Source of the DNA: a virus
Length of the DNA: 64,000 bases
Reading direction: 5' to 3' (one strand)
Virus record (IMG/VR): IMGVR_UViG_3300010403_000025
Span: 1-64,000 of that record
This document shows, piece by piece, positions 1 to 64,000 of this stretch. The translations under genes and the position numbers were made by a program. Under the pieces are notes generated by a model, which was not told the origin of the DNA, did not search any database, and saw only the letters and a program-made list of their open reading frames with translations. Within the stretch, counting starts at the first letter, position 1; every line of letters begins with the position of its first letter.

Positions 1-130
1 GATTTGTGCAGAGTCAGTCTTCATGATTTTTGGAATAATTTCTGAATTTCCGGTGGGTAACAAGGAAAATCACGGATAGATTTTCCTAAAGTAGCATGTT
101 TCGAAAAGTTACATTAGCACAGGTGTCAAG
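1..130. promoter_or_regulatory. Noncoding leader upstream of terL with a 9-bp hairpin
   Basis: No gene is visible here. Positions 63-71 (AGGAAAATC) and 79-87 (GATTTTCCT) form a perfect 9-bp inverted repeat with a 7-base loop, about 45 bases before terL. There is no T tract after it, so it is not a classical terminator. A protein-binding or packaging-recognition role is possible but is only inferred from position. The small terminase gene that usually precedes terL is not seen. Confidence 0.4.
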
Positions 131-1771
131 TTGGGATTAGGCGGAATAGGGGCGCATGCGCTCAAGCTGAAGACGGTCAGTAAGAAGAAACACGTCTGGG
201 AAAATCCAAAACTTTCCATTGCCGAGCGGGTGATTAAATTTTTTCCCACGATGAAACTGACGGCGGGAGAGTTCGCGGGAAAACCGTTTCGGTTGCGCGA
301 TTGGCAGCAAGAGATTGTGCGCGGGATTTACCGCGAAGTGGATGGAGAGCGCGTCGTCCGCACGGCGTTGATCACGATTGGGCGAAAGAACGGGAAAACG
401 CAGTTAGCCGCGGGTTTGGCTGGGGCGCATTTGTTTGGGCCGGCAGCAGAGCCTCGAGGTGAAGTCTACAGCGCAGCGGCGGATCGGAATCAGTCGGGAC
501 GGATTTTCAGGGAATTGGAAGCCATCATTCGCGCCGATCCGAAATTACATGCCCGATGCAATATCCAGCGATTCGCGAAACGCATTGAAGTCTTGTCAGG
601 ACCCGGTGAGGGCAGCATTTACGAAGCGCTGTCGAGTGATGCCCGGAAGGCGCATTCCTTGAGCCCCTCGTTCGTGGTGTGCGATGAATTGGCGCAATGG
701 CCGAAACGGGAGCTGTACGACAACTTGGTCACAGGTACAGGCGCGCGCAAACGGCCGCTCACAGTCGTCATCAGCACCATGTCGTCGAGTCCGATCGATG
801 TGATGAGCGAACTGGTGCTGTATGGGAAGCAGATCAATGCGGGGATTCACGAGGATCCATCCTTCGTCGCGTTTATCTACGAAGTGCCGATGGATGTGGA
901 TATCTGGGACGAGCAGAACTGGTATATGGCGAATCCGGCCTTAGATGACTTTCGCAATCTCGATGAGTTGCGCAAGTTTGCCCAGCAGGCAAAGCGGATA
1001 CCGGCAAAAGAAGCAGTATTGCGGAATCTGTATCTGAATCAGCCCGTTGATCGCGATGGCTCAAGTAAGCGTTACATCCCACGCCCGGACTGGGATGCAT
1101 GCGGGATCAAGTCTCAAGAACAGGTGGATGCCTTACCGGAATTGCTTAAGGGCCGACCGTGTTATGGCGGGCTCGATTTATCGTCCAAGAACGACTTGAC
1201 CGCGTTTGTTCTGGCCTTCCCTTTTGAAGAACACATGGTGGTTGTTCCGTATTTCTGGACACGGGAAGACGGCTTAGACGATCGCGCAGCGAAAGATAAA
1301 GCGTCTTACGGTGTCTGGGCGAAAAAAGGATATCTGCGAACGACGCCAGGGCGGGTGATCACGTTCCAATTCGTCGCGAAACAGATTGCGGAATTGACCG
1401 CACCGTATGACCTCAAAGCGATTGCCTGTGATCCTTGGAAACTCGAACATTTCGAGGAAGCGCTAGACGAGATTGGCGCGGGTCACATCCAACTGTTCAA
1501 TCATGGTCAGGGTTTTAAAGATCTCGATCTGGCTGTCAATAAGCTTGAGGATTTTGCATTACGGTGGGCAATCCAGCACGACAACAATCCGGTCATGACG
1601 TGGTGCATGGACAACGTGCGCATCCTGTCGGATGCTGCTGGAAACCGCAAGTTCGATAAGCAGAAATCGACGGGGCGCATTGACGGTGTCGTCGCGATGG
1701 CCATGGCAGTGAATCTGGCGGATTCGTCGAAGGTGCCGCCGACCCCGAATTACAACGTGTTTTTTGTATGA
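131..1771 (+). CDS. terL: Terminase large subunit (HK97-type)
   Basis: This is the ATPase-nuclease that pumps DNA into the prohead and cuts the concatemer. The 546-residue length is normal for the family. A Walker A-like loop GRKNGKT lies at residues 84-90, and a Walker B strand FVVCDE places the catalytic acidic pair at D185-E186. The C-terminal RNase H-like nuclease begins near GGLDLSS (D349), with later acidic residues in IACDP and in DGVVAMAM near the C terminus. The start is TTG at 131; no better in-frame start is evident. The next gene overlaps by ATGA. Family assignment is firm; the exact start is less certain. Confidence 0.93.
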   Translation: MGLGGIGAHALKLKTVSKKKHVWENPKLSIAERVIKFFPTMKLTAGEFAGKPFRLRDWQQEIVRGIYREVDGERVVRTALITIGRKNGKTQLAAGLAGAHLFGPAAEPRGEVYSAAADRNQSGRIFRELEAIIRADPKLHARCNIQRFAKRIEVLSGPGEGSIYEALSSDARKAHSLSPSFVVCDELAQWPKRELYDNLVTGTGARKRPLTVVISTMSSSPIDVMSELVLYGKQINAGIHEDPSFVAFIYEVPMDVDIWDEQNWYMANPALDDFRNLDELRKFAQQAKRIPAKEAVLRNLYLNQPVDRDGSSKRYIPRPDWDACGIKSQEQVDALPELLKGRPCYGGLDLSSKNDLTAFVLAFPFEEHMVVVPYFWTREDGLDDRAAKDKASYGVWAKKGYLRTTPGRVITFQFVAKQIAELTAPYDLKAIACDPWKLEHFEEALDEIGAGHIQLFNHGQGFKDLDLAVNKLEDFALRWAIQHDNNPVMTWCMDNVRILSDAAGNRKFDKQKSTGRIDGVVAMAMAVNLADSSKVPPTPNYNVFFV

Positions 1772-1971
1772 CTCTTGAAGAGTACATCGCTCAAGCGAAA
1801 CGGTACGCAGAGGAATATGCGAATGGTGATCCTTCTGGGATTGAGCTGCTCGCAAGGATTGCGTGCGAAGCTGACGAAGCAAAGCAACAACTTCGAGCGG
1901 CTGGCTTTGGCTGGACCGGCTTATCTCTACTCAAGACCGTTGAGGAAGTCCTTAATCCCAGTTCTGTCTAG
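1768..1971 (+). CDS. Small protein downstream of terL, unknown function
   Basis: This gene encodes 67 residues, acidic and probably mostly helical (MTLEEYIAQAKRYAEEYANG). It overlaps terL by ATGA, so translation is probably coupled. I do not recognise the family. It precedes a strong terminator, so it is the last gene of the terL transcript. Confidence 0.6.
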   Translation: MTLEEYIAQAKRYAEEYANGDPSGIELLARIACEADEAKQQLRAAGFGWTGLSLLKTVEEVLNPSSV

Positions 1972-2004
1972 CGTCTAATCTCCCTTCAACTACCAAACTT
2001 TAAA

Positions 2005-2034
2005 GACCCCGCTTTACGGCGGGGTTTCTTTTTT
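2005..2034 (+). terminator. Intrinsic terminator after the terL unit
   Basis: CCCCGC (2007-2012) pairs with GCGGGG (2019-2024), extended by an A-T pair, with a 6-base loop and the T-rich tail TTTCTTTTTT. It separates the packaging unit from the capsid gene, whose ATG is only about 10 bases further on. Confidence 0.8.
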
Positions 2035-2044
2035 GGGTGCCTTT

Positions 2045-4108
2045 ATGCCGATACCACAACCGAATGCCGACGAAAGCCAAGATGAGTTCATGTCGCGCTG
2101 CATGTCGGACCAGAACATGAAAAACGAATTTCCCGAAAACGATACGCGCGCGCGGGTCTGCCAGAAGCAGTGGGACGGGGATGCAACGGAATCACGGCAG
2201 CTCTGGGCAACGTTTGAAGCCAGGTCGGTCGATGATGAGAAGCGGATCATTGAAGGGATAGCAACGACGTCGGAAGAGGCCCTGGACGGGTTGATTCTCG
2301 AGACGCGCGGTATTGAATTTAAGTTACCCATCCCCTTTCTGTACAACCACGACACCTCGCATCCGCTCGGCAACGTCATTTCAGCCGACGTGAAGAACGA
2401 TCGGATCAACGTTCGCATTCAGGTCGCACCACAAGGAACGTCGGAATTTATTGACGAGAAGTGGCGAATGATCAAGGCCGGCATTGTCCGTGGGTTGTCG
2501 ATTAAATTCCGAATGCTCAAAGCTCAGGCGAATCGTGTGTTGAAAAGCCTGTGGCTGGAGCTCTCCGCCGTAGCTTTACCCGCCGATTTAAACGCATCGA
2601 TTATTTCCGTCCGTAGCGCAGATGAAGCGATCCTTCGCGCGATAGCGAATAAAGGAACTCGCGATTCTGTCGTTCGGCTTAACCGCAACCCATCCGGCGC
2701 TCCGGTACAAGTCAGAAATAAAGGAACCGCTATGAAGACCATAGCTGAACAGATTACCGAGTTAGAAGGGACTGTACTGGTCAATGAGAAGCGCATCGAC
2801 GAACTCATTGCGGCTGCGGATGGACGCAGTTTTGAAGAGCACGAAGATGCGGAGATCAAAGACAAGCAAGCTGAGAACAAGCGCTGGCTAGATAAGATCA
2901 CGCTGCTCAAGTCGCGCAATGCAACGCTGCTGCAGAAAGCCGCAGAAGTCACGCCGGAAAACACCGACACTCCCGCAAAGGCGGCGGCAACACGAGGTGG
3001 CCCTCAGGAGCAGGCACGCGTGATCAGCGTTCGATCGAATCTTCCGAAGGGAACGACGTTCTCGCGGTGGGTCATGGCGACGGTAGAAGCGAAGAACGAC
3101 ATGCACCGCGCTGCCGATCTGTCGAAAACCTACTGGCCCGACCAGCCGGAACTGGAGCAGATTTTCCGCACCAATGTCGGATCGCGTGCTCAGGTGCTTG
3201 TCGGAACAACGACCCATGCGACATGGGCATCCCCGTTGATTCCTGCAGCGCAGACGATGTTCAGTGAGTTTTTGGAATTGTTGCGGCCCCTGTCGATCAT
3301 CGGACGCATCCCGAATCTCACGCGCGTTCCGCCGAATGTGGTCGTTCCCATACAGACCGGTGGCGGTACGGGGAACTGGGTTGGGGAAACTCAGGCGAAA
3401 CCGGTCAGCGCGTTGGCGTTCACGTCGGCGACTCTACGCTGGGCGAAAGCCGTCGTCATGACGGTATTAAGCGAGGAACTGATTCGCTATTCCAGTCCAA
3501 GCGCCGAAGCGGTCGTGCGATCCTCAATTGCGAAAGACATTGCACAGTATCTCGATACACAGTTCATCTCAACGACGATTGAAAGCGTGAACGTTTCGCC
3601 GGCGGGCCTCTTGTGGAATGCGCCGACTTCAGCCGCGACAGGCGTCACTGCGGCAACGTTCTTGACCGACTTCAAGACGGCGCTCGCGACATTCATTGCG
3701 GCCAATTACGATTTGTCGCAGTTGGTGATTTTGATGTCGAGCACGGTCGCGTTGAACGTCAGCACATTGAAAGATTCACTCGGCAACTTCCTCTATCCGA
3801 CATTGGGACTCACCGGTGGAACCGTTCTGAATATCCCCGTGGTCGTAAGTGAAGCGGTCGGCAACAAGATCATCTTCATGAACGCGAGCGAAATTCTGTT
3901 GGCGGATGATGGCGGGATCATGATCGACGCGAGCAATCAGGCATCGATTCTGATGGACGACGCCCCGAACGCATCTCCCGCAACCACGTCGTTGGTGTCG
4001 CTGTATCAACGGAATCTCGTAGCAATAAAATGTGAGCAGTACATAACCTGGAAGAAGGCGCGCTCGACCAGTGTGTACTACCTCTCCAATGCGAGCTACA
4101 CAGGCTAA
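2045..4108 (+). CDS. Prohead protease-major capsid protein fusion
   Basis: One reading frame joins the HK97-type prohead maturation protease to the HK97-fold major capsid protein. From ATG 2045 it is 687 residues; a TTG at 2033 lies inside the terminator T tract and is unlikely as the start. The N-terminal part (about 1-190) has a Cys-containing head like SRCMSDQ, then the protease with its likely catalytic His in FLYNHD (H102) and Ser in VRGLSIKF (S152). From about residue 230 comes a helical scaffold (delta-like) segment, then the capsid domain. An internal ATG at 2732 preceded by AAGGAA could give capsid alone. Both proteins are essential for head assembly. Confidence 0.88.
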   Translation: MPIPQPNADESQDEFMSRCMSDQNMKNEFPENDTRARVCQKQWDGDATESRQLWATFEARSVDDEKRIIEGIATTSEEALDGLILETRGIEFKLPIPFLYNHDTSHPLGNVISADVKNDRINVRIQVAPQGTSEFIDEKWRMIKAGIVRGLSIKFRMLKAQANRVLKSLWLELSAVALPADLNASIISVRSADEAILRAIANKGTRDSVVRLNRNPSGAPVQVRNKGTAMKTIAEQITELEGTVLVNEKRIDELIAAADGRSFEEHEDAEIKDKQAENKRWLDKITLLKSRNATLLQKAAEVTPENTDTPAKAAATRGGPQEQARVISVRSNLPKGTTFSRWVMATVEAKNDMHRAADLSKTYWPDQPELEQIFRTNVGSRAQVLVGTTTHATWASPLIPAAQTMFSEFLELLRPLSIIGRIPNLTRVPPNVVVPIQTGGGTGNWVGETQAKPVSALAFTSATLRWAKAVVMTVLSEELIRYSSPSAEAVVRSSIAKDIAQYLDTQFISTTIESVNVSPAGLLWNAPTSAATGVTAATFLTDFKTALATFIAANYDLSQLVILMSSTVALNVSTLKDSLGNFLYPTLGLTGGTVLNIPVVVSEAVGNKIIFMNASEILLADDGGIMIDASNQASILMDDAPNASPATTSLVSLYQRNLVAIKCEQYITWKKARSTSVYYLSNASYTG
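2721..4108 (+). other. Possible nested start for free major capsid protein
   Basis: AAGGAA (2721-2726) lies five bases before an in-frame ATG (2732). Translation from it would make a 458-residue protein starting MKTIAEQITELEG, a helical delta-domain-like head followed by the capsid fold, without the protease. This would supply the excess of capsid over protease that assembly needs. It is inferred from the site alone. Confidence 0.5.
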
Positions 4109-4113
4109 CTGAG

Positions 4114-4365
4114 TTAGTCTTCGCCACGGGCCCGTTTCTCTCCCTCTCTTTTCGGGCCCGTTTTTATTTTCTTTGATGGTGGAATGATGCCCCATCTGTC
4201 TTTTGCTTCACGAGCGCGCTGTTCTCGTTTACGTTCAGGTTCTTTCTCGCATTCGGTGCAGATAGCGGCCTCGCGTGTCGGCTCTAGCGGAATCTTATGC
4301 TTCGGGCAATAGAAATTGCGGAAACACCACCAGCGAAACCGGAGCCGATCAATGAAAGTTTTCAT
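4114..4365 (-). CDS. Small basic zinc-finger-like protein
   Basis: This 83-residue, strongly basic protein has a CxxH...CxxC pair (CPKH at about 20 and CTEC at about 35), a likely zinc knuckle, and a long Lys/Arg/Glu tail. Function unknown; nucleic-acid binding is plausible from charge. It is the last gene of the antisense island; its ATG overlaps the stop of the preceding gene by ATGA (4362-4365). Its 3' end runs to the shared terminator. Confidence 0.6.
   Translation of the reverse strand: MKTFIDRLRFRWWCFRNFYCPKHKIPLEPTREAAICTECEKEPERKREQRAREAKDRWGIIPPSKKIKTGPKREGEKRARGED
4127..4160. terminator. Terminator between capsid gene and antisense island
   Basis: CGGGCCCG occurs at 4127-4134 and again at 4153-4160. 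It is self-complementary, so the two copies pair with an 18-base loop, followed by TTTTTATTTTC on the plus strand. The hairpin lies between the convergent capsid gene and the antisense gene whose stop is at 4114, so it could act in both directions. Confidence 0.7.
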
Positions 4366-4502
4366 TTCTTTTTGATGTGCCCTTTCCAGCGCGCCTTTGC
4401 GCCTTTCTTGGCTATGGCTTTCTTTTCTTCTTTGGTTAATCGGGCGGCTCTGGCTTCACCGCCCTTGCGGCCGAGTTGTTGTGCAGCTTTATTCTTTGGC
4501 AT
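4362..4502 (-). CDS. 46-residue Lys/Arg/Ala-rich protein
   Basis: This short gene encodes MPKNKAAQQLGRKGGEARAA and continues with a basic helix ending in KKK. Small proteins with a GRKGGxARAxxLTxEE pattern are widespread in phages and plasmids, but I know of no defined function. It overlaps the next gene by ATGA and is the third gene of the antisense island. Confidence 0.65.
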   Translation of the reverse strand: MPKNKAAQQLGRKGGEARAARLTKEEKKAIAKKGAKARWKGHIKKK

Positions 4503-4504
4503 AG

Positions 4505-4681
4505 TCAAAAGACTTCGCCTTCTTCTGCAAAATCAATCCAACCACGATCATTGGTCTGGTCGTCGGTCAATGTGAGATTTCCTACGATGTTGGGGTACAC
4601 GCGCCATTCTAACGGACATTGCTCTAATGCGGCTTTTAGTTGAGCCACTGTTAGGTATTTGATGTTGTTCTCGTCGCGCAT
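4505..4681 (-). CDS. 58-residue acidic protein, unknown
   Basis: The gene encodes 58 residues beginning MRDENNIKYLTVAQLKAALE and ending in DFAEEGEVF. The LTVAQLxxALxxCPxxxxVY pattern recalls small phage proteins of unknown function. It lies seven bases downstream of the first gene of the island and just before the 46-residue gene, so it is read as part of the same transcript. Confidence 0.6.
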   Translation of the reverse strand: MRDENNIKYLTVAQLKAALEQCPLEWRVYPNIVGNLTLTDDQTNDRGWIDFAEEGEVF

Positions 4682-4688
4682 ATTCTTC

Positions 4689-4964
4689 TTAGCCGTTAAA
4701 TTGAAAGTCGAAGCTGGCCGGATTGGTCATGCGTTCAATGTCAATCTCGCCGCCGCGTACCATCGTCAGATGGTTAACTTTCGCAATCGTACGAATCGTC
4801 CGCTGCTGCTCATCCGTAAAGCGAGCATCAAACGTCGGTGCGTTAACTTGAATGTATTTGCTACCGCAGGACTCAATCATGCGAACGCGAGCATTGATGC
4901 CAGCAGCCTTAATGCGTCCGCGAATGTGAGCAGCCATTTCTTTCTGCGTCATTGTGTTACTCAT
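4689..4964 (-). CDS. First gene of the antisense island, unknown function
   Basis: From ATG 4964 it encodes 91 residues with an ordered alpha/beta pattern (MTQKEMAAHIRGRIKAAGIN). I do not recognise a characterised family. The start is chosen because a perfectly spaced promoter ends seven bases before this ATG; there is no Shine-Dalgarno sequence, so the mRNA may be leaderless, or translation may start at the second Met five codons on. Confidence 0.65.
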   Translation of the reverse strand: MSNTMTQKEMAAHIRGRIKAAGINARVRMIESCGSKYIQVNAPTFDARFTDEQQRTIRTIAKVNHLTMVRGGEIDIERMTNPASFDFQFNG

Positions 4965-5091
4965 GAGTACAATATTACTGCTTAGCGCTAAGCATGTCAA
5001 TAGAAATCAGTCGGCCTTTCAAGCGCTATTTGAAAAGCTGTTTGGACCACCTAAGCCGTGGCCTGCACCGCCGCCGCCTAAGTCAGTATGA
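4963..5091 (+). CDS. Possible 42-residue protein before the portal operon
   Basis: An open frame runs from ATG 4963 to a TGA that overlaps the next gene's ATG (ATGA). The last 23 residues (FEKLFGPPKPWPAPPPP and on) look like genuine protein and the coupling is typical of this genome. However, the first third overlaps the antisense promoter and start codon. It may be a remnant or a real small gene with a different start. Confidence 0.3.
   Translation: MSTILLLSAKHVNRNQSAFQALFEKLFGPPKPWPAPPPPKSV
4972..5000 (-). promoter_or_regulatory. Consensus promoter with operator-like palindrome in the spacer
   Basis: On the minus strand TTGACA (4995-5000) and TAATAT (4972-4977) are separated by exactly 17 bases. 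That spacer holds a perfect 14-bp palindrome, GCTTAGCGCTAAGC (4980-4993). A repressor bound there would block RNA polymerase. The -10 box lies seven bases before the ATG. This is the best sigma70-type promoter seen in the window. Confidence 0.8.
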
Positions 5092-5309
5092 AACTCGTCA
5101 AAGTCATTGCCTTGAAAGATCACGAGTGGGCCAAGGTCGCACGCCATACAGGTGAAGTCTACGAAGCCGACACCGAAGACATTCGGTTTGATGCACTGTT
5201 GGTGACGGGATTAGCGAAGCGTGTGACAGAGCCGACGCCAGCAGTGGATGAACGTCATGTCAGTCTGCCGGGGCGTTACAAGCGTCGAGATATGCGGCCG
5301 GTTAAATGA
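5088..5309 (+). CDS. Small protein preceding portal
   Basis: This 73-residue basic protein (MKLVKVIALKDHEWAKVARH) is predicted to be mainly beta, with a charged tail. Small proteins of this sort occur next to portal genes and may be head accessory proteins, but I do not recognise the family. It overlaps the portal gene by ATGA. Confidence 0.6.
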   Translation: MKLVKVIALKDHEWAKVARHTGEVYEADTEDIRFDALLVTGLAKRVTEPTPAVDERHVSLPGRYKRRDMRPVK

Positions 5310-6706
5310 ACATCCTCGGCTTTGAAATCGTCCGCAAGCGCGCGGCGCAAAACCTTCAATCGGTCAACTCGAACTCGTGGTGGAATTGGTGGGGCCCGAT
5401 TCGCGAACCGTTCACCGGAGCGTGGCAGAGGAACATCACGATTGATCCGCAACAAACGCTACTAGCGTTCAGCGCGCTCTATGCGTGCGTTACTGGGATT
5501 GCGAGCGACATTGCGAAGATGCGGATTAAACTCGATGAGAACTCCGGTGGAATCTGGGAAGAAATCACCGAACCTCACGGCAATTCGAAGGCATCGGAAG
5601 TCATCCCGGTCCTAAACAAACCGAATCACTATCAAAACCGCATTCAATTTTTAACGCAGTGGATTGTTTCAAAACTACTGAGCGGGAACACCTACGTCCT
5701 CAAAGAACGTAATCGTGAAAGAGTTGTCGTCGCGTTGTATGTGCTCGACCCGCTGCGCGTGAAGGTACTCGTCGCTGAAGATGGAAGCGTCTGGTACGAA
5801 CTGAGTCCGGATTATCTGTCCGACGTTCAAGACTCGATTACCGTTCCCGCTTCCGAAATCATCCACGATCGGATGTGCCCGCTGTGGCATCCTCTCGTCG
5901 GAGTCTCGCCGATTTACGCCTGTGGAACATCCGTCACGATGGGGAATCGGATCCAGTCGAGTTCGACGAACTTCTATCAAAACGCCGCACGGCCAAGCGG
6001 CATTCTGACAGCACCGGGAATGATTACGGATGAAGCGGCAGCACGGGTGAAGGCACGTTTTGAAGCGGGCTATACAGGCGTGAATGCCGGAAAGATTGCG
6101 GTCGTTGGGGATGGACTGAAGTTTGAACAGATGACCCTGACGGCCGAGGCATCGCAGACGATTCAGCAATTGCAATGGACGGTCTCGGATGTCGCTCGTG
6201 CGTTTCATTATCCCGAGTGGAAACTCGGTGGAGCGTTGCCTCCGTATTCAAATGGGCCAGAAGCCTTGACGCTCATGTACTACACCGACTGCCTCCAGCC
6301 TTTACTCGAATGCTTAGAGCTTTGCCTAGATGAAGGATTCGCGCTGCCAGAAGGCATCGGGACCGAAATGGATCTCGACAATCTGTTGCGCATGGATACC
6401 GCCGGCTTGTACGCGGCTAATAATCTCGGCGTTGGTGGTGGATGGCTCGCACCGAATGAAGCGCGGTTCCGCGCCAATTACTCCGATGTTAAGGGCGGTG
6501 AATCGCCCATGGTCCAGCAGCAGAACTACAGCCTCGCGGCCCTTGCCAAACGTGATGCGCAAGAGGATCCATTCGCATCGAAGACTCCTCTGCCTCAATT
6601 AGCGGCAGCACCGCCGCCTGAAGAGAAAACACCAACCCCAACCCGAGCCATGATGGAGCACGCCATGGAATCCTTCGAAGCCCAGTTACGAGAAGCGCTC
6701 GTCTGA
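5306..6706 (+). CDS. Portal protein (HK97 family)
   Basis: The portal forms the dodecameric ring at one capsid vertex through which DNA enters and to which the neck attaches. The 466-residue length fits the HK97 class. Typical family stretches are visible: LLAFSALYACVTGIASDIAK near 50, HDRMCPLWHPLVGVSPIYAC around 190, and the C-terminal helical region with PYSNGPEALTLMYYTDCLQP. The C-terminal 60 residues are Pro/Ala-rich and probably disordered. It overlaps both neighbours (ATGA upstream, TGATG downstream). Confidence 0.92.
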   Translation: MNILGFEIVRKRAAQNLQSVNSNSWWNWWGPIREPFTGAWQRNITIDPQQTLLAFSALYACVTGIASDIAKMRIKLDENSGGIWEEITEPHGNSKASEVIPVLNKPNHYQNRIQFLTQWIVSKLLSGNTYVLKERNRERVVVALYVLDPLRVKVLVAEDGSVWYELSPDYLSDVQDSITVPASEIIHDRMCPLWHPLVGVSPIYACGTSVTMGNRIQSSSTNFYQNAARPSGILTAPGMITDEAAARVKARFEAGYTGVNAGKIAVVGDGLKFEQMTLTAEASQTIQQLQWTVSDVARAFHYPEWKLGGALPPYSNGPEALTLMYYTDCLQPLLECLELCLDEGFALPEGIGTEMDLDNLLRMDTAGLYAANNLGVGGGWLAPNEARFRANYSDVKGGESPMVQQQNYSLAALAKRDAQEDPFASKTPLPQLAAAPPPEEKTPTPTRAMMEHAMESFEAQLREALV

Positions 6707-7827
6707 TGGAACCGTGGGAAATCTCAGGGCTTGCGATATCGGTAGCCCGAGTGGTTCGCGAGCATGCCAGTAGAACTGAAGAAAAACTCATCAAGTGGGC
6801 GACACTTGAATTAAAAGCACTCACCGATTTATTCGAAGAACGACTCCGGCAGATACCGGAACCGAAAGAAGGTCCGCGTGGCGAAAAAGGTGAGACCGGC
6901 GAGCGTGGAGCTATTGGAGAACGAGGCGAGCGCGGTGAGCAGGGCCCTCAAGGTCCTAGCGGTGAACGCGGAGAGAAGGGTGAGCCTGGAGGGACTGGAC
7001 CTGAAGGCATTCGCGGAGAGCGTGGTGAAAAAGGCGAACGCGGTGAGCAGGGCCCGAGCGGCGAGCGTGGCGAAAAGGGTGAGATCGGGCCGATAGGTCC
7101 ACGCGGTGAGATTGGCGAACGAGGCTTGCCTGGAGAAAAAGGGGAACCTGGAGTTTCGGGCGAGCGTGGCATACAAGGCGAGCGCGGAGAGATTGGGGAA
7201 CGTGGCGAAAAAGGGATTGATGGAAAGGACGGCCGTGAAGGGAAGGACGGCCGAGACGGTATGGCTGGCAAAGATGGTCGCGATGGTGAACATGGCCGAG
7301 ACGCTTTACAGATCGACATTCTGCCGACGATCGACACTGCCAAATCTTATCCACGGGGGACGTTTGCAGCGCACCGGGGCGGGCTATGGTGGGCTTCAAA
7401 AAACACAGCGCCATCGATTGATTTGCTGAATGCCGGATGGCAAGTGCTGATGAATGGAAACGCCGAGGAACAGCCTATTCATTCGGACGATCCCCGCGAA
7501 TTCGGCTACATCCGGACCTCGACGGATGGCCAGCAACTGATCGTGAATCGCCGTGTGGACGTCCCGTTATTCCGAGGAATATGGGAGTCAACCAAGGAAT
7601 ACGTCAAGGGCGATATCGTTCGCCGAGGCGGAGATACTTGGATTTGCAATATCGCTGGCACGAAAGTCGGTCCCGGCGCTTCCAATATTCCAGACTGGAC
7701 GCTCTTTACGAAGCAAGGTTCACAGGGCGCTGTAGGCAGCAAAGGCGATCCAGGTAAAGACGGAAAAGACGGCCGGCCGGGACGAGATCTCACGCAGGTG
7801 GACTACTCCACGGGAAGCAAGCATTGA
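6706..7827 (+). CDS. Collagen-like protein with carbohydrate-binding-like modules
   Basis: The 373 residues comprise a helical N terminus (1-45), a long collagen Gly-X-Y tract (about 48-200) dominated by GERGEKGE units, then two short aromatic modules. The second (FRGIWESTKEYVKGDIVRRG) matches the W...Y..GD.V pattern of carbohydrate-binding family 5/12-type domains. A second short collagen segment is near the C terminus. A triple-helical fibre on the capsid or neck is the likely role, inferred from its place directly after portal. Proline is scarcer than in animal collagen, which is usual for phage versions. Confidence 0.8.
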   Translation: MEPWEISGLAISVARVVREHASRTEEKLIKWATLELKALTDLFEERLRQIPEPKEGPRGEKGETGERGAIGERGERGEQGPQGPSGERGEKGEPGGTGPEGIRGERGEKGERGEQGPSGERGEKGEIGPIGPRGEIGERGLPGEKGEPGVSGERGIQGERGEIGERGEKGIDGKDGREGKDGRDGMAGKDGRDGEHGRDALQIDILPTIDTAKSYPRGTFAAHRGGLWWASKNTAPSIDLLNAGWQVLMNGNAEEQPIHSDDPREFGYIRTSTDGQQLIVNRRVDVPLFRGIWESTKEYVKGDIVRRGGDTWICNIAGTKVGPGASNIPDWTLFTKQGSQGAVGSKGDPGKDGKDGRPGRDLTQVDYSTGSKH

Positions 7828-8135
7828 GTGGGCTGATTTCGTTAAAAGAAGCGAAGGCGCATCTACGCGTCACGCACTCCGATGCGGATGAAGATATTGT
7901 GGCCAAGATTGAAGTCGCATCCGCCCTAGTTCTGGACTTCTTCAAACTCTCAGCAATACCGGATGCGTGGTACATCAACAGCCCTCAAGAGATCAACGCG
8001 CCGGATTATTACAAGAACGTCACGAGTCTCGTGTTGGGTGAACTCTACTTCAACCGTGAAGCCAGTATTAGCAACATCCTCTCTCAGGGAATGCTCGACT
8101 TGATCCGCTTGAAACGCGATCCCACTGTTGCATGA
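7824..8135 (+). CDS. Head-tail connector protein (gp6-like)
   Basis: This 103-residue helical protein has the sequence pattern of HK97 gp6-type connector proteins (LKEAKAHLRVTHSDADEDI near the N terminus, then a second helix pair). Such proteins form the ring below the portal. The start is TTG at 7824, overlapping the previous stop by four bases. The next expected gene, the head-tail joining protein, is not here but at 24475; the 16-kb sugar cassette intervenes and starts with an ATGA overlap. Confidence 0.8.
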   Translation: MSGLISLKEAKAHLRVTHSDADEDIVAKIEVASALVLDFFKLSAIPDAWYINSPQEINAPDYYKNVTSLVLGELYFNREASISNILSQGMLDLIRLKRDPTVA

Positions 8136-8860
8136 CTAAACCACTATTGAGTCTCGTTACCGGCAAAGTCGAACGCGATCCATCCTTCGCACGATTGGTG
8201 CGCTCGATTGTGCTGCATACGAAGGTGAACTGGGAGCTCGTGGTTAGTGACGCTAGCGAGATTCCATACGTATCCGAGTGGCGGAATGTGCGCGTGATTC
8301 ACGAGAAACCACGCTTAGGCCACGTTCGCGGATACAACCGAGCATTCGGTGAAGCGAAAGGAAAATGGATACTGTTCCTGAATGACGATGCTGAAGTTTT
8401 GCCGAACTACGATTTAGAAGCCATCGCCTTTATGGAAGCGCATCCCGATATTGGACTTGGCGCGCTGCACTATTCCGAAAATGGCGGGCCGTTTCATGTG
8501 AATTCCGCATGGGGCTGTGTGTACGCTAACTTTGGAATCTTCCCGCGCTTGCTCGGTGAGGACGTTGGGTTTTTCGATGAAGACATCCGGATGTACGGTG
8601 GCGACAACAGTTTCGCTTTCCGGATCTTGCTCGCGGACTACGGTATTGCCGATATCCCCACAGCCCGCGTGTTGCATCACGTCCAGAAAGACGAGATCCG
8701 TTGTGCTAACGAACTGACGCAACGCAACGATAACGACATTCTGTGTAAAAAATACATGCCGTTGCAATCCGAGTGGACGGCGACTTATCAAAAATATCGC
8801 GTGGACACGAGCGGCGGTGAAACGTGGAGTCACGGTGTGAGGCCGGAAGCGGTTCGGTAA
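8132..8860 (+). CDS. Glycosyltransferase family 2 (GT-A fold)
   Basis: This nucleotide-sugar-dependent glycosyltransferase has 242 residues. A Rossmann-like N-terminal half leads to the metal-binding motif LNDDAEV (D85-D86). Downstream FFDEDIRMYGGDNSFAFR corresponds to the acceptor/catalytic region seen in GT2 enzymes (GEDxDFxxR-type). It starts with an ATGA overlap from the connector gene, so the sugar cassette is read as a continuation of the head operon. The target, whether virion protein, DNA base or host surface, is unknown. Confidence 0.85.
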   Translation: MTKPLLSLVTGKVERDPSFARLVRSIVLHTKVNWELVVSDASEIPYVSEWRNVRVIHEKPRLGHVRGYNRAFGEAKGKWILFLNDDAEVLPNYDLEAIAFMEAHPDIGLGALHYSENGGPFHVNSAWGCVYANFGIFPRLLGEDVGFFDEDIRMYGGDNSFAFRILLADYGIADIPTARVLHHVQKDEIRCANELTQRNDNDILCKKYMPLQSEWTATYQKYRVDTSGGETWSHGVRPEAVR

Positions 8861-10048
8861 ATGCGTCTGCACCTGGGTTGCGGCAGTGTGTACTTGGACG
8901 GATGGACGAATATCGATGTCCGATCGCCCAATACCTTCCTTGCTGCGGATCGGCCGGACCTCGTCGATAAATGGAAGACGACGGACGACAACTACTACGG
9001 GCGGCATCAGGATAAAACGCTCGAGGTGTTACGCGCCGGCCCGTTGGATCAGGAATACGTCTGCGATGCGTATGGCTCATTCGACAACATCCCGGCGCCG
9101 TATTGGGATTGTGAAGAATTGCTCGCGAGGCATTCCTTTGAGCATTTGAGCATGAGTGAAGCGCATAAAGCGCTCGATCAAATCGACGCGATCATGAAGT
9201 TGAACGGTATTTTGCGCCTAGACGTGCCCGACCACGAAGGGACATTGCAGAAGTTCAGGGAGACGGGAGACGAATTCTACATCCGGCATCTTCTGGGACC
9301 ACGCCGGAATGAATACGGTTTTCACATGATGTCTTACGATCGGGAACGGCTACGTGCTCTTGTTGAAAGTCACGGATTTGTCTATGAAGGCGAGGAGCCG
9401 AATATTCATTTCTTCCCGGCGTTCACGTTACGCTTCGTCAAACCCGGACCACGCGCACCGCGAGATTACGTGAAGCTTCCCGATATTCCCGATAACTGGA
9501 GCGTTTTGGATGTTGGGCCGGGGCAATATCCGCATCCTCGTGCGACTGCCTACCTCGATTGCAATGTCGATAATATTCGGCGGTTGCAAGCCGAAGGGAA
9601 GAAAGTCATTATCGGCAATCTAATGGAAGGTTTATCGGACATCCCGGACAAAGCATTCGATTATGTCTGGGTGTCCCATGTGCTAGAGCACATTCCATCA
9701 CCTGAACGTGCGGCGGCGGCTCTCAGTCGTATTGCGAAACGTGGAACCGTCGTCTTACCGTCCACATTCAAGGAAATGATGTTCTGTGGCGAGGAGGAAG
9801 ATCATCGCTGGCAAACACTGCCGAATCCTGCGAATGGTGGACCGCCCATATTCATCCGCAATAACAGCGACTACATGAAGACGCTACGAGATTCCACGGT
9901 GCAAAAGATCACATCGCGGCTGTATCGGACGGGACCGAACCGGCATGAAGAAGCGCGATATCTGCGAAAGTGGTTCTATGAAAACGAAGAAGCGCTCGAC
10001 GTGGTGCACCATTGGAGCGGAGAGTTGACACTACAGGTGATCGGATGA
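8861..10048 (+). CDS. Tandem methyltransferase-like protein
   Basis: The 395 residues hold two SAM-methyltransferase-like domains. The first starts immediately with MRLHLGCGSVYLDGWTNIDV, the glycine loop of sugar or lipid methyltransferases, and includes ARHSFEHLS. The second (about 205-330) has SVLDVGPGQYPHPRATAYLD and VWVSHVLEHIPSPERAAAAL. Both HxLEH-type motifs are typical of class I enzymes methylating glycans. No gap separates it from the preceding glycosyltransferase. It probably methylates the same glycan; that link is inference. Confidence 0.8.
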   Translation: MRLHLGCGSVYLDGWTNIDVRSPNTFLAADRPDLVDKWKTTDDNYYGRHQDKTLEVLRAGPLDQEYVCDAYGSFDNIPAPYWDCEELLARHSFEHLSMSEAHKALDQIDAIMKLNGILRLDVPDHEGTLQKFRETGDEFYIRHLLGPRRNEYGFHMMSYDRERLRALVESHGFVYEGEEPNIHFFPAFTLRFVKPGPRAPRDYVKLPDIPDNWSVLDVGPGQYPHPRATAYLDCNVDNIRRLQAEGKKVIIGNLMEGLSDIPDKAFDYVWVSHVLEHIPSPERAAAALSRIAKRGTVVLPSTFKEMMFCGEEEDHRWQTLPNPANGGPPIFIRNNSDYMKTLRDSTVQKITSRLYRTGPNRHEEARYLRKWFYENEEALDVVHHWSGELTLQVIG

Positions 10049-10248
10049 TCGCCTTACCCGCAAATCCAGAGTACAGGGAACTATTCATTAAGCGGCCTAG
10101 TTGGAAGCGGTTTATTTATGCGTCAGCGCTTTATGAAGCAGGCAGAGTTAAGATTCGTGGCCGTGAAATCCTGTTTGCTGGGTACAGTATCGATGGAAGC
10201 GGCAAGCGCTTGAAAGATCTCCACGTTTACTACGTCGTTCTCAAATAA
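10045..10248 (+). CDS. Small basic protein in sugar cassette
   Basis: From ATG 10045, which overlaps the previous stop by ATGA, it encodes 67 residues (MIALPANPEYRELFIKRPSW). It looks like an all-beta or alpha/beta domain, rich in Tyr and Lys. No family is recognised. Its TAA shares a base with the next ATG. Confidence 0.6.
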   Translation: MIALPANPEYRELFIKRPSWKRFIYASALYEAGRVKIRGREILFAGYSIDGSGKRLKDLHVYYVVLK

Positions 10249-11342
10249 TGAAAATCGCCGTCCTCGATACCTACTATCCTGATTTTCTGAAATCCGTTGA
10301 AATCGGCGACGATGGTTATGAGACGCTCTTGCAGCGATTGCTCGCGAAACAGTTCGGTACCGCTGATTTCTACAGTCGAAATCTGCGTGCGTTGGGTTGG
10401 GAAGCGATCGATATCATCGCGAACTGCTACCTGATTCAGCAGCACTGGGCAATGGAAAACAACGAGCCGTCGCGTGAATTGGAAGACATCGCTCTCGCGC
10501 AAATCAAAGCCTTCGCACCGGACGTTGTGTTTGTGCAGGACCTCTCGTTCTTTAGCGTGTCCACGCTGCATCGGTTACGCGGATCGTATCTGTTGGTAGC
10601 GCAGCATTCGTGTCCGTGGGCGGGCGATGAGCGCGTGCGCGAGTTTCATTTGATCTTCACGAGTTTTCCGCATTACGTTCCACGCATCGAAGCCCTCGGT
10701 GTGCGTGCCGTCTACAATCCTCTGGCGTTTGAGTTTGAGGCGATACGCAAGCTAGTAAGCAAGCAGTGGGAACGGCGGTATACCGGCTATCCTGACGCAT
10801 TAAAACGCATTCACGACTGCGTCTTTATCGGTGGCGTCGGCAATCCGTCCCACTGGACGTATGGAATGCAAGTGCTCGAAACTGTCGCGCGCGAAATACC
10901 GACATTCAAATGGTGGGGCTATGGCGTGGAGACACTGCCAGCGGATTCGCTTCTTCGGCAGAAGTATCAGGGGCAAGCGTTTGGAATAGACATGTATTCC
11001 ATCCTGTTGCAGAGCAAAATTGCGCTGTGCCGTCATGGAGAGGTCGCCGAGGGTTACACAAATGCGATGCGCGTTTTTGAAAGTACGGGTTGCGGCGCGC
11101 TTATGTTGACCGAAGAAAGTAAAAACATATGGGATCTATTTTCCGCTAACGAAATTGCTACGTATTTAACACCGGTACAGGCTGTACAGAAAATACAATA
11201 TTACCTAGCAAATGAAGGCGAGAGAGCGTACATCGCAGCCAAGGGTCAAGCTAGGTGTTTGCGCGACCATACATATACTCAGAGGATGCAAGTAGTCTCG
11301 GAGGTCTTAAGGGAATGCCTCGTAAGCGCTATCCAAAACTAA
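10248..11342 (+). CDS. CgeB-like glycosyltransferase (GT-B fold)
   Basis: The 364 residues start with a Rossmann strand MKIAVLDTYYPDF. The C-terminal half carries ALCRHGEVAEGYTNAMRVFE and STGCGALMLTEESKN, the donor-binding signature of CgeB/YkvP-type glycosyltransferases, followed by AVQKIQYYLANEGERAYIAA. These enzymes transfer sugars to spore, surface or phage components. The coding sequence overlaps the next gene (the homing endonuclease) by 28 bases. Confidence 0.8.
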   Translation: MKIAVLDTYYPDFLKSVEIGDDGYETLLQRLLAKQFGTADFYSRNLRALGWEAIDIIANCYLIQQHWAMENNEPSRELEDIALAQIKAFAPDVVFVQDLSFFSVSTLHRLRGSYLLVAQHSCPWAGDERVREFHLIFTSFPHYVPRIEALGVRAVYNPLAFEFEAIRKLVSKQWERRYTGYPDALKRIHDCVFIGGVGNPSHWTYGMQVLETVAREIPTFKWWGYGVETLPADSLLRQKYQGQAFGIDMYSILLQSKIALCRHGEVAEGYTNAMRVFESTGCGALMLTEESKNIWDLFSANEIATYLTPVQAVQKIQYYLANEGERAYIAAKGQARCLRDHTYTQRMQVVSEVLRECLVSAIQN

Positions 11343-12145
11343 TGGACCGGCACATCGTCGTCTGCGCATGTGGGTGTGGCCAGACGTTTATGGATTATGA
11401 CTCTGAGGGACGATTGCGGCGGTTTGTGTCTGGACATAACACCACGCGCGAATTTGCACAAACGATCAGGGCCAGACTGACGGCGCGACCAGATGCGCGG
11501 CAGATATTTAGCGCAGCGGGCAAGAAGGCATGGATGGATGCGGATTACCGTAAGCGGATGCTTGAGTCTGGGCAGAGACAGTGGGCAGATCCTAGATTTA
11601 GAGAAAAGACCCTGTCGGCCGCGCATGCTGCAGCAAAAGAAAAATGGAGAGATCCAGAATTCAGGCAACGGATGGTTGAGGCGGGCCGACGGCTGAGTCA
11701 TCATTTGCAAAGGCCAGATGTTAAATCCAATAATCGGCGCGCTGTATCGAATCGATTAAAGCAGCTGTGGAGGACGCCTGAATGGATCGCCAAACTTAAG
11801 GTGACACATGCGAGCCAATGCGGGACGACGAGAACGAGCAAGCCAGAGAAACGCCTGCACCGCTTCATTTCAAATATCGGCCATGCATTCGAAACAGATA
11901 AACGTTTCGTCTTGAATCACGGCTACACGGTGCCGGATGCATATATCCCCTCTGTCAATCTGGCAATATTTACAGATGGAACCTATTGGCATGGTAAGCC
12001 CGAGAAACGGCGGCGTGATTCAGAGCAGAGAGAAGCCTTGCGGCAAATGGGCGTCAATGTGTTCGTTATCGATCAGGGGCAACCAGAGCAACCTCAATTC
12101 GAAATATTGCAGCGCACGCTCCAGGAGATGCTGTGTCCCGCATAA
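11315..12145 (+). CDS. Free-standing homing endonuclease (NUMOD3 repeats plus Vsr-like nuclease)
   Basis: ATG 11315 is preceded by GGAGG at 11300-11304. The 276-residue product begins with a CxCGCG zinc-like motif. It then has at least four NUMOD3-type DNA-binding repeats of the form W.DP.FR..M (about 65-165). A C-terminal nuclease domain (PEKRLHRFISNIGHAFETDK, then PDAYIPSVNLAIFTDGTYWH) resembles the Vsr/PD-(D/E)XK homing nucleases of the I-Bth0305I kind. It should cut a phage lacking the gene and copy itself across. It lies between two sugar genes and overlaps both. Confidence 0.78.
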   Translation: MPRKRYPKLMDRHIVVCACGCGQTFMDYDSEGRLRRFVSGHNTTREFAQTIRARLTARPDARQIFSAAGKKAWMDADYRKRMLESGQRQWADPRFREKTLSAAHAAAKEKWRDPEFRQRMVEAGRRLSHHLQRPDVKSNNRRAVSNRLKQLWRTPEWIAKLKVTHASQCGTTRTSKPEKRLHRFISNIGHAFETDKRFVLNHGYTVPDAYIPSVNLAIFTDGTYWHGKPEKRRRDSEQREALRQMGVNVFVIDQGQPEQPQFEILQRTLQEMLCPA

Positions 12146-12852
12146 TGGACTACCGCAGGATCGATCAGTTAGAGGCGGTCATCGTTGCGGCAGAACACGC
12201 GAACGCCTGGAAGGATCCGGACATTCCGAAACTGCAATATGAAATCGCAAGCCGTGAACTCGACAATTATCGTAAGGGGATATCGGTCCCGCCGTTCAAT
12301 GCGCTGATCCGCTGCTTGCGTCAGATCTCGTTCGGGCCGAAGGTATCGATACTCGATGTCGGAGCGAGTGCAGGGTATTACAGCGAAGTCTTAAAGATTG
12401 CGGGATACGATTTCGACTATACGGCGCTGGACTTCTCGCCGACATTCAAGGAATTGGCCGAGGAACTCTATCCCGGCATTCGATTCGATCTGGGAGACGC
12501 CCGACAGTTGCCCTACGCGCATGATGCTTTCGATATCGTTTTGAGCGGCTGTTGCATGTTGCACATTCTCGACTATGGGCAGGTAATCCGCGAGACGGCT
12601 CGAGTCACTTCACGCTATGCGATCTTCAGTAAGACTCCGATTAGGTTTGACGCAACGACGTATTTTGAAAAGACAGCCTATGGCAAGCCGTGTCTGGAAA
12701 TCCATTTCAGCGAAGCGGAGTTGCTGCAATTATTCTTGGATGCTGGCTTACGGCTGATTTACTCGACGGATGTGTATTCCGCCGTGACCGAACTCGGCGG
12801 GTATCGCACGTACCTGTTAGAGAAAAAACACCTCATGCACCATCCGGTCTGA
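12133..12852 (+). CDS. SAM-dependent methyltransferase
   Basis: The class I methyltransferase motif I is KVSILDVGASAGYYSEVL, followed by an acidic strand end (DYTALDFSP) and the motif IV region DAFDIVLSGCCMLHI. The 239-residue length fits the Methyltransf_11/25 type. GTG 12133 is chosen because AGGAG sits five bases upstream; an ATG at 12145 that overlaps the previous stop is the alternative. Substrate unknown; a sugar is likely from context. Confidence 0.82.
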   Translation: MSRIMDYRRIDQLEAVIVAAEHANAWKDPDIPKLQYEIASRELDNYRKGISVPPFNALIRCLRQISFGPKVSILDVGASAGYYSEVLKIAGYDFDYTALDFSPTFKELAEELYPGIRFDLGDARQLPYAHDAFDIVLSGCCMLHILDYGQVIRETARVTSRYAIFSKTPIRFDATTYFEKTAYGKPCLEIHFSEAELLQLFLDAGLRLIYSTDVYSAVTELGGYRTYLLEKKHLMHHPV

Positions 12853-12855
12853 TGA

Positions 12856-13869
12856 GTGTCGAGATTACGAATCGGAATCGTCGGGGCTGGTTTTGGAAGC
12901 TATGGACTACTGCCAGCCTTTCGGCGCGATGATCGATGCGAAGTTACCGCCATTGCCACAACATCTCCAGAAACTGCCGTGCGTGCAGCTTCACGGTTGG
13001 GTATCGCTCGTCCGTTTGCGTGTTGGGAAAAGCTGGTTAGCTGTGACGAGGTCGATGCAGTTGCCATTGCCACACCGCCAGTCTTTCAACCGGATATCGC
13101 TGTGGCAGCACTCTCCATCGGAAAGCCTGTGTTTGCCGAAAAGCCATTGGCCGCGAATCTTGCCGAGGCCGAAACGCTCGTGACCGTGGCCGAGACATGC
13201 GGAGTGGCGAATGTCGTGGATTTCCTATTCCCCGAATTGACTGTGTTCGCAAAGGCAAAAGAATTCATGAGCCAAGGTTGTATTGGAACGCCTCTGCACA
13301 TTGCGGCCGAATGGATATTCTGGAGTTCTGATCATCGGCATAACGCGACGACGTGGAGGACGGATACTCGTTCAGGTGGTGGAGCGCTCTCGCACTACGG
13401 CTCGCACATGATTTACTACCTGCAATCGTTCTTTGGCCCGATCGCATCTGTTACTGCTCGAGTCACCAAGCCATTCGACTATCGGCATTCGGGAGACACG
13501 ATTGCGACACTGATTCTTTCTTTTAAGAAAGGAACTACTGGCACGCTCACGGTCAGTTCCGGCAGTCCTACAGCGGCGCGACATTCCGTTGAGATTTTGG
13601 GAACTGCCGGAACCCTGGTGTTATCCAATGCCACGGAGAATCCGGTATATGGCTTTACGCTACAGCATCACAAAGGCCACGACGCCGCAGGCGAACCAAT
13701 CGGCGAACCGGAAGAAACGGGCGTGGATTGCCGGGTGCGTCCAGCATCTCAGATTGTGCAGCGTTTTATCGACTGGATTCTCACGGGGCAGCAAGCACGG
13801 CCATCGTTCCGTGACGGCCTGGATGTGCAGCGGGTCCTTGAATCGGCCCTTCAATCGAGGACCGCGTGA
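12856..13869 (+). CDS. Gfo/Idh/MocA-family oxidoreductase
   Basis: This NAD(P)-dependent sugar oxidoreductase has 337 residues. The N-terminal Rossmann loop is RIGIVGAGFGSYGLLPAF, and the family's catalytic EKP lies in KPVFAEKPLAANLAEA. The C-terminal beta-sheet domain includes GGGALSHYGSHMIYYLQSFF, whose His is in the usual active-site place. It probably oxidises or epimerises a nucleotide sugar for the cassette. Start is GTG 12856, three bases after the previous stop. Confidence 0.88.
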   Translation: MSRLRIGIVGAGFGSYGLLPAFRRDDRCEVTAIATTSPETAVRAASRLGIARPFACWEKLVSCDEVDAVAIATPPVFQPDIAVAALSIGKPVFAEKPLAANLAEAETLVTVAETCGVANVVDFLFPELTVFAKAKEFMSQGCIGTPLHIAAEWIFWSSDHRHNATTWRTDTRSGGGALSHYGSHMIYYLQSFFGPIASVTARVTKPFDYRHSGDTIATLILSFKKGTTGTLTVSSGSPTAARHSVEILGTAGTLVLSNATENPVYGFTLQHHKGHDAAGEPIGEPEETGVDCRVRPASQIVQRFIDWILTGQQARPSFRDGLDVQRVLESALQSRTA

Positions 13870-14135
13870 AGAAGCTCGGCATGATCCGCGACCCACGGTT
13901 AAGACTGCGCCGCCCGATCCCTGTGATGGAGAAACGATTCGACGATGAGATCTTCCTATGGTCTCGGCCGCTTTCTCTTTTCGGAACAGGTCGGTCTTTC
14001 GGTGAAGCCGCGGAGGATTTCACAAGATCCGTAGTGGAGCTGTATTGGCTGTTGAAAGAATCCGAACTGGGACCGGGATTGATGCGTGAGTGGAAATTCG
14101 CGCAGCAATATATCGAGGAACGTGAAGCTGCGTGA
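13866..14135 (+). CDS. Hypothetical 89-residue protein
   Basis: It overlaps the oxidoreductase by GTGA, so it starts with GTG. The product is basic at the N terminus and helical at the C terminus (MREWKFAQQYIEEREAA). No family recognised. It ends the first block of the sugar operon, before an antisense mini-gene. Confidence 0.55.
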   Translation: MKKLGMIRDPRLRLRRPIPVMEKRFDDEIFLWSRPLSLFGTGRSFGEAAEDFTRSVVELYWLLKESELGPGLMREWKFAQQYIEEREAA

Positions 14136-14148
14136 GAATCGCAATGTG

Positions 14149-14262
14149 CTACAGGTCTGACAGGAACATCCAGCCGAGAAAAAGCGCCCATACCACATAC
14201 AGTGCGGTACAAGTCAGAATCGCACCGATCATGCGCAGCCAAGTCATCTCTTCCTGTTCCAT
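14149..14262 (-). CDS. 37-residue single-pass membrane peptide
   Basis: The antisense gene encodes MEQEEMTWLRMIGAILTCTA followed by a hydrophobic stretch to WMFLSDL: an acidic head and one transmembrane helix. A perfect TATAAT (14269-14274) lies six bases before the ATG, as expected for a leaderless transcript. Function unknown; small membrane proteins in this setting may be lysogenic-conversion genes. Confidence 0.55.
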   Translation of the reverse strand: MEQEEMTWLRMIGAILTCTALYVVWALFLGWMFLSDL

Positions 14263-14268
14263 AGGTTA

Positions 14269-14274
14269 ATTATA
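14269..14274 (-). promoter_or_regulatory. TATAAT -10 box of leaderless mini-gene
   Basis: A perfect TATAAT on the minus strand ends six bases before ATG 14262, placing the predicted transcription start at the A of the start codon. The -35 region is weak. Confidence 0.55.
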
Positions 14275-14288
14275 ATGCGGGCGATAGC

Positions 14289-14990
14289 GTGAGAATCTCC
14301 CTTCTCTCAACAGACGGACGCGATGATATCGTTGAAGGATTCATCAAGTTTGCTGAGCGCTTCTGGCCCGACAGGCGGTGGCCTATCGACGTTATCGCTG
14401 GTGATCCTGAAGGCTCGTACAGTAAAAGAATCACTTCGTATTTGAAATCGATACCGGACGAAGTTTTGATGATGGCCATCGATGATTTCTGGCCACTCGG
14501 CGTGGATCAGAAGGCGATCGATCGTGCCTATGAGCACATCTTGAACAACAAATCCGTCGGAGCGATTCATTTACTTCCCTGTGTCAGTACTGGCGCGGAC
14601 TGTCCCGAACTTCCAGGCTTCCGGCATATCGACATTCGTGATTCGGACCGAAGTTCCGAAGGAGCATTCCTGACACGTCGGCAGTATATGTTGGAGATCA
14701 CCGAGAATATCGGTTCCCGGCTAACCGAAGAGCAGGATGCAGGAATCATCGGCATGACCTATTGGGAACTGAACGCCAATCAGATTGGCTCGCACTGGGA
14801 TGTGTTATGCCCATACGCGACGGTTCACGTCTTCTCACGCATCAACGCTGCAGCCGAAGCGCAATGGCGGGAAGAGACAGTGGCGTTGGTGGCCAAGATG
14901 GGAATCGATCTGGATATGACGCGACGGCCGTTATGGGACGGCAAGTTCCCACACTGGGATGCGTGGAGCCGCTTACCTTCGCAGGTTTAG
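14289..14990 (+). CDS. Glycosyltransferase-like protein with DDF motif (paralogue 1)
   Basis: The 233-residue product starts at GTG 14289. The key signature is hydrophobic residues then DDFW (VLMMAIDDFWPL, D65-D66), resembling a GT-A metal site. The N terminus has FAERFWPDRRWPIDVIAGDP. Genes at 17833 and 22975 share the same layout, so these are three paralogues. The donor and acceptor are unknown, and catalysis is inferred from the DD motif and neighbours. Confidence 0.65.
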   Translation: MRISLLSTDGRDDIVEGFIKFAERFWPDRRWPIDVIAGDPEGSYSKRITSYLKSIPDEVLMMAIDDFWPLGVDQKAIDRAYEHILNNKSVGAIHLLPCVSTGADCPELPGFRHIDIRDSDRSSEGAFLTRRQYMLEITENIGSRLTEEQDAGIIGMTYWELNANQIGSHWDVLCPYATVHVFSRINAAAEAQWREETVALVAKMGIDLDMTRRPLWDGKFPHWDAWSRLPSQV

Positions 14991-15003
14991 GATGAGACGG
15001 CGA

Positions 15004-15237
15004 TTAAAATAATGTGATCTTGATGAAATCGTCGTCACTCTCACGCTTTAATATAAAGCAGTCATGCGGCCACCAATCCGCGGCGTCATCGCCCTTACAT
15101 AGATAATGCTTGCCAAAAAACTCATTCAGCTGATCCGGAGAACGACGGGTAGTGAACCACGGCCCGCCGTAATGCTTTGCAATGCCGAAGCCTTGATTGC
15201 AGAACTTGCAAACGATATATAGCCGATCATTGGCCAT
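15004..15237 (-). CDS. Small Cys/His protein, antisense
   Basis: The 77-residue product starts MANDRLYIVCKFCNQGFGIA. CxxC near the N terminus with later CK and HDC could bind zinc. Its ATG is placed back to back with the next plus-strand gene's ATG, so the two start codons overlap in opposite directions. An AATAAT box lies five bases before the ATG. Function unknown. Confidence 0.6.
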   Translation of the reverse strand: MANDRLYIVCKFCNQGFGIAKHYGGPWFTTRRSPDQLNEFFGKHYLCKGDDAADWWPHDCFILKRESDDDFIKITLF

Positions 15238-16084
15238 GCGTCATTATTGCACCTTATTCGATTCAAAATATCTCCCGCAAGGCCTCGCTCTATATGATTC
15301 GCTGGTGAAGCATTCCAGTGAGCGATTTGCGTTATGGGTACTGGCGATGGACGCGGAGTGTTCTACGGCATTGCGTCAACTGGCCTTGCCTTATGTTCGC
15401 GTCGTCGATCGCTATTGGTTTGAACAGCAAGCCTCGTTTGGTATCAAGCTGGGGCAGACGCATCAAGAATACTGCTGGGCCTGCGCTTCGGTGTTCACGA
15501 GTTATCTGATGACAATCTGTGAAGACGATGACTACGACACATTCGACGCATTCACGTATTTAGACGCTGACTGTTACTTTTACAGCAATCCGAAAGTGAT
15601 CTTCGATGAAATTGCTGATCGCTCTATCGCGGTGATTCCCCATCGGCTCATTCCTTCAAAGAAGCATCTAGAAGTGAACGGCATGTTCAACGTATCGCTC
15701 GTTTATTTCAAGAACACGCCGACTGGTCGAAAGTGTTTATCGACTTGGTCATTGCAATGTCGAGAGCGGTGCTCGGCGAAAGTCGGTTGCGGCGATCAGA
15801 AATACCTCGACGAATGGCCCGCGAAGTATGGCGATGAACTCTGCGTGATTCAAAACATCGGTGCCGGTCTAGCGCCGTGGAATTTCGCGCACTACAGAAT
15901 CACTGAAGGACCGAAGGCGGATGGGAACGACGTGGTGTTTGTGCACTATCATGAGTACGTGCACGGCCAACGTCTGACGAATTACGAACTGCGCGACGAA
16001 GACGTGAAATACATTTACGCGCCTTACTTCGCCGCAGTCTCGCGCGCTCAAGACACTATTGCTTCAATACAGATACAGGCTTAA
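15236..16084 (+). CDS. Glycosyltransferase (GT-A, DxD)
   Basis: From ATG 15236 it encodes 282 residues. HYCTLFDSKYLPQGLALYDS is the opening typical of family 8-like nucleotide-sugar transferases, and TYLDADCYFYSNP holds the DxD metal site. Later MFNVSLVYFKNTPTGRK and GDQKYLDEWP correspond to acceptor-side motifs. An earlier in-frame start at 15197 lies within the opposite gene's coding region and is less likely. It probably builds the same glycan as its neighbours. Confidence 0.8.
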   Translation: MRHYCTLFDSKYLPQGLALYDSLVKHSSERFALWVLAMDAECSTALRQLALPYVRVVDRYWFEQQASFGIKLGQTHQEYCWACASVFTSYLMTICEDDDYDTFDAFTYLDADCYFYSNPKVIFDEIADRSIAVIPHRLIPSKKHLEVNGMFNVSLVYFKNTPTGRKCLSTWSLQCRERCSAKVGCGDQKYLDEWPAKYGDELCVIQNIGAGLAPWNFAHYRITEGPKADGNDVVFVHYHEYVHGQRLTNYELRDEDVKYIYAPYFAAVSRAQDTIASIQIQA

Positions 16085-16323
16085 GGCAGTTTATCGAGCG
16101 CTAATCCTTCAAGATACGCATATTCAATGACGGTGATATCGTCGCGCGTTTGCAGGCTACAGCAGGAGCAGGTGCCGAGCACCTCGTTCATTGTCCCTAT
16201 CAGGAATGTGCCTTTATCTGTTCGGATGATTGTCCCGGCGATAGAAAGCCTATTTCCGCCTAGTTCATCTTCGTTGATGAAGAGTTGAATTGATTGACCA
16301 TACGGAATCCACTGTAAATTCAT
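16081..16323 (-). CDS. 80-residue beta-rich protein, antisense
   Basis: The product starts MNLQWIPYGQSIQLFINEDE and contains CSCCSLQTRDD. It looks like a small beta-barrel. It ends at the preceding glycosyltransferase's stop (convergent overlap). A TAGAAT box (16330-16335) lies six bases before the ATG, again as in leaderless genes. Function unknown. Confidence 0.6.
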   Translation of the reverse strand: MNLQWIPYGQSIQLFINEDELGGNRLSIAGTIIRTDKGTFLIGTMNEVLGTCSCCSLQTRDDITVIEYAYLEGLALDKLP

Positions 16324-16329
16324 CCCGTT

Positions 16330-16335
16330 ATTCTA
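16330..16335 (-). promoter_or_regulatory. -10 box TAGAAT of leaderless mini-gene
   Basis: The minus-strand TAGAAT ends six bases before ATG 16323; the first plus-strand codon of the exostosin-like gene begins two bases away. The -35 region is weak. Confidence 0.45.
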
Positions 16336-16336
16336 G

Positions 16337-17257
16337 ATGAAGCAATACATTTACAAGCCTGAACATATTGGGCTAAGTCAGTGGCCATCCGGTGAACTAA
16401 GACTGGAAGGCATCGAGATCACGGATGATCCGCACTCTGCGGACATTTTTGTGTGCCCGGGAAATATCCGGCTCTTTGAAGCCACGCAGGGCACCGGCAT
16501 CTTGGATCACGCGAGACTCTACGGACTGCCGTACTTCGCTGGCAATGAATCGCGCCACGTCTTCTTCGATTGCTCGGACAATTTTAAAGCGGCGATTCGT
16601 CTGCCGATTCTATTTATCAAATGCGATGCCCGAACGTGGATGCTGCCGCATGATCCCGGTACTGTGCCTATCGCGTGGCCCGTCGAAGACTATGCCGAAT
16701 GTATGGAACTGCCGGATCGTGGTTTCATTCATGACATTAGTTTCCATGGATGGTTGTCCACGGATACGCGCACGGCATCCTCGAATGCGTGCCTGGATAA
16801 TCCCAAGCTTAAATCAGACGTTGCGCAGTACTCAGACTTCTTTGGATACCGTAAACCGGAGGATCCCGAATACACACGGCGCCGTGCAGCGTTTCGCCGG
16901 AGCATGAGAGACAGCCGACTCGCACTGTGCCCCGAGTCGATTCCCGGCGTGCTGCCGTACCGATTCTTTGAAGCGATGAGTGCGGGCCGGATTCCATTAC
17001 TCGTATCCAGTGACTACGTGCTGCCGTTCAGCCACGAGATACCCTACGATGATTTCATCATCCGCGTTGAAAGCCGAGATGCTTCTCAGGCGGATGCTGC
17101 TGCTCTGGCCTATCTTGACGGGAAAGCCGACCACGAACTGATCGATCGCGGATTAGAAGCGCGGCACTACTGGTTGAAATTTCTGGATGCTCGACGGTGG
17201 CCTGAAATCATGGCCTATGCGGTGACGCAGAAGTTGAAAACGTTGGTCACGTCATGA
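16337..17257 (+). CDS. Exostosin-like glycosyltransferase (GT47-type)
   Basis: The 306-residue GT-B enzyme has the exostosin signature in the C-terminal half: LCPESIPGVLPYRFFEAMSA then GRIPLLVSSDYVLPF and YDDFIIRVE. Upstream is FHGWLSTDTR, the typical central glycine region. Exostosins transfer GlcA, Gal or related sugars. Phage copies are uncommon. The start at 16337 abuts the divergent mini-gene, and the stop overlaps the next gene by ATGA. Confidence 0.82.
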   Translation: MKQYIYKPEHIGLSQWPSGELRLEGIEITDDPHSADIFVCPGNIRLFEATQGTGILDHARLYGLPYFAGNESRHVFFDCSDNFKAAIRLPILFIKCDARTWMLPHDPGTVPIAWPVEDYAECMELPDRGFIHDISFHGWLSTDTRTASSNACLDNPKLKSDVAQYSDFFGYRKPEDPEYTRRRAAFRRSMRDSRLALCPESIPGVLPYRFFEAMSAGRIPLLVSSDYVLPFSHEIPYDDFIIRVESRDASQADAAALAYLDGKADHELIDRGLEARHYWLKFLDARRWPEIMAYAVTQKLKTLVTS

Positions 17258-17430
17258 CTCCCGATCAAATCTCCGACTATGACGCCTTCGCCGATCTTCA
17301 AGAGCAAGCCGAAGCGTATGAAGCCGACGCTGCGGACTTGCAGGCTCAATATCTCGTCGCCGTCGAACTCGCGCGCCGGTTGCGATCGGAAGCGAAAGTG
17401 ATTGCCGAGCGATTAGGGCTGACGTGCTAG
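17254..17430 (+). CDS. 58-residue acidic helical protein
   Basis: It is coupled to the exostosin gene by ATGA. The product MTPDQISDYDAFADLQEQAE and on is a probable coiled coil. Its stop overlaps the antisense gene's stop by three bases. Function unknown. Confidence 0.5.
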   Translation: MTPDQISDYDAFADLQEQAEAYEADAADLQAQYLVAVELARRLRSEAKVIAERLGLTC

Positions 17431-17648
17431 TCGTAATCGATAAGACCCATCTTGTTCATGACAATCAACGCTGAGCCGACATATCGCCTGATCTCGACAT
17501 ACGGGCCGGAGCCGAAGCCGCGCTCCTTTTCTTGGGCTATCAGTTGCTCCCAACGTGCATCTGCCTCCTCTGGAGGAATGAAGCCGTCAGCCATCTCGAT
17601 ACGGTAGACGCCCTTAGCAATAGTATTGGTTAGTTCATCCCATTTCAT
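17427..17648 (-). CDS. 73-residue antisense protein
   Basis: From ATG 17648 the product is MKWDELTNTIAKGVYRIEMA and continues with an acidic helix and a hydrophobic C-terminal strand. The upstream in-frame ATG at 17708 is rejected because TATACT (17656-17661) lies seven bases before 17648. Function unknown. Confidence 0.55.
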   Translation of the reverse strand: MKWDELTNTIAKGVYRIEMADGFIPPEEADARWEQLIAQEKERGFGSGPYVEIRRYVGSALIVMNKMGLIDYD

Positions 17649-17655
17649 TTTATGA

Positions 17656-17661
17656 AGTATA
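17656..17661 (-). promoter_or_regulatory. -10 box TATACT of leaderless mini-gene
   Basis: TATACT on the minus strand ends seven bases before ATG 17648. No good -35 is seen at 17 bases. It lies between divergent small genes. Confidence 0.45.
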
Positions 17662-17665
17662 GCGA

Positions 17666-17836
17666 ATGACCGCCGAGCGGAAATACGCATTGCTTCAGGC
17701 AAGTGCATTGATCTTCGCCGAGACCCTAGACCACATGGACCCGAATAACCATCTGTCGGAAGAGGATCTCATCGAGTCCGCTGTGGCACGCGCCGAGTTG
17801 CTACTTGCTGAGATTGAACGGCGCGAAAAGGAATGA
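17666..17836 (+). CDS. 56-residue helical acidic protein
   Basis: The product MTAERKYALLQASALIFAET and on is acidic and helical. It overlaps the following glycosyltransferase-like gene by ATGA, which supports it as a real coupled gene. No family recognised. Confidence 0.5.
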   Translation: MTAERKYALLQASALIFAETLDHMDPNNHLSEEDLIESAVARAELLLAEIERREKE

Positions 17837-18552
17837 GTCTCGACACTCGCCTCGTTGTCGTTTCCTGTCCTCGTCGCGCACCGATTCAGCAAATATGGTG
17901 GGACTGCTTTAAGAGAAGCTGGCCGGATTGTCCGCTTCCCGTTACGGTGCTGTCGCCTGAAATAGACTTCGGATGGAATGCGAACTTAAGGCAATGCCTC
18001 GACACGCTCACGGAAGAATTGATCCTGCTCATGCTCGACGACAATTTTCTCGAGCCGCTACCGTCTGGTGAAATGACCGCAGGGATTTTTCGCGTGGCCG
18101 AACTGATGACAACGCATCCCGATATCGCGATGGTGAAACTTCAAGCCGGCGCGGCGCATGCTCCCGAGCTTGAATTTCCCGACTGGGACCGTATCCGCGA
18201 ATACGATCGCGCGCACCATCCATTCAAGAGAACGAACTTAGTCCCGACGCTCTATCGGCGAACGTGGCTGCATCGCTTATCGAGTGCAGTGCTGTCCGAG
18301 ATTGGCCCTGCGCGGGATGTTGGCCGAAACGGTGCGATTGAATTTGAAATGACAGGAACGCTACTGACGATGAATACCGAGAACTGGCCCGAGCGCATGA
18401 TGGGCGTGCATCGGCCGCTCCCTGGAGGTAACGGCGGCGATTCGTTTCTGACGTGCCTCGCGAATGATGCGGTACTGGAAGGAAGAATGCGGCCGATTGA
18501 CGTTTTGCAGAATCTTTGTGTCGGCGTTCCTGGGATTGAGGCGTTTTTATGA
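17833..18552 (+). CDS. Glycosyltransferase-like protein with DDN motif (paralogue 2)
   Basis: The 239-residue paralogue of the genes at 14289 and 22975 has the acidic pair in ELILLMLDDNFLEPL (D69-D70). The N terminus is MSLDTRLVVVSCPRRAPIQQ, with KRSWPDCPLPVTVLS matching the FWP...V-D segment of its relatives. A GT-A-like fold is inferred. The 3' end overlaps the convergent antisense gene by six bases. Confidence 0.65.
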   Translation: MSLDTRLVVVSCPRRAPIQQIWWDCFKRSWPDCPLPVTVLSPEIDFGWNANLRQCLDTLTEELILLMLDDNFLEPLPSGEMTAGIFRVAELMTTHPDIAMVKLQAGAAHAPELEFPDWDRIREYDRAHHPFKRTNLVPTLYRRTWLHRLSSAVLSEIGPARDVGRNGAIEFEMTGTLLTMNTENWPERMMGVHRPLPGGNGGDSFLTCLANDAVLEGRMRPIDVLQNLCVGVPGIEAFL

Positions 18553-18831
18553 TTTATAGGATATTGAGCCAATGATTACCTGGGTGGGACCGTCGAGAGA
18601 TGGTAGCTGCCAGGTATATGATCCGTTGACGAACGATACGTGTGTGCCAACGTTCTTCCATTGCCCGTTTATGAACAGCTGTAATTGGACATCATGGCTG
18701 TATTGAGCGACGGACACGACCTTCGGAATAAAAATGGTTTTCGCTTCTGGGCGCCAGAGCAGTTGTTCGGGATCTACGGCAAGGGACGCGGCCACTGCCA
18801 TCGCTCTCTGAAGAAATCCACGTCTATCCAT
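18547..18831 (-). CDS. Antisense protein with twin-arginine-like N terminus
   Basis: From ATG 18831 it encodes 94 residues starting MDRRGFLQRAMAVAASLAVD, resembling a Tat signal (RRGFL). It is followed by PEQLLWRPEAKTIFIPKVVS, a tail often seen in phage proteins with this head. The C-terminal part is beta-rich. An in-frame GTG at 18969 would add 46 residues and bury the signal, so it is disfavoured. Function unknown. Confidence 0.55.
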   Translation of the reverse strand: MDRRGFLQRAMAVAASLAVDPEQLLWRPEAKTIFIPKVVSVAQYSHDVQLQLFINGQWKNVGTHVSFVNGSYTWQLPSLDGPTQVIIGSISYKS

Positions 18832-19027
18832 AGCTATGAAGAACCTGTGAAAGCTAGCCGCTCCATCAAGGTTAGCCACTGGGACAGCGTTGGGCTGCAC
18901 GTCCACTTGGGCGTCAAGCGGTGAACGCTGAGCTACGCTTGACTTATCCGAAACGGATTCGCAGTTCACGACCTCCGCTTTCCTTACATACGGCGCTCTG
19001 GTCGCTAGCTTTAAAGAGAATCATACA
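18832..19027. other. Gap before the PLP/PMP-enzyme gene
   Basis: About 200 bases with no convincing gene. The plus strand has AAAGAGAAT shortly before TTG 19028. On the minus strand a possible longer N terminus of the antisense gene would extend to 18969. I see no strong promoter or terminator. Confidence 0.3.
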
Positions 19028-20302
19028 TTGATCTACGCTCAAGCGCATCCCGTAGCACTGCGAGAGATGATTGAAGAACGTCTCGCTCAAGCACCGGCAC
19101 CAACCTATCCCTACCCTCTCGGCTATGTCACTTGGACGGCGGATGAAATCTTAGCGGCGCTGGATTGTCTCTGCGATCGCATGACGACGATGTGGACGAA
19201 GGTCGAGGACTTCGAGAGGCAATTCGGCGACTATCTTGGATCTCAACGGGCCGTGATGGTGAACTCCGGATCGAGCGCGGACCTCGTCATGATGCTGGTT
19301 TCACGCGAACTGGGAATGCTCCAGCGCGGCGATGAGATCCTGATGCCGGCCGTTACTTGGCCGACACAGGCATGGGCGGCAATCGAGGCGGGATTCTCGG
19401 TGAGGTTCGTTGACGTCGAAGTCGCCACGCTGAATACCTCGCCGGCGATTCTCGAAGCGGCGATTACACCAAAGACGAAAGCGATCTTCCTCGTCCACCT
19501 GATGGGCAATCCCTGCGAGATGGATGCGATTCAAGAACTGGCCGAGCGCCACAAGCTATTGATCTTTGAGGACTGCTGCGAAGCCCTCGGTGCGGAGTTC
19601 GATGGTCACAAGGTCGGAACGTTCGGAGTAGCAAGCGCCTTCTCATTCTTCGCGTCTCATCACATTTCGACGATGGAAGGCGGCATGATCACGACAGAGA
19701 GCGCGGAGTTTGCGGAAGGTTGCCGATTGATGCGCGCTCATGGTTGGGCTCGCGATATGCGCTATCGGCTGAATGATGTGGAGTGCCTGACGCGGTATGG
19801 TTGCGTGGATGATCCGCATTATTTATTCCTTGCGATGGGTTTTAACTTCCGGCCTACCGAACTGCAAGGCGCTATGGGGCAGGTGCAGCTCGAGAAACTC
19901 GACACCATGAACCGATGGCGCGAGACGAATGCGACGGCAATTGCGAATCAGTTTCGAACAACGAACGAGCACACCGTAGAAGCCTTGATGCCGACGAGCT
20001 ACAAAGCCACGCCTGCGTGGTTTGGTCTGCCATTCGTGATTAAAGACAAGATGCCGTACACGCGAAGCGATGCGGCGCGATATTTGAAACAGTACGGAGT
20101 CGATACCCGGCCGATCGTGGGCGGAAACCTTATGAGACATCCAGCGTTTTGGAAGTATGCCGCGATGGCCGCAGATGCCCTGCCCGGTGCGAACGCGATT
20201 CACGATCGCGGCTTCTATGTGGGCCTACCACCCTTTGAAGCATCGATGAATGGATTAGTGGGACTGCTCAGCAATATGGATTCTTATCTACGATGCGCTT
20301 AA
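19028..20302 (+). CDS. DegT-family sugar enzyme with His at the PLP-lysine position (ColD/RfbH-like 3-dehydratase)
   Basis: The 424-residue fold-type I protein has the family's order of motifs: VNSGSSADLVMMLVS, PAVTWPTQAW, EDCCEALGAEFDG and FNFRPTELQGAMG. The loop that normally carries the PLP-binding lysine reads SFFASHHISTMEGG, with H211 in that place. ColD and RfbH, which use PMP to remove the 3-hydroxyl of 4-keto-6-deoxy sugars, also carry His there. A 3-deoxysugar pathway is therefore suggested. The start TTG is uncertain (next ATG at 19067). Confidence 0.8.
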   Translation: MIYAQAHPVALREMIEERLAQAPAPTYPYPLGYVTWTADEILAALDCLCDRMTTMWTKVEDFERQFGDYLGSQRAVMVNSGSSADLVMMLVSRELGMLQRGDEILMPAVTWPTQAWAAIEAGFSVRFVDVEVATLNTSPAILEAAITPKTKAIFLVHLMGNPCEMDAIQELAERHKLLIFEDCCEALGAEFDGHKVGTFGVASAFSFFASHHISTMEGGMITTESAEFAEGCRLMRAHGWARDMRYRLNDVECLTRYGCVDDPHYLFLAMGFNFRPTELQGAMGQVQLEKLDTMNRWRETNATAIANQFRTTNEHTVEALMPTSYKATPAWFGLPFVIKDKMPYTRSDAARYLKQYGVDTRPIVGGNLMRHPAFWKYAAMAADALPGANAIHDRGFYVGLPPFEASMNGLVGLLSNMDSYLRCA

Positions 20303-20764
20303 TGACGGTGATTCATGAGGCAACGCTGATTCGATGTCATCGGCCAGCTTACGGAGTGCATTCATAATGCTAGATAAGCCATCGCTAAACGAACCGTCCT
20401 CTCGACACTGCGCGATGTCGTCTTCGAGCGCAGCGCGTAGGTTGAACGAGTACTCTGGATCTCGATCGTCAATGTCGCCAAGTGCAATACTGAGATAGAT
20501 TGTGAGCGGATCAACTGGCTCGGTCTTTTTCCGTCCGTCGCCATCGCCCCATATGGCTGGCCAGTCTATGCGCGTATTCTCATCCTTTAGGGCTAATACG
20601 AGCGCCTCTTCCGCCGCGCGGGTAATAAGTTGTTTTAGTCCACCTATGGCTTCATCTAGCGAGGTCAAGGCCCAGTCAGTTAGGTCCGGCCTGTTGTATT
20701 CGTGGGTAAGGTTTATCACGCCTCGCGGCGGTTGGACATCTTTGTTAGATTTCTTTTTAGCCAT
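20288..20764 (-). CDS. 158-residue protein of unknown function, antisense
   Basis: The product is acidic and helical, with a Lys-rich head (MAKKKSNKDVQPPRGVINLT). GGAGG lies ten bases before the ATG, so unlike the mini-genes it has a normal leader. The IS element has inserted into its leader at 20802-20809. A TTACAA/TATATT promoter in the element's left end now points at it. Confidence 0.6.
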   Translation of the reverse strand: MAKKKSNKDVQPPRGVINLTHEYNRPDLTDWALTSLDEAIGGLKQLITRAAEEALVLALKDENTRIDWPAIWGDGDGRKKTEPVDPLTIYLSIALGDIDDRDPEYSFNLRAALEDDIAQCREDGSFSDGLSSIMNALRKLADDIESALPHESPSLSAS

Positions 20765-20801
20765 GAGCGGGATTCCTCCGTTTGTGGTCAGAACCCGTCA
20801 A

Positions 20802-20809
20802 GGAGTTAG
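20802..20809. repeat. Target-site duplication, left copy
   Basis: GGAGTTAG directly precedes the left terminal inverted repeat and is repeated exactly after the right one at 22937-22944. Eight bases is the duplication size of IS1595-family elements. Confidence 0.85.
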
Positions 20810-20815
20810 GGCAAT

Positions 20816-20844
20816 AATATACTTGACTGACATACCCTTTGTAA
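20816..20844 (-). promoter_or_regulatory. Outward-facing promoter in the left IS end
   Basis: On the minus strand TTACAA (20839-20844) and TATATT (20816-20821) have a 17-base spacer and point out of the element towards the 158-residue gene at 20764, whose own GGAGG remains upstream of its ATG. Confidence 0.5.
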
Positions 20845-20852
20845 CATATAGT
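20823..20852 (+). promoter_or_regulatory. Transposase promoter, leaderless arrangement
   Basis: TTGACT (20823-20828) and TATAGT (20847-20852) are 18 bases apart. The -10 box ends seven bases before the transposase ATG at 20860 and no Shine-Dalgarno sequence is present. The -35 hexamer lies inside the inverted repeat. Confidence 0.65.
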
Positions 20853-20859
20853 TCTTTAT

Positions 20860-21849
20860 ATGGATAAGAACTCTTTGCCGCAGACCTTACAAGAAGCCGT
20901 CATTTACTTCGCGGACTATCAGCATTGCCACGACTTCATGATATCGCTTCGTTGGCCTGATGGCGTCGTGAAGTGCCCGCATTGCGGCTCTGACAACGTG
21001 AAGTATTTGCCAAATGCTCGCGTGTTCAAATGCTTCGAAAAACATCCGCTCGCGAAATTCTCATTGAAGGTCGGAACGATTTTTGAAGACTCACCAATCA
21101 GCCTGGATAAATGGATTATCGCAATGTGGCTTGTGGTGAACTGCAAAAACGGCGTCTCGTCCTACGAGATTGCGCGCGATTTGAAAGTCACACAGAAAAC
21201 CGCATGGTTCATGGACCATCGCATTCGATTTGCGCTTCACGCTGGATCATTCGAAAAGATGGGCGGCGAAGGAACGGAAGTCGAAGCCGATGAAACGTAT
21301 ATCGGCGGACTCGCACGCAACATGCACAAAGATGTTAGGGCCCGCAAGATCCAGGGGCGCACTGGCTATGCTGGTAAGACTGCCGTGTTCGGTTTATTGG
21401 AACGCGGCAAGAATGGAAAGTCTCGCGTCAAAGCTCAGGTTCTACCGAATCAGTGGAACACCAAAGAAGCCCGCGCCATCATTCGCGAAACGGTTGAGCA
21501 AGGAACAAACCTCTACACCGACGAACACGGCGCATATCACGCGATTGGTTCCGAAGGTTTCAACCATGCGTTCGTTCGGCACGCGGAGTCTTACGTTGAT
21601 GGCGCGGTTCACACCAATGGAATTGAAAACTTCTGGTCACTCTTGAAGCGCGGCATCAAGGGCACATACGTTAGCGTGGAGCCGTTTCATATGTTTCGCT
21701 ATCTGGACGAACAGGCTTTCCGCTTCAACGAGCGCTTTGGAAACGACCAAGACAGGTTCTTGGCTGCAATGCAAGGTGCAGTAGACAAGCGACTCACATA
21801 TAAATTGCTCACGGGAAAACTGGAGGATGCTAGTTCGGTATCTAACTAA
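20860..21849 (+). CDS. IS1595-family transposase
   Basis: The 329-residue DDE-type transposase has an N-terminal zinc ribbon (VKCPHCGSDN, about residues 40-50), then a helix-turn-helix (NGVSSYEIARDLKVTQKTAW). The catalytic core follows, with acidic residues in VEADETYIGG, LYTDEHGAYH and TNGIENFWSLLKRG. The HTNGIENFW and KRGIKGTYVSVEPFH stretches are hallmarks of the ISXO2-like/IS1595 group. Length is normal and the frame is intact, so it may be active. A terminator-like hairpin follows. Confidence 0.93.
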   Translation: MDKNSLPQTLQEAVIYFADYQHCHDFMISLRWPDGVVKCPHCGSDNVKYLPNARVFKCFEKHPLAKFSLKVGTIFEDSPISLDKWIIAMWLVVNCKNGVSSYEIARDLKVTQKTAWFMDHRIRFALHAGSFEKMGGEGTEVEADETYIGGLARNMHKDVRARKIQGRTGYAGKTAVFGLLERGKNGKSRVKAQVLPNQWNTKEARAIIRETVEQGTNLYTDEHGAYHAIGSEGFNHAFVRHAESYVDGAVHTNGIENFWSLLKRGIKGTYVSVEPFHMFRYLDEQAFRFNERFGNDQDRFLAAMQGAVDKRLTYKLLTGKLEDASSVSN

Positions 21850-21879
21850 AACTGAGAAGAGGCGACAGAAACGAGGAAA

Positions 21880-21912
21880 GCGGAAGTCTTAACGCGGCTT
21901 CCGCTTCGTTTG
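21880..21912 (+). terminator. Terminator-like hairpin after transposase
   Basis: GCGGAAG (21880-21886) pairs with CTTCCGC (21898-21904), followed by TTCGTTTG. It overlaps the end of the convergent 46-residue gene. The T tract is broken, so activity is uncertain. Confidence 0.45.
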
Positions 21913-22029
21913 TTTCTTTCGTTTCGGTAGTGCCGATTTTGGCACAGTCAGAACGGCTTTCATGGCATCGCGCAAACGCTTGAATGCTTCCGGGCCTTCG
22001 ATCATTTCACGATGTTTCGTGCTACCCAT
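21889..22029 (-). CDS. 46-residue basic protein in the IS element
   Basis: The product starts MGSTKHREMIEGPEAFKRLR and ends in a Lys/Arg tail. The (I/F)EGPEAxxRF..AM..(I/V)L.VPK pattern is a widespread bacterial small-protein family of unknown role. It has a good Shine-Dalgarno sequence (AGGAAAGGA) just before the ATG. As a passenger gene it may be an antitoxin-like or regulatory partner; this is a guess. Confidence 0.65.
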   Translation of the reverse strand: MGSTKHREMIEGPEAFKRLRDAMKAVLTVPKSALPKRKKQTKRKPR

Positions 22030-22063
22030 GCGCTTCCTTTCCTAATGGTTCATAGTAGCACGG

Positions 22064-22885
22064 TCACGGAAATAGGCCGCTACTGACGAACTGTGGCAAT
22101 AAATGAACTCGGATATAGGAATGAATTCCCGCAAGGGTTTTGACAACCAATTCATCTTTGGCCACGCCACTGGCGAACGCAATACTCATCAGTGGTCTGA
22201 TCAACATTGCCATTTCAGGGTGATCGATCCAAAAGGAAAATGGCCGGAGTTCGGCAATTACTGTGTCTGTCGTTATCATCCGACCGCCGAAGTACGTGTT
22301 CTGTTGCTGCAAGAATGGGTGAAGCTCGGGTACATCGAACGTGTCAACGGTAGCGCCGCTGGTATGCAAGACCCTGTGCTTATCCGCATTGGACAATTCG
22401 GCCAAAAGCCCAAGGTGTGTTTTGAGTGGGAATGGGTCGTGGTGCGGCTGCAAACTCTTGATCAGTGTCTTGGCCGCTGGGTCCATTCCATCGATTCTCC
22501 GTTCTTGACTCTTGGGGAATCCGTCTTTCGTGTTGGGGTCGCTCTTGACGACGATCGGGAATTGGGAGCTCTTTGCGATCTCATCGCTAATTGCCGACCC
22601 GATCTTTCGATGATGGGCTTCAATCAGTGCGAAGTTAATGTGATCGAGAGAGCCACGCAGATTATGAAGTATATCCCCGATGATCAACGAGAACGGGTCG
22701 TCAGGTGGTTGGACTCCAATGCTGATTCTGTATTCGATATAGTGACTGGGGTCTTGAATTGGCTGGAGTCGAAACGTCGCTTTACTTTCGGATTGGACCC
22801 AATTGGTGATCTCCGACCGCAATTGCTTCAAGTGATACTGCGCCCTGTCGAGTTTAAGAATAAAGCTGTGATCTGGGGAGGCCAC
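22064..22885 (-). CDS. Passenger gene of IS element: GDxLHNLRxxLDH protein
   Basis: The 273-residue product begins with GTG 22885, about 50 bases inside the right end. It contains IIGDILHNLRGSLDHINFAL (about residues 85-105) and LLAELSNADKHR near 170. These motifs mark a common but uncharacterised family. RGSLDH fits the Rx4H spacing of HEPN ribonucleases, so an RNase or abortive-infection role can be imagined but not shown. A -35-like TTGGCT in the inverted repeat points at this gene. Confidence 0.7.
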   Translation of the reverse strand: MASPDHSFILKLDRAQYHLKQLRSEITNWVQSESKATFRLQPIQDPSHYIEYRISIGVQPPDDPFSLIIGDILHNLRGSLDHINFALIEAHHRKIGSAISDEIAKSSQFPIVVKSDPNTKDGFPKSQERRIDGMDPAAKTLIKSLQPHHDPFPLKTHLGLLAELSNADKHRVLHTSGATVDTFDVPELHPFLQQQNTYFGGRMITTDTVIAELRPFSFWIDHPEMAMLIRPLMSIAFASGVAKDELVVKTLAGIHSYIRVHLLPQFVSSGLFP

Positions 22886-22936
22886 GACCGTCTATTCTTA
22901 CGTACTCTGGGGCTGTCAGCCAAGTATGTTATTGCC

Positions 22937-22944
22937 GGAGTTAG
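22937..22944. repeat. Target-site duplication, right copy
   Basis: GGAGTTAG is identical to 20802-20809 and directly follows the right terminal repeat. Confidence 0.85.
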
Positions 22945-22974
22945 CAGCTCCTTAGCGGGTTCGCTTATTTTAGC

Positions 22975-23658
22975 ATGAAACTTGCTGTCGCCACCTGCTG
23001 GGCCTATCGGGATGCGCTTTTACCGTTCTTCTATCTGCTCGATAAGTTTTGGCCGACGCATCCGGAAGTGACGATCGTAACGGATGAATGGTGCGGTGAT
23101 AGCTACGGTGCCGACGTGTATCAAGGTGGACGAAAGACATGGTGTCAGATTCTCGCGGGATATGCGAAGGAAGCGGAAGAGACGATACTCCTCCTTCAGG
23201 ACGATTTCTTCCTGACAGTGCCAGTTCAGAACGACCTCGTGATTCACGGACTGAAGGAAATGTACACGTATGACGCGGGTTGCGTTCGACTCTATCCGTG
23301 TCCCGGTGGAGTGGAACGTTACGGCGATCCGTACTTTCAAGTCGTCCCGAATGGCGAACGGTACAGGGTAAGTTGTCAGGCCAGTCTATGGAAGCCGAGC
23401 TATCTCTATAAGATTGTGAGCAAATGCCACGACCACGGAGAACCGAGCGACTTTGAAACCAACGGCACCGTGTATAGCTATCAACTACCGGAGCCGGTCC
23501 TAGCATTCAAGGCCGATATACGACCGTTGCCGCTGGACTATCTGTGCAGCGCCATTTCGAGAGGACTATGGGAACCGGCTGCTATTGAGCTGTGTGAGAA
23601 GTATCACATCCCGATGGATCGATCGATGCGTGAGGTCGCAACGCCGTGCTTAACGTAA
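22975..23658 (+). CDS. Glycosyltransferase-like protein with DDF motif (paralogue 3)
   Basis: The 227-residue protein (MKLAVATCWAYRDALLPFFY) has the acidic pair in TILLLQDDFFLTVP (D76-D77). DKFWPTHPEVTIVTDEW matches the corresponding segment of the genes at 14289 and 17833. The N-terminal fold looks like GT-A. It is the first gene after the IS element and overlaps the next gene by 13 bases. Confidence 0.65.
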   Translation: MKLAVATCWAYRDALLPFFYLLDKFWPTHPEVTIVTDEWCGDSYGADVYQGGRKTWCQILAGYAKEAEETILLLQDDFFLTVPVQNDLVIHGLKEMYTYDAGCVRLYPCPGGVERYGDPYFQVVPNGERYRVSCQASLWKPSYLYKIVSKCHDHGEPSDFETNGTVYSYQLPEPVLAFKADIRPLPLDYLCSAISRGLWEPAAIELCEKYHIPMDRSMREVATPCLT

Positions 23659-24323
23659 CGGCGATCATGCCGACGCGCGGAAGGCGCGTCTGGGCGAATC
23701 AAGCCTTGAAGTGTTTTCTCGCGCAGACCTACGAACACAAAGATTTGATCATTCTGGATGACGAGGACAATCCATCCTTTCCAATACCGCCGAAGTATCC
23801 CAACGTGGCGCACATTCTCTTAAAAGAGAGAATGTCGATAGCCGCTAAACGCAACATGGCGGTGCGATTGGCGACGGGTGAAATCATTTGTCATGTCGAT
23901 AGTGACGACTACAGCGCACCGAATAGATTTCAAGACCAAGTCGCGCTCCTCGAAGAACATCACAAATCCGTCACCGGATACCATTCGATGATTTTCCACG
24001 ATGCGGAACGCGGCCTTTGGTATTTCAAAGGCCTTCAGGGGTTTCCGATGGGAACGAGTCTCATGTATCGGAAATTGTTCTGGAGTGGATGTCAATTCGT
24101 ACCGGACCCGATTCATGTGGCGCTCGGTGAATTGAACGTCGGCGAAGACAATATGTTTGCCAGGGCGGCGCGAAACGCTAACGAAGTCATCACGACAGAT
24201 GCAGGCTTCACGATGGTCGCGCGAAGTCATTCGGATAACGTCTCGAAACGCGATGTTCTAAATCGCGAGCATCAAGAGTGGCATCGCTGGACGGGTGGAT
24301 TGCCGACAGGGTTTACGCCGTGA
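23646..24323 (+). CDS. Glycosyltransferase family 2
   Basis: The 225-residue GT-A enzyme has the N-terminal VTAIMPTRGRRVWANQAL and the metal-binding HVDSDDYSAPNRF (D85-D88). The C-terminal part includes GEDNMFARAARNA, the GT2 ED catalytic region. Start is GTG 23646 within the end of the previous gene. It is the last enzyme of the sugar cassette. Confidence 0.85.
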   Translation: MLNVTAIMPTRGRRVWANQALKCFLAQTYEHKDLIILDDEDNPSFPIPPKYPNVAHILLKERMSIAAKRNMAVRLATGEIICHVDSDDYSAPNRFQDQVALLEEHHKSVTGYHSMIFHDAERGLWYFKGLQGFPMGTSLMYRKLFWSGCQFVPDPIHVALGELNVGEDNMFARAARNANEVITTDAGFTMVARSHSDNVSKRDVLNREHQEWHRWTGGLPTGFTP

Positions 24324-24472
24324 AGATATTAGCGATTCTTACTTTATTGTTGAATATGGCGCTCTTCGGTTATTGGTTCTACGTCGGCAATGCGGTCCTG
24401 GTCGCCGTATGCGCTTCTGCCGTGTGCGCATCTGCAGGTATGGCATTGGTCCGCATGTTCAAGGGTTACTGA
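24320..24472 (+). CDS. 50-residue membrane protein
   Basis: It starts at GTG 24320, overlapping the previous stop (GTGA). The product has two hydrophobic helices (ILTLLLNMALFGYWFYVG; VLVAVCASAVCASAGMAL) and a short basic tail. Its function is not known; it ends the inserted sugar cassette. Confidence 0.55.
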   Translation: MKILAILTLLLNMALFGYWFYVGNAVLVAVCASAVCASAGMALVRMFKGY

Positions 24473-24474
24473 GA

Positions 24475-24846
24475 TTGAACGCCGGCCGCCGCACGGATCT
24501 TATTACGTTCCAGGGACGAGTCTTAACCAATCTGCCGAATGGTGGCATCCAGACAACCTGGAGCCCGCTTGCCGTCGATGGTGGATTCACGGAATGGGCC
24601 GAGCCGCTACGGCAAAGTGAAACGGTGGTGCAGTTCACGATTCCTTACCGATCGGGAATCACGCCGGCCTCGCATCGAATCATCTGGGAAGATGCGATCT
24701 GGAATATTGCGAGCGCCATCCGTGATCCAAAGAATATTGATCTCCGGATTTCGTGCGATTTTTCGATGATGGTCGAAGTCACGACCATCCAAAGCACCGA
24801 ACGCGAATTCATCGATGGAATCCCTATCGTCGCGCGGCCGGAATAA
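24475..24846 (+). CDS. Head-tail joining (head closure) protein
   Basis: From TTG 24475 it encodes 123 residues of mostly beta structure opening NAGRRTDLITFQGRVLTNLP, the typical start of phage head-tail adaptor proteins (SPP1 gp16 / HK97 gp7 type). TPASHRIIWEDAIWNIASAI corresponds to the usual central strands. Such proteins plug the connector and bind the tail. Its natural partner, the gp6-like connector, is 16 kb upstream. Confidence 0.75.
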   Translation: MNAGRRTDLITFQGRVLTNLPNGGIQTTWSPLAVDGGFTEWAEPLRQSETVVQFTIPYRSGITPASHRIIWEDAIWNIASAIRDPKNIDLRISCDFSMMVEVTTIQSTEREFIDGIPIVARPE

Positions 24847-24855
24847 TGCATCTCC

Positions 24856-24948
24856 GTGACTCCCGTCACACGCAAACTCCACGAGCAATTAATCCGCTTA
24901 GTGAAAGGGATTATCAAAGCGTGGGAAGAATGGCTCACTAACAGTTAA
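24856..24948 (+). CDS. Possible 30-residue peptide
   Basis: A GTG-started frame encodes TPVTRKLHEQLIRLVKGIIK and ends in AWEEWLTNS, an amphipathic helix. There is no clear ribosome site. It occupies part of the gap between head-tail joining and tail-tube genes. Confidence 0.25.
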   Translation: MTPVTRKLHEQLIRLVKGIIKAWEEWLTNS

Positions 24949-25053
24949 CAGGTTCCTACCAAGTTCGTTGAACGGCCTCGCGACTTCGCGTCGTCTCGTC
25001 GTTGCTCCTGACCTCCTTGGGATTTTCAAACAAATCCTTTCGGAGGTTTATCC

Positions 25054-25482
25054 ATGGCAACGTCAGCCTTTTTAGGGTCGCAAACCCTACTCAAAATAGG
25101 CAACGCGGCTTCACCAGAAGTCTTCACGACGATCGGTGAAGTCACGAGCATCGGGGCAATCGGGCAACGGAACGACTTAGTCGAGGTAACTCACATGTTA
25201 TCAACGGCTAAGGAGTACATAGGGGGCCTCCCGGACGGCCTCGAAATGGACATCGTCTGTAATTATTTGCCGACGAACGTCCAGCAACAGACGGCGTATT
25301 TTAAAGTCGCGGCTGGAACTGTGGCTAACTTCCGAATGGTTATGCCTACAGGTGGTTCGAGTTTAACGTTCTCGTTCTCTGCACTCGTGATCGGATGGAC
25401 TGTGGGGCCCTTAACTCCGAACGAAGCGTATAAGGTAACTTTTACCCTAAAAATTTCTGGCGCGATTTCTGGCCCGAACTAG
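25054..25482 (+). CDS. Major tail tube protein
   Basis: The 142-residue all-beta protein has a strong GGAGG ribosome site nine bases before the ATG, consistent with high expression. Features are FTTIGEVTSIGAIGQRNDLV and VTHMLSTAKEYIGGLPDGLE, typical of the siphovirus tail-tube fold. It stacks in rings around the tape measure. Its position after head-tail joining and before the G/GT chaperones fits. Confidence 0.85.
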   Translation: MATSAFLGSQTLLKIGNAASPEVFTTIGEVTSIGAIGQRNDLVEVTHMLSTAKEYIGGLPDGLEMDIVCNYLPTNVQQQTAYFKVAAGTVANFRMVMPTGGSSLTFSFSALVIGWTVGPLTPNEAYKVTFTLKISGAISGPN

Positions 25483-25515
25483 AACTAGCGTTAGAGTTCT
25501 GGTTCTGGTGATATT

Positions 25516-25550
25516 GGCGACAGTTCATGATTTGTTCATGAACTGTCGCC
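25516..25550. terminator. Perfect 15-bp hairpin between convergent genes
   Basis: GGCGACAGTTCATGA (25516-25530) is exactly complementary to 25536-25550 with a 5-base loop TTTGT. It lies after the tail-tube gene and includes the last codons and stop of the convergent endonuclease gene. There is no long T tract, but the stem is very stable and could stop or stabilise transcripts in both directions. Confidence 0.55.
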
Positions 25551-26553
25551 TTCCACGACTCGGCACCGTTAGGGTATCTACGACATCCCATCCAGCATCA
25601 ATGCGGTTTATCAGCGTGCTTGATCTGATGCCTGTCAGTTCAGACCACTCCGATACACATAGAGTTTGACTCTGAAAGGTGATCATCCTAGACACTTCCC
25701 TATTTCGTGATTGTTGCTTTGGAGTGGCCCATCGGCAATTAGTTTTGCAGTAAGGTCCTGAGGGGTTTGGATATCGATCAAGCGAATATGTTGGCGACGG
25801 TGGGTCTCCCATATCGAGATAAAACTGCTCAAAGGATTCGCGCCATGCGGCGCAGACCTCGATACCGCGCCCTCCATACCGATCGTAATTGGATGCATTC
25901 GGGTTATGGCATCTCTGCATCATTCCTTGATAGATCGAATATATTCGCGTCCGCGACTTCCCGTGCGTAGTTGTATAACGACTAATAGAATTGCTAACAC
26001 TTTCTCGCGCAAGACATCCGCATGATTGGGTACGGCCAGCAGTAATATTACTGACGAATGCCCTGATATGATTGCCGCAATCGCAGGCACACACAAACTC
26101 TGCAGGCTTCCTGTGTTTATGGTTGCTAGGAATTCTTAGCAATACTTCAAGACGGCCAAATCGACGACCAATATAGTTGGTTGTTCGCTCGATGCATCCG
26201 CACGATCGCGTCGAGCCTGACAGCAAATTAGAACTTTGATGTTCCATTAGTGTTCCGCAACTACAGAGACATTTATACAATGGTGACCCGTGTGCGTTGT
26301 TACCAACACACTCTAATGCTGTCCATTCACCAAATGTCTGCCCGGTCAAATCCTGATGTGCTCTGAGGCAACCACACGACAGAGTCTCTGCTCTAATAAG
26401 ATGATCGATGCGTATAGACAACGTGGTGCCGCAATCGCACTCGCATTGCCAATGCCGCTTGCCAATGTAGTTAATTGCCGTGATTTTACCGAAACGTTCT
26501 CCGGCTATATCTTTGAAGTTATGCGGGTGTTTGCTAGATTCCAGATTAGCCAT
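25525..26553 (-). CDS. Free-standing HNH/AP2-like homing endonuclease
   Basis: From ATG 26553 (AAGGAG eight bases upstream) it encodes 342 residues. Four Cys-rich repeats of the form C.CDCG...SCGC (about 15-180) resemble AP2-type DNA-binding zinc modules of phage endonucleases. An HNH-type domain follows: MMQRCHNPNASNYDRYGGRG, then LDRYPNPSGPYCKTNCRWAT. A short helix-turn-helix-like tail (VSEWSELTGIRSSTLINRI) ends it. It sits antisense between tail tube and chaperone genes, as mobile intron-less endonucleases do. Confidence 0.82.
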   Translation of the reverse strand: MANLESSKHPHNFKDIAGERFGKITAINYIGKRHWQCECDCGTTLSIRIDHLIRAETLSCGCLRAHQDLTGQTFGEWTALECVGNNAHGSPLYKCLCSCGTLMEHQSSNLLSGSTRSCGCIERTTNYIGRRFGRLEVLLRIPSNHKHRKPAEFVCACDCGNHIRAFVSNITAGRTQSCGCLARESVSNSISRYTTTHGKSRTRIYSIYQGMMQRCHNPNASNYDRYGGRGIEVCAAWRESFEQFYLDMGDPPSPTYSLDRYPNPSGPYCKTNCRWATPKQQSRNREVSRMITFQSQTLCVSEWSELTGIRSSTLINRIDAGWDVVDTLTVPSRGRRQFMNKS

Positions 26554-26586
26554 GTGGATCACTCCTTGTTAGTGACTATGTGGTTA

Positions 26587-26632
26587 GGCCCGCAGCGAGG
26601 TGACAACTCACTGTCGGGCCGCTTGTATTTTA
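26587..26632 (+). terminator. Hairpin before the tail chaperone gene
   Basis: GGCCCGCAG (26587-26595) pairs with CTG-T-CGGGCC (26611-26620, one bulge), followed by GCTTGTATTTT. It is placed where many siphoviruses have a weak terminator after the tail-tube gene, which lowers expression of the chaperones. Confidence 0.5.
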
Positions 26633-26651
26633 ACACGATAGGAAGAGGGAA

Positions 26652-27020
26652 ATGAGCAATAACGGTAACGGAACCGGCCGTATTAATTGGGCGGCGAAAC
26701 GAAAAACAAAAGACATCTACATCGATGAGATCGAAGATACCGTCAAGATCCGGGCGTTATCCGCAAGTCAATTGGATGGTCTCAGTGACGAAGATCGAAG
26801 CAAGACCGTCACGCTGATGGCGTTGTCGATTGTGGATAAAGATCTGCAACGGATCTATACCACCGACGAAGATATGGCGGAACTCAAGGAAATGAGCATC
26901 GCCGTACGAAAGCAGATCAGTGATGAGATTGGTTTGCTCAACGGCTTCAGCAAGGAGGCGATTGATGAAGCCGCAAAAAAATCCGTAGCCAGCCAGAGTA
27001 CCGATTCCGTTTCCGTCTAG
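26652..27020 (+). CDS. Tail assembly chaperone, G protein
   Basis: The 122-residue acidic helical protein has AGGAAGAGG before the ATG. Its end DEAAKKSVAS is encoded over a run of seven A. The lambda G-like chaperone coats the tape measure during tail assembly. A fraction of ribosomes should shift into the -1 frame at the A run to make the longer GT product. Confidence 0.8.
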   Translation: MSNNGNGTGRINWAAKRKTKDIYIDEIEDTVKIRALSASQLDGLSDEDRSKTVTLMALSIVDKDLQRIYTTDEDMAELKEMSIAVRKQISDEIGLLNGFSKEAIDEAAKKSVASQSTDSVSV

Positions 27021-27334
27021 CTGGCTACCTTGGAAAGTCGTTGCGTGAAATCGATGCGATGCCTGCCTATGAATTGTTTGAGTGGATGGTTTACGAGTCC
27101 ATCGAACCCTTTGGGGATCGGCGACGGGATTTTCAATTCGCACAAGTGATGTCGTTGATGCTCAATCTCAATCGCACGAAGAAGAGTGACAAGATGTGGA
27201 GTCCCGCAGACGTCATGCCGAAGTGGGATGCACCGCCACCGAAGCCGCAAACCCGCGAGGAGCAATTTCAAATGATGAAATTGTTCCAGGGATTTCAGGA
27301 AGCACAAGGGAATCCAGAAGCGAAGCCGAGTTAA
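26652..27334 (+). CDS. Tail assembly chaperone GT fusion (by -1 frameshift)
   Basis: Frameshifting at 26975-26981 would extend G by about 117 residues. The T part contains AGYLGKSLREIDAMPAYELF and EWMVYESIEPFGDRR, the conserved layout of GPT-type tail chaperone domains, then a Pro/Gln-rich tail. The T part has an internal ATG at 27041 but no good ribosome site, which favours frameshifting. GT links the chaperone-coated tape measure to tail tube protein. Confidence 0.75.
26975..26981 (+). promoter_or_regulatory. -1 ribosomal frameshift site A-AAA-AAA
   Basis: Seven A residues are read GCA-AAA-AAA in the G frame, the X-XXY-YYZ type slippery heptamer. AAGGAGG (26952-26958) lies 16 bases upstream and may act as the stimulating internal Shine-Dalgarno. 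After a -1 shift the frame continues IRSQPEYRFRFRLAGYLGKS and on to 27334. Confidence 0.8.
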
Positions 27335-27594
27335 GGCTCGCAGGTGTTATCCAGTTCACACAGGGGCTGTCTATTACGTTCGGCAATGCGGCGAGCTGCA
27401 TCATAGCGACGTGCTTCGGCTTGCCGTGCTAGTTCGACGTATTGTCGATTGAGATCTAATTGATGAGCGTATGCCGCTTTCGCCTCGTCATCCCAGCCCA
27501 CAATCTTATCGGTGACGTGACTGATATTGAGCAGTAGCAGGACGATCAAGAATCCAAGAGCAACCCCACCAGCAGTGATGAACATTTGTCTCAT
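27331..27594 (-). CDS. Antisense membrane protein resembling a tape-measure segment
   Basis: The 87 residues have an N-terminal transmembrane helix (about 5-24) followed by VGWDDEAKAAYAHQLDLNRQ and a charged helix. Residues 33-63 match tape-measure residues 208-238 at 21 of 31 positions, and in both proteins this stretch follows a hydrophobic segment. TATGCT (27601-27606) lies six bases before the ATG. A membrane-bound copy of a tape-measure segment could interfere with DNA injection by related phages; this role is inference. Confidence 0.7.
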   Translation of the reverse strand: MRQMFITAGGVALGFLIVLLLLNISHVTDKIVGWDDEAKAAYAHQLDLNRQYVELARQAEARRYDAARRIAERNRQPLCELDNTCEP

Positions 27595-27600
27595 GTGCAG

Positions 27601-27606
27601 AGCATA
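27601..27606 (-). promoter_or_regulatory. -10 box TATGCT of leaderless mini-gene
   Basis: TATGCT on the minus strand ends six bases before ATG 27594, the same arrangement as at 14269, 16330 and 17656. The -35 is weak. Confidence 0.4.
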
Positions 27607-27614
27607 CGCTTAAT

Positions 27615-28052
27615 ATGGCGACTTTTCGATTAATCGGCTGGTCTGAGTTCGAAGCGCAATTGCAGGAACTCGACGCGAGTCTGCAACGTAAAGGACTCAT
27701 TGAAGTTGCGGACGCTGCTGCCGATATTCTCGTGGATGCGGCCCGAGCCATAGCGCCGCGCAGTAAAGACGGTAGCCATATGGCAGACCGTATCAAGAAG
27801 AGAGTATCCAGCAAAGACAACGGCATTCATAGAGTGACAGTGGATGTCGGGCCGGATGCGAAAGATTTTCACGCACTGTTTGTGGAGAAGGGCACGAGGG
27901 AACGGTTCTACAAAAAGGGACGTAAGGGAAGCTCATCAGGAGTAATGCCGGCGCATCCCTTCATGGCACCGGCGTTTGACGCCAACGTGGACCGGATGAC
28001 TCAGGCGATTCAAGAGAAGATGCAGGACATTATCGATCGGGTGACGGCATAA
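27615..28052 (+). CDS. HK97 gp10-like neck/tail completion protein
   Basis: The 145-residue product has the pattern of HK97 gp10-family proteins: FEAQLQELDASLQRKGLIEV, APRSKDGSHMADRIKKRV, HALFVEKGTRERFY and MPAHPFMAPAFDAN. These proteins act at the head-tail interface. The position between T and tape measure is unusual, since it normally precedes the tail-tube gene. Confidence 0.75.
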   Translation: MATFRLIGWSEFEAQLQELDASLQRKGLIEVADAAADILVDAARAIAPRSKDGSHMADRIKKRVSSKDNGIHRVTVDVGPDAKDFHALFVEKGTRERFYKKGRKGSSSGVMPAHPFMAPAFDANVDRMTQAIQEKMQDIIDRVTA

Positions 28053-31000
28053 ATGGCTGACGCAGTTCTGAAGAGTTTAGCGGTCCCGATAAGCCTATCG
28101 ACGGATCAGTGGAGCGCGGGTTTACAGCGAATCCAACGGGACGCGAAGAGTCTAGAGAATGATCTGAAACCGCTGGCGGATCCTCTCAAATCGGCAGGCG
28201 TTGAGGCGAAGAAGACAGGCGAGTCGATGTCGAACTCCTTCCGCAACGCCAGTACTGCCGCTAAAGATCAAGTCCGATGGCTCAATGAAGTTGAGGAGGC
28301 GACGAAAAGACTCGACGCTAAATTCGATGCTGCTGACAGATCCGTCCGCGCGTTCGTTAGAAGCACAGATGAGTTTTCTACTCTCGGCGATCCTCTCTCT
28401 GAGTTCGGCGATGATTTCTCTCAACTGGGTGCTGCCGTTGAGAGCAGCACGGCAAAAATAACGCACTCGTTCGGCGATGCCCATGCTGCTGCTTCTGGAT
28501 TAGAGCAAATGCTGGGCGTTCATTTGCCGCGATCGGTGACGCGATTTCTGGCGGAATCCGAAAGCATTGGCCCGATATTAGCCGGGGCGTTTAGCGCCGT
28601 TGCTGTCATTGGAATGATTCAGGTTTTAGAGCAACTGCCCGCCATTTATAAAAAACTGGAAAGCGCGGTTACGGGATGGGACGACACAGCGAAGAAAGCC
28701 TATGACCACCAACTCGAGTTGAACAGACAACTTGTTGAGATCCTGCGTGATGCTGAGGCGGCCTACATCAAGTTGGACGAAGCAGCGGGACGCATTTCCG
28801 GAGTCGAGTCCACGAAACGTCAGATCGATCTATTAGAAACAGAAAAAGCCCGTCAGTTAGACATCATCAACGGTATCCAGGAAGAGATCAATGCGCGCAC
28901 GAAGTTAGAAGAAACATCTAAGGCGCTCGGTGGTGTAGCTGCGCTAGGAGCGATGGCAGCGAATATTCTGACAAGCCGAGTGAGCATGTCGGAATTGACC
29001 GAGCAGATGAAGGTGGCTCAAGGGGAAGTTGATAAGTTAGAAAAAGCCATGCAGAAATTAGGCGCCGCGGATATGGCGGCGGCTAAAGCTCGGGATGAAG
29101 CCAAGGCTAGACGGGAAGTATCGGGCCTACTTAGCGAAATCAACTCACAGCAAGAAACAGCGCGGAAGGGAGCAGAAAAATATGCGGAGGCTCTAGCCAA
29201 AGCTGCTGACGCTGCCGCGAGATTAACTAATTTCCTTCGTGGCGCTGAGGGTGTTTTTGAGGCACCTATTGCGCGATTTGCTGACTTAAGTAGAGTGCTT
29301 CTTGCACTTGGACCGAAAGTGACAGCCATTCAGGGCGCGCTAGGAACAACGCTCGACCCGCTTCTGACCGATGCTGAAGTCCTAGCTAATGCTTTAAAGG
29401 GCATTCAGGCGATGAAGGATAAAGATGCGGCAGATGCAGCGGCGCTTGCGGCCGCACGGGCTAAAGGTGATGCCGAGCGCCTAGCCGCAGCTAAGCAATT
29501 TCAAGCTCAAGGGCAGGCGGTCATTGATCACTTCATCGACGACATTTCGCGCATGTTCACTTCGATGATTGCGCATGGGCAGAGCTTCTGGGAAGCCTTC
29601 AAGAATCTGGGTAAGTCTGCGGTCGCGGCAATAGCGGATACGTTCTTGAGCATCATGCTCCACAGCTTTTTAGATCCCTTTGCGAAGCAATTCGGGGAAT
29701 GGCTCTCTAACATGAAGGACAGACTGTCATCCCTCATGAAGGGTGTCGATAAAGAAGGAAATCCCTTGAAGGGTTTTTTTGGGGGCCTCAACAAGGAGGG
29801 TGCTCCATTAACGGGTCTTAAAGGAACCGCATCGAAGGTTGCCACCACAGCCGTGCAACATCTTCCCGAAATCGGTGCAGCGGTTGCCGGATTTGTTGTC
29901 CTGAACAAGCTCATCGGCAATTTCGCGCGCGAGCACAAGGCCTTGACCATCGCCCTCACTGGCGGTGTCGGCGCCGTCATTGTTCTACTCAACGGTCTGC
30001 ATAAATTGGCGAATGAATTTGTGCAGAAGATTCAGAATCCCTTCGCAAAGTCGGTTGACAGTTTATTCGAGAGTCTTTCCGAAGCGCAGCAAATGGGCTC
30101 TCTCACGGCGGATCAAGTGAAGCAGTCGCGTTTCTCGTTAGAGAAGATGTGGAAAGACTTCCAGGCGGAAGCCGCGAAGGCGAACAGCACGATCGGTGCG
30201 CAAGCGCTGGCCACCATGACACCGTTCATGAAGACGTGGCGTGAGTGGCTGGACGGACTCGATAAAGCAGCAATCGAATTGGAACGGATGGCCAAGGTTC
30301 AGGAGTTCATGGCGAAGGTTGGCGATGCGGCGAAAGATAGCGAAGCGCTGAATGAAGCAATTTCCAATCTGCGGGCGGCGGGAGTCGATGCGTCCGTCAT
30401 TGTGAAATTCCTTGGCGGCGATGTGTTGACGATGGTGGATGCCATGATGGCCTTGCATCAAGAAATCCCTGATGCCACGAAAGCGATTTACGGCTTGGCG
30501 AAAGCGACGGGCTTTATGTCGCGCGTAACGGATGCGGCGCAGGATAGTGAAGCGTTGAATAACGCCATCGCCACATTACAGGGCGCGGGCGTTGAAGCCT
30601 CAGCCATCGTGAAGTTCTTGGGCGGCGATATTCTCTCGATGGTCGATTCGATGAAGGCGTTACACATGGAGATTCCGGCTGGCATTGCGGGAATCTATGA
30701 CCTCATCAGAGCCATCGAACGCATCGGTGAGATTGATAACGAACTCGAGAGCGTCTTTGAGCAACTATCGTCCGCGATTATTCAGAAACTCGACATTCTG
30801 GACGCGGGCATTGCAGAGGCTACGAAGAATATCGAGGACTGGTCGCGGGAACTCGACGATCTGACGAAGACGTTAGATGATGCCGCGCACTGGCAGAAGG
30901 TCTACGACGATGCGGTACGCGAGTCGGCGGCGAATTATGAAAAGCTGACCAACGAGCGGGTCTCGATTGAGAAGCGCATTCAAGATATCACTCAGGATAT

Positions 31001-32036
31001 CGAGCGCGAGAAGTTGGTTGAGGCGGTCAAGAATGCGAAAGCCGTCGGTGCGGTCACCGAGACGCTGGTTAAAACCTTCGCGGGAATCACGAAGGGTGGC
31101 CATGCCTTTACCGCGGTAGCCACGACGATTGGCGAGTTGGGCGGCAATGCCTCAGCCGTCACGAAAGCCCAGAAAGAACTCGACGATTTCGACGCGGCGA
31201 TTCGCGCACAACAACAAGCGGCGCGGCTTACTGAACTTGAAACATTAAAGACCCGCTTGCCTGAAGTCATCGGGCTGCAGCGGCAGGCCTCCGAAGCTTG
31301 GGCAAATGCGTCCGTAACGGCGCAAGAGTCGATCGAAAAGCAGAAAGAAGAAACGCGGGCGCGCATCGCTTGGCTGAAGGGCGCGATAGGCGCAACCAAA
31401 GCGCACCTGGTCGAACTCAACAACGACAAGGAAGCTACGGAAGCTCTCGCCAAGGCGCTAGGGATTTCGCGTCGAAGTGAATGGGAGAAGATCAACGATA
31501 CGATCCTTTCCCTTGAGGGACGAGTCGGAAAGCTCATTGAAGAACGCGAGCAATTGGAACTGCTATTCCCGGCCGCTAAGGATGCGAACGAGAGTATTAA
31601 AGATCTCATCGCCACATTGAAGTCGGCGCTTATGACTCCAGCGGAAATCAAGCCGCCAGAAATCAAACTGCCGGAAGTAGCCGCAGTGCCGCCGACACCG
31701 GAGTTACCTACAATACCCGCCGCCACGTCTTTTCCTGGAGGATACGAAGGCGGGACGGGCGATATCTTCGGTGGAATGTTCTGGAATGGAATCCCGAAGT
31801 TTCAGATGGGAACGGATTACGTCCCGTACACCGGACTGTTCCACCTCGAGAAGGGTGAGGCGGTAACGCCGGCAGATCAGAAGGGAAGCCAAGTAGAGGC
31901 ACTGCTGCGGCGCCTCATCAGCGCAGTTGAAGCAGGGCACACGATCACGATTGATGGAACGAAAATCGGCCGGGCGCAGAATCGGGCCGCACAGTCGGGC
32001 GGGTCCAGGTTATTGGCGACCGAGGTACGCCGATGA
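28053..32036 (+). CDS. Tail tape measure protein
   Basis: The 1327-residue, Ala/Lys/Glu-rich coiled-coil protein should specify a tail of roughly 200 nm by the usual 1.5 angstrom per residue. Hydrophobic segments near 170-190 and 608-660 may insert into the host membrane. GWDDTAKKAYDHQLELNRQ (208-226) is shared with the antisense gene at 27331. A 69-residue tandem duplication lies near 750-885. The C terminus has FQMGTDYVPYTGLFHLEKGE, a common tape-measure end. It starts right after the preceding stop. Confidence 0.93.
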   Translation: MADAVLKSLAVPISLSTDQWSAGLQRIQRDAKSLENDLKPLADPLKSAGVEAKKTGESMSNSFRNASTAAKDQVRWLNEVEEATKRLDAKFDAADRSVRAFVRSTDEFSTLGDPLSEFGDDFSQLGAAVESSTAKITHSFGDAHAAASGLEQMLGVHLPRSVTRFLAESESIGPILAGAFSAVAVIGMIQVLEQLPAIYKKLESAVTGWDDTAKKAYDHQLELNRQLVEILRDAEAAYIKLDEAAGRISGVESTKRQIDLLETEKARQLDIINGIQEEINARTKLEETSKALGGVAALGAMAANILTSRVSMSELTEQMKVAQGEVDKLEKAMQKLGAADMAAAKARDEAKARREVSGLLSEINSQQETARKGAEKYAEALAKAADAAARLTNFLRGAEGVFEAPIARFADLSRVLLALGPKVTAIQGALGTTLDPLLTDAEVLANALKGIQAMKDKDAADAAALAAARAKGDAERLAAAKQFQAQGQAVIDHFIDDISRMFTSMIAHGQSFWEAFKNLGKSAVAAIADTFLSIMLHSFLDPFAKQFGEWLSNMKDRLSSLMKGVDKEGNPLKGFFGGLNKEGAPLTGLKGTASKVATTAVQHLPEIGAAVAGFVVLNKLIGNFAREHKALTIALTGGVGAVIVLLNGLHKLANEFVQKIQNPFAKSVDSLFESLSEAQQMGSLTADQVKQSRFSLEKMWKDFQAEAAKANSTIGAQALATMTPFMKTWREWLDGLDKAAIELERMAKVQEFMAKVGDAAKDSEALNEAISNLRAAGVDASVIVKFLGGDVLTMVDAMMALHQEIPDATKAIYGLAKATGFMSRVTDAAQDSEALNNAIATLQGAGVEASAIVKFLGGDILSMVDSMKALHMEIPAGIAGIYDLIRAIERIGEIDNELESVFEQLSSAIIQKLDILDAGIAEATKNIEDWSRELDDLTKTLDDAAHWQKVYDDAVRESAANYEKLTNERVSIEKRIQDITQDIEREKLVEAVKNAKAVGAVTETLVKTFAGITKGGHAFTAVATTIGELGGNASAVTKAQKELDDFDAAIRAQQQAARLTELETLKTRLPEVIGLQRQASEAWANASVTAQESIEKQKEETRARIAWLKGAIGATKAHLVELNNDKEATEALAKALGISRRSEWEKINDTILSLEGRVGKLIEEREQLELLFPAAKDANESIKDLIATLKSALMTPAEIKPPEIKLPEVAAVPPTPELPTIPAATSFPGGYEGGTGDIFGGMFWNGIPKFQMGTDYVPYTGLFHLEKGEAVTPADQKGSQVEALLRRLISAVEAGHTITIDGTKIGRAQNRAAQSGGSRLLATEVRR
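30295..30710 (+). repeat. Tandem duplication within tape measure
   Basis: Two copies with a 207-base period (69 residues). GATGCGGCG starts at 30324 and again at 30531. Protein copies share DSEALN.AI..L..AGV.AS and IVKFLGGD(V/I)L.MVD.M.AL. It would change tail length in helical steps. Confidence 0.75.
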
Positions 32037-32428
32037 AGCGATGGGCATTGATTCTGTTCATCCTGCCGTACCCCGGTCAAATCACCGTGATCTCACCAAC
32101 GTTGCCTGCTATCGCTCAAACATCCGGCGACACCATCGCGCCGACAATCACATGGGCGACACCCAACAATGCGAGCTTTATTTCGAATGATGTGACAGTA
32201 CGAGTTGCGGCGCGGGATAACGTCGCGGTCGTGCGTGTGGAACTCTTTCGCGCGGGGTATCCGAATCCCATTGTCGTCAACGGGGAAACACAGTTACCCC
32301 GAGCGACAACGTTTTTGCGCTGGCAAGCTGCCGCTATTCCCATAGGCACCTATGTGTTGACGGTATTCGCCTATGACGCTGCGGGTAATCGAAGCCTTCC
32401 TGCCATGGTCACCGTGATTCGAAAATGA
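32033..32428 (+). CDS. Exported single Ig-like domain protein
   Basis: The 131 residues comprise a hydrophobic signal-like N terminus (MKRWALILFILPYPGQITVI) and one bacterial Ig-like domain (DTIAPTITWATPNNASFISN through AYDAAGN). It resembles the two Ig domains of the giant protein at 39256. ATGA overlap with the tape measure gene. It may be an adhesive tail or secreted protein. Confidence 0.7.
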   Translation: MKRWALILFILPYPGQITVISPTLPAIAQTSGDTIAPTITWATPNNASFISNDVTVRVAARDNVAVVRVELFRAGYPNPIVVNGETQLPRATTFLRWQAAAIPIGTYVLTVFAYDAAGNRSLPAMVTVIRK

Positions 32429-32433
32429 TGCCC

Positions 32434-32449
32434 TGTGCACTCAAAGACA
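32434..32449 (+). promoter_or_regulatory. Late-region motif TGTGCACTCAAAGACA, copy 1
   Basis: The 16-base motif lies in the gap before the beta-helix protein, 52 bases before its ATG. The same motif occurs at 39205 and, with one change, at 51378. It may be a late promoter element or activator site; TAATAG follows 20 bases after it. Confidence 0.55.
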
Positions 32450-32485
32450 ACCTGCTCCGTTTTCTTCAGTAATAGTGATTCGCAT

Positions 32486-34078
32486 ATGAAACTCTTGGCC
32501 TTTCTCATCTTCTTGTTGCTGTTCGCTACGCCCGCCTGGGCTGCGGTGTATTACGTCTCGCCTTCTGGATTTGGTTCCACCTGTTCCAGTCCGCTGCCCT
32601 GCACGATTGCGACAGCCTACGCGAAGCCCGTTGTCGCCGGCGACACCATCCGCTTGCAAGACGGCGTGTACCAAGGCGCGACTCAAATGCTCTCGTGCTC
32701 CGGGGTGAATGGAACCTCAGGAAATCCGATCACGGTGGAAGCGATCAACGATGGGGAGGCGACGATTGACGGTCAGGATGCGCGGCAGCCGCTCTTTTTC
32801 ACGAACTGCGATTACTGGGTCATCACGGGAATCAATTTCAAACGCTCGAATGAAGAAGTCGCTGTCCTGACGACGGGCGCAGACAACAACACGTTTCAAC
32901 GCGTCATCTTCTACAACGGGAATTCCAGCGGGAACTACGTCACGGTCAGTGTGCGCAATGGGGCGACGGGGAATCTGTTTGAAGATTTCGCGAGCTTCGG
33001 CACCGGGCGGGAAGCGCTTCAGTATTACAACGGGTCGGGAACGCTGAACCTCCGGCGGGGTTTCATGCAGTATTCATACTCGACGAACTCGAATCCCAAA
33101 TCGACCTTCTTCCCCAGCTACGATGCGAAAAACCTTGTTGCCGACAATCTAATACTCACTCAGAACCAGCAGCCCGGGGCGAATACGTCGCAGTGTGAAG
33201 GCATGATCTCGCACCGCTACACGGACGACGGCGGCACGGGTGAGGCGATCCGAAAAGTCAACGTGGAGATGTACGGAACTATTGCCTATCTCCCGACAGG
33301 GGAAAGTTATTGCTCGACCTTGTTTGTCGGGCTGTCCAAAATCGGCGATTTCCACTTCACCGATTTGGCGGTTGTTGTCCCAGCCGGTCAGACGAAGCAA
33401 GCCGTTCAACTGCAAAACTGCAAAACGGCCGAAACGGGCGGGTCCGACTGTGCGGCGCCGGACCTATCCATCACGAACGCTTCGCTGATCGGTGGAACCG
33501 GGGATTCGATTTCCGCACACTGGACCCAGACGAATGTCGATTCGGCCTCGTCCGTAACGGGTATCTACAGTGGTGGAAACTCGCTCTACATCAACGACGG
33601 AACGACTGGCGCGACGATCTGCTATCGGTATCAAAACGGCACGCTCACGGCGACTCCTTTGTGGCCGTGGCCGATGAATCAACGGATCATCGATGCGATG
33701 ACGGATGCGGGATTGACGTCCGTCAGTGTGGACGCGGCGATTGGGGCCATCTTCGGCGATGCGCCGGGGCAATGCGGCGGGGGTGCTGTCGAGATTTTCC
33801 CGACGAGCTTGACGGGAACCGTTCAGGCAACAAAATACGGTCTATCGATCGGCTGGCAGGGCGGGAGCGGGGCCATGACGTTGTCCTATACCGCCAACGG
33901 GACCTCGAGCACCTGCGGCACAACCTACACGCCGATTACGACCGTGGCGGCTTCAGCCAATTCCTACTCGTGGACGACCTACATTCCCGCAACACGGTCG
34001 ATGTGTATCCAATTCAGTTCATCGGGCAGTACGGCCACGACCGGCCCGTTTGTGATGAAAGGGCGGCTGGGCAAGTGA
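32486..34078 (+). CDS. Exported beta-helix protein (pectate lyase/tailspike-like)
   Basis: From ATG 32486 it is 530 residues with a clear Sec signal (MKLLAFLIFLLLFATPAWAA). VYYVSPSGFGSTCSSPLPCT, then IATAYAKPVVAGDTIRLQDG and ITVEAINDGEATIDGQDARQ are the opening of right-handed parallel beta-helix proteins. The middle has NNTFQRVIFYNGNS-type turns. A C-terminal beta domain follows. It probably binds or cleaves a polysaccharide. A start at 32435 would precede the signal and overlap the motif, so it is rejected. Confidence 0.75.
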   Translation: MKLLAFLIFLLLFATPAWAAVYYVSPSGFGSTCSSPLPCTIATAYAKPVVAGDTIRLQDGVYQGATQMLSCSGVNGTSGNPITVEAINDGEATIDGQDARQPLFFTNCDYWVITGINFKRSNEEVAVLTTGADNNTFQRVIFYNGNSSGNYVTVSVRNGATGNLFEDFASFGTGREALQYYNGSGTLNLRRGFMQYSYSTNSNPKSTFFPSYDAKNLVADNLILTQNQQPGANTSQCEGMISHRYTDDGGTGEAIRKVNVEMYGTIAYLPTGESYCSTLFVGLSKIGDFHFTDLAVVVPAGQTKQAVQLQNCKTAETGGSDCAAPDLSITNASLIGGTGDSISAHWTQTNVDSASSVTGIYSGGNSLYINDGTTGATICYRYQNGTLTATPLWPWPMNQRIIDAMTDAGLTSVSVDAAIGAIFGDAPGQCGGGAVEIFPTSLTGTVQATKYGLSIGWQGGSGAMTLSYTANGTSSTCGTTYTPITTVAASANSYSWTTYIPATRSMCIQFSSSGSTATTGPFVMKGRLGK

Positions 34079-34785
34079 AACTCGTATTGATCCTTCTTCT
34101 CTGTGCGTGTCCGTTGTTCGCAGATACACCCGTGTTCGACAACAACTCCACGGGAAACGGCACCGACGACTTCTCGTTCAGTCACACGAACAACTGTACC
34201 GTCAACTGCGGGATGGTCGTGGTGACCTGCACCTCGACGGGCGGCGGAACAAGCGTTTCCAGCGTGACCTACAACAGCGTGGCCATGACGGAGTTGGGCG
34301 GCGTGGGCGGCGTCTTTCAAGTCGGGGTCCGCACGCAGCTTTGGCAACTGAACTCGCCCACCAGCGGAACCAATTCCGTGGCCGTCGCCGTGACCAACTC
34401 GAATGAAGCGTCGGCCGCTGCCATCACCTACTCGAACGTGAATCAGTCCACTGCGGTCGGGACACCGACGACGGGCGGCGGCTCCGGCTCCGCGCCATCG
34501 ATTGCCGTGACCTCGGCTGTGGGCGAAGTCGTCGTCGATGGGGTGTGCAGCACGGACAACGTCACGTTTACGGCTGGAGCGGGACAAACGAAACGTGCCG
34601 GACTGGCCGTCAACAATGTCTCGAACGGCGCGTCGGAAGAAGCCGGGGCGGCGAGCGTCACCATGTCCTGGACCAATAGCGTTACCGACTGGGCGGCGAT
34701 CGGCGTCAGCCTGAAACCCTCCGCCGCACCTCCCGTGGGCGGCTCCGGGGCCGCACCGCGTATGGCAGAAAGGCTTTATCAATGA
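34075..34785 (+). CDS. Exported beta-rich protein, Ser/Thr/Gly-rich
   Basis: It starts at GTG 34075 in a GTGA overlap. The 236 residues have a signal peptide (KLVLILLLCACPLFADTP). A domain follows that is common in bacterial surface and phage proteins (FSFSHTNNC, VVVTCTSTGGGTSVSSVTYN, MTELGGVG), probably a jelly-roll. The role is likely structural or adhesive. Its 3' end overlaps the next gene by ATGA. Confidence 0.65.
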   Translation: MKLVLILLLCACPLFADTPVFDNNSTGNGTDDFSFSHTNNCTVNCGMVVVTCTSTGGGTSVSSVTYNSVAMTELGGVGGVFQVGVRTQLWQLNSPTSGTNSVAVAVTNSNEASAAAITYSNVNQSTAVGTPTTGGGSGSAPSIAVTSAVGEVVVDGVCSTDNVTFTAGAGQTKRAGLAVNNVSNGASEEAGAASVTMSWTNSVTDWAAIGVSLKPSAAPPVGGSGAAPRMAERLYQ

Positions 34786-35756
34786 AATACCGCATCGTGG
34801 CCCTATTGGCCTTCCTCTCGTTTCCCTTGTCGCTATTCGCGCAAATGCCGCTACGGCAATCGACGGCTACCCAGGTTGAAATTCTGGCCATGTCGAGCGC
34901 TGGACTGCTCTGGACGAATACGGGAAGCAACGCGAACATCACGATCAGTTTAACCAAGGCTGCCGACACGGCGATTCCGGCCTACAGCGAATGGGTGCCG
35001 ACGACGAGAGGTGGCGGGACGCACGACGCCGACGTGACGGCGGTTGGTAAAAGCACATGGACGGTGGAGTTGACCGCCACCGACGTGAACACCCTCGGAC
35101 GCACGGAAGTCTGTTTCCGCCAGCCCGTGCAGTCCGTGAACTTCTGTCAGGCGTTCATCGTTCAAGCGGCGAACAGCTACGACGCCAACCATATTGGCGA
35201 CTTGGCCGTGGATGTGTTGACGGCCTCCGCGACGGGCACCGCCGACAGCGGCACGACGACCACGATGGTCGATGCGGGCCGGACCGAGGCGGATACGGAT
35301 TACTTCGCGGGAAGCATCATCCGGTTTGTCAGCGGCAATATTTCGGGCCAGTCGCGACTGATCACCGCCTTCAATGCAGCGACCGATACGATCACCTTCA
35401 CGCCGGCCACGACGCAAGCCGTCACGACGCAGAATTATGAAATCCTTCCGGCGTCTGCCCAGCCCTTATCGACGATCATCAAAAACGTCGCGTCTCAACA
35501 GCTCGGGATTTGGTTTAAGACCTCGGCAGGAGCGAATGCTACTGGAATAAGCACAGCGAATATCACCTGCACGATTTCCAAAGATTTCGGCGCACCCGCA
35601 ACGACGAACGACACGACCGAAGCCGAGGTGGGGAACGGCGTTTACTATATCGATATCACGCAGACGGAATCGAATGCGAACTGGATTGCCCTGAACTGCA
35701 ATGATGCCAGCGGTGTCGGCTTGCCATATAGCGCCTTGATCACCACACAGCACTAG
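34782..35756 (+). CDS. Exported tail-region protein
   Basis: The 324 residues have a signal peptide (MKYRIVALLAFLSFPLSLFA). The N-terminal beta domain has ITISLTKAADTAIPAYSEW, as in phage fibre modules, and the middle repeat-like region RFVSGNISGQSRLITAFNAA is a motif seen in phage tail proteins. The C-terminal beta domain includes NGVYYIDITQTESNANWIAL. Function unknown; probably part of the receptor-binding complex. Confidence 0.65.
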   Translation: MKYRIVALLAFLSFPLSLFAQMPLRQSTATQVEILAMSSAGLLWTNTGSNANITISLTKAADTAIPAYSEWVPTTRGGGTHDADVTAVGKSTWTVELTATDVNTLGRTEVCFRQPVQSVNFCQAFIVQAANSYDANHIGDLAVDVLTASATGTADSGTTTTMVDAGRTEADTDYFAGSIIRFVSGNISGQSRLITAFNAATDTITFTPATTQAVTTQNYEILPASAQPLSTIIKNVASQQLGIWFKTSAGANATGISTANITCTISKDFGAPATTNDTTEAEVGNGVYYIDITQTESNANWIALNCNDASGVGLPYSALITTQH

Positions 35757-35763
35757 CGGTCTG

Positions 35764-36882
35764 ATGGCCAATCCCCGAATCAGCTACAACTCGCGGACCA
35801 TCGATCTACCCTCGCCGCAGAAGGCGATCAGTGCGCCGCCGCGGCCTCCGGTCACGATCAATACAACGATTACCGGGGTCAGTGAGTTTATCCGCACGCC
35901 GTATGTGTCCTGTGAAGTTCAAGTCGAATGGCCAGTCATGGATTCCTTATCGACCCTGCTGTCCTTGCAGAACTTCCTGCAGTGGGTCTTTCGGGGGGAA
36001 CCGTGGTCCTTAGCCCTCGACTCGTCGAAGGTGGTCGATACCCTGACCGCTGTCGATGCGCTCGCCGGAGCAACAACCATCTATGTCGAGAACGCGGCAG
36101 GCATCACGGTAGGGCAGGTCTATAAGATAGTCGATGGGCCGAATTATCAACTCGTCACCGTCTCAACGGTTGTCGGGGATCTCATCACGCTGGCGTCTTC
36201 GCTAGATACGGATATGGCCGCAGGGGCGATCTTCCGCGATCAATTCTTTTTTCCGGGAACCATCCGTGATCCGAATGTCGCTTACCCGATTCAGTATGTG
36301 CCTGTCGGGGATAAGCCATCCTTTCCGCCGACGCGATTTCTTTTCGCGCTGAGTTTTTTTGAGGTCTTCAATCAGGAGTCCACGATGCTTGTCAAAATAT
36401 TAAGCGCTGATGCGACCGGAACCAATACGGCGAGTGCGCAACCTTGGTTCCCAGCGTCGGGTGCCGTGTCGGTGGCGGGAAACACGACATATTTGATTGA
36501 AGGGTACTTACGCACATCGCGCAGCGCAGGAACCACATCGCACACGACCAGCCTTATCTTTAATACTGGCACCTGCACGTTCTTTGGCTTTGTGTATAAG
36601 GTGCAATGCAACGAGGGCGATGCGGTGGCGAATATCTTTGAGCATCAGATGGCCCAAGAAGTCGCCACGGCGAACGTCGTCAAGTCAGCATCCACCAGCG
36701 CCACGGAACAAATTGCACTCCTCGTGCACGGCATATTGCGCGTCAATGCGGCGGGAACCTTTATTCCAGGCTTTCAATATTCCGCAGCACCGGGAGGCGC
36801 GCCGACGATTCTAGCGGGCACGTATTTCAAGCTGACTCCTGTCGGCTCGGGAAGCTTCGTCAGTCAAGGAACGTGGGCGTAG
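35764..36882 (+). CDS. Tail protein (distal tail-like) with C-terminal beta domain
   Basis: The 372 residues carry no signal peptide. The N-terminal 220 (PRISYNSRTIDLPSPQKAIS and SLQNFLQWVFRGEPWSLALD) resemble the minor tail proteins placed between tape measure and hub. The C-terminal 150 (YLIEGYLRTSRSAGTTSHTT and GTFIPGFQYSAAPGG) is a beta sandwich common in phage tail and fibre proteins. It directly precedes the hub gene with no gap. Confidence 0.65.
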   Translation: MANPRISYNSRTIDLPSPQKAISAPPRPPVTINTTITGVSEFIRTPYVSCEVQVEWPVMDSLSTLLSLQNFLQWVFRGEPWSLALDSSKVVDTLTAVDALAGATTIYVENAAGITVGQVYKIVDGPNYQLVTVSTVVGDLITLASSLDTDMAAGAIFRDQFFFPGTIRDPNVAYPIQYVPVGDKPSFPPTRFLFALSFFEVFNQESTMLVKILSADATGTNTASAQPWFPASGAVSVAGNTTYLIEGYLRTSRSAGTTSHTTSLIFNTGTCTFFGFVYKVQCNEGDAVANIFEHQMAQEVATANVVKSASTSATEQIALLVHGILRVNAAGTFIPGFQYSAAPGGAPTILAGTYFKLTPVGSGSFVSQGTWA

Positions 36883-39195
36883 ATGCCTGAATTCACGATC
36901 ATCCGTCCTGGCGGCGTTGCGACTCCCGGCAGCACGCCAGTCACGATACCCACGGTGTTGCCCAGCGGGGCGGTTCCACCTCCTGCCCTGCCCGATGCGC
37001 CGGGGCATTTCACCAGCACCAACTATGCCGCGACATTAGCCGAGACGACACGGACCCCGATTTATCAGTGCGTGATCAGCAAGCCCTTGGCGGGTCCGAG
37101 CGCATACTGGACCCTCGATGAAGGTACTGGAGCGACCCGCGTCGATTCGGTGGGGCTCAACAATCTCACGTCCATCAATACGGTAGGGCAGGCCACGGGA
37201 CACATTTCGACCGCTGCGCAATTCAACAAAGCAAGTCTTCGCTATCTGACATGCACGCCGAAAGCGTCACTGCTGCACAATCAGCATTCGTTCACGATCA
37301 CCGCCAGGGTCTACATGGATTCAAAGACGGCCTACATGGCGATCTGTGGGCAGTACGGGCCGAATAATGATCAACGTTCGTATCTGCTCTACTACGATCA
37401 AGGGTCCGACCGTTTCGGCTTTGTTATCAATAACGGGTCAGGCAGTCAGCAGATTCTTCTGGCAAATAGCTTTGGCGCACCCTCGACCGGAGTCGATTAC
37501 TTCCTCGAAGCGCAATACAACGACGAAGACGGAATGATTTACATATCGGTCAACAATATTCGAGACTCCGTAGCCCGATCGTTCGTCTTGAGCGATATCA
37601 CCTACGCCTTCAATGTGGGCGTTCAGAACACGACGGGGGCGTATTACTGGGACGGCTGGATTGACGAACTCCGGTTTTATAAGTTTGCCTTATCCGATAC
37701 CGAGCGCACGGCCCTCTATCAGGATCGAAGCTATACCGGGATTCCGTTTGAAGTCTCGAGCGCGCATCCGTCGAATCGCGATCCGATTGGTTTGGAATGC
37801 TTGATCCCCATCACGCTTGAAAGTCGCGCCGATATTGAGCAGTCGCGTTTCCCGCTCTCGACACTCGTCTTTGCCCTAGTCTCGGACGAGCCAGGACAGG
37901 TGCGTGCGGCGGTGACGGCGGGACTTGCCGGAAATACGATTGATTTCTATCTCGGCTTCTGGGAACTCGAATGGGAAGCGAACAAGCGGTTACGGTTTCA
38001 CGGGGTGATTACGGAGATTGAACAGCACGCGGGAATCTATCAAATCACCGCACGATCGCCCATGGCGGTTGCGAACGATGTTCAGGTCTTTGATGGTGCG
38101 CAGACACGTTTAGCGGTGGCAATCACCTCAACGGATACCACGTTTCAAGTGGACAACACCGACGCCTTTGCGGAGCCGAATTCCGATATCAATCTGACCT
38201 ATTCGATGTTGATTGAAAACGAGTTCGTCTTTCCTCGTGGCCGTACACAGACGGCATTCAACAGTGTTCAACGGGTGGGCGCAAACCTCTATGCGATTCC
38301 TCCCATCATGGCGAATAGTCAAGCCGCTGCACACACGGTGGGGCAGGTGGTTCGAGAAATGGTGGAGTTGGGTCAGTTGACGGGAACCAATTCGGACGCG
38401 GGTACGAACGATCTGCATCCGATGGATCACCTGAAGAACTTCATTGAGGGAAATAAAGAAAAAGCGTCCCTTGGAAGTTCATTAGTCACCGTGAATGATG
38501 CTGAGCTCGGCACGGCGAAAGGTACGCTCGGTGCGGGACTGAAGTACAAATTCAGTCTCGATGAAGCGATCAACGCGAAGGCATTTGCGGAAAAAGAAAT
38601 CTACGGGACGGTCGGGGGCTACCCTCGCGAAAGTGCTTCTGGCGAATTGGGAATCAAACTCTATCAAGATGCCGCCGACGCCACGATTGTCGGAACGATC
38701 ACGGATAAAGACATCATCGAGTGGCCGCATTTTTTAAGAAACGCCGAGAAGATCGTCAACCTCGTGCGGGTGCGGTACGACTACAACCCCATCAGCCGAG
38801 AATTCACGACGGATTTCGTCTATCGCGATGAGACCTCGATCGGCCTGTATGGCGAACGGCCACTGATTATCGAATCAAAAGGCATCCGCTCGGAGTATGC
38901 CTCTACGGTTCCTGTAGCCTTGACATGGTTTGGCGACACGCTCGATTTCCTGCTCGATATGTGTCAACGCCAGGTGGCTCGATTTGGCAGCAAGGCGCCA
39001 GTCTACTCATTCACGACCGTTCTCACCAAGCAACTCCTCTCGGTAGGTGATGACTTGGAAGTAAGTTTCAGTCAAATGCCGGACATCGACACGGGCGAAA
39101 TCAGTCTGGTGAATAAGCGTGTCGAGGTGCAAGCCATGCGCCACGATTTCAGGGCAAATTTAATTGAGTTTGAAGTGATGGCATTTCCCGAATAA
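36883..39195 (+). CDS. Tail hub/tip protein with inserted LamG domain
   Basis: The 770 residues include, at about 75-270, a laminin-G/concanavalin-type module (SAYWTLDEGTGATRVDSVGL through WIDELRFYKFALSDTERTAL) for sugar binding. The rest resembles tail hub proteins, with segments like EWPHFLRNAEKIVNLVRVRY and a C-terminal SQMPDIDTGEISLVNKRVEV. It likely closes the tail tube and carries the adhesion module. A 60-base gap and the second late motif follow. Confidence 0.7.
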   Translation: MPEFTIIRPGGVATPGSTPVTIPTVLPSGAVPPPALPDAPGHFTSTNYAATLAETTRTPIYQCVISKPLAGPSAYWTLDEGTGATRVDSVGLNNLTSINTVGQATGHISTAAQFNKASLRYLTCTPKASLLHNQHSFTITARVYMDSKTAYMAICGQYGPNNDQRSYLLYYDQGSDRFGFVINNGSGSQQILLANSFGAPSTGVDYFLEAQYNDEDGMIYISVNNIRDSVARSFVLSDITYAFNVGVQNTTGAYYWDGWIDELRFYKFALSDTERTALYQDRSYTGIPFEVSSAHPSNRDPIGLECLIPITLESRADIEQSRFPLSTLVFALVSDEPGQVRAAVTAGLAGNTIDFYLGFWELEWEANKRLRFHGVITEIEQHAGIYQITARSPMAVANDVQVFDGAQTRLAVAITSTDTTFQVDNTDAFAEPNSDINLTYSMLIENEFVFPRGRTQTAFNSVQRVGANLYAIPPIMANSQAAAHTVGQVVREMVELGQLTGTNSDAGTNDLHPMDHLKNFIEGNKEKASLGSSLVTVNDAELGTAKGTLGAGLKYKFSLDEAINAKAFAEKEIYGTVGGYPRESASGELGIKLYQDAADATIVGTITDKDIIEWPHFLRNAEKIVNLVRVRYDYNPISREFTTDFVYRDETSIGLYGERPLIIESKGIRSEYASTVPVALTWFGDTLDFLLDMCQRQVARFGSKAPVYSFTTVLTKQLLSVGDDLEVSFSQMPDIDTGEISLVNKRVEVQAMRHDFRANLIEFEVMAFPE

Positions 39196-39204
39196 ACCGC
39201 TGCT

Positions 39205-39220
39205 TGTGCACTCAAAGACA
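39205..39220 (+). promoter_or_regulatory. Late-region motif TGTGCACTCAAAGACA, copy 2
   Basis: Identical over 16 bases to copy 1, and 51 bases before the next ATG (copy 1: 52 bases). The near-equal spacing supports function. TTTAGT lies at the place corresponding to the -10-like TAATAG of copy 1. Confidence 0.55.
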
Positions 39221-39255
39221 GTCGCTATCTCTGGCCTGATTTAGTCTCCTTTATC

Positions 39256-42200
39256 ATGAAGAACATTATTAGGCTGGCGCTCGCCTTCGTGTGTCTGACG
39301 GTCACCGCGCAGGCGCAGATTCCGTCAACGACGGGCTGGTATCCAATACCAAATACACATTTACGGGATGTGTGTCCACCGAACGGATTTGGCGGTAGCG
39401 GCTACGACTTTACCGGATTCTGCTCGACCGTCATCGATGCGTGGAACGGCGGCGTCATGGATACGACCCGCAATCGGCTCATCATCTGGGGTGGCGGCCA
39501 TACGGATTATTATGGCAATGAACTTTATGCGCTGAACCTGAATACGCTCGTTCTCAGTCGCATTACCGACCCAGGCTTACCGCTTGCATCTCCGTCGCCT
39601 TGTCAAGAATCCATTGTGAATGGGACGCAACCAAATAGCCGCCATACCTATGGCGGGCTCACCTACCTGCCGACGCTGGACAAGATGTTTGTCTTTGGCG
39701 GGGCAATGGCCTGCTCGATCGGAGTATTTAGCGACGGGACATGGCTGTTCAACTTTGGCACGAACCAATGGGAGGCGAAAAATCCAACGGGTACTATCCC
39801 GCAACCCCAACCGGGCATCGTTACGGCATACGATCCGAATACCGGCAAAGTGTTCCTCCATGACTTGGCCGATCTGTACACCTATACGCCGAGCACCAAT
39901 ACCTATGTTCGGCTGACGAATAACGGCAACTACAGTATCGATTACAACATGACGGCCGCGATTGACCCTGTCCGCAAGAAGTTTGTCATTCTCGGCGGTG
40001 GTCAGGCATGGGTTTACAACATCGGCGGAAGCACGTTTACCAAGCAGCCGCTATCGACAACCGGCGGCTCGGCGATCATCAATGCGGGCTATCCGGGCGT
40101 TGCTTACGATTCGACCCGAGACCGGATTGTGGCCTGGAGTGGGGGAAACGCGGTCTACGAACTCAACCTCGATACAAATACATGGTCGTCCACATCGTTT
40201 AGCGGTGGCCCGGGCACGTCGGAACACGGCGTTCTGGGGCGCTGGCAATATTCGCCCGCCACTGGCGTCTTCGTCACGATTAACGATGTGGATTTGAACG
40301 CAACGACTGTGCGCCTCAATGCAGGCGCGCCCCCACCGCCGGACACCACGCCACCAACGGTCAGCATGACAGCACCGGCGAACGGGACTACCGTATCGGG
40401 CTCTGTCCCTGTCTCTGCGAATGCGTCGGACAATGTGGGCGTTGTCGGCGTGCAGTTCAAGCTTGACGGGAACAATCTCGGCAATGAAGATACCAGTTCA
40501 CCGTATTCGCTCTCGTGGGATACGACGACAGCATCCAATGCGAATCACAGCCTGACTGCCGTAGCGCGTGATCTGGCAGGCAATCCAACCACAGCAACGG
40601 CCATCACGGTCACCGTGAGCAATACCGCTCCACCTCCACCGCCGCCGACAACGGCGCGGGCGACCTATCCTTTCAGTGAGGGTGCGGGGCTTGCCACTGC
40701 CGACACGTCTGGGAATGCCAACAACGGAACGCTCGTGAATGGTCCTCTATGGACGACGGGCGGCAAATACGGCAACGCCATCTCGTTTGATGGCGTGAAC
40801 GATTACGTGTCCGCGCCTGACAGTTCAACATTGGACCTAGGTGCGACGGGAACGATTGAAGCGTGGGTAAAGTTCGATACCCTCAACCGCTGGCACGGGA
40901 TCATGGCCAAAGGAAATGCCAATAATGATGCGGTCCATAACTACGCGCTGGAAATCAACAGCAGCAATAAACCGCTTTGTATTTTTGGGAATGGCTCATC
41001 GGCGCGACAAGTGACCAGTGGAACGTCCATCACGGCAGGTGCTTTCATTCACTTCGCCTGCACATGGGACGGTTCAACGATCCGGCTGTATATCAATGGC
41101 GTCCTGAATACGTCGGGTTCACAGACGTTTGTTCCGGGCGCGAATGCGTCTTTGCTCTATATCGGGCAGTACGGCGGCAATGCGGACAGATTAGATGGAA
41201 TCATCGATGAAGTCCGTATCTATGATCGCGCCCGCAGTGCGACTGAAATCCAGTCGGACATGAATACCGCGCTTGCATCAGGTGGGCCTCCACCGGCACC
41301 GGATACGACTGCACCCGTCGTTGCCATCACATTTCCCGTTGGAGGGTCCACTGTCTTTAACACCATTACCATTTCAACAAACGCTTCCGATAATGTCGGC
41401 GTGGTTGGTGTGCAATTCAAAGTGGACAGCACCAATCTCGGAGCAGAGGACGCGACCGCTCCCTATTCGGTGTCCTGGGATACCACGCAGACCATGAACG
41501 CAACTCATTCACTCGCTGCCGTTGGACGGGATGCGGCGGGTAACACCGGAGTCTCTGGAATTACGGTCACCGTCAATAACACGGCACCGCCCCCGCCACC
41601 TCCACCGCCGATGAGCGGGACCATGCCGTCGCTTGCGGATGAGAAGGCGACCTATACCCGTTGGGGATGGACATGGAGCACTTCGCAGGAACCGAGCTAC
41701 AGCAGTGCCGGAAATTACAGCGTCAGCAACCCGGACATCCACGGTGACACGGAAGGCGACGATCTTTGGTCTTATCTGAATATGTACCGGCGCACGAATC
41801 AACAGGGTTACTTGCAGCGTGCAAACGCCTGGGCATCCTATTTCAAGAGCGGTTATCGAACGTGTGCGGGCAGTTCTGATCAAACCTTTTGTTATGACCT
41901 CAACGGTTTTGGCGCAGATCATATGTACGGATGGGGGTTGATGGACCTCTACCGTTACAACAACGACACGGCGGCACTGGCCGAGGCGCAGAATCTAGGC
42001 GCGGTTGTCGAGGCGCTGTATGGACCCAGTTCCACCTATGGTTGTTATCCCTCGGGCGCGTGCATGTGGTACAACGTCCGCGCCGTGGGACGGCACTTGA
42101 ATTTAGTCAGCCGGCTTGCGGGAGCGACAAGCAGCCAGCGCTGGATTGCGCTGCGCGACAAGATCCTGAATCTAGTGATGATGAGCGGCCAGTGGAATTC

Positions 42201-42759
42201 TCAGTATGGCTTCTATTTCTGGGGCGACTGGCAGACGGACTCAGCGGTAGGCTCCGGCACTTACGCCTCCGGTATACGGGTTGCTTCTCCTTTTGAAATC
42301 GGTAATCTCGCGGAGGGTATGTGGCAAGCGTACAAAACCACAGGCCGTGCCGACATTCGGGCACGCTTAGTGGCCATGGCGCGATTCGTTCAAGCGCATG
42401 GGCTGGATAATCCGGCTCAGTACACAGGCTATCGTTTTGGAGTCAATGCCAGCGGCGCCTCCGTCCATTACGGGACGAGCAACCCAGTTTATACGACCGA
42501 CCTCGTGAACCTGCTGGTCATGGGTTATAAGCTCAGCGGCGATACGACATTGCTGGCGCGGGCCAAGACGCATTTCAATCGCGGGACAAAAGGTGAATAC
42601 GGGACGGGGAACCGTCTCGCCTCCGATACCCAAGTGCACCATTTCGTTGACACGAAATTTGATACATCCAGCGGCAGTTTCTATCTGGATTACAACAAGG
42701 GCGAACTGTATTACACCTATCTCATTTTTGAGAATGGTGGATTGCCGACAGTGGAATAA
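39256..42759 (+). CDS. Giant exported Kelch-Ig-LamG-Ig-hydrolase-like protein
   Basis: The 1167 residues have a Sec signal (MKNIIRLALAFVCLTVTAQA). A Kelch-type beta-propeller follows (about 25-360; repeats such as RLIIWGGGHTDYYGNELYAL and KMFVFGGAM). Next come an Ig-like domain (365-455), LamG (469-675), a second Ig-like domain (683-778), a Pro-rich linker, and a C-terminal all-helical domain (792-1167) like an alpha/alpha toroid of glycoside hydrolases or polysaccharide lyases. The two Ig domains share ASDNVGVVGVQFK. It looks like an adhesin-depolymerase. A signal peptide on a virion protein would be unusual. Confidence 0.75.
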   Translation: MKNIIRLALAFVCLTVTAQAQIPSTTGWYPIPNTHLRDVCPPNGFGGSGYDFTGFCSTVIDAWNGGVMDTTRNRLIIWGGGHTDYYGNELYALNLNTLVLSRITDPGLPLASPSPCQESIVNGTQPNSRHTYGGLTYLPTLDKMFVFGGAMACSIGVFSDGTWLFNFGTNQWEAKNPTGTIPQPQPGIVTAYDPNTGKVFLHDLADLYTYTPSTNTYVRLTNNGNYSIDYNMTAAIDPVRKKFVILGGGQAWVYNIGGSTFTKQPLSTTGGSAIINAGYPGVAYDSTRDRIVAWSGGNAVYELNLDTNTWSSTSFSGGPGTSEHGVLGRWQYSPATGVFVTINDVDLNATTVRLNAGAPPPPDTTPPTVSMTAPANGTTVSGSVPVSANASDNVGVVGVQFKLDGNNLGNEDTSSPYSLSWDTTTASNANHSLTAVARDLAGNPTTATAITVTVSNTAPPPPPPTTARATYPFSEGAGLATADTSGNANNGTLVNGPLWTTGGKYGNAISFDGVNDYVSAPDSSTLDLGATGTIEAWVKFDTLNRWHGIMAKGNANNDAVHNYALEINSSNKPLCIFGNGSSARQVTSGTSITAGAFIHFACTWDGSTIRLYINGVLNTSGSQTFVPGANASLLYIGQYGGNADRLDGIIDEVRIYDRARSATEIQSDMNTALASGGPPPAPDTTAPVVAITFPVGGSTVFNTITISTNASDNVGVVGVQFKVDSTNLGAEDATAPYSVSWDTTQTMNATHSLAAVGRDAAGNTGVSGITVTVNNTAPPPPPPPPMSGTMPSLADEKATYTRWGWTWSTSQEPSYSSAGNYSVSNPDIHGDTEGDDLWSYLNMYRRTNQQGYLQRANAWASYFKSGYRTCAGSSDQTFCYDLNGFGADHMYGWGLMDLYRYNNDTAALAEAQNLGAVVEALYGPSSTYGCYPSGACMWYNVRAVGRHLNLVSRLAGATSSQRWIALRDKILNLVMMSGQWNSQYGFYFWGDWQTDSAVGSGTYASGIRVASPFEIGNLAEGMWQAYKTTGRADIRARLVAMARFVQAHGLDNPAQYTGYRFGVNASGASVHYGTSNPVYTTDLVNLLVMGYKLSGDTTLLARAKTHFNRGTKGEYGTGNRLASDTQVHHFVDTKFDTSSGSFYLDYNKGELYYTYLIFENGGLPTVE

Positions 42760-42801
42760 ACGTTTCGAACGATTGGACCGAACCCCTAAGACGGCCGAGA
42801 C

Positions 42802-43137
42802 ATGGTCTATTGTGCGCAAGCCCTGCTGATGTACAACACCGTTAACCGGCGCGACACCATTATGGGCAACATTCAGACCCAGGTGGCGAATAAGCCCCGC
42901 TATCACGGATTGGCGGCAGACATTAACGGCATTACTTCGAAAAGTGGGAGTCCTGCGATTTTGATCGAGATTCGATTCTTGAACGCACAGGACATGCTCG
43001 ACCTGCAAGCCTTCATCGAAACGGGGGCCGTCGGGGCGAATCAACCGTTACCGGGAAGCTTCGCCAAAATCCATAATTGCAACCATGACGAGTCGAACAT
43101 TCAACTGTGTTCGGTATCCACGATAAGGACATGGTGA
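42802..43137 (+). CDS. Phage protein of unknown function, 111 residues
   Basis: The C-terminal part (SPAILIEIRFLNAQDMLDLQ AFIETGAV) looks ordered; the N terminus is uncertain. ATG starts at 42802, 42832 and 42862 are all in frame and none has a strong ribosome site. It ends next to the LamG-like gene at 43138. Confidence 0.5.
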   Translation: MVYCAQALLMYNTVNRRDTIMGNIQTQVANKPRYHGLAADINGITSKSGSPAILIEIRFLNAQDMLDLQAFIETGAVGANQPLPGSFAKIHNCNHDESNIQLCSVSTIRTW

Positions 43138-43884
43138 ATGGGCTGTTTGTCTTTTGACGAAATTGACGACCGTCTGAAGTTCACCACCGTCACGACGGCT
43201 GCCGCCGACATTGGCGATGGCGCATGGACGATCTGCTGGGTAGGCAAGCGGGCCTCGACCGGGACGAACTTCAACGCCGTCTGTTATGGTCTGTCCGGTT
43301 CTGGAAACGGCACCACCGAACTGGGGATGTCGTTCAAGACAGGCAATCAACTCGTCATCGATGTCAGCGCCGGTACAGAAACATTCAGCACCTTCACCTC
43401 GACGGCATCGCCGTACATGCTGGCGCTGTCGAAGGGGGCGGGAACCGTCACGCCTCGGCTCGGCTGGAAGCTCGGCAGCGGCGGGGCCTGGTCGCATGAA
43501 AACTTGGACGCCACGTTAGCCGATCAGATCGATCTCACGATGTTTGAAATCGGGGCGTGGCAGGGCACCGGCGATTTCTTCCATGGATGGATGGCAGTCA
43601 TCGGTTTGTGGGAAGGGGCGATGTCGGATGCGAATAAAGAAGCGCTCGATAACAATTGGCGCACGTCCGACTTATATAGCTCCGCCCATGGAACGCCGGT
43701 CGCGTTGTTTGAGTTGAATGTGGCGGGCGCTTCCGTCATCGACATCCTCGGAAATATTTCAGGGGTATCGGCGACCGGCACCACGCTCGATGCTGCCGAG
43801 ACGTGTGATTCCTGGAACTTCAACGGCAATGGGGGGCCGCCACCACCGGCACCGACCAGCTACATGCTGAACTACCATCGATAA
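43138..43884 (+). CDS. LamG/concanavalin-like protein
   Basis: The 248 residues form a beta-sandwich of the LamG type: FDEIDDRLKFTTVTTAAADI, then FFHGWMAVIGLWEGAMSDAN and KEALDNNWRTSDLY, the usual end of such domains in phage fibre proteins. It ends in a Gly/Pro-rich tail. Probably a sugar-binding virion component. Confidence 0.65.
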   Translation: MGCLSFDEIDDRLKFTTVTTAAADIGDGAWTICWVGKRASTGTNFNAVCYGLSGSGNGTTELGMSFKTGNQLVIDVSAGTETFSTFTSTASPYMLALSKGAGTVTPRLGWKLGSGGAWSHENLDATLADQIDLTMFEIGAWQGTGDFFHGWMAVIGLWEGAMSDANKEALDNNWRTSDLYSSAHGTPVALFELNVAGASVIDILGNISGVSATGTTLDAAETCDSWNFNGNGGPPPPAPTSYMLNYHR

Positions 43885-44589
43885 ATGCTCATCAACTATT
43901 TTGGGAGCGCCTCAAATCCCGCAGATAACGGCACGGGCGGAGAACCCGTCACCCTAGCCGTTACACCGCCGGCCAGCATGAAGGCGGGCGCCCTTGTCGT
44001 TATGATTGGTGGACATCGGCTCGCGGCCGATACGATCACGCTCTCTGCAACAGGTGGTCAGACGTGGAACGATACCTTGAATCTCAATGGTACGGGTGTT
44101 TCGACGCATCTGTGGTGGTGTGTCTATAACGGTGTCTGGGCGGCGGATCCATCGCTCGCGTTTGCTGCTGAAAGCGGCACGATACCCGTCAGCGCAATCA
44201 TGCACGTCTTCGACTCCGATCTTCCCGTGCGCTGGTCGCTCGATACGGCGATTGCGGGTGGAGCGGAGGCCTCAGCATCGCCCGTCGTGATCACGGGGAT
44301 CACGCCGATTGCACGCGACACGGTCACGCTGGCTTGCTGGCTTGTTCCGAATATCAGCACATGGGGAACGCTGAGCGGTGCAGGCTGGGTCGTTACGGGA
44401 ACGGCTCAATATCGAAACTCGATCGGCAGCGACATTTCTTTCGCCTTCGCCCACAACATTCAGGGTGTGCCTGCCGCGACGGGCGATGTCTCGCTGATAC
44501 CGTCCATCGCGGCAGCTGGCGGATCCTTCACGATTTGCTGGTGTGCGAATCCTGTGGATACGGGTTATCAAGTCAATCATCGACGCTAA
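43885..44589 (+). CDS. Beta-rich structural protein
   Basis: The 234 residues (MLINYFGSASNPADNGTGGE) have a jelly-roll-like pattern with many Thr/Ala/Gly and conserved Trp (STHLWWCVYNGVWAADPS). The layout AGALVVMIGGHR...TWN is similar to the exported protein at 34075. Probably a fibre component. It follows the LamG gene without a gap. Confidence 0.55.
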   Translation: MLINYFGSASNPADNGTGGEPVTLAVTPPASMKAGALVVMIGGHRLAADTITLSATGGQTWNDTLNLNGTGVSTHLWWCVYNGVWAADPSLAFAAESGTIPVSAIMHVFDSDLPVRWSLDTAIAGGAEASASPVVITGITPIARDTVTLACWLVPNISTWGTLSGAGWVVTGTAQYRNSIGSDISFAFAHNIQGVPAATGDVSLIPSIAAAGGSFTICWCANPVDTGYQVNHRR

Positions 44590-44606
44590 TCATTTAGGAG
44601 CACGGC

Positions 44607-45395
44607 ATGAGTCTGCACAAAATCACAAAACAGACACCGGACGGCATTGTCACTGCAGCCGAATGGAGTAATGAAGATCTGCGACCGACGACATTACGCC
44701 GGCTGCGCACGGTCTTTGACAAGCTAAAGGCGGAAGGTTTCAACGCAGTGAACGTGCCCGCGCGAACGCTCATGCAGGCGTTCGATCCCAGCGTTGATAT
44801 TTTGATGCTGCCGGACTTCAAGGGCGGCGGCTTGCAGACGTTTCAGGAAACACTCGTCGCTCAGTCGGTTGCGGGCTCATCCTTCGCCACGTACACAACG
44901 GCGAAGACCGTCATCCCGGCAACGAACTTAATCACCCTTCCGGCCAATTGGTGGTACATCGGACGGTCGATGAAGATCGATGTGTGCGGCGCGATTTCCA
45001 ATATCGTGACAACTCCCGGCTTGATGAACTTTCAGGTCAAGATCGGTAGCGTGGCCGCGTTCGATACGGGCAACATCCAACTCAACGCGACAGCGCATAC
45101 CTTGTTGCCGTTCTGGCTGGAAATCTTACTGACCTGCCGTGCTGTGGGTGTCACGACTTCGGCGAACCTGATGGGATTGTCGAAAGCGAACGGCAAAATG
45201 TTTACTGTCACCGCTGCGCAGACGGACGGCGCAAATACGAATACGATGATCATGGCACCAGCAACGGCACCCGTTGTCGGTACAGGGTTTGACAGCACCA
45301 TCGCCAACATTCTCGACTTATGGGTGGGTTTCACAATCTCCGACGCGGCTAATCTCATCCGTATTGATCAAATGATCGTGTCAGCGCTTAATTAA
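44607..45395 (+). CDS. Beta-sandwich virion protein
   Basis: The 262 residues are preceded by AGGAG nine bases before the ATG. An N-terminal helical part (about 1-60) is followed by a jelly-roll domain (VIPATNLITLPANWWYIGRS and LLPFWLEILLTCRAVG), common in phage fibre and capsid-decoration proteins. No enzyme motif seen. Confidence 0.6.
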   Translation: MSLHKITKQTPDGIVTAAEWSNEDLRPTTLRRLRTVFDKLKAEGFNAVNVPARTLMQAFDPSVDILMLPDFKGGGLQTFQETLVAQSVAGSSFATYTTAKTVIPATNLITLPANWWYIGRSMKIDVCGAISNIVTTPGLMNFQVKIGSVAAFDTGNIQLNATAHTLLPFWLEILLTCRAVGVTTSANLMGLSKANGKMFTVTAAQTDGANTNTMIMAPATAPVVGTGFDSTIANILDLWVGFTISDAANLIRIDQMIVSALN

Positions 45396-45418
45396 CTTCA
45401 GTTGATTCATAGACGTAA

Positions 45419-47140
45419 ATGCCATTCGGTGGTTTCGGCAATCATCCCGGTATTGGGACGCTCAACTTCAGCGTTACTGCTCCGCCGGATACGTTCGCAC
45501 GGCCTCGGGTTGAAGAAGCCACCGTTGCGGCGGGCGGGGTCAATGCAACCGTCAATGCTGTCGGCGCAGAGATCCTCGTTGAAGTCGGCTCCGCTTCCGT
45601 TACCGCAGCCGCCAATGTTACGGCCGTCGGCGCTGAGATTCTCGTTGAGCAGGGAAGCGTCACTGTATCGCTCGCTGCTTCCGCAACTGTCAATGCAACC
45701 GGAAACTTCGCTACATTCGAGCAAGGCACCGCGACCGTTACTGCCGACGCCAATGTTAATGCAAGCGGTGCGCAAGTCCTCGTTGAACAAGGCACCCCAA
45801 CTGTCACTGCCAATGCCACCGTCAATGTTTCTGGTTCTGAAATTCTCACCGAGAAAGGGACCGTCGCTCTCGATATCGGTCAAACGGTCACGGCGAGTGG
45901 TTCAGAGATCCTCGTTCAGCAAGGATCCGTTACCGAAAGCGGCGATGCGAACGTCACTGTTACGGGTCAACAAATCCTCGTTGAGCAAGGGACAGCTCAA
46001 GCGGGCAGCCTCGTATCCATCAATGCTATCGGTCAAGAAGTCCTCGTTGAACAAGGCGCTGCAACGGAGACCGGCGATGCGAATGCCACCGCGGTCGGTC
46101 AGGCAATTACCGCCGAGCAAGGCACCGTTACCCTTACGGCAGATGCCAATGTCACCGTTTCAGGCGCTCAGATCCTTGTCGAGCAAGGCGCGGCCACTGT
46201 TACTGCTGGCGCAGGCGTATCGGCGGTCGGAGCGCAGATCAATGCGGAGCAAGGCGTTGTTACCGAGAGTGGCGATGCCAATGTTACCGCGGTTGGCGCA
46301 CAAGTTCTCGTCGAACAAGGAACGGCGCAGGCTGGAAGTCTTGCGTCCATCAATGCAACGGGCCAGGAAGTCCTTGTTGAATCTGGCACTACAACTCAGT
46401 CGGGTGCAGCGAATGTCACGGCTGTTGGTAACGAAGTCCTCGTCCAATCTGGAACAGCCACCGTCACCGTCGATCAGAGCGTTGCCGTTACAGGCGCCGC
46501 AATCACGGCGGAAATCGGCACGGTTACCGAAAGCGGCACCGATCAGACTTCTGCTGTTGGCCAGGAAGTCCTCGTTGAATTCGGTACTATCTCGGTTACC
46601 GCGGGTGGCAGCGTCAGTGTTGGCGCAATTGGCAATGAAGTCCTCGTCCAGGCTGGGACGGTATCCGTTCAAGCCGATGCGACGGTCAATGTTACTGGAC
46701 TCGAAATCGCGGTTCAGATCGGGACGAGCACGCAAAGCGGGACAGCCGTTGTCTCGCTCTCAGGAAATGAGATATCGGCTGAACTTGGCGTCGTCTCCGT
46801 CTCGGGTGCTGCCAATGTCACCGTCAGCGGCTCGCAGGTTTTGGTTCAGGTCGGGACCGTTACCGTTGATCTCGGTGCCACGGTTCAGATTACCGGGATT
46901 GCGATCAATGTCGAGACGGGTACGGTTCTTGTTAGCGGAACCGCAATCGTCACGCTTTCCGGGAATTCCATCACCGCGGAATTTGGCTCTACCGGAATCC
47001 AGATCCAGACCGGTTTCACCTACCAACTGGTCATCTCCGATGCGGCCGTTACCAATGTGACGCTGTCGGATGAATCAGTGACGCGGTTAGAAATCAGCGA
47101 TGAAGCCGTAACACGAGTTCTCGTTAGCGAGCTGGTCTGA
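45419..47140 (+). CDS. 22-residue-repeat protein (solenoid-like)
   Basis: The 573 residues are built almost entirely from about 20 repeats of 22 residues, each like VTAVGAEILVEQGTVTVTAD with two short beta strands, encoded by a 66-base period. A C-terminal cap differs (TLSDESVTRLEISDEAVTRV). A beta-solenoid or Ig-like stack forming a rigid fibre is likely. Codon third positions vary among repeats, so it is maintained at protein level. The reading frame is chosen over overlapping open frames because of the repeat and composition. Confidence 0.8.
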   Translation: MPFGGFGNHPGIGTLNFSVTAPPDTFARPRVEEATVAAGGVNATVNAVGAEILVEVGSASVTAAANVTAVGAEILVEQGSVTVSLAASATVNATGNFATFEQGTATVTADANVNASGAQVLVEQGTPTVTANATVNVSGSEILTEKGTVALDIGQTVTASGSEILVQQGSVTESGDANVTVTGQQILVEQGTAQAGSLVSINAIGQEVLVEQGAATETGDANATAVGQAITAEQGTVTLTADANVTVSGAQILVEQGAATVTAGAGVSAVGAQINAEQGVVTESGDANVTAVGAQVLVEQGTAQAGSLASINATGQEVLVESGTTTQSGAANVTAVGNEVLVQSGTATVTVDQSVAVTGAAITAEIGTVTESGTDQTSAVGQEVLVEFGTISVTAGGSVSVGAIGNEVLVQAGTVSVQADATVNVTGLEIAVQIGTSTQSGTAVVSLSGNEISAELGVVSVSGAANVTVSGSQVLVQVGTVTVDLGATVQITGIAINVETGTVLVSGTAIVTLSGNSITAEFGSTGIQIQTGFTYQLVISDAAVTNVTLSDESVTRLEISDEAVTRVLVSELV

Positions 47141-47337
47141 TGCTCATCAATACACTGCTCGGAGAATTGGACGATTCATTGCTCGAGAAAGAAGTCCAGC
47201 GTAGCAAAGTCGATTGTGGCCACGCGGTGGTCACCCGGTATTTCTATAAAGGTGAACTGGTGCGTCAGGACACCATTATCGAAGTCGAAAAAGTTCCCGC
47301 CATCGGCTCGAAGGGCGGACTCTTCACGAAAGGATAA
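47140..47337 (+). CDS. Small protein after repeat fibre
   Basis: The 65-residue product starts at the ATG in TGATG at 47140. MLINTLLGELDDSLLEKEVQ is followed by a beta part with HAVVTRYFYKGELV. Unknown; perhaps a fibre chaperone. Confidence 0.55.
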   Translation: MLINTLLGELDDSLLEKEVQRSKVDCGHAVVTRYFYKGELVRQDTIIEVEKVPAIGSKGGLFTKG

Positions 47338-47340
47338 ACC

Positions 47341-47856
47341 ATGAATCACGTTCTTGCCTTACCGTCTGCCCTCGCGCCGCGCGAATCCTTCTGGGATAAG
47401 ATCCGGCGGCATTGGGCGATTACTGCGGCCGTCTGCGAAAGTTTCAAAAAAGAACTCCTTCAAGCCCTGCACGATTTCACGATAACGACGGGGCACGTCT
47501 TCAAGATCGCGCTCTATACCTCATCCGCCACACTGAATGCCTCGACAACGAATTACAGTACAACCAATGAAGTGGTGGGCGCGGGCTATAGCGCGGGCGG
47601 TACGGTCATTACGTCATCCACCCCGGTGTTGAGTACGGGTGGCGTGGGAGCGGTCGCCCTCTGCGACTTCACGGATGCAGTGTGGACGACAGCCACCATT
47701 ACAGCCAGAGGCGCGCTGATCTACAACGATACCTCGGCGAATGATAAGGGTGTGCAGGTGCTCGATTTCTCGACCGATCAAACGTCAACAGCGGGAACCT
47801 TCACGATCGTCTTCCCGGCACCGGCCAAGACGACAGCGATTCTGAGACTCAACTAG
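47341..47856 (+). CDS. Conserved phage structural protein
   Basis: The 171 residues include CESFKKELLQALHDFTITTG and KIALYTSSATLNASTTNYST, a combination found in many phage tail regions (often annotated as hypothetical or virion). The rest is beta-rich with VLSTGGVGAVALCDF. Likely a tail or fibre accessory protein. Confidence 0.6.
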   Translation: MNHVLALPSALAPRESFWDKIRRHWAITAAVCESFKKELLQALHDFTITTGHVFKIALYTSSATLNASTTNYSTTNEVVGAGYSAGGTVITSSTPVLSTGGVGAVALCDFTDAVWTTATITARGALIYNDTSANDKGVQVLDFSTDQTSTAGTFTIVFPAPAKTTAILRLN

Positions 47857-47857
47857 A

Positions 47858-48634
47858 ATGCACGTCCGCTTTCGTGGCGACCGCTTGAGTGTGATCGAGA
47901 ATGGATGGCTGGATCGGGCCTCGATGATCCTCTGCTATTTCATTCTCGGTCCACTGTTCGGTGTGCGCCAACAAATTGAACCGGATATCAAGCCGAATAA
48001 GCGACTGGCCTTTATTCTGGTTCTCAATCTGGCGTTCCTGTTTTGGGCCGCGCCGATGCTGTTGCGGCTCGGGTTGGCGTGGACTCTCGTGACGCCGGCG
48101 GTGCTGTACGTGTGCTACTCGATGCCGGAAGTCGTGTACGAGCATCGGAACTATGTCGCGTTGTTAGGCATTGCTACTCTCGCGGCATGGTCGGCGGAAC
48201 GCGCGCCGCTTCTGGTTGCGGGACTCGCGGCTCTTTATGTCGGACGGACGATTCTGCGGAATCGACGGCTGAGCACAGCCTTTGGTTACTGGAAGTTGGC
48301 CTACGAAGAAAGTCCGCATCATTGGCGCGTGCGGTTCAACTACGCGCAACAGCTTCAAATCAACGGTAAAGAACTGGATGCCTTACCGTTACTGCATAGC
48401 CTGTTCGATGCACCTCGGCCTTGCGGCGAAACGGCGGCGCAGCACGCGAGCGTAATTTATCTGAAGCACCAACGTCTTGAGGATGCCGAGAAACTTCTTG
48501 GGTCGCGCGGTGAAGCTATCTTGAAATTCCCGAATAACCGTGTCCTGCGAATCTTGCGGTCGGATATGTTGCGCAGCCAGGGAAAAGCGGAACAGGCCGA
48601 CTTGGCGTTACAAGCCGCGAAGGCGTTAGCATGA
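47858..48634 (+). CDS. C-terminal half of a TMTC-like (GT-C) glycosyltransferase, with TPR
   Basis: The 258 residues have four or more transmembrane helices (about 22-128), then tetratricopeptide-like helices. EHRNY at 95-99 and TILRNRRLSTAFGYWKLAYE match the conserved end of the membrane domain of TMTC-type enzymes (E.R.Y....G; RN..W.....W). Alone it lacks the catalytic acidic loop, found in the separate 43-residue gene at 48921. It may assemble with that gene product and the one at 49594 in the inner membrane. Confidence 0.7.
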   Translation: MHVRFRGDRLSVIENGWLDRASMILCYFILGPLFGVRQQIEPDIKPNKRLAFILVLNLAFLFWAAPMLLRLGLAWTLVTPAVLYVCYSMPEVVYEHRNYVALLGIATLAAWSAERAPLLVAGLAALYVGRTILRNRRLSTAFGYWKLAYEESPHHWRVRFNYAQQLQINGKELDALPLLHSLFDAPRPCGETAAQHASVIYLKHQRLEDAEKLLGSRGEAILKFPNNRVLRILRSDMLRSQGKAEQADLALQAAKALA

Positions 48635-48921
48635 ACAACTACGATAAAGGCGACGTCGTCCGATGTTACGGACACTTCACCAATAACCTGGACGCGGATA
48701 TTGATCCGACCAGCGTCTTCTTTTCGGTCATCGATCCCACCCAAGCGCAGACCAATTATCAATACGGCGTGGGTATCCAGATCATCAAAGATTCGGTGGG
48801 TCACTATCACGCCGACGTTGATGCAGACCTCGAAGGCTACTATCGTTATAGGTGGTACTCGACGGGAACCGGCAAGGCTGCCGATGATGCGTGGTTTGTC
48901 GTGGATCCCACACCCTTCTAA
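48631..48921 (+). CDS. Small phage tail-type beta protein
   Basis: The 96 residues (MNNYDKGDVVRCYGHFTNNL) have the common phage layout GDxVR...DPTxVxF...GxYxYRWxSTG. It lies between two pieces of the split glycosyltransferase and overlaps both (ATGA upstream, TAATG downstream). Probably a virion accessory protein. Confidence 0.6.
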   Translation: MNNYDKGDVVRCYGHFTNNLDADIDPTSVFFSVIDPTQAQTNYQYGVGIQIIKDSVGHYHADVDADLEGYYRYRWYSTGTGKAADDAWFVVDPTPF

Positions 48922-49052
48922 TGGACCTCATTCTCTTGATTACTATCGGCCTTGCGTGTCTCGTCGCGTACTGGCCGAGCCTCACTGCTGAACTGACTTT
49001 CGACGATCATTCCGTCATGGACGCCCTGGATGATCATTTGAGGCCGCTATGA
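48921..49052 (+). CDS. 43-residue N-terminal piece of a TMTC-like glycosyltransferase (catalytic FDD)
   Basis: MDLILLITIGLACLVAYWPS is one transmembrane helix. LTAELTFDDHSVM follows, matching the start of TMTC-type GT-C enzymes, where the helix leads to a luminal (periplasmic) loop with the catalytic DD. In full-length relatives the middle membrane part and TPRs follow in one chain; here they are in separate genes at 49594 and 47858. The ATGA overlap with the methyltransferase supports translation. Confidence 0.65.
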   Translation: MDLILLITIGLACLVAYWPSLTAELTFDDHSVMDALDDHLRPL

Positions 49053-49597
49053 GTTTGGCTCAACTCTGCAATCGTCTCAGCGCGTTTCGGCATCATGTGC
49101 TGGGCCGAACGTATTTCTATGGTGCCCTTCAGTCGCATCGGGCACCGCACATGAAAAGGCTGGCTCGTGCCGAGTTTTACCGTCTGGGCCGGCGGCTGAA
49201 TATTCTCGAGGTTGGTTCATTTCGGGGAGAATCCGCCGCGCTGTGGGGGGAGTTTGGTCACGTAACCTGCGTGGATCTATGGCCGGACGGAACTGGTATT
49301 TTCGCGCGCAACATGAAACTGCTCGGCGTGGACTATACGAGTTATCGCGGAGACAGTGCCAAGCTGTTGAAGCAGTTCATTGAAGCGGGCCACTTGTACG
49401 ATATCGTCTACATTGATGGCGCTCACGATTATCACGGCTGCCGATCGGATTTGGAACTCGGCCGTCAATTGGTTAAACCGGGCGGCATCCTGTGCGGCGA
49501 CGATTTCGACGAGGAGCATCCGGGAGTCATCAACGCGGTTGGGGATATTTTGGGAAACGTTCAGGACCGTGAAGGCTTTTACTGGATGAATCCATGA
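49049..49597 (+). CDS. Class I SAM methyltransferase
   Basis: The 182 residues have motif I LNILEVGSFRGESAALWGEF, then CVDLWPDGTG, YDIVYIDGAHDYHGCRSDLE and KPGGILCGDDFDEEHPGV. This is the layout of Methyltransf_24-type sugar or small-molecule O-methyltransferases with a metal-binding DGAH..DD set. It is coupled to the glycosyltransferase pieces on both sides, suggesting methylation of the same glycan. Confidence 0.82.
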   Translation: MSLAQLCNRLSAFRHHVLGRTYFYGALQSHRAPHMKRLARAEFYRLGRRLNILEVGSFRGESAALWGEFGHVTCVDLWPDGTGIFARNMKLLGVDYTSYRGDSAKLLKQFIEAGHLYDIVYIDGAHDYHGCRSDLELGRQLVKPGGILCGDDFDEEHPGVINAVGDILGNVQDREGFYWMNP

Positions 49598-50043
49598 GGC
49601 TCTATCGTGCGATCGATTGGCTATTGCGCCGGCACCGCCACTTGGTTTACGCGACCTACCATCGCGATCTAAGAATCCACGGCAAGCAGGATCTCAAGAA
49701 GAACAAGCATATGGAAGGCTGGCACGCGACGAATATCGCGCTGCACATCCTAGCCGCCAGTCTGGTCTACGCGATCCTGCGTGGCTTCTTTGCGCCATTG
49801 TCGGCCAGTCTCGGCGCTTTAGTCTTCGCCGTTCATCCGATGGGTACCTCATCCGTGAGCACCCTTTCCGGCCGCTCGTCGCTACTCTGCGGGGTCCTGT
49901 ATCTCGCCGGGATTCTCGGTGCACTGATCGGTGGATGGTGGTGGGTGGTGGTTCCGGTCTGCTTCGCTTTGGGCTGGGTCTCGAAGCAGGAAATCATCAT
50001 GCTGCCTGTAGTGATCGTGTTGACGTTGTGGATCATCCGGTGA
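49594..50043 (+). CDS. Middle membrane part of a TMTC-like glycosyltransferase
   Basis: The 149 residues include WHATNIALHILAASLVYAIL (43-62), GALVFAVHPMGTSSVSTLSG (74-93), RSSLL and SKQEIIMLP (130-138). These match the ordered motifs of TMTC membrane domains (YH..N..LH, L.FA.HP..TE.V....GR..LL, SKE...LP). The family's first helix and DD loop are absent here and present in the gene at 48921. ATGA overlap upstream and GTGA downstream. Confidence 0.75.
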   Translation: MRLYRAIDWLLRRHRHLVYATYHRDLRIHGKQDLKKNKHMEGWHATNIALHILAASLVYAILRGFFAPLSASLGALVFAVHPMGTSSVSTLSGRSSLLCGVLYLAGILGALIGGWWWVVVPVCFALGWVSKQEIIMLPVVIVLTLWIIR

Positions 50044-50438
50044 AGCATCTCGTCCTGTCGCTGATCCATTGGTCTCAACAGCACCGCCTCTTCGATACGT
50101 TTCTTTGGTACGACATTTTTGTCGGAACGGGCCGAACGTTTCTTTCCGGTGTGGGAATTGGTATCGGCGTGAGTGCGACGTTTGCTGCATCCAGTCTGAT
50201 GATTAGTCTTCAAGAGCGCGCGACCTTCCCGATGATAATGGCTGAGATTGAGAGTTACCGGGCACTACCGGAATCCGTCAAGTGTTCGCCGCAGATCAGC
50301 AACACCATTGCCAATCTCAACGCACGGGTGGCGCATGAGAAAGAATCGAATCGGCATGGATTTTCTGATTTGTTCTCCACGGATCGTTGGAACAACGTTC
50401 AGCCTATTACTGTGACCTGTGCGTCTCAAGATCCGTGA
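50040..50438 (+). CDS. Membrane protein of lysis/tail border
   Basis: It starts at GTG 50040 (GTGA overlap) and has 132 residues, with one strong hydrophobic stretch (FLSGVGIGIGVSATFAASSL) and a charged C-terminal part. No known family recognised. It is coupled to the coiled-coil gene by a one-base overlap. Confidence 0.5.
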   Translation: MKHLVLSLIHWSQQHRLFDTFLWYDIFVGTGRTFLSGVGIGIGVSATFAASSLMISLQERATFPMIMAEIESYRALPESVKCSPQISNTIANLNARVAHEKESNRHGFSDLFSTDRWNNVQPITVTCASQDP

Positions 50439-50983
50439 TGACGGGCGGCGACAAGATTTCACTTAAAGAATACTTTGAGGTGCTGCTCAAAGAACGAGAT
50501 TTGTACTACATCGAAAAGATAAAACATCTGGAAGCGCTAATGAGTGGCATCGATGTAAAACATACGGCAGCCGTCCAAGCCGTCAAAGAATTGCAGGCGA
50601 GCATTTATACCGCTTCGGAGAAAGCCATCCTGAAAGCGGAAGAGCAACAGAAAGAACTGAATATCAAAAATAATGAATTCAGGGCGCAGCTCAAAGACCA
50701 AGCCGAAGTCCTCATGCCTCGGAATGAGTCTCAAACCTTGCATAAAAATTCCGACGAAAAAATATCGGGGTTAAAAAAAGATTTCGACGCGCAGCTGGAA
50801 CTCATCCGCAGACATTTTGACGAGAAAACAGAATTCAATCGTAAAAGCATTCAAGAGCTGAGGGAAGCAAAGTCCATGGGCGAAGGCAAATCGACTGGAG
50901 TCCGCGATTTTCGAGACTTTGCCGGATGGGGCGTTGCTATCCTCTTGGGACTGTTAGCCCTCGCTCAATATCTCCGACCTTAA
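50438..50983 (+). CDS. Coiled-coil protein with C-terminal membrane anchor
   Basis: From ATG 50438 it has 181 residues. A long charged coiled coil (about 10-140, many Glu/Lys) is followed by AGWGVAILLGLLALAQYL, one transmembrane helix at the C terminus. Such proteins occur near phage lysis genes. Function unknown; a spanin-like or membrane-anchored role is possible. Confidence 0.55.
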   Translation: MTGGDKISLKEYFEVLLKERDLYYIEKIKHLEALMSGIDVKHTAAVQAVKELQASIYTASEKAILKAEEQQKELNIKNNEFRAQLKDQAEVLMPRNESQTLHKNSDEKISGLKKDFDAQLELIRRHFDEKTEFNRKSIQELREAKSMGEGKSTGVRDFRDFAGWGVAILLGLLALAQYLRP

Positions 50984-50998
50984 AAGGACAAATCCAAA

Positions 50999-51373
50999 AT
51001 GGAAATGGGACTGCTCGGCAGCCAGCTTGCTCTGGCGTATCTCTTCTCTTCACTGATGAAGATTTTTAAATACACGCCATGGTTTCCGTTCATGCAGAAG
51101 GAAGCTGCGGTACTGAACCGCATTTTCGCGGCGATCATGGCGCTCATTGCGGCTGTGGGTATCCAGTACACCTATGATTCGGTAACGGGCGTCATGACGA
51201 TTACCGGATTGACGGCAGCGGGTATTGCTACGGGGCTCTGGAGTTGGTTCGTTCAATTCGCCTTGCAGCAGGGTGCCTTCAAGCTGATTGTTCAGCCGGA
51301 AGAACGACGCCAACAGCTCTCGGGAGAGTTACCGAAAACCTCGCTAACTACTGGTACCGGCGACGGTAAATGA
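50999..51373 (+). CDS. Holin-like membrane protein
   Basis: The 124 residues have helices near 5-20 (LGSQLALAYLFSSLMKI), 43-58 (IFAAIMALIAAVGIQY) and 69-90. The C-terminal tail is charged. Position shortly before lipoprotein, barrel and peptidase genes fits a holin. The family assignment is from context and topology only. Confidence 0.5.
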   Translation: MEMGLLGSQLALAYLFSSLMKIFKYTPWFPFMQKEAAVLNRIFAAIMALIAAVGIQYTYDSVTGVMTITGLTAAGIATGLWSWFVQFALQQGAFKLIVQPEERRQQLSGELPKTSLTTGTGDGK

Positions 51374-51377
51374 CCCC

Positions 51378-51393
51378 TGTGCACTCAAATACA
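51378..51393 (+). promoter_or_regulatory. Late-region motif TGTGCACTCAAATACA, copy 3
   Basis: Fifteen of 16 bases equal copies 1 and 2. It starts just after the holin-like gene's stop and 63 bases before the next ATG. GATACT follows at roughly the -10-like place. Confidence 0.5.
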
Positions 51394-51440
51394 GTTTAGT
51401 TTTCCCGCCTCGTAGATACTGATTCCAGAAGGGATTCCGC

Positions 51441-51746
51441 ATGTTCTTTCGCCAATTACTCAAACAACTCAAACAGGTCAATACGGTGCTGGACCACATC
51501 CAGCAGAAAATGGAGACAATGATGGCAACGTTACAGAATTTCAAAGATCTCTTGGCTGCTGTGGATGCGGAGACCAACCGCATTGCGGCAAAAATTCAGG
51601 CATTAGTGGATCAGTTATCGGCGGGCGGAATGTCCGACGCTGAGGAAGCTGAAGCTTTAGCGGGCCTGAGCGCGGTTGCCGATCGGTTGAAGACGATTGG
51701 TGCCGATCCGACAAACCCTGTTCCGACAGAACCGCCAACCATCTAG
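51441..51746 (+). CDS. Coiled-coil protein
   Basis: The 101 residues start MFFRQLLKQLKQVNTVLDHI, with continuing heptads to about 70 and a Pro-rich tail. AGAAGGGA lies ahead of the ATG. Small proteins of this pattern are common near phage lysis genes. Role unknown. Confidence 0.6.
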   Translation: MFFRQLLKQLKQVNTVLDHIQQKMETMMATLQNFKDLLAAVDAETNRIAAKIQALVDQLSAGGMSDAEEAEALAGLSAVADRLKTIGADPTNPVPTEPPTI

Positions 51747-51802
51747 CCGTTCACGGGGGATCGGTGAGTCACTGGTCCCTCGCCTACTCACTGGAGACAT
51801 TC

Positions 51803-51970
51803 ATGACAACGCTTACCTTGGTCCTCGTCATCATCGTGCTGGCTATCGTGATGTGGCTTGTGCCGATGGCTGAGTTTTTCAAGAAACTCATCTATGTCGT
51901 GGCACTCGTCTGTCTACTGGTATGGCTGCTTGGGATATTCGGCGTCGTCGCGCCAGTCGGTCTTCGATAG
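51803..51970 (+). CDS. Small two-helix membrane protein (holin-like)
   Basis: From ATG 51803 (GGAGA upstream) it has 55 residues with two transmembrane helices (LTLVLVIIVLAIVMWLV; LIYVVALVCLLVWLLGIFGV). The pattern is like the small Thivi_2564-type phage membrane proteins. A second holin or antiholin is plausible. The in-frame 51764 start adds a non-hydrophobic head and is disfavoured. Confidence 0.6.
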   Translation: MTTLTLVLVIIVLAIVMWLVPMAEFFKKLIYVVALVCLLVWLLGIFGVVAPVGLR

Positions 51971-52053
51971 TGCGCTTCCTGATCTACGTGTGGGCGTGGG
52001 TATTCTTGCTTGTCCTCATCCGGCTTGCCGTTAAGGTGTTGGGCTACGGTTGA
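51970..52053 (+). CDS. 27-residue membrane peptide
   Basis: GTG at 51970 shares a base with the previous TAG. RFLIYVWAWVFLLVLIRLAV is one transmembrane helix. Coupling suggests it is translated with the holin-like gene; too short to assign. Confidence 0.4.
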   Translation: MRFLIYVWAWVFLLVLIRLAVKVLGYG

Positions 52054-52240
52054 TCTACGTTCCTACCATCCGCGCGAAGGCTGTGTCGAGTTAGGTAAGT
52101 ACGAACTCAGCGCGAAATGTCTGCGTTGTGGTCAATCCATTGCGTATCGCGAACTCACCCGACTGGCGCTGTGGAAAGAAATTCTACGCGCGTTCATTAA
52201 AAAACATAGAAGGTGCGAGTATGCCACGTCTCAAGATTAA
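52010..52240 (+). CDS. Small CxxC protein
   Basis: It is up to 76 residues, with the start uncertain (TTG 52010 or TTG 52025). The ordered part is HPREGCVELGKYELSAKCLR CGQS, with CLRC as a possible metal site, then a basic helix. The 3' end overlaps the lipoprotein gene. Confidence 0.4.
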   Translation: MSSSGLPLRCWATVDLRSYHPREGCVELGKYELSAKCLRCGQSIAYRELTRLALWKEILRAFIKKHRRCEYATSQD

Positions 52241-52583
52241 CGCTGCTGTCCTAGCGGTACTGCTCTTAACATCGTGCGCGATGCCGCGATTGCACCCAGG
52301 AGCGGTATCGAAGCTCGACAGCCAGGTCTACGACACGCTTCTGATTGCTCAAGCCGTCATCGATCAAGCCCGCGTTGAACTCACCGCAGGGACGCTTCCA
52401 GAGGCCTTAAAACCCGCACTCATGCGACTCATCGACTCGTACAACGTCGCTAGAACGTCGTGGCTGACTTACCGGAACGCGGTCAAGGCCGGGCAGACAG
52501 CGGATGCCTCAGGAATGAATCGGACAATTGCGATTCTCAGCGCGGCACTGGATAGCTTTCAGAGTTCAAGGAGTATTCCATGA
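52221..52583 (+). CDS. Lipoprotein
   Basis: From ATG 52221 it has 120 residues. A lipobox VLLLTSC (cleavage before Cys-19 or so) follows a hydrophobic core, and the mature part is helical (DTLLIAQAVIDQARVELTAG). It could be an outer-membrane-anchored spanin-like component or a conversion protein. GAAGGTG precedes the ATG. Confidence 0.65.
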   Translation: MPRLKINAAVLAVLLLTSCAMPRLHPGAVSKLDSQVYDTLLIAQAVIDQARVELTAGTLPEALKPALMRLIDSYNVARTSWLTYRNAVKAGQTADASGMNRTIAILSAALDSFQSSRSIP

Positions 52584-52777
52584 ATCCCGCCATTTGGAGC
52601 ATCATCCAACTCGCCATTGCGATCGCGAAAAGCCAGGTATCGTTCACGGCGGCAGATAAAATCGACGAAGCCACAGCCTTAGGACGTATCGCGATACTGG
52701 CCAGACAAGCTTATAAGGATCAAGTCGGTAAACCGCTGGACGAGGCACTGATTAAACCGGAAGCGCCGATACAATGA
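52580..52777 (+). CDS. 65-residue helical protein
   Basis: ATGA overlap upstream and downstream. The product MNPAIWSIIQLAIAIAKSQV has a mildly hydrophobic N-terminal helix, then an acidic part. Function unknown; co-translated with the lipoprotein and the barrel. Confidence 0.5.
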   Translation: MNPAIWSIIQLAIAIAKSQVSFTAADKIDEATALGRIAILARQAYKDQVGKPLDEALIKPEAPIQ

Positions 52778-53307
52778 GAGGAGTCCAATTGAAATTAATC
52801 TCTGGCCTCGTTTTGTTTTTGTGCATTACCGCTACCGCATTCGCTCAAGGCCAACCCAGCATCCAACAGCGAATCGAACGTCAAGCCGAGCGCTATCAGG
52901 CTGGTGTACGGACGGGAGTCGCGCTCGATCCGGAATTGATATTGGTCGGCGTGCAGGCGCAGCTCGGCCCGATATTCAAGTCCGGCATCACCTTCCGTCC
53001 CAGCGTGGAGTTTGCCTACGGTGAAGTCACATCAATGTTCGGCTTCAATGGGGAATTGCTGTATCACTTTAAGCAAGCGGAAGAACGCTGGACGCCATAC
53101 GCCGGTGCTGGTATCGGCATCAACCTGCTTCACGAAAACTTTCAACGCAAGGCGAAGCGTATTGACTTCGGGGACTTTCACAGCGACACGGCGCTAAGCA
53201 TCGTTGGTGGCATGCAGAACCGTAATGGGCTTTTCGCAGAGCTGCGGACGTCGATTTACTCCGATCCGTCGCCGACGTTACGTGTGGTAATTGGATACAA
53301 CTTCTAA
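52774..53307 (+). CDS. Exported outer-membrane beta-barrel protein
   Basis: The 177 residues have a signal peptide (LKLISGLVLFLCITATAFAQ). Alternating strands follow, with FGFNGELLYHFKQAEERWTP and YAGAGIGINLLHENF as typical barrel hairpins, and the last residue is Phe (VVIGYNF), the sorting signal for the Bam machinery. A small OmpA/OmpW-like barrel is likely. Phage copies may mask receptors. It directly precedes the endolysin gene. Confidence 0.72.
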   Translation: MRGVQLKLISGLVLFLCITATAFAQGQPSIQQRIERQAERYQAGVRTGVALDPELILVGVQAQLGPIFKSGITFRPSVEFAYGEVTSMFGFNGELLYHFKQAEERWTPYAGAGIGINLLHENFQRKAKRIDFGDFHSDTALSIVGGMQNRNGLFAELRTSIYSDPSPTLRVVIGYNF

Positions 53308-53310
53308 CCT

Positions 53311-53769
53311 GTGATTAGCTCACGCCTCATTTCTGACCTCGATCCGGACGCGGCAACCATCTGCAACGCGCAGGTCTTCAAGTGTCATCGGGCTGGAATT
53401 GAATTGCTCATCACGTCCACCTATCGAGACTATTTGGCGCAAGATCAACTCTACGCGATCGGGCGTACGATTCAGCCCGACCGCCGTCCCGTGACAAATG
53501 CTCGCGCCGGACAGTCGTGGCACAATTTCCGCGCGGCCTGGGATGCCGTCCCGCTCATTGGTGGCAAATGTGTATGGGACGAGCGCGACCCGTTATGGAA
53601 AGAAGTCGTCAGGATCGGGAAAGAATGCGGCGCCGAAGCTGGTGCCGATTGGCCATTGTTCCGCGATCTACCCCACTTCCAATTTCTGCCAAAACTACGG
53701 CAAGGTGTGCTGAGTCTCGCTGAAGCACGCACCCGTTTCGATGAACACGGCACGATCTTTACCGCTTAG
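53311..53769 (+). CDS. M15-family peptidoglycan peptidase (endolysin)
   Basis: The 152-residue VanY/L-alanyl-D-glutamate-type zinc peptidase has STYRD near 36-40. The metal ligands are H71 (QSWHNFRAAWD, in place of SxHxxGxAxD), D78 and H122 (DLPHFQF). Length matches phage single-domain endolysins. Start is GTG 53311. No signal peptide, so it needs a holin. The next gene runs convergently and overlaps by four bases. Confidence 0.85.
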   Translation: MISSRLISDLDPDAATICNAQVFKCHRAGIELLITSTYRDYLAQDQLYAIGRTIQPDRRPVTNARAGQSWHNFRAAWDAVPLIGGKCVWDERDPLWKEVVRIGKECGAEAGADWPLFRDLPHFQFLPKLRQGVLSLAEARTRFDEHGTIFTA

Positions 53770-54212
53770 CGGTCAATCACCAATAACCGTGTATAGGTCT
53801 GCAGCGGTGTTTCCAACCCTCCATGATTCGGGCTCACTGCGATATTCAACCGGTTGGGATGCTTAATCACGATCGGCATCGACTGTCCCTGTAAGCCTTC
53901 CCCATACCCTCCCACGATTGGAAAGAATGTGCGCGTAGCTGTCGCCTGGATTAGATCCACGCACCGAGGACAGCCAAGCATTGCACCCGTAACCGGATCG
54001 CGATACGGGGCATACGGTGCGAAATCCAGCCAGACGGCAATATGCAACTCCGGGCGCGATGCCTCAATTGAAAAGCTTGCTTGAAGGATCACCCACGTCT
54101 TGTCTTGTGGTGGTTGAACGTCAATCATTTTGTCCGTACCGCTCAAGAGCTTGTCTACATTGATCGGGCAGGCAAGAGACATCTCATCCCAGAAAGTGCT
54201 TCCCAGACTCAA
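53766..54212 (-). CDS. Protein of unknown function, last gene of leftward operon
   Basis: From TTG 54212 it has 148 residues (ATG 54182 is an alternative giving 138). It is beta-rich, with ASRPELHIAVWLDFAPYAPY and CVDLIQATATRTFFPIVG. It lies opposite to the lysis genes at the end of the early operon. A repeated sequence precedes both this start and the next upstream one (54428). Confidence 0.5.
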   Translation of the reverse strand: MSLGSTFWDEMSLACPINVDKLLSGTDKMIDVQPPQDKTWVILQASFSIEASRPELHIAVWLDFAPYAPYRDPVTGAMLGCPRCVDLIQATATRTFFPIVGGYGEGLQGQSMPIVIKHPNRLNIAVSPNHGGLETPLQTYTRLLVIDR

Positions 54213-54215
54213 TTA

Positions 54216-54248
54216 AAAGTCACCCACTGAATTCTTAATCACACACTA
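54216..54248. repeat. Direct repeat A
   Basis: About 33 bases, AAAGTCACCCACTGAATTCT and on, similar to 54432-54464 with five substitutions and one indel. The two copies bracket the small gene at 54246-54428. Confidence 0.55.
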
Positions 54249-54428
54249 ATGTAAATAGTCTTTTAATTCCTCGCGCACCTGTTTCAGATACGCTTCGTAC
54301 TTCTGACATTCCTTGCAACCCACCATCTTCTTCGTAAGACCATGCTCTTTTTGCAGATGCTTTATAAATTTAAGATTTCGCGCTCTTATCTCTGGCATCG
54401 TCTCCAGTGAAAATTTACGGGCTTTCAT
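54246..54428 (-). CDS. Small basic protein between direct repeats
   Basis: From ATG 54428 it has 60 residues with a helical, Lys-rich sequence (MKARKFSLETMPEIRARNLK) and a CxxC (GCKECQ). It overlaps the HNH gene by ATGA. The flanking repeats suggest a duplication or insertion event. Function unknown. Confidence 0.5.
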   Translation of the reverse strand: MKARKFSLETMPEIRARNLKFIKHLQKEHGLTKKMVGCKECQKYEAYLKQVREELKDYLH

Positions 54429-54868
54429 TGGAAAGTCACCCATTGATTCTTGACTACACACTGAAACCGCCGTGCGACCATCTGCGTTTTATCGATCGGA
54501 ATTTCATGGTCCTGCTTACACGCTTCGCAATGAAACACATGCAACTTCACGCGCATGGCTTTCTTGTACTCGCCTCTCGGCTTGGCACGCAAATATAAAG
54601 CGTTGTATTTCCGAATCTCCTGCTCGTAGTCGATCCCATAGCACTTCGCAAACGCTTTCTTCCCGATCGTGTGGTACAGCCGGTGCAGCCAATCGGCAAA
54701 GGGTAGAGCTCGGGAATCATCCGGCTTCGTTCCCATACCTCCATGTCCGTCTTCTCGGATATGGTTCGCTTCGATTTGAGTGGAGACGTTCGTTATGCAG
54801 CAGGGCTGTGTTCTTATAAATTTAAGGTAAGCTTCGTCGCGGTGCCGAATGGGTTTACTCAGGTTCAC
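54425..54868 (-). CDS. HNH-type nuclease (DUF968-like)
   Basis: From GTG 54868 it has 147 residues. DEAYLKFIRTQPCCITNVST, then EANHIREDGHGGMGTKPDDS and ALPFADWLHRLYHTIGK match the phage DUF968/HNHc layout (P-C..., xH, G.G.K...PL...H...H). C-terminal HCEACKQDH may bind zinc. It likely takes part in recombination or DNA processing. The last codons lie in the direct repeat at 54432. Confidence 0.7.
   Translation of the reverse strand: MNLSKPIRHRDEAYLKFIRTQPCCITNVSTQIEANHIREDGHGGMGTKPDDSRALPFADWLHRLYHTIGKKAFAKCYGIDYEQEIRKYNALYLRAKPRGEYKKAMRVKLHVFHCEACKQDHEIPIDKTQMVARRFQCVVKNQWVTFQ
54432..54464. repeat. Direct repeat B
   Basis: Diverged copy of 54216-54248; contains the last codons of the HNH gene. 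Confidence 0.55.
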
Positions 54869-55475
54869 TTGCGGCCTCGGCCTTAAGTTCTTGCAATACC
54901 CGATACCAATTGAGAGCACGTTTCCAGCACGCTGCAGCCTTGATTGGGTCGAATTCCCGCCACATATACCCATCGCTATATTTCGGGTTGATGTGCAGAA
55001 TCGCCAATCCATCAACGGACTCGGTCAGCATCGAATAATAAGCTCCGAGTTGTAGAATCCATGTCTTTTCCGCCTGACTCGTCGCCTTCAAGTCCACGAT
55101 ATATTTCTTGCCATTCATCCATAACAGCCAGTCGAGCGTGCCTGCCGTGCGTTCTACGTCGCACCACACGATTCTCTGAGCATCAATTAACTGCGGTCTT
55201 GCATAGAGCCACCATCGCTCTAAGCATTCCAGGCGGTCTAACACATCTTGGCGTTCGTCTGGATCGGTCGTCACGGTTCCATGCTTGAGCAATTCCGTAC
55301 CGTAGGCTTCCAGCCGCATTCCCCGATCCGCAGCACTCTTTAAAATCGCCTCATTTACACCGTCAAACGATTTCTTGATTAGTGCATAAATCACCTTCGA
55401 CACAGACACCAGCGGCTTCCCTTCGAGCGTGTACGAATGCTGAGAATGATCCAGGATTGGCTGTACGGCGCTCAT
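54855..55475 (-). CDS. PD-(D/E)XK exonuclease, RecB/Cas4-like
   Basis: From ATG 55475 (ATGA overlap with ERF) it has 206 residues. GTLDWLLWMNGKKYIVDLKA holds the catalytic D115 and D128-x-K130, and QLGAYYSML the following Q142...Y146. RGMRLEAYG near 51 is the usual N-terminal helix. Such phage exonucleases resect DNA ends for the annealing protein. The pairing with ERF forms a recombination module. Confidence 0.8.
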   Translation of the reverse strand: MSAVQPILDHSQHSYTLEGKPLVSVSKVIYALIKKSFDGVNEAILKSAADRGMRLEAYGTELLKHGTVTTDPDERQDVLDRLECLERWWLYARPQLIDAQRIVWCDVERTAGTLDWLLWMNGKKYIVDLKATSQAEKTWILQLGAYYSMLTESVDGLAILHINPKYSDGYMWREFDPIKAAACWKRALNWYRVLQELKAEAASEPE

Positions 55476-56254
55476 GCCAATTTCAAGGTCTTCGCGTAGG
55501 CTAATGCTTCGTCGCGTATCTTGAACCATCCTGACGCGGGAATTCGGCTAGCGGAGCCTCGCTTCCCATCTTTGTCCACGTAGCCTCGAGACTTGAGCCA
55601 ATCGTAGAGTTTGTCGTCCGCTTCCAGCGCTTTTTCAGGATGGTATTGCTCGATTTCTTTACGAAATTGCTTATGCAGATTCGCTGCTTGGCCGGCCGTG
55701 ATGTACTCGATGGAGACTTTCAGATCCTCAATTAATCCCGAGTCCGCGACCTTGCCAAGGTCAGCACTATTGCTTGGCGGTTCCTTTACAAGAGGTAAGC
55801 CAACGGACTCGGAAACTTTATTGCCGAAGGTCCTTGGCTCAGCCGCACGCTTCGGCTCTGCATTCCCTGAAGCGGCGTTTCCATCATCGTCTTCGGTAGC
55901 AATTCCCGTAATCGCAGCGAGTTGGTAGCGGCGGGCGTAGGTTATGGCTGAACCGATGCCTTGAGGATCCGCCTTTACTGGATTCATCGTGAGCGTTCCG
56001 GCAATCCATTCACCGCTGGAATGCAGAAGGACGCTGGTGACGCACGGCTTACCTTCACTGTCAGTTTCCGGTAGTTGAATGACGGCTAACCCGTGATCCG
56101 AAAGCGGTCCTTGGCACGCCTCACGCACGCTCGCCAGATCCGCATAGTTGCTTTTGAAAAACGGATTGGATGAATCCTTAATCGCGTTCTTCATTTCCTT
56201 CTGAGCTTTGCTTAAGGCATCCGCAAGTTTGGCAATCGACTCGGACTTAATCAC
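55472..56254 (-). CDS. erf: ERF-family single-strand annealing protein
   Basis: The 260 residues include the N-terminal ERF domain with PFFKSNYADLASVREACQGP, LHSSGEWIAGTLTMNPVKAD and PQGIGSAITYARRYQLAAIT, the family hallmarks. The C-terminal part (about 170-260) is helical. It anneals complementary strands during recombination and replication. Start is GTG 56254, coupled to the 55-residue gene. Confidence 0.9.
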   Translation of the reverse strand: MIKSESIAKLADALSKAQKEMKNAIKDSSNPFFKSNYADLASVREACQGPLSDHGLAVIQLPETDSEGKPCVTSVLLHSSGEWIAGTLTMNPVKADPQGIGSAITYARRYQLAAITGIATEDDDGNAASGNAEPKRAAEPRTFGNKVSESVGLPLVKEPPSNSADLGKVADSGLIEDLKVSIEYITAGQAANLHKQFRKEIEQYHPEKALEADDKLYDWLKSRGYVDKDGKRGSASRIPASGWFKIRDEALAYAKTLKLA

Positions 56255-56418
56255 GCTGTCTCCTTCTCCTGCACCGCCTTCGGCTTTCGAATTCTTGGTC
56301 GCTTCTGCGATAACGTCGCCTTGGCAAAACGAATGAGTTGCTCCAATTGTTCAGGCGAACTGTTGGCGATCGTCAGCATCAACTGTTCGTGAGGGGTCAA
56401 TAATGTTTTTCGGCTCAT
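56251..56418 (-). CDS. 55-residue protein before ERF
   Basis: MSRKTLLTPHEQLMLTIANS continues as two helices with a Lys/Arg-rich end. Coupled on both sides. Perhaps a small DNA-binding or regulatory protein; family unknown. Confidence 0.6.
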   Translation of the reverse strand: MSRKTLLTPHEQLMLTIANSSPEQLEQLIRFAKATLSQKRPRIRKPKAVQEKETA

Positions 56419-56906
56419 TCTGTTCCTTTCCCTTTTTCACCTACTGAATCCAGCATGTCGAAGATTGAATAGTCTTCCGCTTCGGGATCACGATTGAGTA
56501 ATTCCTTGATCTGTGCCTGCGCCGCCTTGTTGTTCCATGTGTCTTTTACTGATGCGTGCAAGCCGTTTTCATAAGTCGCGGGGTCGCATCCTAAGGCTTC
56601 GCGACATTCCTTAGGCTTGACTGCATGGATAGAGCATTCTCCTTTTTTATAAAACACACATCGTCCGCGTGGATTGCCTGGAAATTCCGACCCCGGCGTA
56701 TAGCCTTTGATTGCTGGCGAGAGAAGAAATACGTTAGGCTCGTCAACCCACCAGTCCACCATGAGGTATTTGGTGAACAGATCCTTGAGCGACATTTCAA
56801 GATGTTTCGCCACCAGCTCCGCTTCACCAAAGGCAAACCATCCCGGCTTCTGCTCGCACGCGGCACGGCAGTCAGTACATTTACAATCACGCGCCTTTTT
56901 CTTCAT
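56415..56906 (-). CDS. YkgJ-type cysteine-cluster protein
   Basis: The 163 residues are MKKKARDCKCTDCRAACEQK... then GRCVFYKKGECSIHAVKPKECREALGC, split over about 60 residues. The spacing CxCxxC...CxFxxxxxCxIHxxKPxxCR is that of the YkgJ/UPF0153 zinc- or iron-chelating family. Function in phages unknown. ATGA overlap downstream. Confidence 0.78.
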   Translation of the reverse strand: MKKKARDCKCTDCRAACEQKPGWFAFGEAELVAKHLEMSLKDLFTKYLMVDWWVDEPNVFLLSPAIKGYTPGSEFPGNPRGRCVFYKKGECSIHAVKPKECREALGCDPATYENGLHASVKDTWNNKAAQAQIKELLNRDPEAEDYSIFDMLDSVGEKGKGTE

Positions 56907-57322
56907 GTTGTTGTCCTTTCAACTTGCTCGCAGCGCCTTGCGGCTTCTGGCGATGTGTTCACTAATTCAGAAGCGTACTGGCAATATTGGCAGCCACACA
57001 CCGGCAGATCCTCGACGCCAGCGAGTTTCAGCACTGCATAATGTTCGTGGCTCATCGCTGCAAAATGCCGCGCCCGTTCCCGCAACTGGATCTTCTGCAC
57101 CGTCACCGCCAGTCCTTCAAATCCTAACGCTTCGATGTCTTTTAAATCTTTCACGGCAAGTTCGTGTTCTGCTAGCCAGGCATTGAAATAATGCCGCGAC
57201 TGAAACACGATCTCGTCGAGTCGGCGTCGGGCTTCACGGTCGCTGATGTCGCTTGCCCGACGTAATTTCACTCGCTGGCTTAACTCTTCCGACACTTCAA
57301 TGATTTTGCTGTCATCACTCAT
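56903..57322 (-). CDS. Helical protein with CxCxxC
   Basis: The 139 residues are mostly helical (SDREARRRLDEIVFQSRHYF), with a small metal-site-like CGCQYC near 110. Part of the leftward operon, ATGA overlaps on both sides. No family recognised. Confidence 0.55.
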   Translation of the reverse strand: MSDDSKIIEVSEELSQRVKLRRASDISDREARRRLDEIVFQSRHYFNAWLAEHELAVKDLKDIEALGFEGLAVTVQKIQLRERARHFAAMSHEHYAVLKLAGVEDLPVCGCQYCQYASELVNTSPEAARRCEQVERTTT

Positions 57323-57546
57323 GCGCGTTTCCTCTGCTGTCCTTTACAGTCTTCACAGAAAAACCGATGCGCTCCTCGGCCAGGATAGACGGCCGCTGTA
57401 TCCGCTGATCCCTTGCGAGCCGCTTTCGCTCGGCGTTGTGACCGTCGCATCGCTGCCGTGCAGCCATCGCATTCAAAGATCACCAAGCAATCCTCGCAGC
57501 GGTGATACCGGACATTCGGAGCGAAGATGGTGGGTTCGTGGTTCAA
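57319..57546 (-). CDS. Zinc-finger-like small protein
   Basis: TTG start at 57546 with GGAG six bases upstream. The 75 residues contain CEDCLVIFECDGC and a later CEDC, a probable zinc-binding set, and an Arg/Lys/Ala helix. The same frame is open upstream to 57744 but has no good ribosome site there. Function unknown. Confidence 0.55.
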   Translation of the reverse strand: MNHEPTIFAPNVRYHRCEDCLVIFECDGCTAAMRRSQRRAKAARKGSADTAAVYPGRGAHRFFCEDCKGQQRKRA

Positions 57547-57762
57547 CGTGTGCTCCTTCCTGAAAAAGCGGGCGATTGGCGGTCTCGCCCTTCCCTGTTT
57601 GGACAAAACTGCTTTCCCTGCTGGATTATTACGTCCTGAGTCGCGCTTTGCTTTCGCAGGTTGGCACCCATTCGCGTACCAGCAGGGAAACTTAAAAGTC
57701 GGTGCTGAACGGGAATGTCGTGTAACCGGCGTAAATCTACGCAAACGGATGCCCGTTCGGTC
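57547..57762. promoter_or_regulatory. Operon-internal gap with a 12-bp inverted repeat
   Basis: TTTCCCTGCTGG (57613-57624) is repeated inverted at 57679-57690, 54 bases apart. It could fold in the leader of the downstream genes or bind a dimeric protein. A frame on the minus strand is open through it but looks like poor protein. Confidence 0.35.
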
Positions 57763-58086
57763 TTATACGAACCATTCCTGCCCGCAGTGCGGGCACTTCA
57801 CGCTCGATTGTTCTTCATCCATCACTGGCATAAGGGACCCGCATATAAGACAGCGCGGCTGACTGCACAAATAATCCAACGGGCAATGTCTTCCCGATTT
57901 CGCTGGCTCTCCGTCTCGGATCTGCGGGCACAGCAACCAATTGCAATCCCCATCTTTTGCGGCGTGACAGATGCTCAATGTGTACCTATCTGACGCCGAC
58001 TCCTTTATCGGTTTCTCTTGTCTCGGCTCTCGCTCTTTCGCTGCGAGACGGACTGCGCGACTGTTCGACAAAGTTCGATAGCTCAT
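57763..58086 (-). CDS. Cys-rich zinc-ribbon protein
   Basis: The 107 residues have a C-terminal zinc ribbon: CLICGSLMPVMDEEQSSVKC and PHCGQEW. The middle has further Cys (SICHAAKDGDCNWLLC). Starts with an ATGA overlap. Probably nucleic-acid or protein binding; family unknown. Confidence 0.6.
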   Translation of the reverse strand: MSYRTLSNSRAVRLAAKEREPRQEKPIKESASDRYTLSICHAAKDGDCNWLLCPQIRDGEPAKSGRHCPLDYLCSQPRCLICGSLMPVMDEEQSSVKCPHCGQEWFV

Positions 58087-58253
58087 TCTTCATCTCCAGA
58101 TGGATCAAACGGATTCGGATGTACCTGGTTTGTGAACCACTCTTCATCGCCACTTCCACCGCAATATGGGCACCAGATCCGCTGTTCTTCCGGTGTCGGA
58201 TCGTGATCCGCCTCGTCGACAGATAATGCTTCTCGATACCTGAGGCTTTTCAT
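58083..58253 (-). CDS. 56-residue zinc-ribbon-like protein
   Basis: MKSLRYREALSVDEADHDPT is followed by IWCPYCGGSGDEEWF, with a CPYCGGSGxxE pattern like rubredoxin-type knuckles. Acidic. Coupled on both sides by four-base overlaps. Confidence 0.6.
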   Translation of the reverse strand: MKSLRYREALSVDEADHDPTPEEQRIWCPYCGGSGDEEWFTNQVHPNPFDPSGDEE

Positions 58254-58540
58254 TGGCCATCCACTTCCGCGATTACTTTTGCCGCTTCCCTACGTGCCGC
58301 TTCAAGTCTTGTCTGAAACTCCGCCGTGGTGGCACATCCCGCCGTGTGAATGTCGTAAAATTCCTTACAGATATCGAGTAATGTCGGCGCATTGGCGATG
58401 AGGCGAGCGTCCGCGCTAGGTGGCTTATCCCACCAAAAGCGACACAGTACATCGGGACCATTCAATGTAAATTCGGTGACCTTGCCGTCGCCTACTACCT
58501 TCTCCCACGTCCACGGTGCCGGTGTGTGGCGACTCTTCAT
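58250..58540 (-). CDS. Conserved phage hypothetical (HTPAPWTW...ADARLIANAP)
   Basis: The 96 residues begin MKSRHTPAPWTWEKVVGDGK, with SADARLIANAPTLLDICKEF in the middle. This pairing is very common in early regions of temperate phages; no function is established. Coupled to neighbours. Confidence 0.7.
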   Translation of the reverse strand: MKSRHTPAPWTWEKVVGDGKVTEFTLNGPDVLCRFWWDKPPSADARLIANAPTLLDICKEFYDIHTAGCATTAEFQTRLEAARREAAKVIAEVDGQ

Positions 58541-58743
58541 TGCTTCAGCTTCCCGATAAGGTCTTCGATGATTTCCTTATGCGACTGCGTATTGATTTGC
58601 TGGCTGGCGAGCGCGCCCTTGATGAATGCGATCTGAATGTGAGTGCGTAGTGGCTCGGGGTACATGGCAGCACATTCCTCAGATGCCGCGATAATCGCAT
58701 CCGCGTCACGAGCGCCCAGGTTGAAACAGAACTGGCTGTTCAT
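58537..58743 (-). CDS. 68-residue helical protein
   Basis: MNSQFCFNLGARDADAIIAA is followed by several helices. No family recognised. Overlaps its neighbours by four bases each. Confidence 0.55.
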   Translation of the reverse strand: MNSQFCFNLGARDADAIIAASEECAAMYPEPLRTHIQIAFIKGALASQQINTQSHKEIIEDLIGKLKQ

Positions 58744-58928
58744 TTAAATTCACTCAGCCACCAAGCTATTACGAAAACAATGCCGCCGAGCACCATGCAG
58801 ACGTACATCACGATTTCAAGAACGCGGTCCCAGCGATCCAGCCGCCGCCTGCAATAAGGGCAATTCTCGCCAACATGCGGAATGCTGATAAATGATTCCT
58901 TGCAATGAGGACACGTCTGATTGTTCAC
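58740..58928 (-). CDS. Zinc ribbon with membrane anchor
   Basis: The 62 residues have CPHCKESF and CPYCRRR, then the hydrophobic VMYVCMVLGGIVFVIAWWLS. It starts with GTG 58928. A membrane-tethered ribbon protein; function unknown. Confidence 0.6.
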   Translation of the reverse strand: MNNQTCPHCKESFISIPHVGENCPYCRRRLDRWDRVLEIVMYVCMVLGGIVFVIAWWLSEFK

Positions 58929-59062
58929 TCGATTTCCTTCCTCAACTTCTCAATCACGCTCAACACCCGTTCCCGATTACCGCCGCGTTCATCCCGCAGG
59001 CCGTCGCCCTGTTCGCAGACCCCACGTCTGTTACTCGGACCTGAGTTGGAGTGTTTAAGCAT
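58925..59062 (-). CDS. First gene of the leftward early operon, 45 residues
   Basis: MLKHSNSGPSNRRGVCEQGD continues as a short basic helix ending IEKLRKEIE. It lies where a Cro-like or leader protein would be, next to the divergent repressor gene. Too short for a full helix-turn-helix. TTGCAC/CATGAT promoter elements precede it. Confidence 0.5.
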   Translation of the reverse strand: MLKHSNSGPSNRRGVCEQGDGLRDERGGNRERVLSVIEKLRKEIE

Positions 59063-59070
59063 ACTGCGGA

Positions 59071-59103
59071 ATCATGCCATAGCTGGCAGGATCGTGCAAG
59101 CAC
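59071..59103 (-). promoter_or_regulatory. Early leftward promoter with operator palindromes
   Basis: On the minus strand TTGCAC (59094-59099) and CATGAT (59071-59076) are 17 bases apart. TGCCA-TAGC-TGGCA (59075-59088) lies in the spacer and GTGC-AA-GCAC (59094-59103) covers the -35. Together with the divergent repressor this looks like the lysis-lysogeny switch. Confidence 0.6.
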
Positions 59104-59121
59104 TTTTAATTGCCTAACATT

Positions 59122-59127
59122 TATATT
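59122..59127 (+). promoter_or_regulatory. -10 box TATATT of the repressor gene
   Basis: TATATT ends six bases before ATG 59134; no Shine-Dalgarno sequence. The -35 is poor, as is usual for an activated maintenance promoter. A leaderless repressor mRNA would parallel lambda cI. Confidence 0.5.
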
Positions 59128-59133
59128 TAGTGT

Positions 59134-59511
59134 ATGAGTGATGAGCGAAAGACGAAAATGCCTCTCTCGGTCAAACAATTAAAAGCTGAGACCGCCAAGC
59201 GCCTCAGGGATTTGAGACGCACGGCAGCCCACGATCTCAGTCACGCGGCTGTTGCCAAACAGGCCAGACAAGAAAAAAATATTAAGATCGCGCCGAGGAC
59301 CATTTACGACTTAGAACGGGAAAGCCACAATCCACGGCTCAGCTCACTTCACCAGCTGTTGCTCATCTACAATACAAGCCTAGGGGATTTCTTTCATTTC
59401 ACGAGGACTTCCGAGGAAGGCCGGATCGTTGGTGAGTTCCTTGAACTCTATCGACGCCCTGGCAAAGAGAAGCAATTCAGGGCACTGTTCGATATCATGA
59501 AAGAACAGTAA
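59134..59511 (+). CDS. XRE-type repressor-like regulator
   Basis: The 125 residues have a helix-turn-helix in AAVAKQARQEKNIKIAPRTI followed by YDLERESHNPRLSSLHQLLL, like Cro/CI family domains with an extended first part. The C-terminal 45 residues are helical and could dimerise. It is the best candidate for the lysogeny repressor; divergent from the early operon and probably leaderless. Confidence 0.75.
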   Translation: MSDERKTKMPLSVKQLKAETAKRLRDLRRTAAHDLSHAAVAKQARQEKNIKIAPRTIYDLERESHNPRLSSLHQLLLIYNTSLGDFFHFTRTSEEGRIVGEFLELYRRPGKEKQFRALFDIMKEQ

Positions 59512-59592
59512 GCGTTTGCTCTCGACATTTAAAATACGGTAGAAACGTTCCGCTCACATTCAAACACAGTTCAACGAGAAGGAATTTTCGTT

Positions 59593-59832
59593 ATGCCTGA
59601 GCGCGATTTGCAGTTCATCCTCGCACACGCCTCCGAATACCCCGCTGTGGCCACATTAGTTAAGGACATTCTTGCGGCAGCCGCCAAATTTATCAGGGCA
59701 AGAAAAAAAATGAAAGCACATGATTGCATGATCGTGCCAGATGTGGCAGAATGCCGCAAGCATGGGCGGACCGACTATATCTCCACAACTAAGACGACGG
59801 TGGGCAAGCATCATCCAAGGCCGAAGAAATGA
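59593..59832 (+). CDS. 79-residue protein, unknown
   Basis: AAGGAA lies ten bases before the ATG. N-terminal helix (MPERDLQFILAHASEYPAVA), basic middle, His/Lys-rich tail. It overlaps the next gene by 92 bases, so one of the two starts may be later than drawn. The gap upstream holds a degenerate copy of the late-region motif (59553-59568). Confidence 0.5.
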   Translation: MPERDLQFILAHASEYPAVATLVKDILAAAAKFIRARKKMKAHDCMIVPDVAECRKHGRTDYISTTKTTVGKHHPRPKK

Positions 59833-59998
59833 ACTCGGCTGGACCCAGGAAGATTTAGCCCGCAAAGCCGAACTTACACTGTCCTATATCCAGAAAATCG
59901 AAAACGCCGTAAGTGGCAGCCAGCATGTCATCGATAAGCTGTTGACGTTGCTGGCGGCAGAGACTCGTCCGAATGGCAAGGGGCGGAGGTCAGCCTGA
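59741..59998 (+). CDS. XRE-family helix-turn-helix protein
   Basis: It is up to 85 residues. RNELGWTQEDLARKAELTLS and YIQKIENAVSG are a classical Cro/CI helix-turn-helix. The first 20 residues are uncertain; a start at 59762 is possible. A second regulator beside the repressor-like gene, perhaps acting on integration or late genes. Confidence 0.65.
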   Translation: MWQNAASMGGPTISPQLRRRWASIIQGRRNELGWTQEDLARKAELTLSYIQKIENAVSGSQHVIDKLLTLLAAETRPNGKGRRSA

Positions 59999-60375
59999 TG
60001 TTCTATGTCTATTTTGCCCAGAAGCATCTAACGGATCACTTCAAGGTAGGACGAACGTACTGCCTGTATGACCGGCTTGAACAATTACGGATCAGTACGA
60101 AAGCGCGAGTCCATTTGCATTCTGTATTGCGGACACATAACCGCTGGGCCGAGAAGGTATTCCATAAAATTCTAGCCCCGCGTCAGATTGTCGGTGAATG
60201 GTTCCGCCTTGAATATCGGGAGTCGGAGCGCGTGATTGACTATTTCTTGGAGCACGAAGAATTGCTGACGAATACCTATCAGCAATGGTCAACGACTCCA
60301 GTGTGGCAACGTGAAGGAATGACATTCACGTTTTCGCCGAAATGGATTGTCCTTAATCAACGAAAGACTGCCTAA
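59998..60375 (+). CDS. T5orf172/GIY-YIG-like protein
   Basis: The 125 residues start MFYVYFAQKHLTDHFKVGRT, with a VYF...FKVGRT strand pair that stands for GIY...YIG, then CLYDRLEQLR, RWAEKVFHKILAP and VGEWFRLE. This is the layout of T5orf172/MUG113 domains in the GIY-YIG superfamily. Nuclease activity is not certain. One-base overlap with the XRE gene. Confidence 0.72.
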   Translation: MFYVYFAQKHLTDHFKVGRTYCLYDRLEQLRISTKARVHLHSVLRTHNRWAEKVFHKILAPRQIVGEWFRLEYRESERVIDYFLEHEELLTNTYQQWSTTPVWQREGMTFTFSPKWIVLNQRKTA

Positions 60376-60390
60376 AAGGAAAGCCGGGGC

Positions 60391-60645
60391 GTGAGCGAAC
60401 TCCTTGCCGTTTCCGATGCTGCCAAAGAATCGAAGATGTCGGAAGGGTGGATCAAAAAAGAGATCCGCGAAGGCCGGCTGATCGCTCGAAAGTTCGGGCG
60501 GAAAACGCGCATCGAGCGTGAAGAATTTGAACGCTGGATCAAGCGCCAGCCGATGAAATTTGTAGTGACTGCTTCGGTAAAGGCGGGGTCGCATGTGGTA
60601 TCGGGCAGTTTTCAAGTCATTGAAAAGTCCGTGAGGGTCGGGTGA
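60391..60645 (+). CDS. Excisionase-like HTH protein
   Basis: GTG start with AAGGAAAG upstream. The 84 residues have a MerR/HTH_17-type winged helix: LLAVSDAAKESKMSEGWIKK, then EIREGRLIARKFGRKTRIER and EEFERWI. The size and the place next to integrase suit an excisionase, though similar proteins are also regulators. Confidence 0.65.
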   Translation: MSELLAVSDAAKESKMSEGWIKKEIREGRLIARKFGRKTRIEREEFERWIKRQPMKFVVTASVKAGSHVVSGSFQVIEKSVRVG

Positions 60646-60713
60646 CGATCGATAACAAACGGCAAGGTGACTGTACAATCCGGACGCTCCTACCTGCGCA
60701 AAATGCCAATGAT

Positions 60714-61886
60714 TTAGCTGGTCGTTCCTTTCGGTGTAGTGATTTCGGTAGCGACTCCACCGGCTTCGCCTCTCAGGGTTTTCCCGTAGAGCTCGAATTG
60801 CTTCATCGCGAGAGACAAGTAATCCCGCGACGTGTGGATGTATTTGGCACACATCTTCGGATTGGAGTGGCCCAAGGCTTTCATCAAGACAAAGACATCG
60901 CCGTTGGTGGACTCGGCCAGACGAGTGGCGAAGGTGTGACGGAGCGAGTGCAGGACAAATTCGCGGGGGAATTTAATTTCGGGCTGAAGCACGTTCGCGT
61001 GAGGGCGACGTTGACCCCGTGTATAACCGGTAGAATTCCTCTGCCGCTGTGGTGCGGCCAGCCCATTCCTCAGTTTCGTGTGGAGATTGCCCAATGCCGT
61101 CCTTGTGTAGTGCCCACCCTTCAATCCCGGAAATACCCACGTGGAATCGTGGTGGACGGCAAAGCACAATTCGAATACTTGCTTCGTTCTTTCAGTTTGC
61201 GGAAGGGATCGTTGGGCATTGGGCGTTTTGCCACTCCTGATGGTGACGACGTATCGGTCTATGTCGCCCTTCCGCAAAGATACCGCCTCCTCGGGCCTCA
61301 GTCCCAAGTCGAGCATCAAGATCGCCGCCTGCTTCAAGGGATACGGTGCCAAGGCCAAGTACGCCTTCTCCATTTCGCCGGTCAACACAAAGTCGCGTTG
61401 ATGCTCACCGGGCAAGGAACTGACTTTCACGTCGTCCATCAGCTTGCAGCGTTTGGCAAAAATCAACGCCTTTCGCAACACACGGAGCTCGGCATTGATC
61501 GACGCAATGGCCATTTTCTTCTGAAGCCGCGCGTCCTTGTAGGCCTGGATCGACAACTCGGTGAGTTTATCCAGCGTCAACGTGCTGAACGGTTCATGGG
61601 TACACAAACAGCGGACCCGTTCGGTGTAGAAGCGCAGCGTGGTGGGTTTCTTGATGTCTTGCTTCTGTTTGTCGAGAAACGGGCCCTTGAGAAAGGCCAC
61701 GAGCGTGGGCGTAGGTTCTTTCTGGATCAGGCCGACGCCGGTGAGCGCCAGGTTGGTGCGGTATGCGGCGAGCCAAGCCTTCGCTTGTTCATGGTTAGTG
61801 AGATGCGTGGATTGTTGATGGCGAGTCTTCTTGTACCAAAAATCTGCGTGCCACACACGGCCGCGTTTGACGAGTCCAGCGCTCAT
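60714..61886 (-). CDS. int: Tyrosine site-specific integrase
   Basis: The 390 residues have the catalytic set R197 (LGLRPEEA), K220 (RSGKT), H313-x-x-R316 (LHSLRHTFA), H340 (LGHSNPKM) and Y349 (AKYIH). A core-binding SAM-like domain lies at about 60-160 and an Arg/Lys-rich insertion near 270-300. Normal length. It would integrate the phage at attB; attP was not located. ATG 61886 has GGAG upstream. Oriented against the excisionase-like gene. Confidence 0.93.
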   Translation of the reverse strand: MSAGLVKRGRVWHADFWYKKTRHQQSTHLTNHEQAKAWLAAYRTNLALTGVGLIQKEPTPTLVAFLKGPFLDKQKQDIKKPTTLRFYTERVRCLCTHEPFSTLTLDKLTELSIQAYKDARLQKKMAIASINAELRVLRKALIFAKRCKLMDDVKVSSLPGEHQRDFVLTGEMEKAYLALAPYPLKQAAILMLDLGLRPEEAVSLRKGDIDRYVVTIRSGKTPNAQRSLPQTERTKQVFELCFAVHHDSTWVFPGLKGGHYTRTALGNLHTKLRNGLAAPQRQRNSTGYTRGQRRPHANVLQPEIKFPREFVLHSLRHTFATRLAESTNGDVFVLMKALGHSNPKMCAKYIHTSRDYLSLAMKQFELYGKTLRGEAGGVATEITTPKGTTS

Positions 61887-61996
61887 GGTTTCCGCTCCAA
61901 ACTCCGCGATGTCTGTTCAGCTTGCCAAGGCCTCGGACAGGCGTCGCAGGAGCGGAAGTTTATTCCTGTTGGAACAGAGTTGGAAGGAATTGCGGC
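61887..61996. promoter_or_regulatory. Divergent gap between integrase and next gene, with inverted repeat
   Basis: TTCCGCTCC (61890-61898) and GGAGCGGAA (61949-61957) form a 9-bp inverted repeat about 50 bases apart. Arm-type integrase sites or a regulator site are possible. It is not shown to be attP. Confidence 0.35.
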
Positions 61997-62335
61997 ATGA
62001 GCCTTAAATTCGGTGATCCGGAGTCGATCAAATTGCGCGATCAAGGCGTAGTGCTCGACCGATTGATTGCGTTAAACGAGCAACTGTCAACAGGGCCGTG
62101 GCAAGCCGACGTGATCGACAACATTGGTGATAACTGGAACGTGGCCACGCTCGGACGCAGCAGCATTGATGATCAGGACTACATCCTGACAACAAGGCAC
62201 GTTCGCGCCTCTGAATTAAACGGCGATTCTAAAACGGACGCCGAAGGAATCGCGGAACTACGGAATTTGTTGCCGCGAATTATCGAAGTATTGGACAAGG
62301 GAAGCCGGGAACGAAGTACTTCGGGTAGTAAGTGA
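61997..62335 (+). CDS. 112-residue protein after integrase
   Basis: From ATG 61997, with GGAAGGA upstream. Acidic alpha/beta protein (MSLKFGDPESIKLRDQGVVL). Patterns like TGPWQADVIDNIGDNWN and ELRNLLPRIIEVLDK recall small phage proteins of unknown function. It ends before a strong terminator. Confidence 0.55.
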   Translation: MSLKFGDPESIKLRDQGVVLDRLIALNEQLSTGPWQADVIDNIGDNWNVATLGRSSIDDQDYILTTRHVRASELNGDSKTDAEGIAELRNLLPRIIEVLDKGSRERSTSGSK

Positions 62336-62345
62336 CTCCATTCGA

Positions 62346-62380
62346 CCGGGCCGGGAGACAGGGAACGGCCCGGATTTTTT
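62346..62380 (+). terminator. Intrinsic terminator
   Basis: CCGGGCC (62346-62352) pairs with GGCCCGG (62367-62373), followed by ATTTTTT. Confidence 0.8.
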
Positions 62381-62388
62381 GAACAATA

Positions 62389-62838
62389 ATGAGCGATTAT
62401 TCTGAAAAATTAAAAGACCCGCGATGGCAACGCAAGCGCCTAGAAATCCTCAATCGCGACAATTTTACGTGCGTCTGTTGCGATGACACTACCAAGACGC
62501 TTCACGTTCACCACATCAAATACATTTACGGTCGTGAGCCCTGGGAATACGAGAACGAACTTCTGGAAACTCTCTGCGTTGATTGCCACGAAGCGCAAAC
62601 TCTCCTCGATCAAGACTTGAAAGCGGCTGAAGTATCCGCATTGAGCGAGATTCGCAAGATGCGGTTTCCCGCCAGGCTACTAATTGGTGACGTATTCGCC
62701 GACGAACTCGAGGCCCTTGTCGAGATTAGGTCTGCCGGAAAACGTGAAGAATTGTTTGCGCTTGCAGGTTGGACGGAGCCTAACCCGCACTATAAAAGTC
62801 CGTGGTTACGAGGCAATCCCGACGTTGCTTGTCCGTGA
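62389..62838 (+). CDS. HNH endonuclease
   Basis: The 149 residues have the HNH core: DPRWQRKRLEILNRDNFTCV, CCDDTTKTLHVHHIKYIYG (HVHH) and ENELLETLCVDCHEAQTLL (final N..L..LC..CH). The C-terminal half is helical. It could be a packaging-associated HNH or a homing-type enzyme; the gap to the terminator is only nine bases. Confidence 0.82.
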   Translation: MSDYSEKLKDPRWQRKRLEILNRDNFTCVCCDDTTKTLHVHHIKYIYGREPWEYENELLETLCVDCHEAQTLLDQDLKAAEVSALSEIRKMRFPARLLIGDVFADELEALVEIRSAGKREELFALAGWTEPNPHYKSPWLRGNPDVACP

Positions 62839-63141
62839 ACGCCGGTCGGGGCTCCACTTGAGAGAGCCCCGAAAAAAGAAACGCGGCATTTTTTACTTAA
62901 CACTGTTTCTAGCAGTATTAGGAAAACTTATCTCATGCGAAGCAGTAAGTCAAGATGCGTGAAAGGGCCCTGCCCCAGACAGGGAGCGTACCGGCGCGAG
63001 TTCTAAGTCTCGGCTGTTGCGTCTTGCTGCGGCGGTATCTGGACATGCCGCAAGAATCGATCGCGCGATTTTTTCTTACGAACATCGTTCGCCTTCACTG
63101 GTTCTCGAAAAAGGGGAATCCAGAAGAGAGGGAACTGTCTG
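62839..63141. other. Gap between HNH gene and replication-like gene
   Basis: About 300 bases. CGGGGCTC (62847-62854) and GAGCCCCG (62864-62871) form a stable hairpin followed by A residues on the plus strand, so it is not a plus-strand terminator. A short 86-residue frame (62955-63215) overlaps the next gene and looks weak. No other gene seen. Confidence 0.35.
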
Positions 63142-63546
63142 ATGGAATTCGATGTCTTTTGGCTTTCGGGTTTCTGGCGAAAAATAGGCAAAGAGACTGC
63201 ACGAGAGCGATTTAAAAAAAGTGTGCGAACCGAACGCGATCGGAGGGACATTCAATCTGCACGGGATTCTTATAACGCATATTGCATAGCGAACAAAAAA
63301 TGGTATCACCCAATGTTAGGTTCAGTCTGGTTTGGAACGCGCAAAGGTTGGCGCGAGTGGATACCTGATGAAATGGAGGTCCATGTGAAAGCAGAGCAGA
63401 CGATACCGGTACTGGGAGCGGAGCACCACCACGTTTGTGAGTTTTGTGAAGTGGATCACGAATGGTTGTGCCAGGACGAATTATGCACGTTAGGTCCGAA
63501 AGTGGCCTGTCCCATCATTCGTGGAAAGTATAAAGCGTCGAAATGA
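63142..63546 (+). CDS. Replication-initiation-like C-terminal domain protein
   Basis: The 134 residues begin FWLSGFWRKIGKETARERFK and run to WYHPMLGSVWFGTRKGWREW. This resembles the common phage pattern FW..(Y/F)PRK..K..A...F.(K/R)AV......Y.PHP..WL....W, found in DnaT/DnaD-like replication proteins. The C-terminal 45 residues have CEFC...C...C. GAGAGGG precedes the ATG. Confidence 0.55.
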   Translation: MEFDVFWLSGFWRKIGKETARERFKKSVRTERDRRDIQSARDSYNAYCIANKKWYHPMLGSVWFGTRKGWREWIPDEMEVHVKAEQTIPVLGAEHHHVCEFCEVDHEWLCQDELCTLGPKVACPIIRGKYKASK

Positions 63547-63716
63547 CAAAAGAACAGAATCGGCGGCGGTACGGATTGATCGTGAAACGGAATCGTCACG
63601 GCTTGACGAATGACGAGGCGAGCGAATTGGCTCAGTTAAAGAAAATCGCTCGCGTTCACGCGGACCGTATCGCGCCATTACCGAAAATACCAGCGAAGTT
63701 AAAGCTGTCGAAATGA
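63543..63716 (+). CDS. 57-residue basic protein
   Basis: MTKEQNRRRYGLIVKRNRHG continues as a helical Lys/Arg-rich protein. ATGA overlap at both ends. Unknown. Confidence 0.55.
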   Translation: MTKEQNRRRYGLIVKRNRHGLTNDEASELAQLKKIARVHADRIAPLPKIPAKLKLSK

Positions 63717-63805
63717 ACTGTTGTGAAGAGTGCGAAAATCCGCAGCCGAAAATTTACTGTGAAGACTGTGAAGGCTGCGAGCAGTGCTGTATATGCGAAG
63801 AGTGA
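63713..63805 (+). CDS. 30-residue cysteine-rich peptide
   Basis: MNCCEECENPQPKIYCEDCE is followed by GCEQCCICEE: nine Cys in 30 residues. Overlaps ATGA with the previous gene and GTGA with the next. A metallothionein-like or zinc-cluster peptide is possible; translation is supported only by coupling. Confidence 0.45.
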   Translation: MNCCEECENPQPKIYCEDCEGCEQCCICEE

Positions 63806-63981
63806 AAGCGGTGCGTCAGGCGATCGACAAAACTCGCGCGAAGGCGGGCCTTCCGGTGTTTGTGGGGCCGTTGGTTGGCTACAAGTGCGAGAAATGCCAG
63901 CGTATTTATTATTGGCGCGTTAAACCGAAACATTGCCCTTGGCCCGAATGCCGCTATGAGGCGCTGTCGTTGGTGCAATAA
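63802..63981 (+). CDS. Zinc-ribbon small protein at the window end
   Basis: From GTG 63802 (GTGA overlap; ATG 63793 is the alternative) it has 59 residues. GYKCEKCQRIYYWRVKPKHC and CPWPEC-like end give CxxC...C...C. Likely zinc binding; it may lie upstream of small terminase beyond the window. Confidence 0.5.
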   Translation: MKAVRQAIDKTRAKAGLPVFVGPLVGYKCEKCQRIYYWRVKPKHCPWPECRYEALSLVQ

Positions 63982-64000
63982 GCCGCTCGGCTGGCGACTC

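Follow-up and report, generated by a model that had tools for sequence, protein, structure and literature searches.

A putative glycan-assembly cassette between the head-tail connector genes of a tailed phage

What is a long run of sugar-related enzyme genes doing between two genes of a phage head-tail connector? This question is raised by the window, a stretch of 64,000 nucleotides taken from the 66,745-base metagenomic IMG/VR record IMGVR_UViG_3300010403_000025.

Gene content of the split head-tail module

The structural genes that frame the locus lie on the + strand, as do all genes given below with coordinates unless stated otherwise. A terminase large subunit (131-1771; phrog_9, 1.4e-136) is followed by a fused head protease/major capsid protein (2033-4108; phrog_617, 6.4e-105, and phrog_80), a portal protein (5306-6706; phrog_2271, 1.5e-107), a collagen-like protein (6706-7827; PF01391, 5.6e-29) with a C-terminal CBM5/12-like stretch (PF02839, 1.9e-4, under its cut-off), and the gp6-like head-tail adaptor Ad1 (7824-8135; PF05135, 1.4e-8; phrog_40, 5.1e-8). 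The head closure gene Hc1 (24475-24846; PF05521, 1.9e-10; phrog_25, 4.8e-9) starts 16.3 kb after the end of Ad1, and the major tail protein (25054-25482; phrog_158, 3.5e-18) comes next. The initial annotation had proposed that a cassette splits these connector genes, a view that head-tail joining genes elsewhere would have overturned. The split was borne out: the Ad1 and Hc1 families have exactly one match each in the whole record and a second copy was not found, so this objection does not hold. The layout is not an assembly artefact, since it occurs at high identity in contig L029 and also in the divergent phages L024, L042, and L091.

The span between Ad1 and Hc1 contains eight genes of the glycosyltransferase type and two for methyltransferases, one of which is tandem. 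It also encodes a GFO/IDH/MocA oxidoreductase and a ColD/RfbH-like PMP-dependent 3-dehydratase. Pfam and fold evidence thus agree with the enzymes listed initially (at least six transferases, two methyltransferases, an oxidoreductase, and a PMP/PLP enzyme), the glycosyltransferase-type genes numbering eight. Eight genes form a core with the order GT2a-MT1-GT1-MT2-GT8-GT47-GT-A-GT2b. Family 2 glycosyltransferases stand at both ends, namely GT2a (8132-8860; PF00535, 1.7e-12) and GT2b (23646-24323; PF00535, 7.9e-15). MT1 (8861-10048) is a tandem SAM methyltransferase with two PF13489 stretches, which are separate ORFs in L004, L019, L024, and L042, while MT2 (12133-12852; PF08241, 2.4e-13) is a second SAM methyltransferase. 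GT1 (10248-11342) belongs to PF13524 (1.1e-25) and GT47 (16337-17257) is of the exostosin type (PF03016, 5.6e-11). The two core genes lacking a Pfam match were assigned by fold, using AF2 models and Foldseek. The GT8-fold enzyme (15197-16084; pLDDT 76.9) had XXYLT1, LARGE1, and glycogenin as top matches (E 1e-10 to 1e-9), and the GT-A-fold transferase (22975-23658; pLDDT 91.2), which matched no Pfam or PHROG family, resembled B4GALNT1, KfiA, and TarP (E about 1e-6 to 1e-5; L046 was left out of the alignment of this gene). A hydropathy scan revealed no integral-membrane enzyme among the glycosyltransferases and methyltransferases of the window, and none of these glycosyltransferases has a 19-residue stretch with mean hydropathy of at least 1.6; hence, the conserved glycosyltransferases are predicted to be soluble.

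Accessory genes are interspersed with the core. The oxidoreductase (12856-13869; PF01408, PF22725) has the sugar 3-ketoreductase 3rbv among its PDB matches, and two genes (14289-14990 and 17833-18552) are paralogues of the GT-A-fold transferase (hhalign probabilities 97.2 and 94.3). The best PDB match of the 3-dehydratase (19028-20302; PF01041/DegT, 6.5e-83) is ColD (2gms, 1.8e-66), and its motif SFFASHHISTMEGG, shared by the window and L029, has a histidine in place of the PLP lysine; the lysine motif is present in L027, L037, L041, L045, and L046. Other carriers encode FdtA (PF05523) and nucleotide-sugar epimerase genes. The span also holds content absent from the initial annotation. This comprises a Vsr-like endonuclease ORF (11255-12145; PF03852, 4.1e-7), probably a homing gene, for which tblastn found no counterpart in 16 further carrier records (not all of them complete), and a 2.68-kb block (20302-22983, no strand assigned) bearing antisense ORFs and an IS1595-type transposase (20860-21849; PF12762, 1.5e-38). 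This block is missing from L029, as seen at the blastn junction. Terminal inverted repeats were not found in 20280-23000, and we therefore call it a transposase-bearing block rather than a proven insertion sequence.

The cassette lies within the virion structural gene block and on its strand. It begins with a 4-base ATGA overlap between Ad1 and GT2a, as initially described, and its far end adjoins Hc1, where a 64-residue membrane-type ORF (24278-24472; maximum hydropathy 2.33) follows GT2b. The description of the genes as mostly coupled by short overlaps was overstated: among the 17 junctions from Ad1 to Hc1, six are overlaps, three have 0-3 bases, and eight are gaps of 153-1125 bases. Promoter-like sites and terminators inside the span did not exceed their counts in shuffles, so they are uninformative and do not point to a unit with its own promoter.

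Recurrence of the cassette across phage backbones

All eight core genes occur in identical order in L018, L019, L024, L029, and L042, and seven in the same order in L027 and L045. Shorter forms were found in further contigs, bringing the core to at least four backbones in all. Exceptions to the order are L041 and L046, in which MT1 precedes GT2a, and L040, which is rearranged; L086 lacks GT47 and GT-A, L091 lacks MT2, and L034 and L004 have other genes after MT1. Seven of the core proteins had no tblastn match at 1e-5 in 50,697 phage records, and GT2b had three weak ones.

Both cassette ends are visible in the window, L029, L024, L042, and L091, and in 5/5 cases the cassette sits between the adaptor and Hc1, a position found in the head type of the window and in one sister head type. 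In other backbones its neighbour is a tail spike (L040), or it lies downstream of distal-tail and fibre-like genes (L045). The cassette of L018 includes an endolysin-type lysozyme gene (PF00959). In L027 no family was matched by the scanned genes before the cassette, and the genes after it resemble replication genes by eye.

We also compared synteny at this junction among relatives. Ad1 and Hc1 were said to normally adjoin, which is the case in 23 of 34 dereplicated relatives; in the other 11, 2-8 kb lie between them, mostly transferases. This makes the junction a cargo hotspot, and some other phages have unrelated genes inserted there.

Cassette genes of the same-head contig L018 share 44-57% identity with those of the window, and its portal 65%. 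Near-equal values were obtained for G011 (43-58%) and G004 (47-57%), whose portal and capsid have no tblastn match to those of the window, pointing to transfer of the cassette as a unit. Against L029, dN/dS ranged from 0.016 to 0.213 for all compared cassette genes, which are under purifying selection (the portal comparison with L002 was left out owing to stops in the chosen L002 frame). The main differences between the window and L029, which are nearly identical, lie in some glycosyltransferase genes and a single methyltransferase gene, as if alleles of a surface trait had been exchanged.

Proposed function and competing explanations

Based on these findings, we think it rather probable that the cassette is a portable pathway for the synthesis of a methylated oligosaccharide on a virion protein and that it is expressed together with the head and tail genes. 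Sugar donors would come from the sugar nucleotides of the host, supplemented by one or two that accessory enzymes make; in the window, the 3-dehydratase and the GFO reductase are predicted to yield a 3-deoxy sugar. Six conserved soluble glycosyltransferases would assemble the oligosaccharide, to which up to three methyltransferase domains would add methyl caps. The most likely acceptor would be a virion protein present in many copies (capsid, tail tube, or a fibre), which would receive the glycan in the cytoplasm prior to assembly. The resulting coat would change how particles adsorb, how stable they are, or how host or environmental factors recognise them. Late transcription, the order of sugar addition, the acceptor, and the benefit are the parts of this scheme that we infer; the gene content, folds, conserved order, insertion site, purifying selection, and presence in unrelated backbones come directly from the sequence comparisons.

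The initial suggestion of late expression and virion decoration remains the best explanation, given the strand, the overlap with Ad1, the adjacency to Hc1, and the endolysin-type gene within the L018 cassette, while the collagen-like fibre has lost ground as a target. Collagen repeats occur in 9/17 carrier records (some partial) versus 3/6 non-carriers, and we rejected collagen as the common denominator among acceptors. Carrier-specific C-terminal extensions of the capsid or tail tube were likewise discarded as a clue, none being seen. Nor was a structural protein family confined to carriers found across backbones; such a family would be expected if all carriers modified one conserved protein, and its absence counts against virion decoration. 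More tentatively, and with less than even confidence, we suggest that the pathway, with its six glycosyltransferases and three methyltransferase domains, moves in conserved order among unrelated tailed phages and glycosylates the major surface protein of each recipient through a short generic acceptor motif. This would provide a self-encoded, allele-swappable methylated coat comparable to that of chloroviruses.

The lack of a shared virion acceptor would also fit an explanation that we consider unlikely, in which the enzymes act on the host LPS core, or on another acceptor on the cytoplasmic side, by extending or capping it late in infection or in lysogeny, so that superinfection is blocked or released progeny are protected. 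The window phage has an integrase, and the ColD/RfbH-like dehydratase, like the FdtA and epimerase of other carriers, is typical of surface-polysaccharide sugars; the usual products of the ColD/RfbH pathway are 3,6-dideoxyhexoses, which are O-antigen sugars. Since the LPS-core transferases of hosts are soluble as well, a lipid acceptor would be compatible with soluble enzymes. A single genome-contig scan, a non-exhaustive short-pattern search, gave only two bacterial relatives of MT1, both partial and covering its N-terminal half, one of them (L031) among genes resembling surface-polysaccharide genes by eye. Sugar clusters of cyanophages have been interpreted as host-surface (LPS) modification in PMC7824862. 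Against this explanation stand the location inside the head-tail module and the outcome of profile searches in ten records, none of which matched the GtrA flippase (PF04138; controls 7/14), the Wzx flippase (PF01943; 13/14), or the lipid-linked initiating transferase (PF00953; 12/14).

We give very little weight to glycosylation of modified phage DNA bases. Phage glycosyltransferases are known to act on DNA (PMC12619734, citing Pyle 2024), but the cassette sits with structural genes in most carriers, and a thymidylate-synthase-type gene (PF00303) was found in 0/14 carrier records (some partial) although controls matched, which counts against DNA modification. A search for TET/JBP dioxygenases also gave 0/14, but matched none of its controls either. 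It is equally improbable that the span is passive cargo. In that case a permissive site would have collected morons, homing endonucleases, and a transposase into a decaying island whose genes do not work together. The Vsr-like ORF, the IS1595-type block, the antisense ORFs, the gaps, and the unrelated cargo of other phages would agree with such an island; the low dN/dS and the order conserved across divergent backbones speak against it.

Relation to known glycan systems

Few phages are documented to have glycosylated virions, and the gene sets described in the literature compared are small. An order-conserved eight-gene pathway with seven unmatched proteins suggests that elaborate glycans may be common in uncultured phages, and the core is a defined gene set to search for and test.

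The gtrABC serotype-conversion and cyanophage LPS clusters also place glycan genes on phages, but the cassette has no GtrA, has no membrane glycosyltransferase, and sits within the head-tail module. Pseudomonas phage PMG1 (D3-like) and the unrelated-cargo group L101 carry transferase-type genes next to Ad1/Hc1; in PMG1, however, Ad1 and Hc1 adjoin, the transferase-type genes flank both, and the families differ. Meanwhile, chlorovirus PBCV-1 uses virus-encoded soluble glycosyltransferases and a predicted methyltransferase domain, acting in the cytoplasm, on its capsid protein (PMC5408694). This self-encoded capsid glycosylation is similar to the role proposed for the cassette; PBCV-1 differs in being an algal virus whose glycosyltransferase genes are expressed early.

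Closest in arrangement are the cluster O mycobacteriophages Corndog, Firecracker, and Dylan, in which methyltransferase and glycosyltransferase genes are likewise embedded on the same strand in the head module. Corndog-type phages encode an O-methyltransferase and glycosyltransferases between the portal and protease genes, and later papers describe capsid and tail-tube glycosylation, including virion glycosylation for Corndog. They have four such genes, versus 8-12 in the cassette, at a different junction. The Firecracker and Dylan genes showed no profile similarity to any of ten cassette families by hhalign (best probability 9.5, to the methyltransferase fold). As neither this comparison nor tblastn against the phage records found homologous enzymes, the cassette is analogous to the Corndog type rather than a member of its family. 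Our best reading of these sequences is that the cassette is a system of the same kind as that of Corndog, but larger and non-homologous.

Content of the sugar-modification cassette

The window, which covers bases 1-64000 of the 66,745-base virus record, probably derives from a temperate siphovirus, because it encodes a terminase, a protease-capsid fusion, a portal, tail genes, an ERF protein and an integrase. Its left end runs from terminase through capsid, portal, collagen-like protein, head-tail adaptor (Ad1, PF05135, 7824-8135), cassette and head closure protein (Hc1, PF05521, 24475-24846) to the major tail protein. The initial annotation had reported that sugar genes split these two connector genes, and this observation is real: Ad1 and Hc1 were each clearly identified, in one copy each. 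The collagen-like protein (6706-7827), between portal and Ad1, displayed a weak CBM5/12 match, and near its C-terminal end it is similar to the C-terminus of a portal family, phrog_2271. Distant from the cassette, another methyltransferase (PF13578) lies at 49049-49597 and an ORF with a weak likeness to PagL at 52774-53307.

The cassette overlaps Ad1 by 4 bases, and its final transferase gene stops at 24323. It encodes the glycosyltransferases GT2a, GT1 (PF13524) and GT2b, a tandem methyltransferase (MT1), a second methyltransferase (MT2), a GFO/IDH/MocA oxidoreductase (GFO), a GT8-fold gene, a GT47 gene, a DegT-family enzyme (19028-20302) and three paralogous GT-A genes (at 14289, 17833 and 22975). 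Foldseek TM-scores were moderate (about 0.4-0.6), so fold class is secure and substrate assignment is not. The nearest PDB entries of the DegT-family enzyme were ColD and CDP-4-keto-6-deoxyglucose 3-dehydratase, and it carries a histidine where aminotransferases have lysine, which we take to mark PMP-dependent dehydratases. The enzyme was therefore correctly described before as a PMP/PLP sugar enzyme, and the product is predicted to include a 3-deoxy sugar.

Overlooked initially were a Vsr-like ORF overlapping the end of GT1, several antisense ORFs filling gaps of the span, and 2.68 kb of DNA carrying a transposase of the IS1595 type. This block is missing from the close relative L029, which instead has a minus-strand ORF (12650-13411) resembling by eye a homing endonuclease (sole Pfam match PF13936, below cut-off). 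A protein 50% identical to the transposase occurs in another cassette carrier, record G009 (locus L040). Beyond Hc1, a minus-strand ORF (25525-26562) with relatives in three other carriers resembles by eye a zinc-finger homing endonuclease; it had no Pfam match.

Conserved core order and the adaptor/Hc1 junction

Relatives were collected by a portal search (16 loci), and more were added by MT1, GT1 and GT47 searches. All eight core genes (GT2a-MT1-GT1-MT2-GT8-GT47-GT-A-GT2b) occur in the same order in the window and in L018, L019, L024, L029 and L042. L027 and L045 retain seven of them in this order, L037 retains six and L025 five. MT1 lies ahead of GT2a, without MT2, in L041 and L046; the order is rearranged in L040, and L004, L028, L034 and L039 are truncated or divergent beyond MT1. 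Protein-by-protein comparison of 13 carrier records found GT2a, MT1, GT1 and GT8 in all 13, the MT1 and GT1 counts being selection-biased since most records were retrieved through one of these genes; 12 records had GT47, 11 had MT2, 11 had a member of the GT-A family, 8 had DegT and 6 had GT2b. Relatives of the MT1 N-terminal half also occur in Chisholmbacteria genomes (L031 and L032), in L031 among genes that by eye resemble surface-polysaccharide genes.

The gene left of the cassette is the adaptor in the window and L042 types; two genes intervene in L019, and one small ORF in L024, L034 and L004. Right of GT2b lies Hc1 in L024, L029, L042, L086 and L091; Hc1 is also present in the GT2b-containing fragments L087, L089, L092 and L093. 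Searching with the major tail protein yielded 204 relatives, and 80 of them were retained. Adaptor and Hc1 were both found in 48 of the 80, adjoining (within 600 bases) in 26 and separated by at least 1.9 kb in 22; dereplication at 90% tail-protein identity left 34 clusters, 23 adjoining and 11 with cargo. Cargo was inspected in 10 of the 11 (all except L160): the cassette fills three (L085, L090, L091), L126 holds fibre-like and other genes, and the remainder hold other transferase-type genes (partly by eye). Among 26 proteins scanned from seven cargo clusters and L088, at least four matched methyltransferases, and others matched GT2, GT8, GT9 or nucleotide-sugar-transferase families. The junction is empty (gap 0) in L088, a comparatively close relative, and the two genes also adjoin in L010. 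Transferase cargo has thus landed at this junction repeatedly.

A different four-gene cargo occupies the same junction in L101 (6358-8858) and in L094, L096, L098-L100 and L105-L108; its first gene has matches in 75 phage records, including P1 (PmgO/PmgP region) and PMG1 ('sialyltransferase'). Radical SAM genes were seen within or next to the cassette position in L004 (9438-10289, with SPASM) and in L005 (6921-7802, directly 3' of Ad1, match below the Pfam cut-off).

Backbones, possible allele exchange and accessory sugars

The window portal and capsid had no tblastn match in records G011, G004 or G005, whose cassette proteins are 43-58%, 47-57% and 35-54% identical to those of the window. Cassette identity is much the same in L018 (44-57%), where the portal is 65% identical, a pattern that suggests movement of the cassette from one backbone to another. 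Judged by head or replication genes, the backbones number four or more. One is the window type; a second, the L042/L019 type, has a phrog_442 adaptor and a separate capsid; a third is L025/L026; and the fourth is the group G005/G010/G012/G013, with replication-type proteins in common (function by eye). A fifth may be represented by G009.

Relative to L029, dN/dS was 0.016-0.213 for every cassette gene compared. Synonymous divergence fell into a lower class (0.22-0.65; GT2a, MT2, GFO, g13866, g14289, GT47, g17833, DegT) and a higher one (1.28-1.92; MT1, GT1, GT8, GT-A, GT2b), with neighbouring structural genes at 0.12 to 1.02. The two classes fit a history in which near-identical phages swapped alleles of certain enzymes; the endonuclease genes may have driven such exchange. 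The window and L029 encode the ColD-like dehydratase, and five other carriers encode lysine-type DegT enzymes, in L045 adjoining FdtA; nucleotide-sugar epimerase genes are present in L041 and L046. Because accessory sugar genes differ among carriers, we infer that the core is a common scaffold carrying lineage-specific sugars.

Target of the predicted glycan and comparison with known systems

The initial suggestion that the cassette decorates virion proteins is plausible but unproven. Its placement inside the structural gene block, a phage lysozyme/endolysin gene (PF00959) within the L018 cassette (10974-11402), the tail-spike or tail genes adjoining it in L040 and L045, and a search that found no membrane export machinery all count for a virion-protein acceptor, with host LPS as a possible alternative target of the enzymes. 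Against a single acceptor count the collagen repeats, present in 9 of 17 carriers (some partial) versus 3 of 6 non-carriers, and the finding of no carrier-specific structural protein.

Our literature search (titles and abstract starts, with preprints and most subscription papers outside its scope) found no description of this cassette. According to PMC4351075, the portal and protease genes of Corndog-type phages flank genes for an O-methyltransferase, two glycosyltransferases and a GlcNAc-transferase, for which capsid modification was proposed. Glycosylation of capsid or tail-tube is reported, with citation of Freeman et al. 2023, in PMC12363180, PMC11600133, PMC11256854 and PMC12619734; PMC5408694 and PMC7824862 served for comparison with chloroviruses and jumbo-phage sugar clusters, respectively. 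Glycan cassettes that phages carry among their structural genes are a known kind; this one is new, larger and non-homologous, and its portable, order-conserved core is unexpected.

What the first reader, a model, noticed from the sequence alone, without database searches (positions are those of the whole stretch)
20802..22944. Complete IS1595-type element with an 8-bp target duplication and two passenger genes
28-bp imperfect inverted repeats (24 matches) and exact GGAGTTAG flanks delimit 20810-22936. Besides the transposase it carries a 46-residue and a 273-residue gene, both antisense. Complete IS elements are uncommon in phage genomes, and passenger genes in this family are notable. The identical flanks point to a recent event.
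Basis: seen in the sequence. Interest (0 to 1): 0.72.

Follow-up and report, generated by a model that had tools for sequence, protein, structure and literature searches.

The report
Cargo-carrying IS1595 transposon in a phage
A phage genome carries a complete jumping gene that brings two extra genes with it; such extra genes turn out to be the rule in this branch of its family, one of them is a small, previously unnamed partner protein, and the other is a swappable cargo that often looks like an anti-virus defence gene.

Summary
In detail: a complete IS1595-family element occupies 20810-22936, with 28-bp terminal repeats (24/28) and an exact 8-bp duplication GGAGTTAG. The host record is a tailed phage. 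A related phage (L042) lacks the element, together with a neighbouring 158-aa antisense gene. The joined flanks form a stem-loop, so the element sits in a hairpin tip.

The interpretation needs correcting. In this transposase lineage, passengers are the rule: all 64 related elements with both ends mapped are 1,978-4,583 bp. The two passengers are different things. The 46-aa ORF belongs to an unnamed small-protein family found inside 56 of the 64 elements and outside none. In 297 Acidobacteriota genomes not chosen by transposase, 24 of 32 of its hits lie within 2.5 kb of an IS1595 transposase. The 273-aa ORF is exchangeable cargo, with homologues in six other elements. Cargo of the lineage is rich in defence and toxin-antitoxin families (DUF3800, AIPR/AbiU, methylases, GmrSD), unlike flanking genes. 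About 20% of insertions hit stem-loops (12/60; shuffles mean 1.8).

So this is a transporter IS of the IS1595 family: transposase, small partner protein and swappable cargo. The partner's function is untested.

The parts
20791..20805 (.). left arm of the stem-loop into which the element inserted (GAACCCGTCAAGGAG); partner 22948-22962
   Evidence: inverted pair I6, 87% complementary; joined empty site folds at -25.8 kcal/mol, z -5.4, 0 of 200 shuffles as stable
20802..20809 (.). left target site duplication GGAGTTAG
   Evidence: sequence
20810..20837 (.). left terminal inverted repeat (GGCAATAATATACTTGACTGACATACCC)
   Evidence: 24/28 match to right end; same end motif in relatives
20823..20852 (+). 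promoter-like site for the transposase, -35 TTGACT inside the left terminal repeat, -10 TATAGT
   Evidence: 10/12 consensus; a TIR-borne promoter scoring >=9 in 78% of 64 left ends versus 11% of shuffles. Prediction only
20860..21849 (+). IS1595-family DDE transposase, 329 aa (D144, D221, E256, K263; zinc ribbon)
   Evidence: PF12762 1.5e-38, PF12760 2.6e-8, NF033547 3.8e-50; D144, D221 and E256 invariant in 114 relatives
21878..21906 (.). terminator-like hairpin between the convergent transposase and cargo units
   Evidence: pattern scan; inverted pair I2 21863-21886/21898-21921. Prediction only
21889..22029 (-). 46-aa basic partner protein of the IS1595 lineage, last gene of the cargo unit
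   Evidence: family in 92 of 122 loci; 55 hits inside and 0 outside complete elements; 24 of 32 genome hits within 2.5 kb of an IS1595 transposase; no Pfam or NCBIfam model
22064..22885 (-). 273-aa exchangeable cargo gene (GDxxHNLRSALDH...FPI...LQPY...DKHR family)
   Evidence: homologues in IS1595 elements L003, L044, L085, L138, L139, L146 and in 13 of 396 Acidobacteriota genomes
22909..22936 (.). right terminal inverted repeat
22937..22944 (.). right target site duplication GGAGTTAG
22948..22962 (.). right arm of the interrupted stem-loop (CTCCTTAGCGGGTTC)

Best explanation
A complete 'transporter IS' (tIS) of the IS1595 family lies at 20810-22936 of a tailed-phage genome. The DDE transposase, probably expressed from a promoter whose -35 box lies in the left terminal repeat, recognises the two ends and inserts with an 8-bp duplication; here it entered the tip of a stem-loop next to a 158-aa antisense gene (shown: ends, duplication, hairpin; inferred: enzymology, promoter). 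Between the transposase and the right end lies a second, convergent unit read from the right end. It holds a swappable cargo gene (273 aa), followed by a 46-aa basic protein that is a conserved partner of this transposase lineage rather than random cargo (shown: order, conservation, co-occurrence). The partner most likely assists or regulates transposition, or tunes the unit in which it comes last; the cargo most likely benefits the cell or phage as a single-gene defence or conflict gene, as other cargo of the lineage appears to (both inferred).
For: Ends and 8-bp duplication; transposase family and catalytic residues; 64 relatives with both ends mapped, all >= 1,978 bp, so all with cargo. Partner family inside 55 complete elements at E<0.01 (56 with the weaker L110), none outside, no hits in reversed sequences; unbiased genome test 24/32 next to IS1595. 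Similarity of partner follows similarity of transposase (Mantel rho 0.19 against a null sd of 0.047, above all 2000 permutations). Partner is the trailing gene of a co-directional unit in 45 of 56 elements and is fused to the cargo C-terminus in 2 more. Cargo is enriched in defence/TA families versus flanking genes (versus 85, 86). The 273-aa cargo recurs with different transposases. Stem-loop targets. Related phage lacks the segment.
Against: No exact empty site was found. Only one copy in the record, so activity is not shown. The 273-aa protein has no family, no solved homologue and a useless structure model (pLDDT 39), so defence is by association only. The partner's Mantel correlation is significant but small, and 8 of 64 elements lack a recognisable partner. 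Eight of 32 partner hits in genomes lie away from a detected transposase.
Confidence: 0.85

Rival explanations
1. An ordinary IS1595 element that picked up two unrelated passenger genes by chance.
For: IS1595 elements with passengers are documented (PMC3129680 citing Siguier 2009); cargo does vary between elements.
Against: The 46-aa family is in 56 of 64 complete relatives whatever the cargo, and 24 of 32 genome hits sit beside IS1595 transposases. No cargo-free relative was found among 64.
Confidence: 0.07
2. The 46-aa protein serves the cargo (for example as antitoxin, chaperone or regulator), not transposition: cargo plus partner form a two-gene conflict system moved by the transposase.
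For: The partner is usually immediately downstream of, and co-directional with, the cargo (31 of 56) and is fused to the cargo C-terminus in L093 and L121 (and in L021, ends not mapped). L143 has partner and a 273-aa relative side by side with no transposase within 7 kb. A small basic gene trailing a larger one resembles some toxin-antitoxin layouts.
Against: The same partner family accompanies many unrelated cargo families (DUF3800, methylase, AIPR, proteases), and in 14 elements it directly follows the transposase instead. Partner similarity follows transposase similarity.
Confidence: 0.25
3. The antisense ORFs are not genes: the element is a transposase plus non-coding filler.
For: The 273-aa ORF starts at GTG without an obvious ribosome-binding site, and a 291-aa ORF overlaps it on the other strand.
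Against: Both antisense ORFs have frame-conserved homologues in the same position in elements of other phages and bacteria.
Confidence: 0.03

Closest known systems
IS1595 family, transporter IS (tIS) elements (Siguier, Gagnevin and Chandler 2009, as cited in PMC3129680)
   Same: DDE IS1595 transposase with zinc ribbon, GGC ends of about 25-28 bp, 8-bp target duplication, passenger genes between transposase and one end
   Different: Cargo seems obligatory in this lineage; a conserved 46-80 aa partner gene accompanies it; cargo is defence-like. I could not read the 2009 paper or ISfinder here, so whether they noted the small gene is unknown, and the subgroup is not assigned
tISCpe8 and MTnSag1 (IS1595-family elements described as mobilizable elements in PMC5704250; tISCpe8 carries lincomycin resistance)
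   Same: IS1595-type transposase moving extra genes
   Different: Those are treated as mobilizable elements; the element here has no mobilization gene recognised
Compact IS1595-family IS (about 0.7-1.3 kb in Ralstonia, PMC7371123)
   Same: same transposase family
   Different: no cargo, roughly half the length
Phage 'moron' cassettes, e.g. gene 32 of Gordonia phages Samba and ZiggyZoo
   Same: homologue of the 273-aa cargo, set against the direction of the tail genes in Samba
   Different: no IS1595 transposase was seen in the retrieved annotation there

Membership tests
IS1595 family | ISXO2/IS1595-type DDE transposase domain | tested here: met
   PF12762 132.7 bits against cut-off 27; NF033547 170.8 against 75
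IS1595 family | catalytic D-D-E(N)-K residues conserved | tested here: met
   D144, D221, E256 invariant and K263 in 111 of 114 relatives
IS1595 family | N-terminal zinc ribbon | tested here: met
   PF12760 34.1 bits against 25.4; three cysteines conserved, the fourth position reads CxxxH in this element
IS1595 family | terminal inverted repeats and 8-bp target duplication | tested here: met
   24/28 repeats, exact GGAGTTAG; 64 relatives alike
IS1595 family | assignment to an ISfinder subgroup (ISPna2, IS1016, ISSod11, ...) | not testable with these tools
   ISfinder sequences not held
transporter IS (tIS) | IS organisation plus genes unrelated to transposition between the ends | tested here: met
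   273-aa gene inside the ends, exchangeable between elements
HEPN RNases (considered for the 273-aa protein) | conserved R-x4-6-H catalytic motif | tested here: not met
   R77 and D81 invariant in the 13-member alignment but the H at 82 is Y, N or L in several members; not filed as HEPN
known anti-phage defence proteins (considered for the 273-aa protein) | match to a PADLOC model | tested here: not met
   0 PADLOC families for the window protein

The most novel reading that the evidence does not exclude
A widespread lineage of IS1595 transposons never travels alone: it always carries a conserved, so far unnamed small basic protein that is a working part of the transposition or cargo-capture machinery, plus one exchangeable defence-type gene, and it prefers to land in hairpins; in phages it acts as a shuttle that loads conflict genes onto viral genomes.
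Probability: 0.4. Interest if true: 0.7.

Novelty: new variant of a known kind. Interest (0 to 1): 0.52.

Why it matters
Single-gene defence and toxin-antitoxin genes move between bacteria and phages by routes that are mostly unclear. A lineage of small transposons in which cargo appears to be obligatory, defence genes are over-represented and one tiny protein is constant would be a simple general vehicle for such genes, and would give a handle (the small protein, the ends, the hairpin target) for finding more of them. It also shows that a 46-aa ORF that annotation pipelines tend to leave unnamed is a conserved gene.

Tried and rejected
Exact empty site: searching viral contigs with the flanking 158-aa gene found nothing; L042 matches both outer flanks but lacks the 158-aa gene as well. 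The 273-aa gene as a catalytic HEPN protein: the histidine is not conserved. Structure of the 273-aa protein: four-sequence model with pLDDT 39, so no fold search was made. Partner structure: one helix 13-27, pTM 0.37, not informative. Solved structures: none for either family. Non-autonomous copies around cargo homologues lacking a transposase: no convincing terminal repeats found. A + strand 291-aa ORF (22103-22978) was considered and rejected as a shadow frame. Literature search found no description of the small protein or of hairpin targeting in IS1595, but the key 2009 paper is not held, so absence is not proof.

Full report
WHAT IS THERE. The window is the first 64,000 bases of a 66,745-base virus record with tape-measure and minor tail genes. 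Positions 20810-22936 hold a complete IS1595-family element: 28-bp terminal repeats with 24 matches, exact GGAGTTAG on both sides, and a 329-aa transposase with the IS1595 DDE domain and zinc ribbon, its D144, D221 and E256 invariant across 114 relatives. It is the only copy in the record. The strand opposite the transposase carries the 273-aa and then the 46-aa gene, 34 bp apart, read from the right end and meeting the transposase tail to tail at a terminator-like hairpin. GC is 50% in the element and 53.5% in the window.

THE SITE. A phage contig, L042, matches both outer flanks (89% up to 20301, 78% from 22984) and lacks everything between, that is the element and a 158-aa antisense gene with its hairpin. 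So the phage line exists without the element, but this is not an exact empty site. Joining the flanks gives GAACCCGTCAAGGAGTTAGCAGCTCCTTAGCGGGTTC, a strong stem-loop (-25.8 kcal/mol, z -5.4, no shuffle as stable): the element split the tip of a hairpin. This is a preference of the lineage for a minority of its insertions. Without the window, 12 of 60 sites have a stem score of 7 or more, against a mean of 1.8 (maximum 9 in 10,000) when left and right flanks are re-paired among elements, and 4 of 120 in nearby contiguous sequence (Fisher p 4e-4). Examples are L056, L049, L088 and L091. Duplications lean towards palindromes starting C(T/A) and ending (A/T)G; L003 has a 9-bp one (CTCGTAGCC).

RELATIVES. 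Transposase searches gave 40 viral and 80 genome loci, mostly environmental Acidobacteriota, Chloroflexota, Deltaproteobacteria and others. In isolated phages and plasmids only distant relatives exist (about 34-36% and 35-41% identity). Cargo is therefore the rule here, not a curiosity.

THE 46-AA GENE. An iterative profile found its family (consensus EFxxFxxxxxxxLxVPKxEI followed by a basic tail) in 92 of 122 loci. In mapped elements every one of 55 hits is inside and none outside (element share of sequence 35%); reversed sequences give no hit; L110 is a 56th, weaker case. Because those loci were chosen by transposase, I ran an independent test. A profile of the small protein over 297 Acidobacteriota genomes gave 32 hits, 24 of them within 2.5 kb of an IS1595 transposase, although only 64 of the 297 genomes have such a transposase at all. 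The family has no Pfam or NCBIfam model and no solved structure. It usually closes a co-directional unit: after the cargo in 31 elements, after the transposase in 14, fused to the cargo end in L093 and L121 (also in L021, whose ends were not mapped). Its similarity tracks that of the transposase (Mantel rho 0.19, above all 2000 permutations), weakly but significantly. Elements with the same cargo also have somewhat more similar transposases than expected (p 0.009, same call), so cargo exchange is not free of descent.

THE 273-AA GENE. It has no family in Pfam, NCBIfam, PHROGs or PADLOC. Homologues (20-30% identity; G70, R77, D81, F109, P147, K169 and H170 invariant in a 13-member alignment) occur as cargo in L003 (another phage, 68% transposase), L044, L085, L138, L139 and L146, with transposases as little as 32% identical, and in several bacterial loci without a transposase nearby. 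Gene 32 of two Gordonia phages is a homologue, in Samba set against the direction of the tail genes. The HEPN-like R-x4-H reading fails because the histidine varies.

OTHER CARGO. Main cargo ORFs of the lineage match DUF3800 (14), AIPR (3) and AbiU (3), C5 methylases, Panacea and DUF433 antitoxins, GmrSD, Vsr, PIN, RhuM and IrrE; a nine-member group carries an RNxxxH motif like that of HEPN proteins, seen by eye in the members printed. The same number of neighbouring genes outside the elements gave ordinary metabolic families (180 Pfam families) and 51 instead of 266 PADLOC families. PADLOC counts are redundant models, so the contrast is qualitative.

EXPRESSION. The left repeat supplies a -35 box (TTGAC in 57 of 64) with a fitting -10 in 78% against 11% of shuffles; the right end does so in 33% against 4.5%. 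This suggests that the ends drive transposase, and in some elements cargo, after any insertion. These are pattern matches, not measured promoters.

VERDICT. A confirmed, well-delimited transporter IS of the IS1595 family. The element is a new member of a known kind; the constant small partner plus defence-leaning cargo makes the lineage, as far as the held literature shows, a new variant. Shown: anatomy, membership, partner conservation, cargo exchange, hairpin targeting as a statistical tendency. Inferred: partner function, cargo function, promoters, recency.

Noticed in passing
window 20288-20764 (-): A 158-aa antisense gene with its hairpin is absent from the related phage L042 (junction L042 5009/5010) and has no relatives found in viral contigs: a separate small insertion (moron) next to the IS.
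   Followed up: partly
L093:4990-6177, L121:4933-6021, L021:4911-5525: The small partner domain is fused to the C-terminus of a DUF3800-type protein (L093) and of trypsin-like proteins (L121, L021).
   Followed up: partly
L143:3293-4421 (G041:C8): A partner-family ORF and a 273-aa cargo homologue lie back to back with no IS1595 transposase within 7 kb and no terminal repeats found: a possible stranded cassette.
   Followed up: partly
L003 (IMGVR_UViG_3300047440_000490) 3952-6366: A second viral contig carries the closest relative (68% transposase, same three-gene order) with a 9-bp duplication CTCGTAGCC.
   Followed up: yes
L149 (Gordonia phage Samba MN096365, gene 32); ZiggyZoo MW601225 gene 32: Homologue of the 273-aa cargo, in Samba set against the direction of the tail genes of an isolated phage; a testable defence or superinfection candidate.
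   Followed up: no
L057, L064, L074, L077, L078, L088, L094, L109, L119: Nine elements share a cargo of about 280 aa with a C-terminal RNxxxH-type motif (HEPN-like) that has no Pfam match in the two members scanned with a loose threshold.
   Followed up: partly
window 19028-20302 and 22975-24323: The element sits between a DegT/StrS aminotransferase gene and small genes that look like sugar-transfer enzymes, upstream of the tail genes of the phage.
   Followed up: no

Follow-up and report, generated by a model that had tools for sequence, protein, structure and literature searches.

Eukaryotic TMTC1-4 have a DD motif in EL1, a GR-type EL2, the lysine of a KE motif, an ERxxY-like motif before TM10, and C-terminal TPRs (PMC7801869). 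Among phages, gtrABC O-antigen modification cassettes (e.g. PMC2629481) bring a polytopic GT-C-like glycosyltransferase element into a temperate phage. TMTC-like genes in phages were not reported in any of the literature that our searches found. We analyzed a 64,000-nucleotide window, which is most of the 66,745-base IMG/VR virus record IMGVR_UViG_3300010403_000025. Three of its ORFs (here the N, M, and C pieces) have the DD, GR-type, lysine, and ERxxY-like features of TMTC1-4 and, probably, the C-terminal TPRs. Unlike TMTC1-4, they lack TM7 and the KE glutamate, they are three separate chains, and they have no DUF1736 match; the whole record lacked any match to Pfam TMTC_DUF1736 (PF08409) at E 10. 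As with gtrABC, the carrier is a temperate phage, and a surface-modification role would be analogous. A difference is that the pieces are positioned between tail and lysis genes, and no Pfam match to a GtrA flippase or to GtrB was found beside them among the genes scanned, which were part of the gene set.

The gene content was that of a tailed temperate phage. Terminase, capsid, and portal genes are located at 0.1–7.8 kb, tail genes reach 47.9 kb, an M15-type peptidase is at 53.3 kb, an Erf recombinase and an exonuclease are at 54.8–56.3 kb, and an integrase is on the minus strand at 60714–61886. The portal is apparently divided as well: 5306–6706 matched PHROG 2271 positions 13–417, and the overlapping gene 6706–7827 matched positions 718–856 and carries collagen-like repeats. 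Both genes are also present in a related phage, G003.

The three pieces are on the plus strand in the order C, N, M. The C piece (47858–48634, 258 aa) contains the remainder of the EL4 loop, TM8–TM11, the EHRNY motif, and a putative TPR tail. It is followed by a small phage tail-type gene (48631–48921, plus strand, 96 aa) with a weak match to PHROG 18294 (E 0.0015). The N piece (48921–49052, 43 aa) contains TM1 and an FDD catalytic-type motif. A class I SAM methyltransferase (49049–49597, plus strand, 182 aa; Pfam Methyltransf_24, E 2.9e-13) comes next, for which no relatives were found in phage records. The M piece (49594–50043, 149 aa) starts with a basic N-terminal tail, followed by TM2–TM6 with HP, GRS, and SKQ motifs. 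The next gene in the coupled run (50040–50438, plus strand, GTG start, 132 aa) has a hydrophobic stretch. It is not a TMTC piece and had no match in either GT-C profile described below, in PHROGs, or in Pfam (scanned from codon 2). It is overlapped by the last gene listed in the run, 50438–50983. All six junctions from 47858 to 50983 are overlaps of 1 or 4 nt (−4, −1, −4, −4, −4 as far as 50040). A sequence-only reading of the window had reported three open frames in permuted order, separated by a tail-type gene and a methyltransferase and coupled by short overlaps; all of these points were confirmed. Rfam gave no match at the locus. Upstream, a gene of unknown function on the plus strand (47341–47856, 171 aa; PHROG 644, E 3.9e-19) stops 1 nt before the C piece. 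Further upstream, 45419–47140 encodes a 573-aa protein with many short degenerate repeats (EILVEQGT..TVTASA-like); related contigs carry comparable repetitive ORFs close to their PHROG 644 gene.

A hand-written TPR GT-C consensus was used only as bait for real genes, and 80 chromosomal loci were returned. The first profile (TMTCb) was made from 69 of them, chromosomal beta/gamma-proteobacterial TPR GT-C proteins. Its top three among 765 ORFs were the N, M, and C pieces, at the consecutive and non-overlapping positions 11–46 (E 3e-5), 91–219, and 326–453. The second profile (SHORT, 448 columns) was made from 15 nearer intact bacterial TPR-type GT-C proteins. It was searched against 2375 stop-to-stop segments from all frames of the whole 66.7-kb record, and the only three matches were M (columns 70–194, E 6.8e-18), C (columns 252–416, E 1.9e-8), and N (columns 10–37, E 0.019). 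Thus, both profiles picked out exactly the ORFs that the sequence-only reading had named as the first, middle, and last portions of a TMTC-like GT-C. Its proposed concatenation was also analyzed with the 69-protein profile. The pieces joined N-M-C were similar to the TPR GT-C family at 35.7 bits, and the pieces joined in genomic order gave four segments with positions out of order. The mean alignment scores of N, M, and C were 43, 134, and 90, respectively, versus 99th percentiles of 40, 52, and 53 for composition-shuffled controls, which were far below M and C and lower than N.

Genome searches of the tblastn type gave the same picture. A chromosomal gene matched the M piece with 43% identity over 112 aa (E 5.8e-12), and the C piece matched intact chromosomal genes with E down to 7.6e-6. 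Several intact chromosomal ORFs (e.g. G066:C14, G107:C1, and G030:C28) were found independently by M and by C, each piece aligning with the end expected for it. In a second phylum, to which the Myxococcales assembly G034 belongs, M matched 45 of 195 genomes (best E 3.5e-11). General databases returned little. Pfam PMT_2 matched M at E 2.1e-4 (22.0 bits, under its 26.1 cut-off), and Pfam TPR matched C at E 0.02 only. In Pfam and NCBIfam scans, TPR was the only name given to the bacterial family, apart from PMT in a single member; when the family profile was searched against PDB, the top 60 hits were all TPRs. Nothing meaningful was found by phmmer against PDB sequences, and single-sequence searches of phage records, plasmids, and IMG/VR gave no close relatives of the queries P0001 and P0003. 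The profile alignments showed that N, M, and C are parts of one protein family in consecutive, non-overlapping segments. Because of this coverage, and because M and C found the same intact genes, we infer that they were formerly one TMTC-like, TPR-bearing gene, with N at its start, M in the middle, and C at its end. Their common ancestry is supported strongly, and the present order C-N-M is permuted relative to intact proteins.

Two groups of intact bacterial proteins were compared with the pieces. Short-type TPR GT-C proteins (~450–590 aa; L123–L156 and L159–L164) come from the order of Gallionella and other proteobacteria, with related proteins in Myxococcota. The pieces align with them end to end over TM1–TM6, EL4–TM11, and the TPRs, and M is up to 43–47% identical over 90–112 aa. 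Unlike the pieces, these proteins are one chain, with TM7 present, an EL1 that is not basic, and KE in nearly all of them; they were never split among the matches seen. The beta/gamma-proteobacterial TPR GT-C proteins with FEHRNYLP (L040–L119) have the same layout and have EHRNY in common with the C piece. However, they are single chains of ~650 aa with QRM instead of GRS, and they score more weakly with M.

These differences bear on whether the pieces came into this phage by separate captures from different GT-C genes, without ever being one gene there. M scored much better with the short family than with the EHRNY family, N and C showed little preference, and C carries EHRNY, typical of the EHRNY family, rather than the [DE]RxLY of the short family. 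On the other hand, M and C each scored best with the short family, and the pieces are three consecutive, non-overlapping segments of one protein within 2.2 kb, none of them duplicated. We regard separate capture as very unlikely. Searches of about 1,000 bacterial genomes with M or C (order, class, and phylum samples) showed no split copy among their matches. All but two of the listed bacterial matches were in an open frame of at least 329 aa; the exceptions, 299 and 184 aa, were at contig starts, and a 114-aa frame from a weak match (E 0.055) was left out of this count.

The motifs proposed from the sequence alone were mostly found. The N piece has FDD, the DD motif of EL1, at residues 27–29. 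The C piece has EHRNY at residues 95–99, before TM10, and its EHRNY....G and RN...W elements are real. The M piece has WHATNIALH, FAVHPMGTS, GRSSLL, and SKQ, so HP and GR stood, but the TE expected after HP is missing and SKE was corrected to SKQ. The change places Q at the family-invariant E181 column, in the KE motif of EL3. By itself, KQ is no sign of decay because the intact phage relative L158, described below, also has KQ. Two alignments of the N/M break are possible, one between the DD and RPL motifs and the other at the LRPL that ends the 43-aa gene. A break exactly inside the RPL motif was dropped as a certainty, as HMMER and MAFFT placed the RPL equivalent at RHL within M. For profile columns 195–251, which correspond to TM7, no remnant was found in any frame of the 66.7 kb. 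The locus therefore does not encode a single chain with 11 TM helices and TPRs; there are three ORFs, and the TM7 columns are absent.

The family-invariant positions retained are DD, N, HP, T, V, GRS, P, I-PD (one D to E), W, Y, T, RN, W, SP, and RV. Those replaced include the E-to-Q change after the EL3 lysine and the R, L, and N positions of [ND][DE]RxLY, where C carries the EHRNY of the other family. The pieces kept 38 of 76 invariant positions (0.50), versus 0.45 in the intact but distant EHRNY family; for variable positions the values were 0.19 and 0.25, respectively. Most of their divergence resembles that expected under constraint, a likeness that cannot date the break. The codon scores of C (0.15) and M (0.14) were compared with a mean of 0.10 for structural genes and 0.01–0.09 for cargo genes. 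This native, structural-gene-like usage suggests a long residence in the phage. As the conserved positions were kept as well as in an intact distant relative and codon usage was native, the pieces are, by these measures, not a fresh wreck.

Charge distribution was then compared with 71 intact relatives. In the intact family, basic residues are located in cytoplasmic loops. In M, these loops are shortened and their basic residues lost, and its N-terminal part, expected outside, contains 11 K/R and 7 H. The charge bias, a rule of thumb calculated as K+R in the EL1 half minus K+R in the rest of TM2–6, was +7 for M versus a maximum of −3 among the relatives. Because this is outside the range of all 71, the positive-inside rule predicts that M inserts inverted. 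The shift in C was milder: its EL4 part had a net charge of +3, versus a mean of −1.4 and a maximum of +2 in intact relatives. The EL4 helix of C could insert as an extra TM, keeping the native side of C. AlphaFold2 modeled M as a helix bundle (pLDDT 80.7) and C as a helix bundle with a TPR-like tail (mean pLDDT 75.0). Foldseek against PDB and BFVD gave no significant match for the piece models. For the M model, the GT-C mannosyltransferase PimE scored TMq 0.42 with an rmsd of 3.7, which was not significant (E 9.8), and TPR folds were among the weak matches of the C model.

An in-frame 20/22-nt direct repeat is present at 47942–47963 in C and 49912–49933 in M; it was not reached in 30 Markov shuffles. 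It sits where M lost the basic cytoplasmic loop and is possibly a trace of recombination. A repeat joining C and M, in a locus known from a single record, is also what an assembly or sequencing artefact might involve, with a chimeric contig or indels making a one-chain gene look split and reordered. However, every boundary is a clean start/stop overlap, and the interposed tail-type gene and methyltransferase share the composition and codon usage of the pieces. Indels cannot shift C ahead of N, and TM7 would still need to be somewhere. An artefact is highly improbable.

Fused and split versions had been proposed as a search target in phages, and one fused relative was found, with no second split version seen. 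Three alignment queries of IMG/VR together gave this one relative, L158 (IMGVR_UViG_3300017971_002134), in a limited, non-exhaustive pattern search; two earlier profile queries of IMG/VR gave no confirmed relative. Other ORFs of this phage contig resemble terminase subunits, portal, and capsid. Its single intact 409-aa TMTC-like ORF (2377–3606) is a neighbor of the terminase and portal genes and is located upstream of the terminase. Like the pieces, it is phage-borne, belongs to the same GT-C superfamily, and has KQ for KE; it has FEHRLYLP and DDYK. Unlike them, it is one ORF in an unrelated phage, with ~25% identity to M in a 77-residue stretch only.

A tblastn search of phage records found no TMTC-like GT-C gene. 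Terminase relatives and PHROG 644 relatives were without the pieces; homologues of the PHROG 644 gene were found in 17 viral contigs, none with the pieces downstream. The next-nearest phages by terminase, G001 and G003 (59%), had no match to any piece and also lacked the 16-kb glycan gene block found here at 8.1–24.3 kb, indicating that the lineage gains and sheds surface-glycan genes. This block (8132–24323) encodes a GT2, methyltransferases, a GT1-like enzyme, a Vsr-type endonuclease, a Gfo/Idh/MocA oxidoreductase, a GT47 exostosin, a DegT aminotransferase, an IS1595 transposase, and a second GT2. Its flanks, gene 7824–8135 and the head-closure gene at 24295, are adjacent in G003 (L033), which is thus an empty site.

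Could the pieces still work as one enzyme? N, M, and C would then assemble in the inner membrane and transfer sugar from polyprenyl phosphate to a periplasmic acceptor during lysogeny. The acceptor could be a surface glycan, a pilin, or a tail protein of the phage, and methylation by the interposed enzyme might follow. The coupled open frames, the native codon usage, the positions kept at DD, HP, GR, K, IEPD, EHRNY, and RN..W, the temperate carrier with an integrase and large glycan cargo, and the one-chain phage relative L158 are consistent with such an enzyme. The main argument against it is the reversed charge pattern of M. TM7 is also missing, the E of KE is replaced by Q, the order is permuted, and no second split copy was seen. 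It is therefore doubtful that the pieces form a working three-chain enzyme. The sequence-only reading had offered it beside a decaying gene kept in pieces; the former was weakened and the latter fits better.

We consider that a GT-C gene was probably acquired, broken, and permuted, and that it now encodes three membrane proteins without the ancestral activity, decaying or re-used. An ancestor of this temperate phage would have acquired a TPR-bearing TMTC-like GT-C gene from bacteria long ago. The arrangement C, tail gene, N/M could have come from a tandem duplication in which the first copy lost N and M and the second lost C, and the methyltransferase gene may have been placed at the N/M break. 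Each piece would be made as a separate membrane protein by translational coupling in the late operon, as the overlaps suggest. M would lie upside down, with its HP, GR, and K loops cytoplasmic, while the DD loop of N probably faces out. Because TM7 is gone and the charges of M predict inverted insertion, the ancestral periplasmic sugar transfer was most likely lost. The most likely present state of the pieces is slow decay or re-use as small membrane proteins. Evidence against decay is that all pieces are open, with 1–4-nt overlaps throughout, native codon scores, and half of the invariant positions kept. There is also a bare chance that the pieces were kept because they inserted upside down together, as a multi-chain, cytoplasm-facing GT-C-type membrane protein working with the methyltransferase encoded between them.

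TMTC-like GT-C genes are very rare in viruses, as the limited IMG/VR pattern search gave one further case, L158. With its split, its permuted order, and its inverted charges, this copy offers a natural test of two things: whether cuts between helices can be survived by a polytopic glycosyltransferase, and how the membrane topology of a protein drifts after breakage. Pieces that still assemble would form a rare multi-chain GT-C enzyme. If they do not, they would show phages keeping translatable fragments of acquired enzymes.
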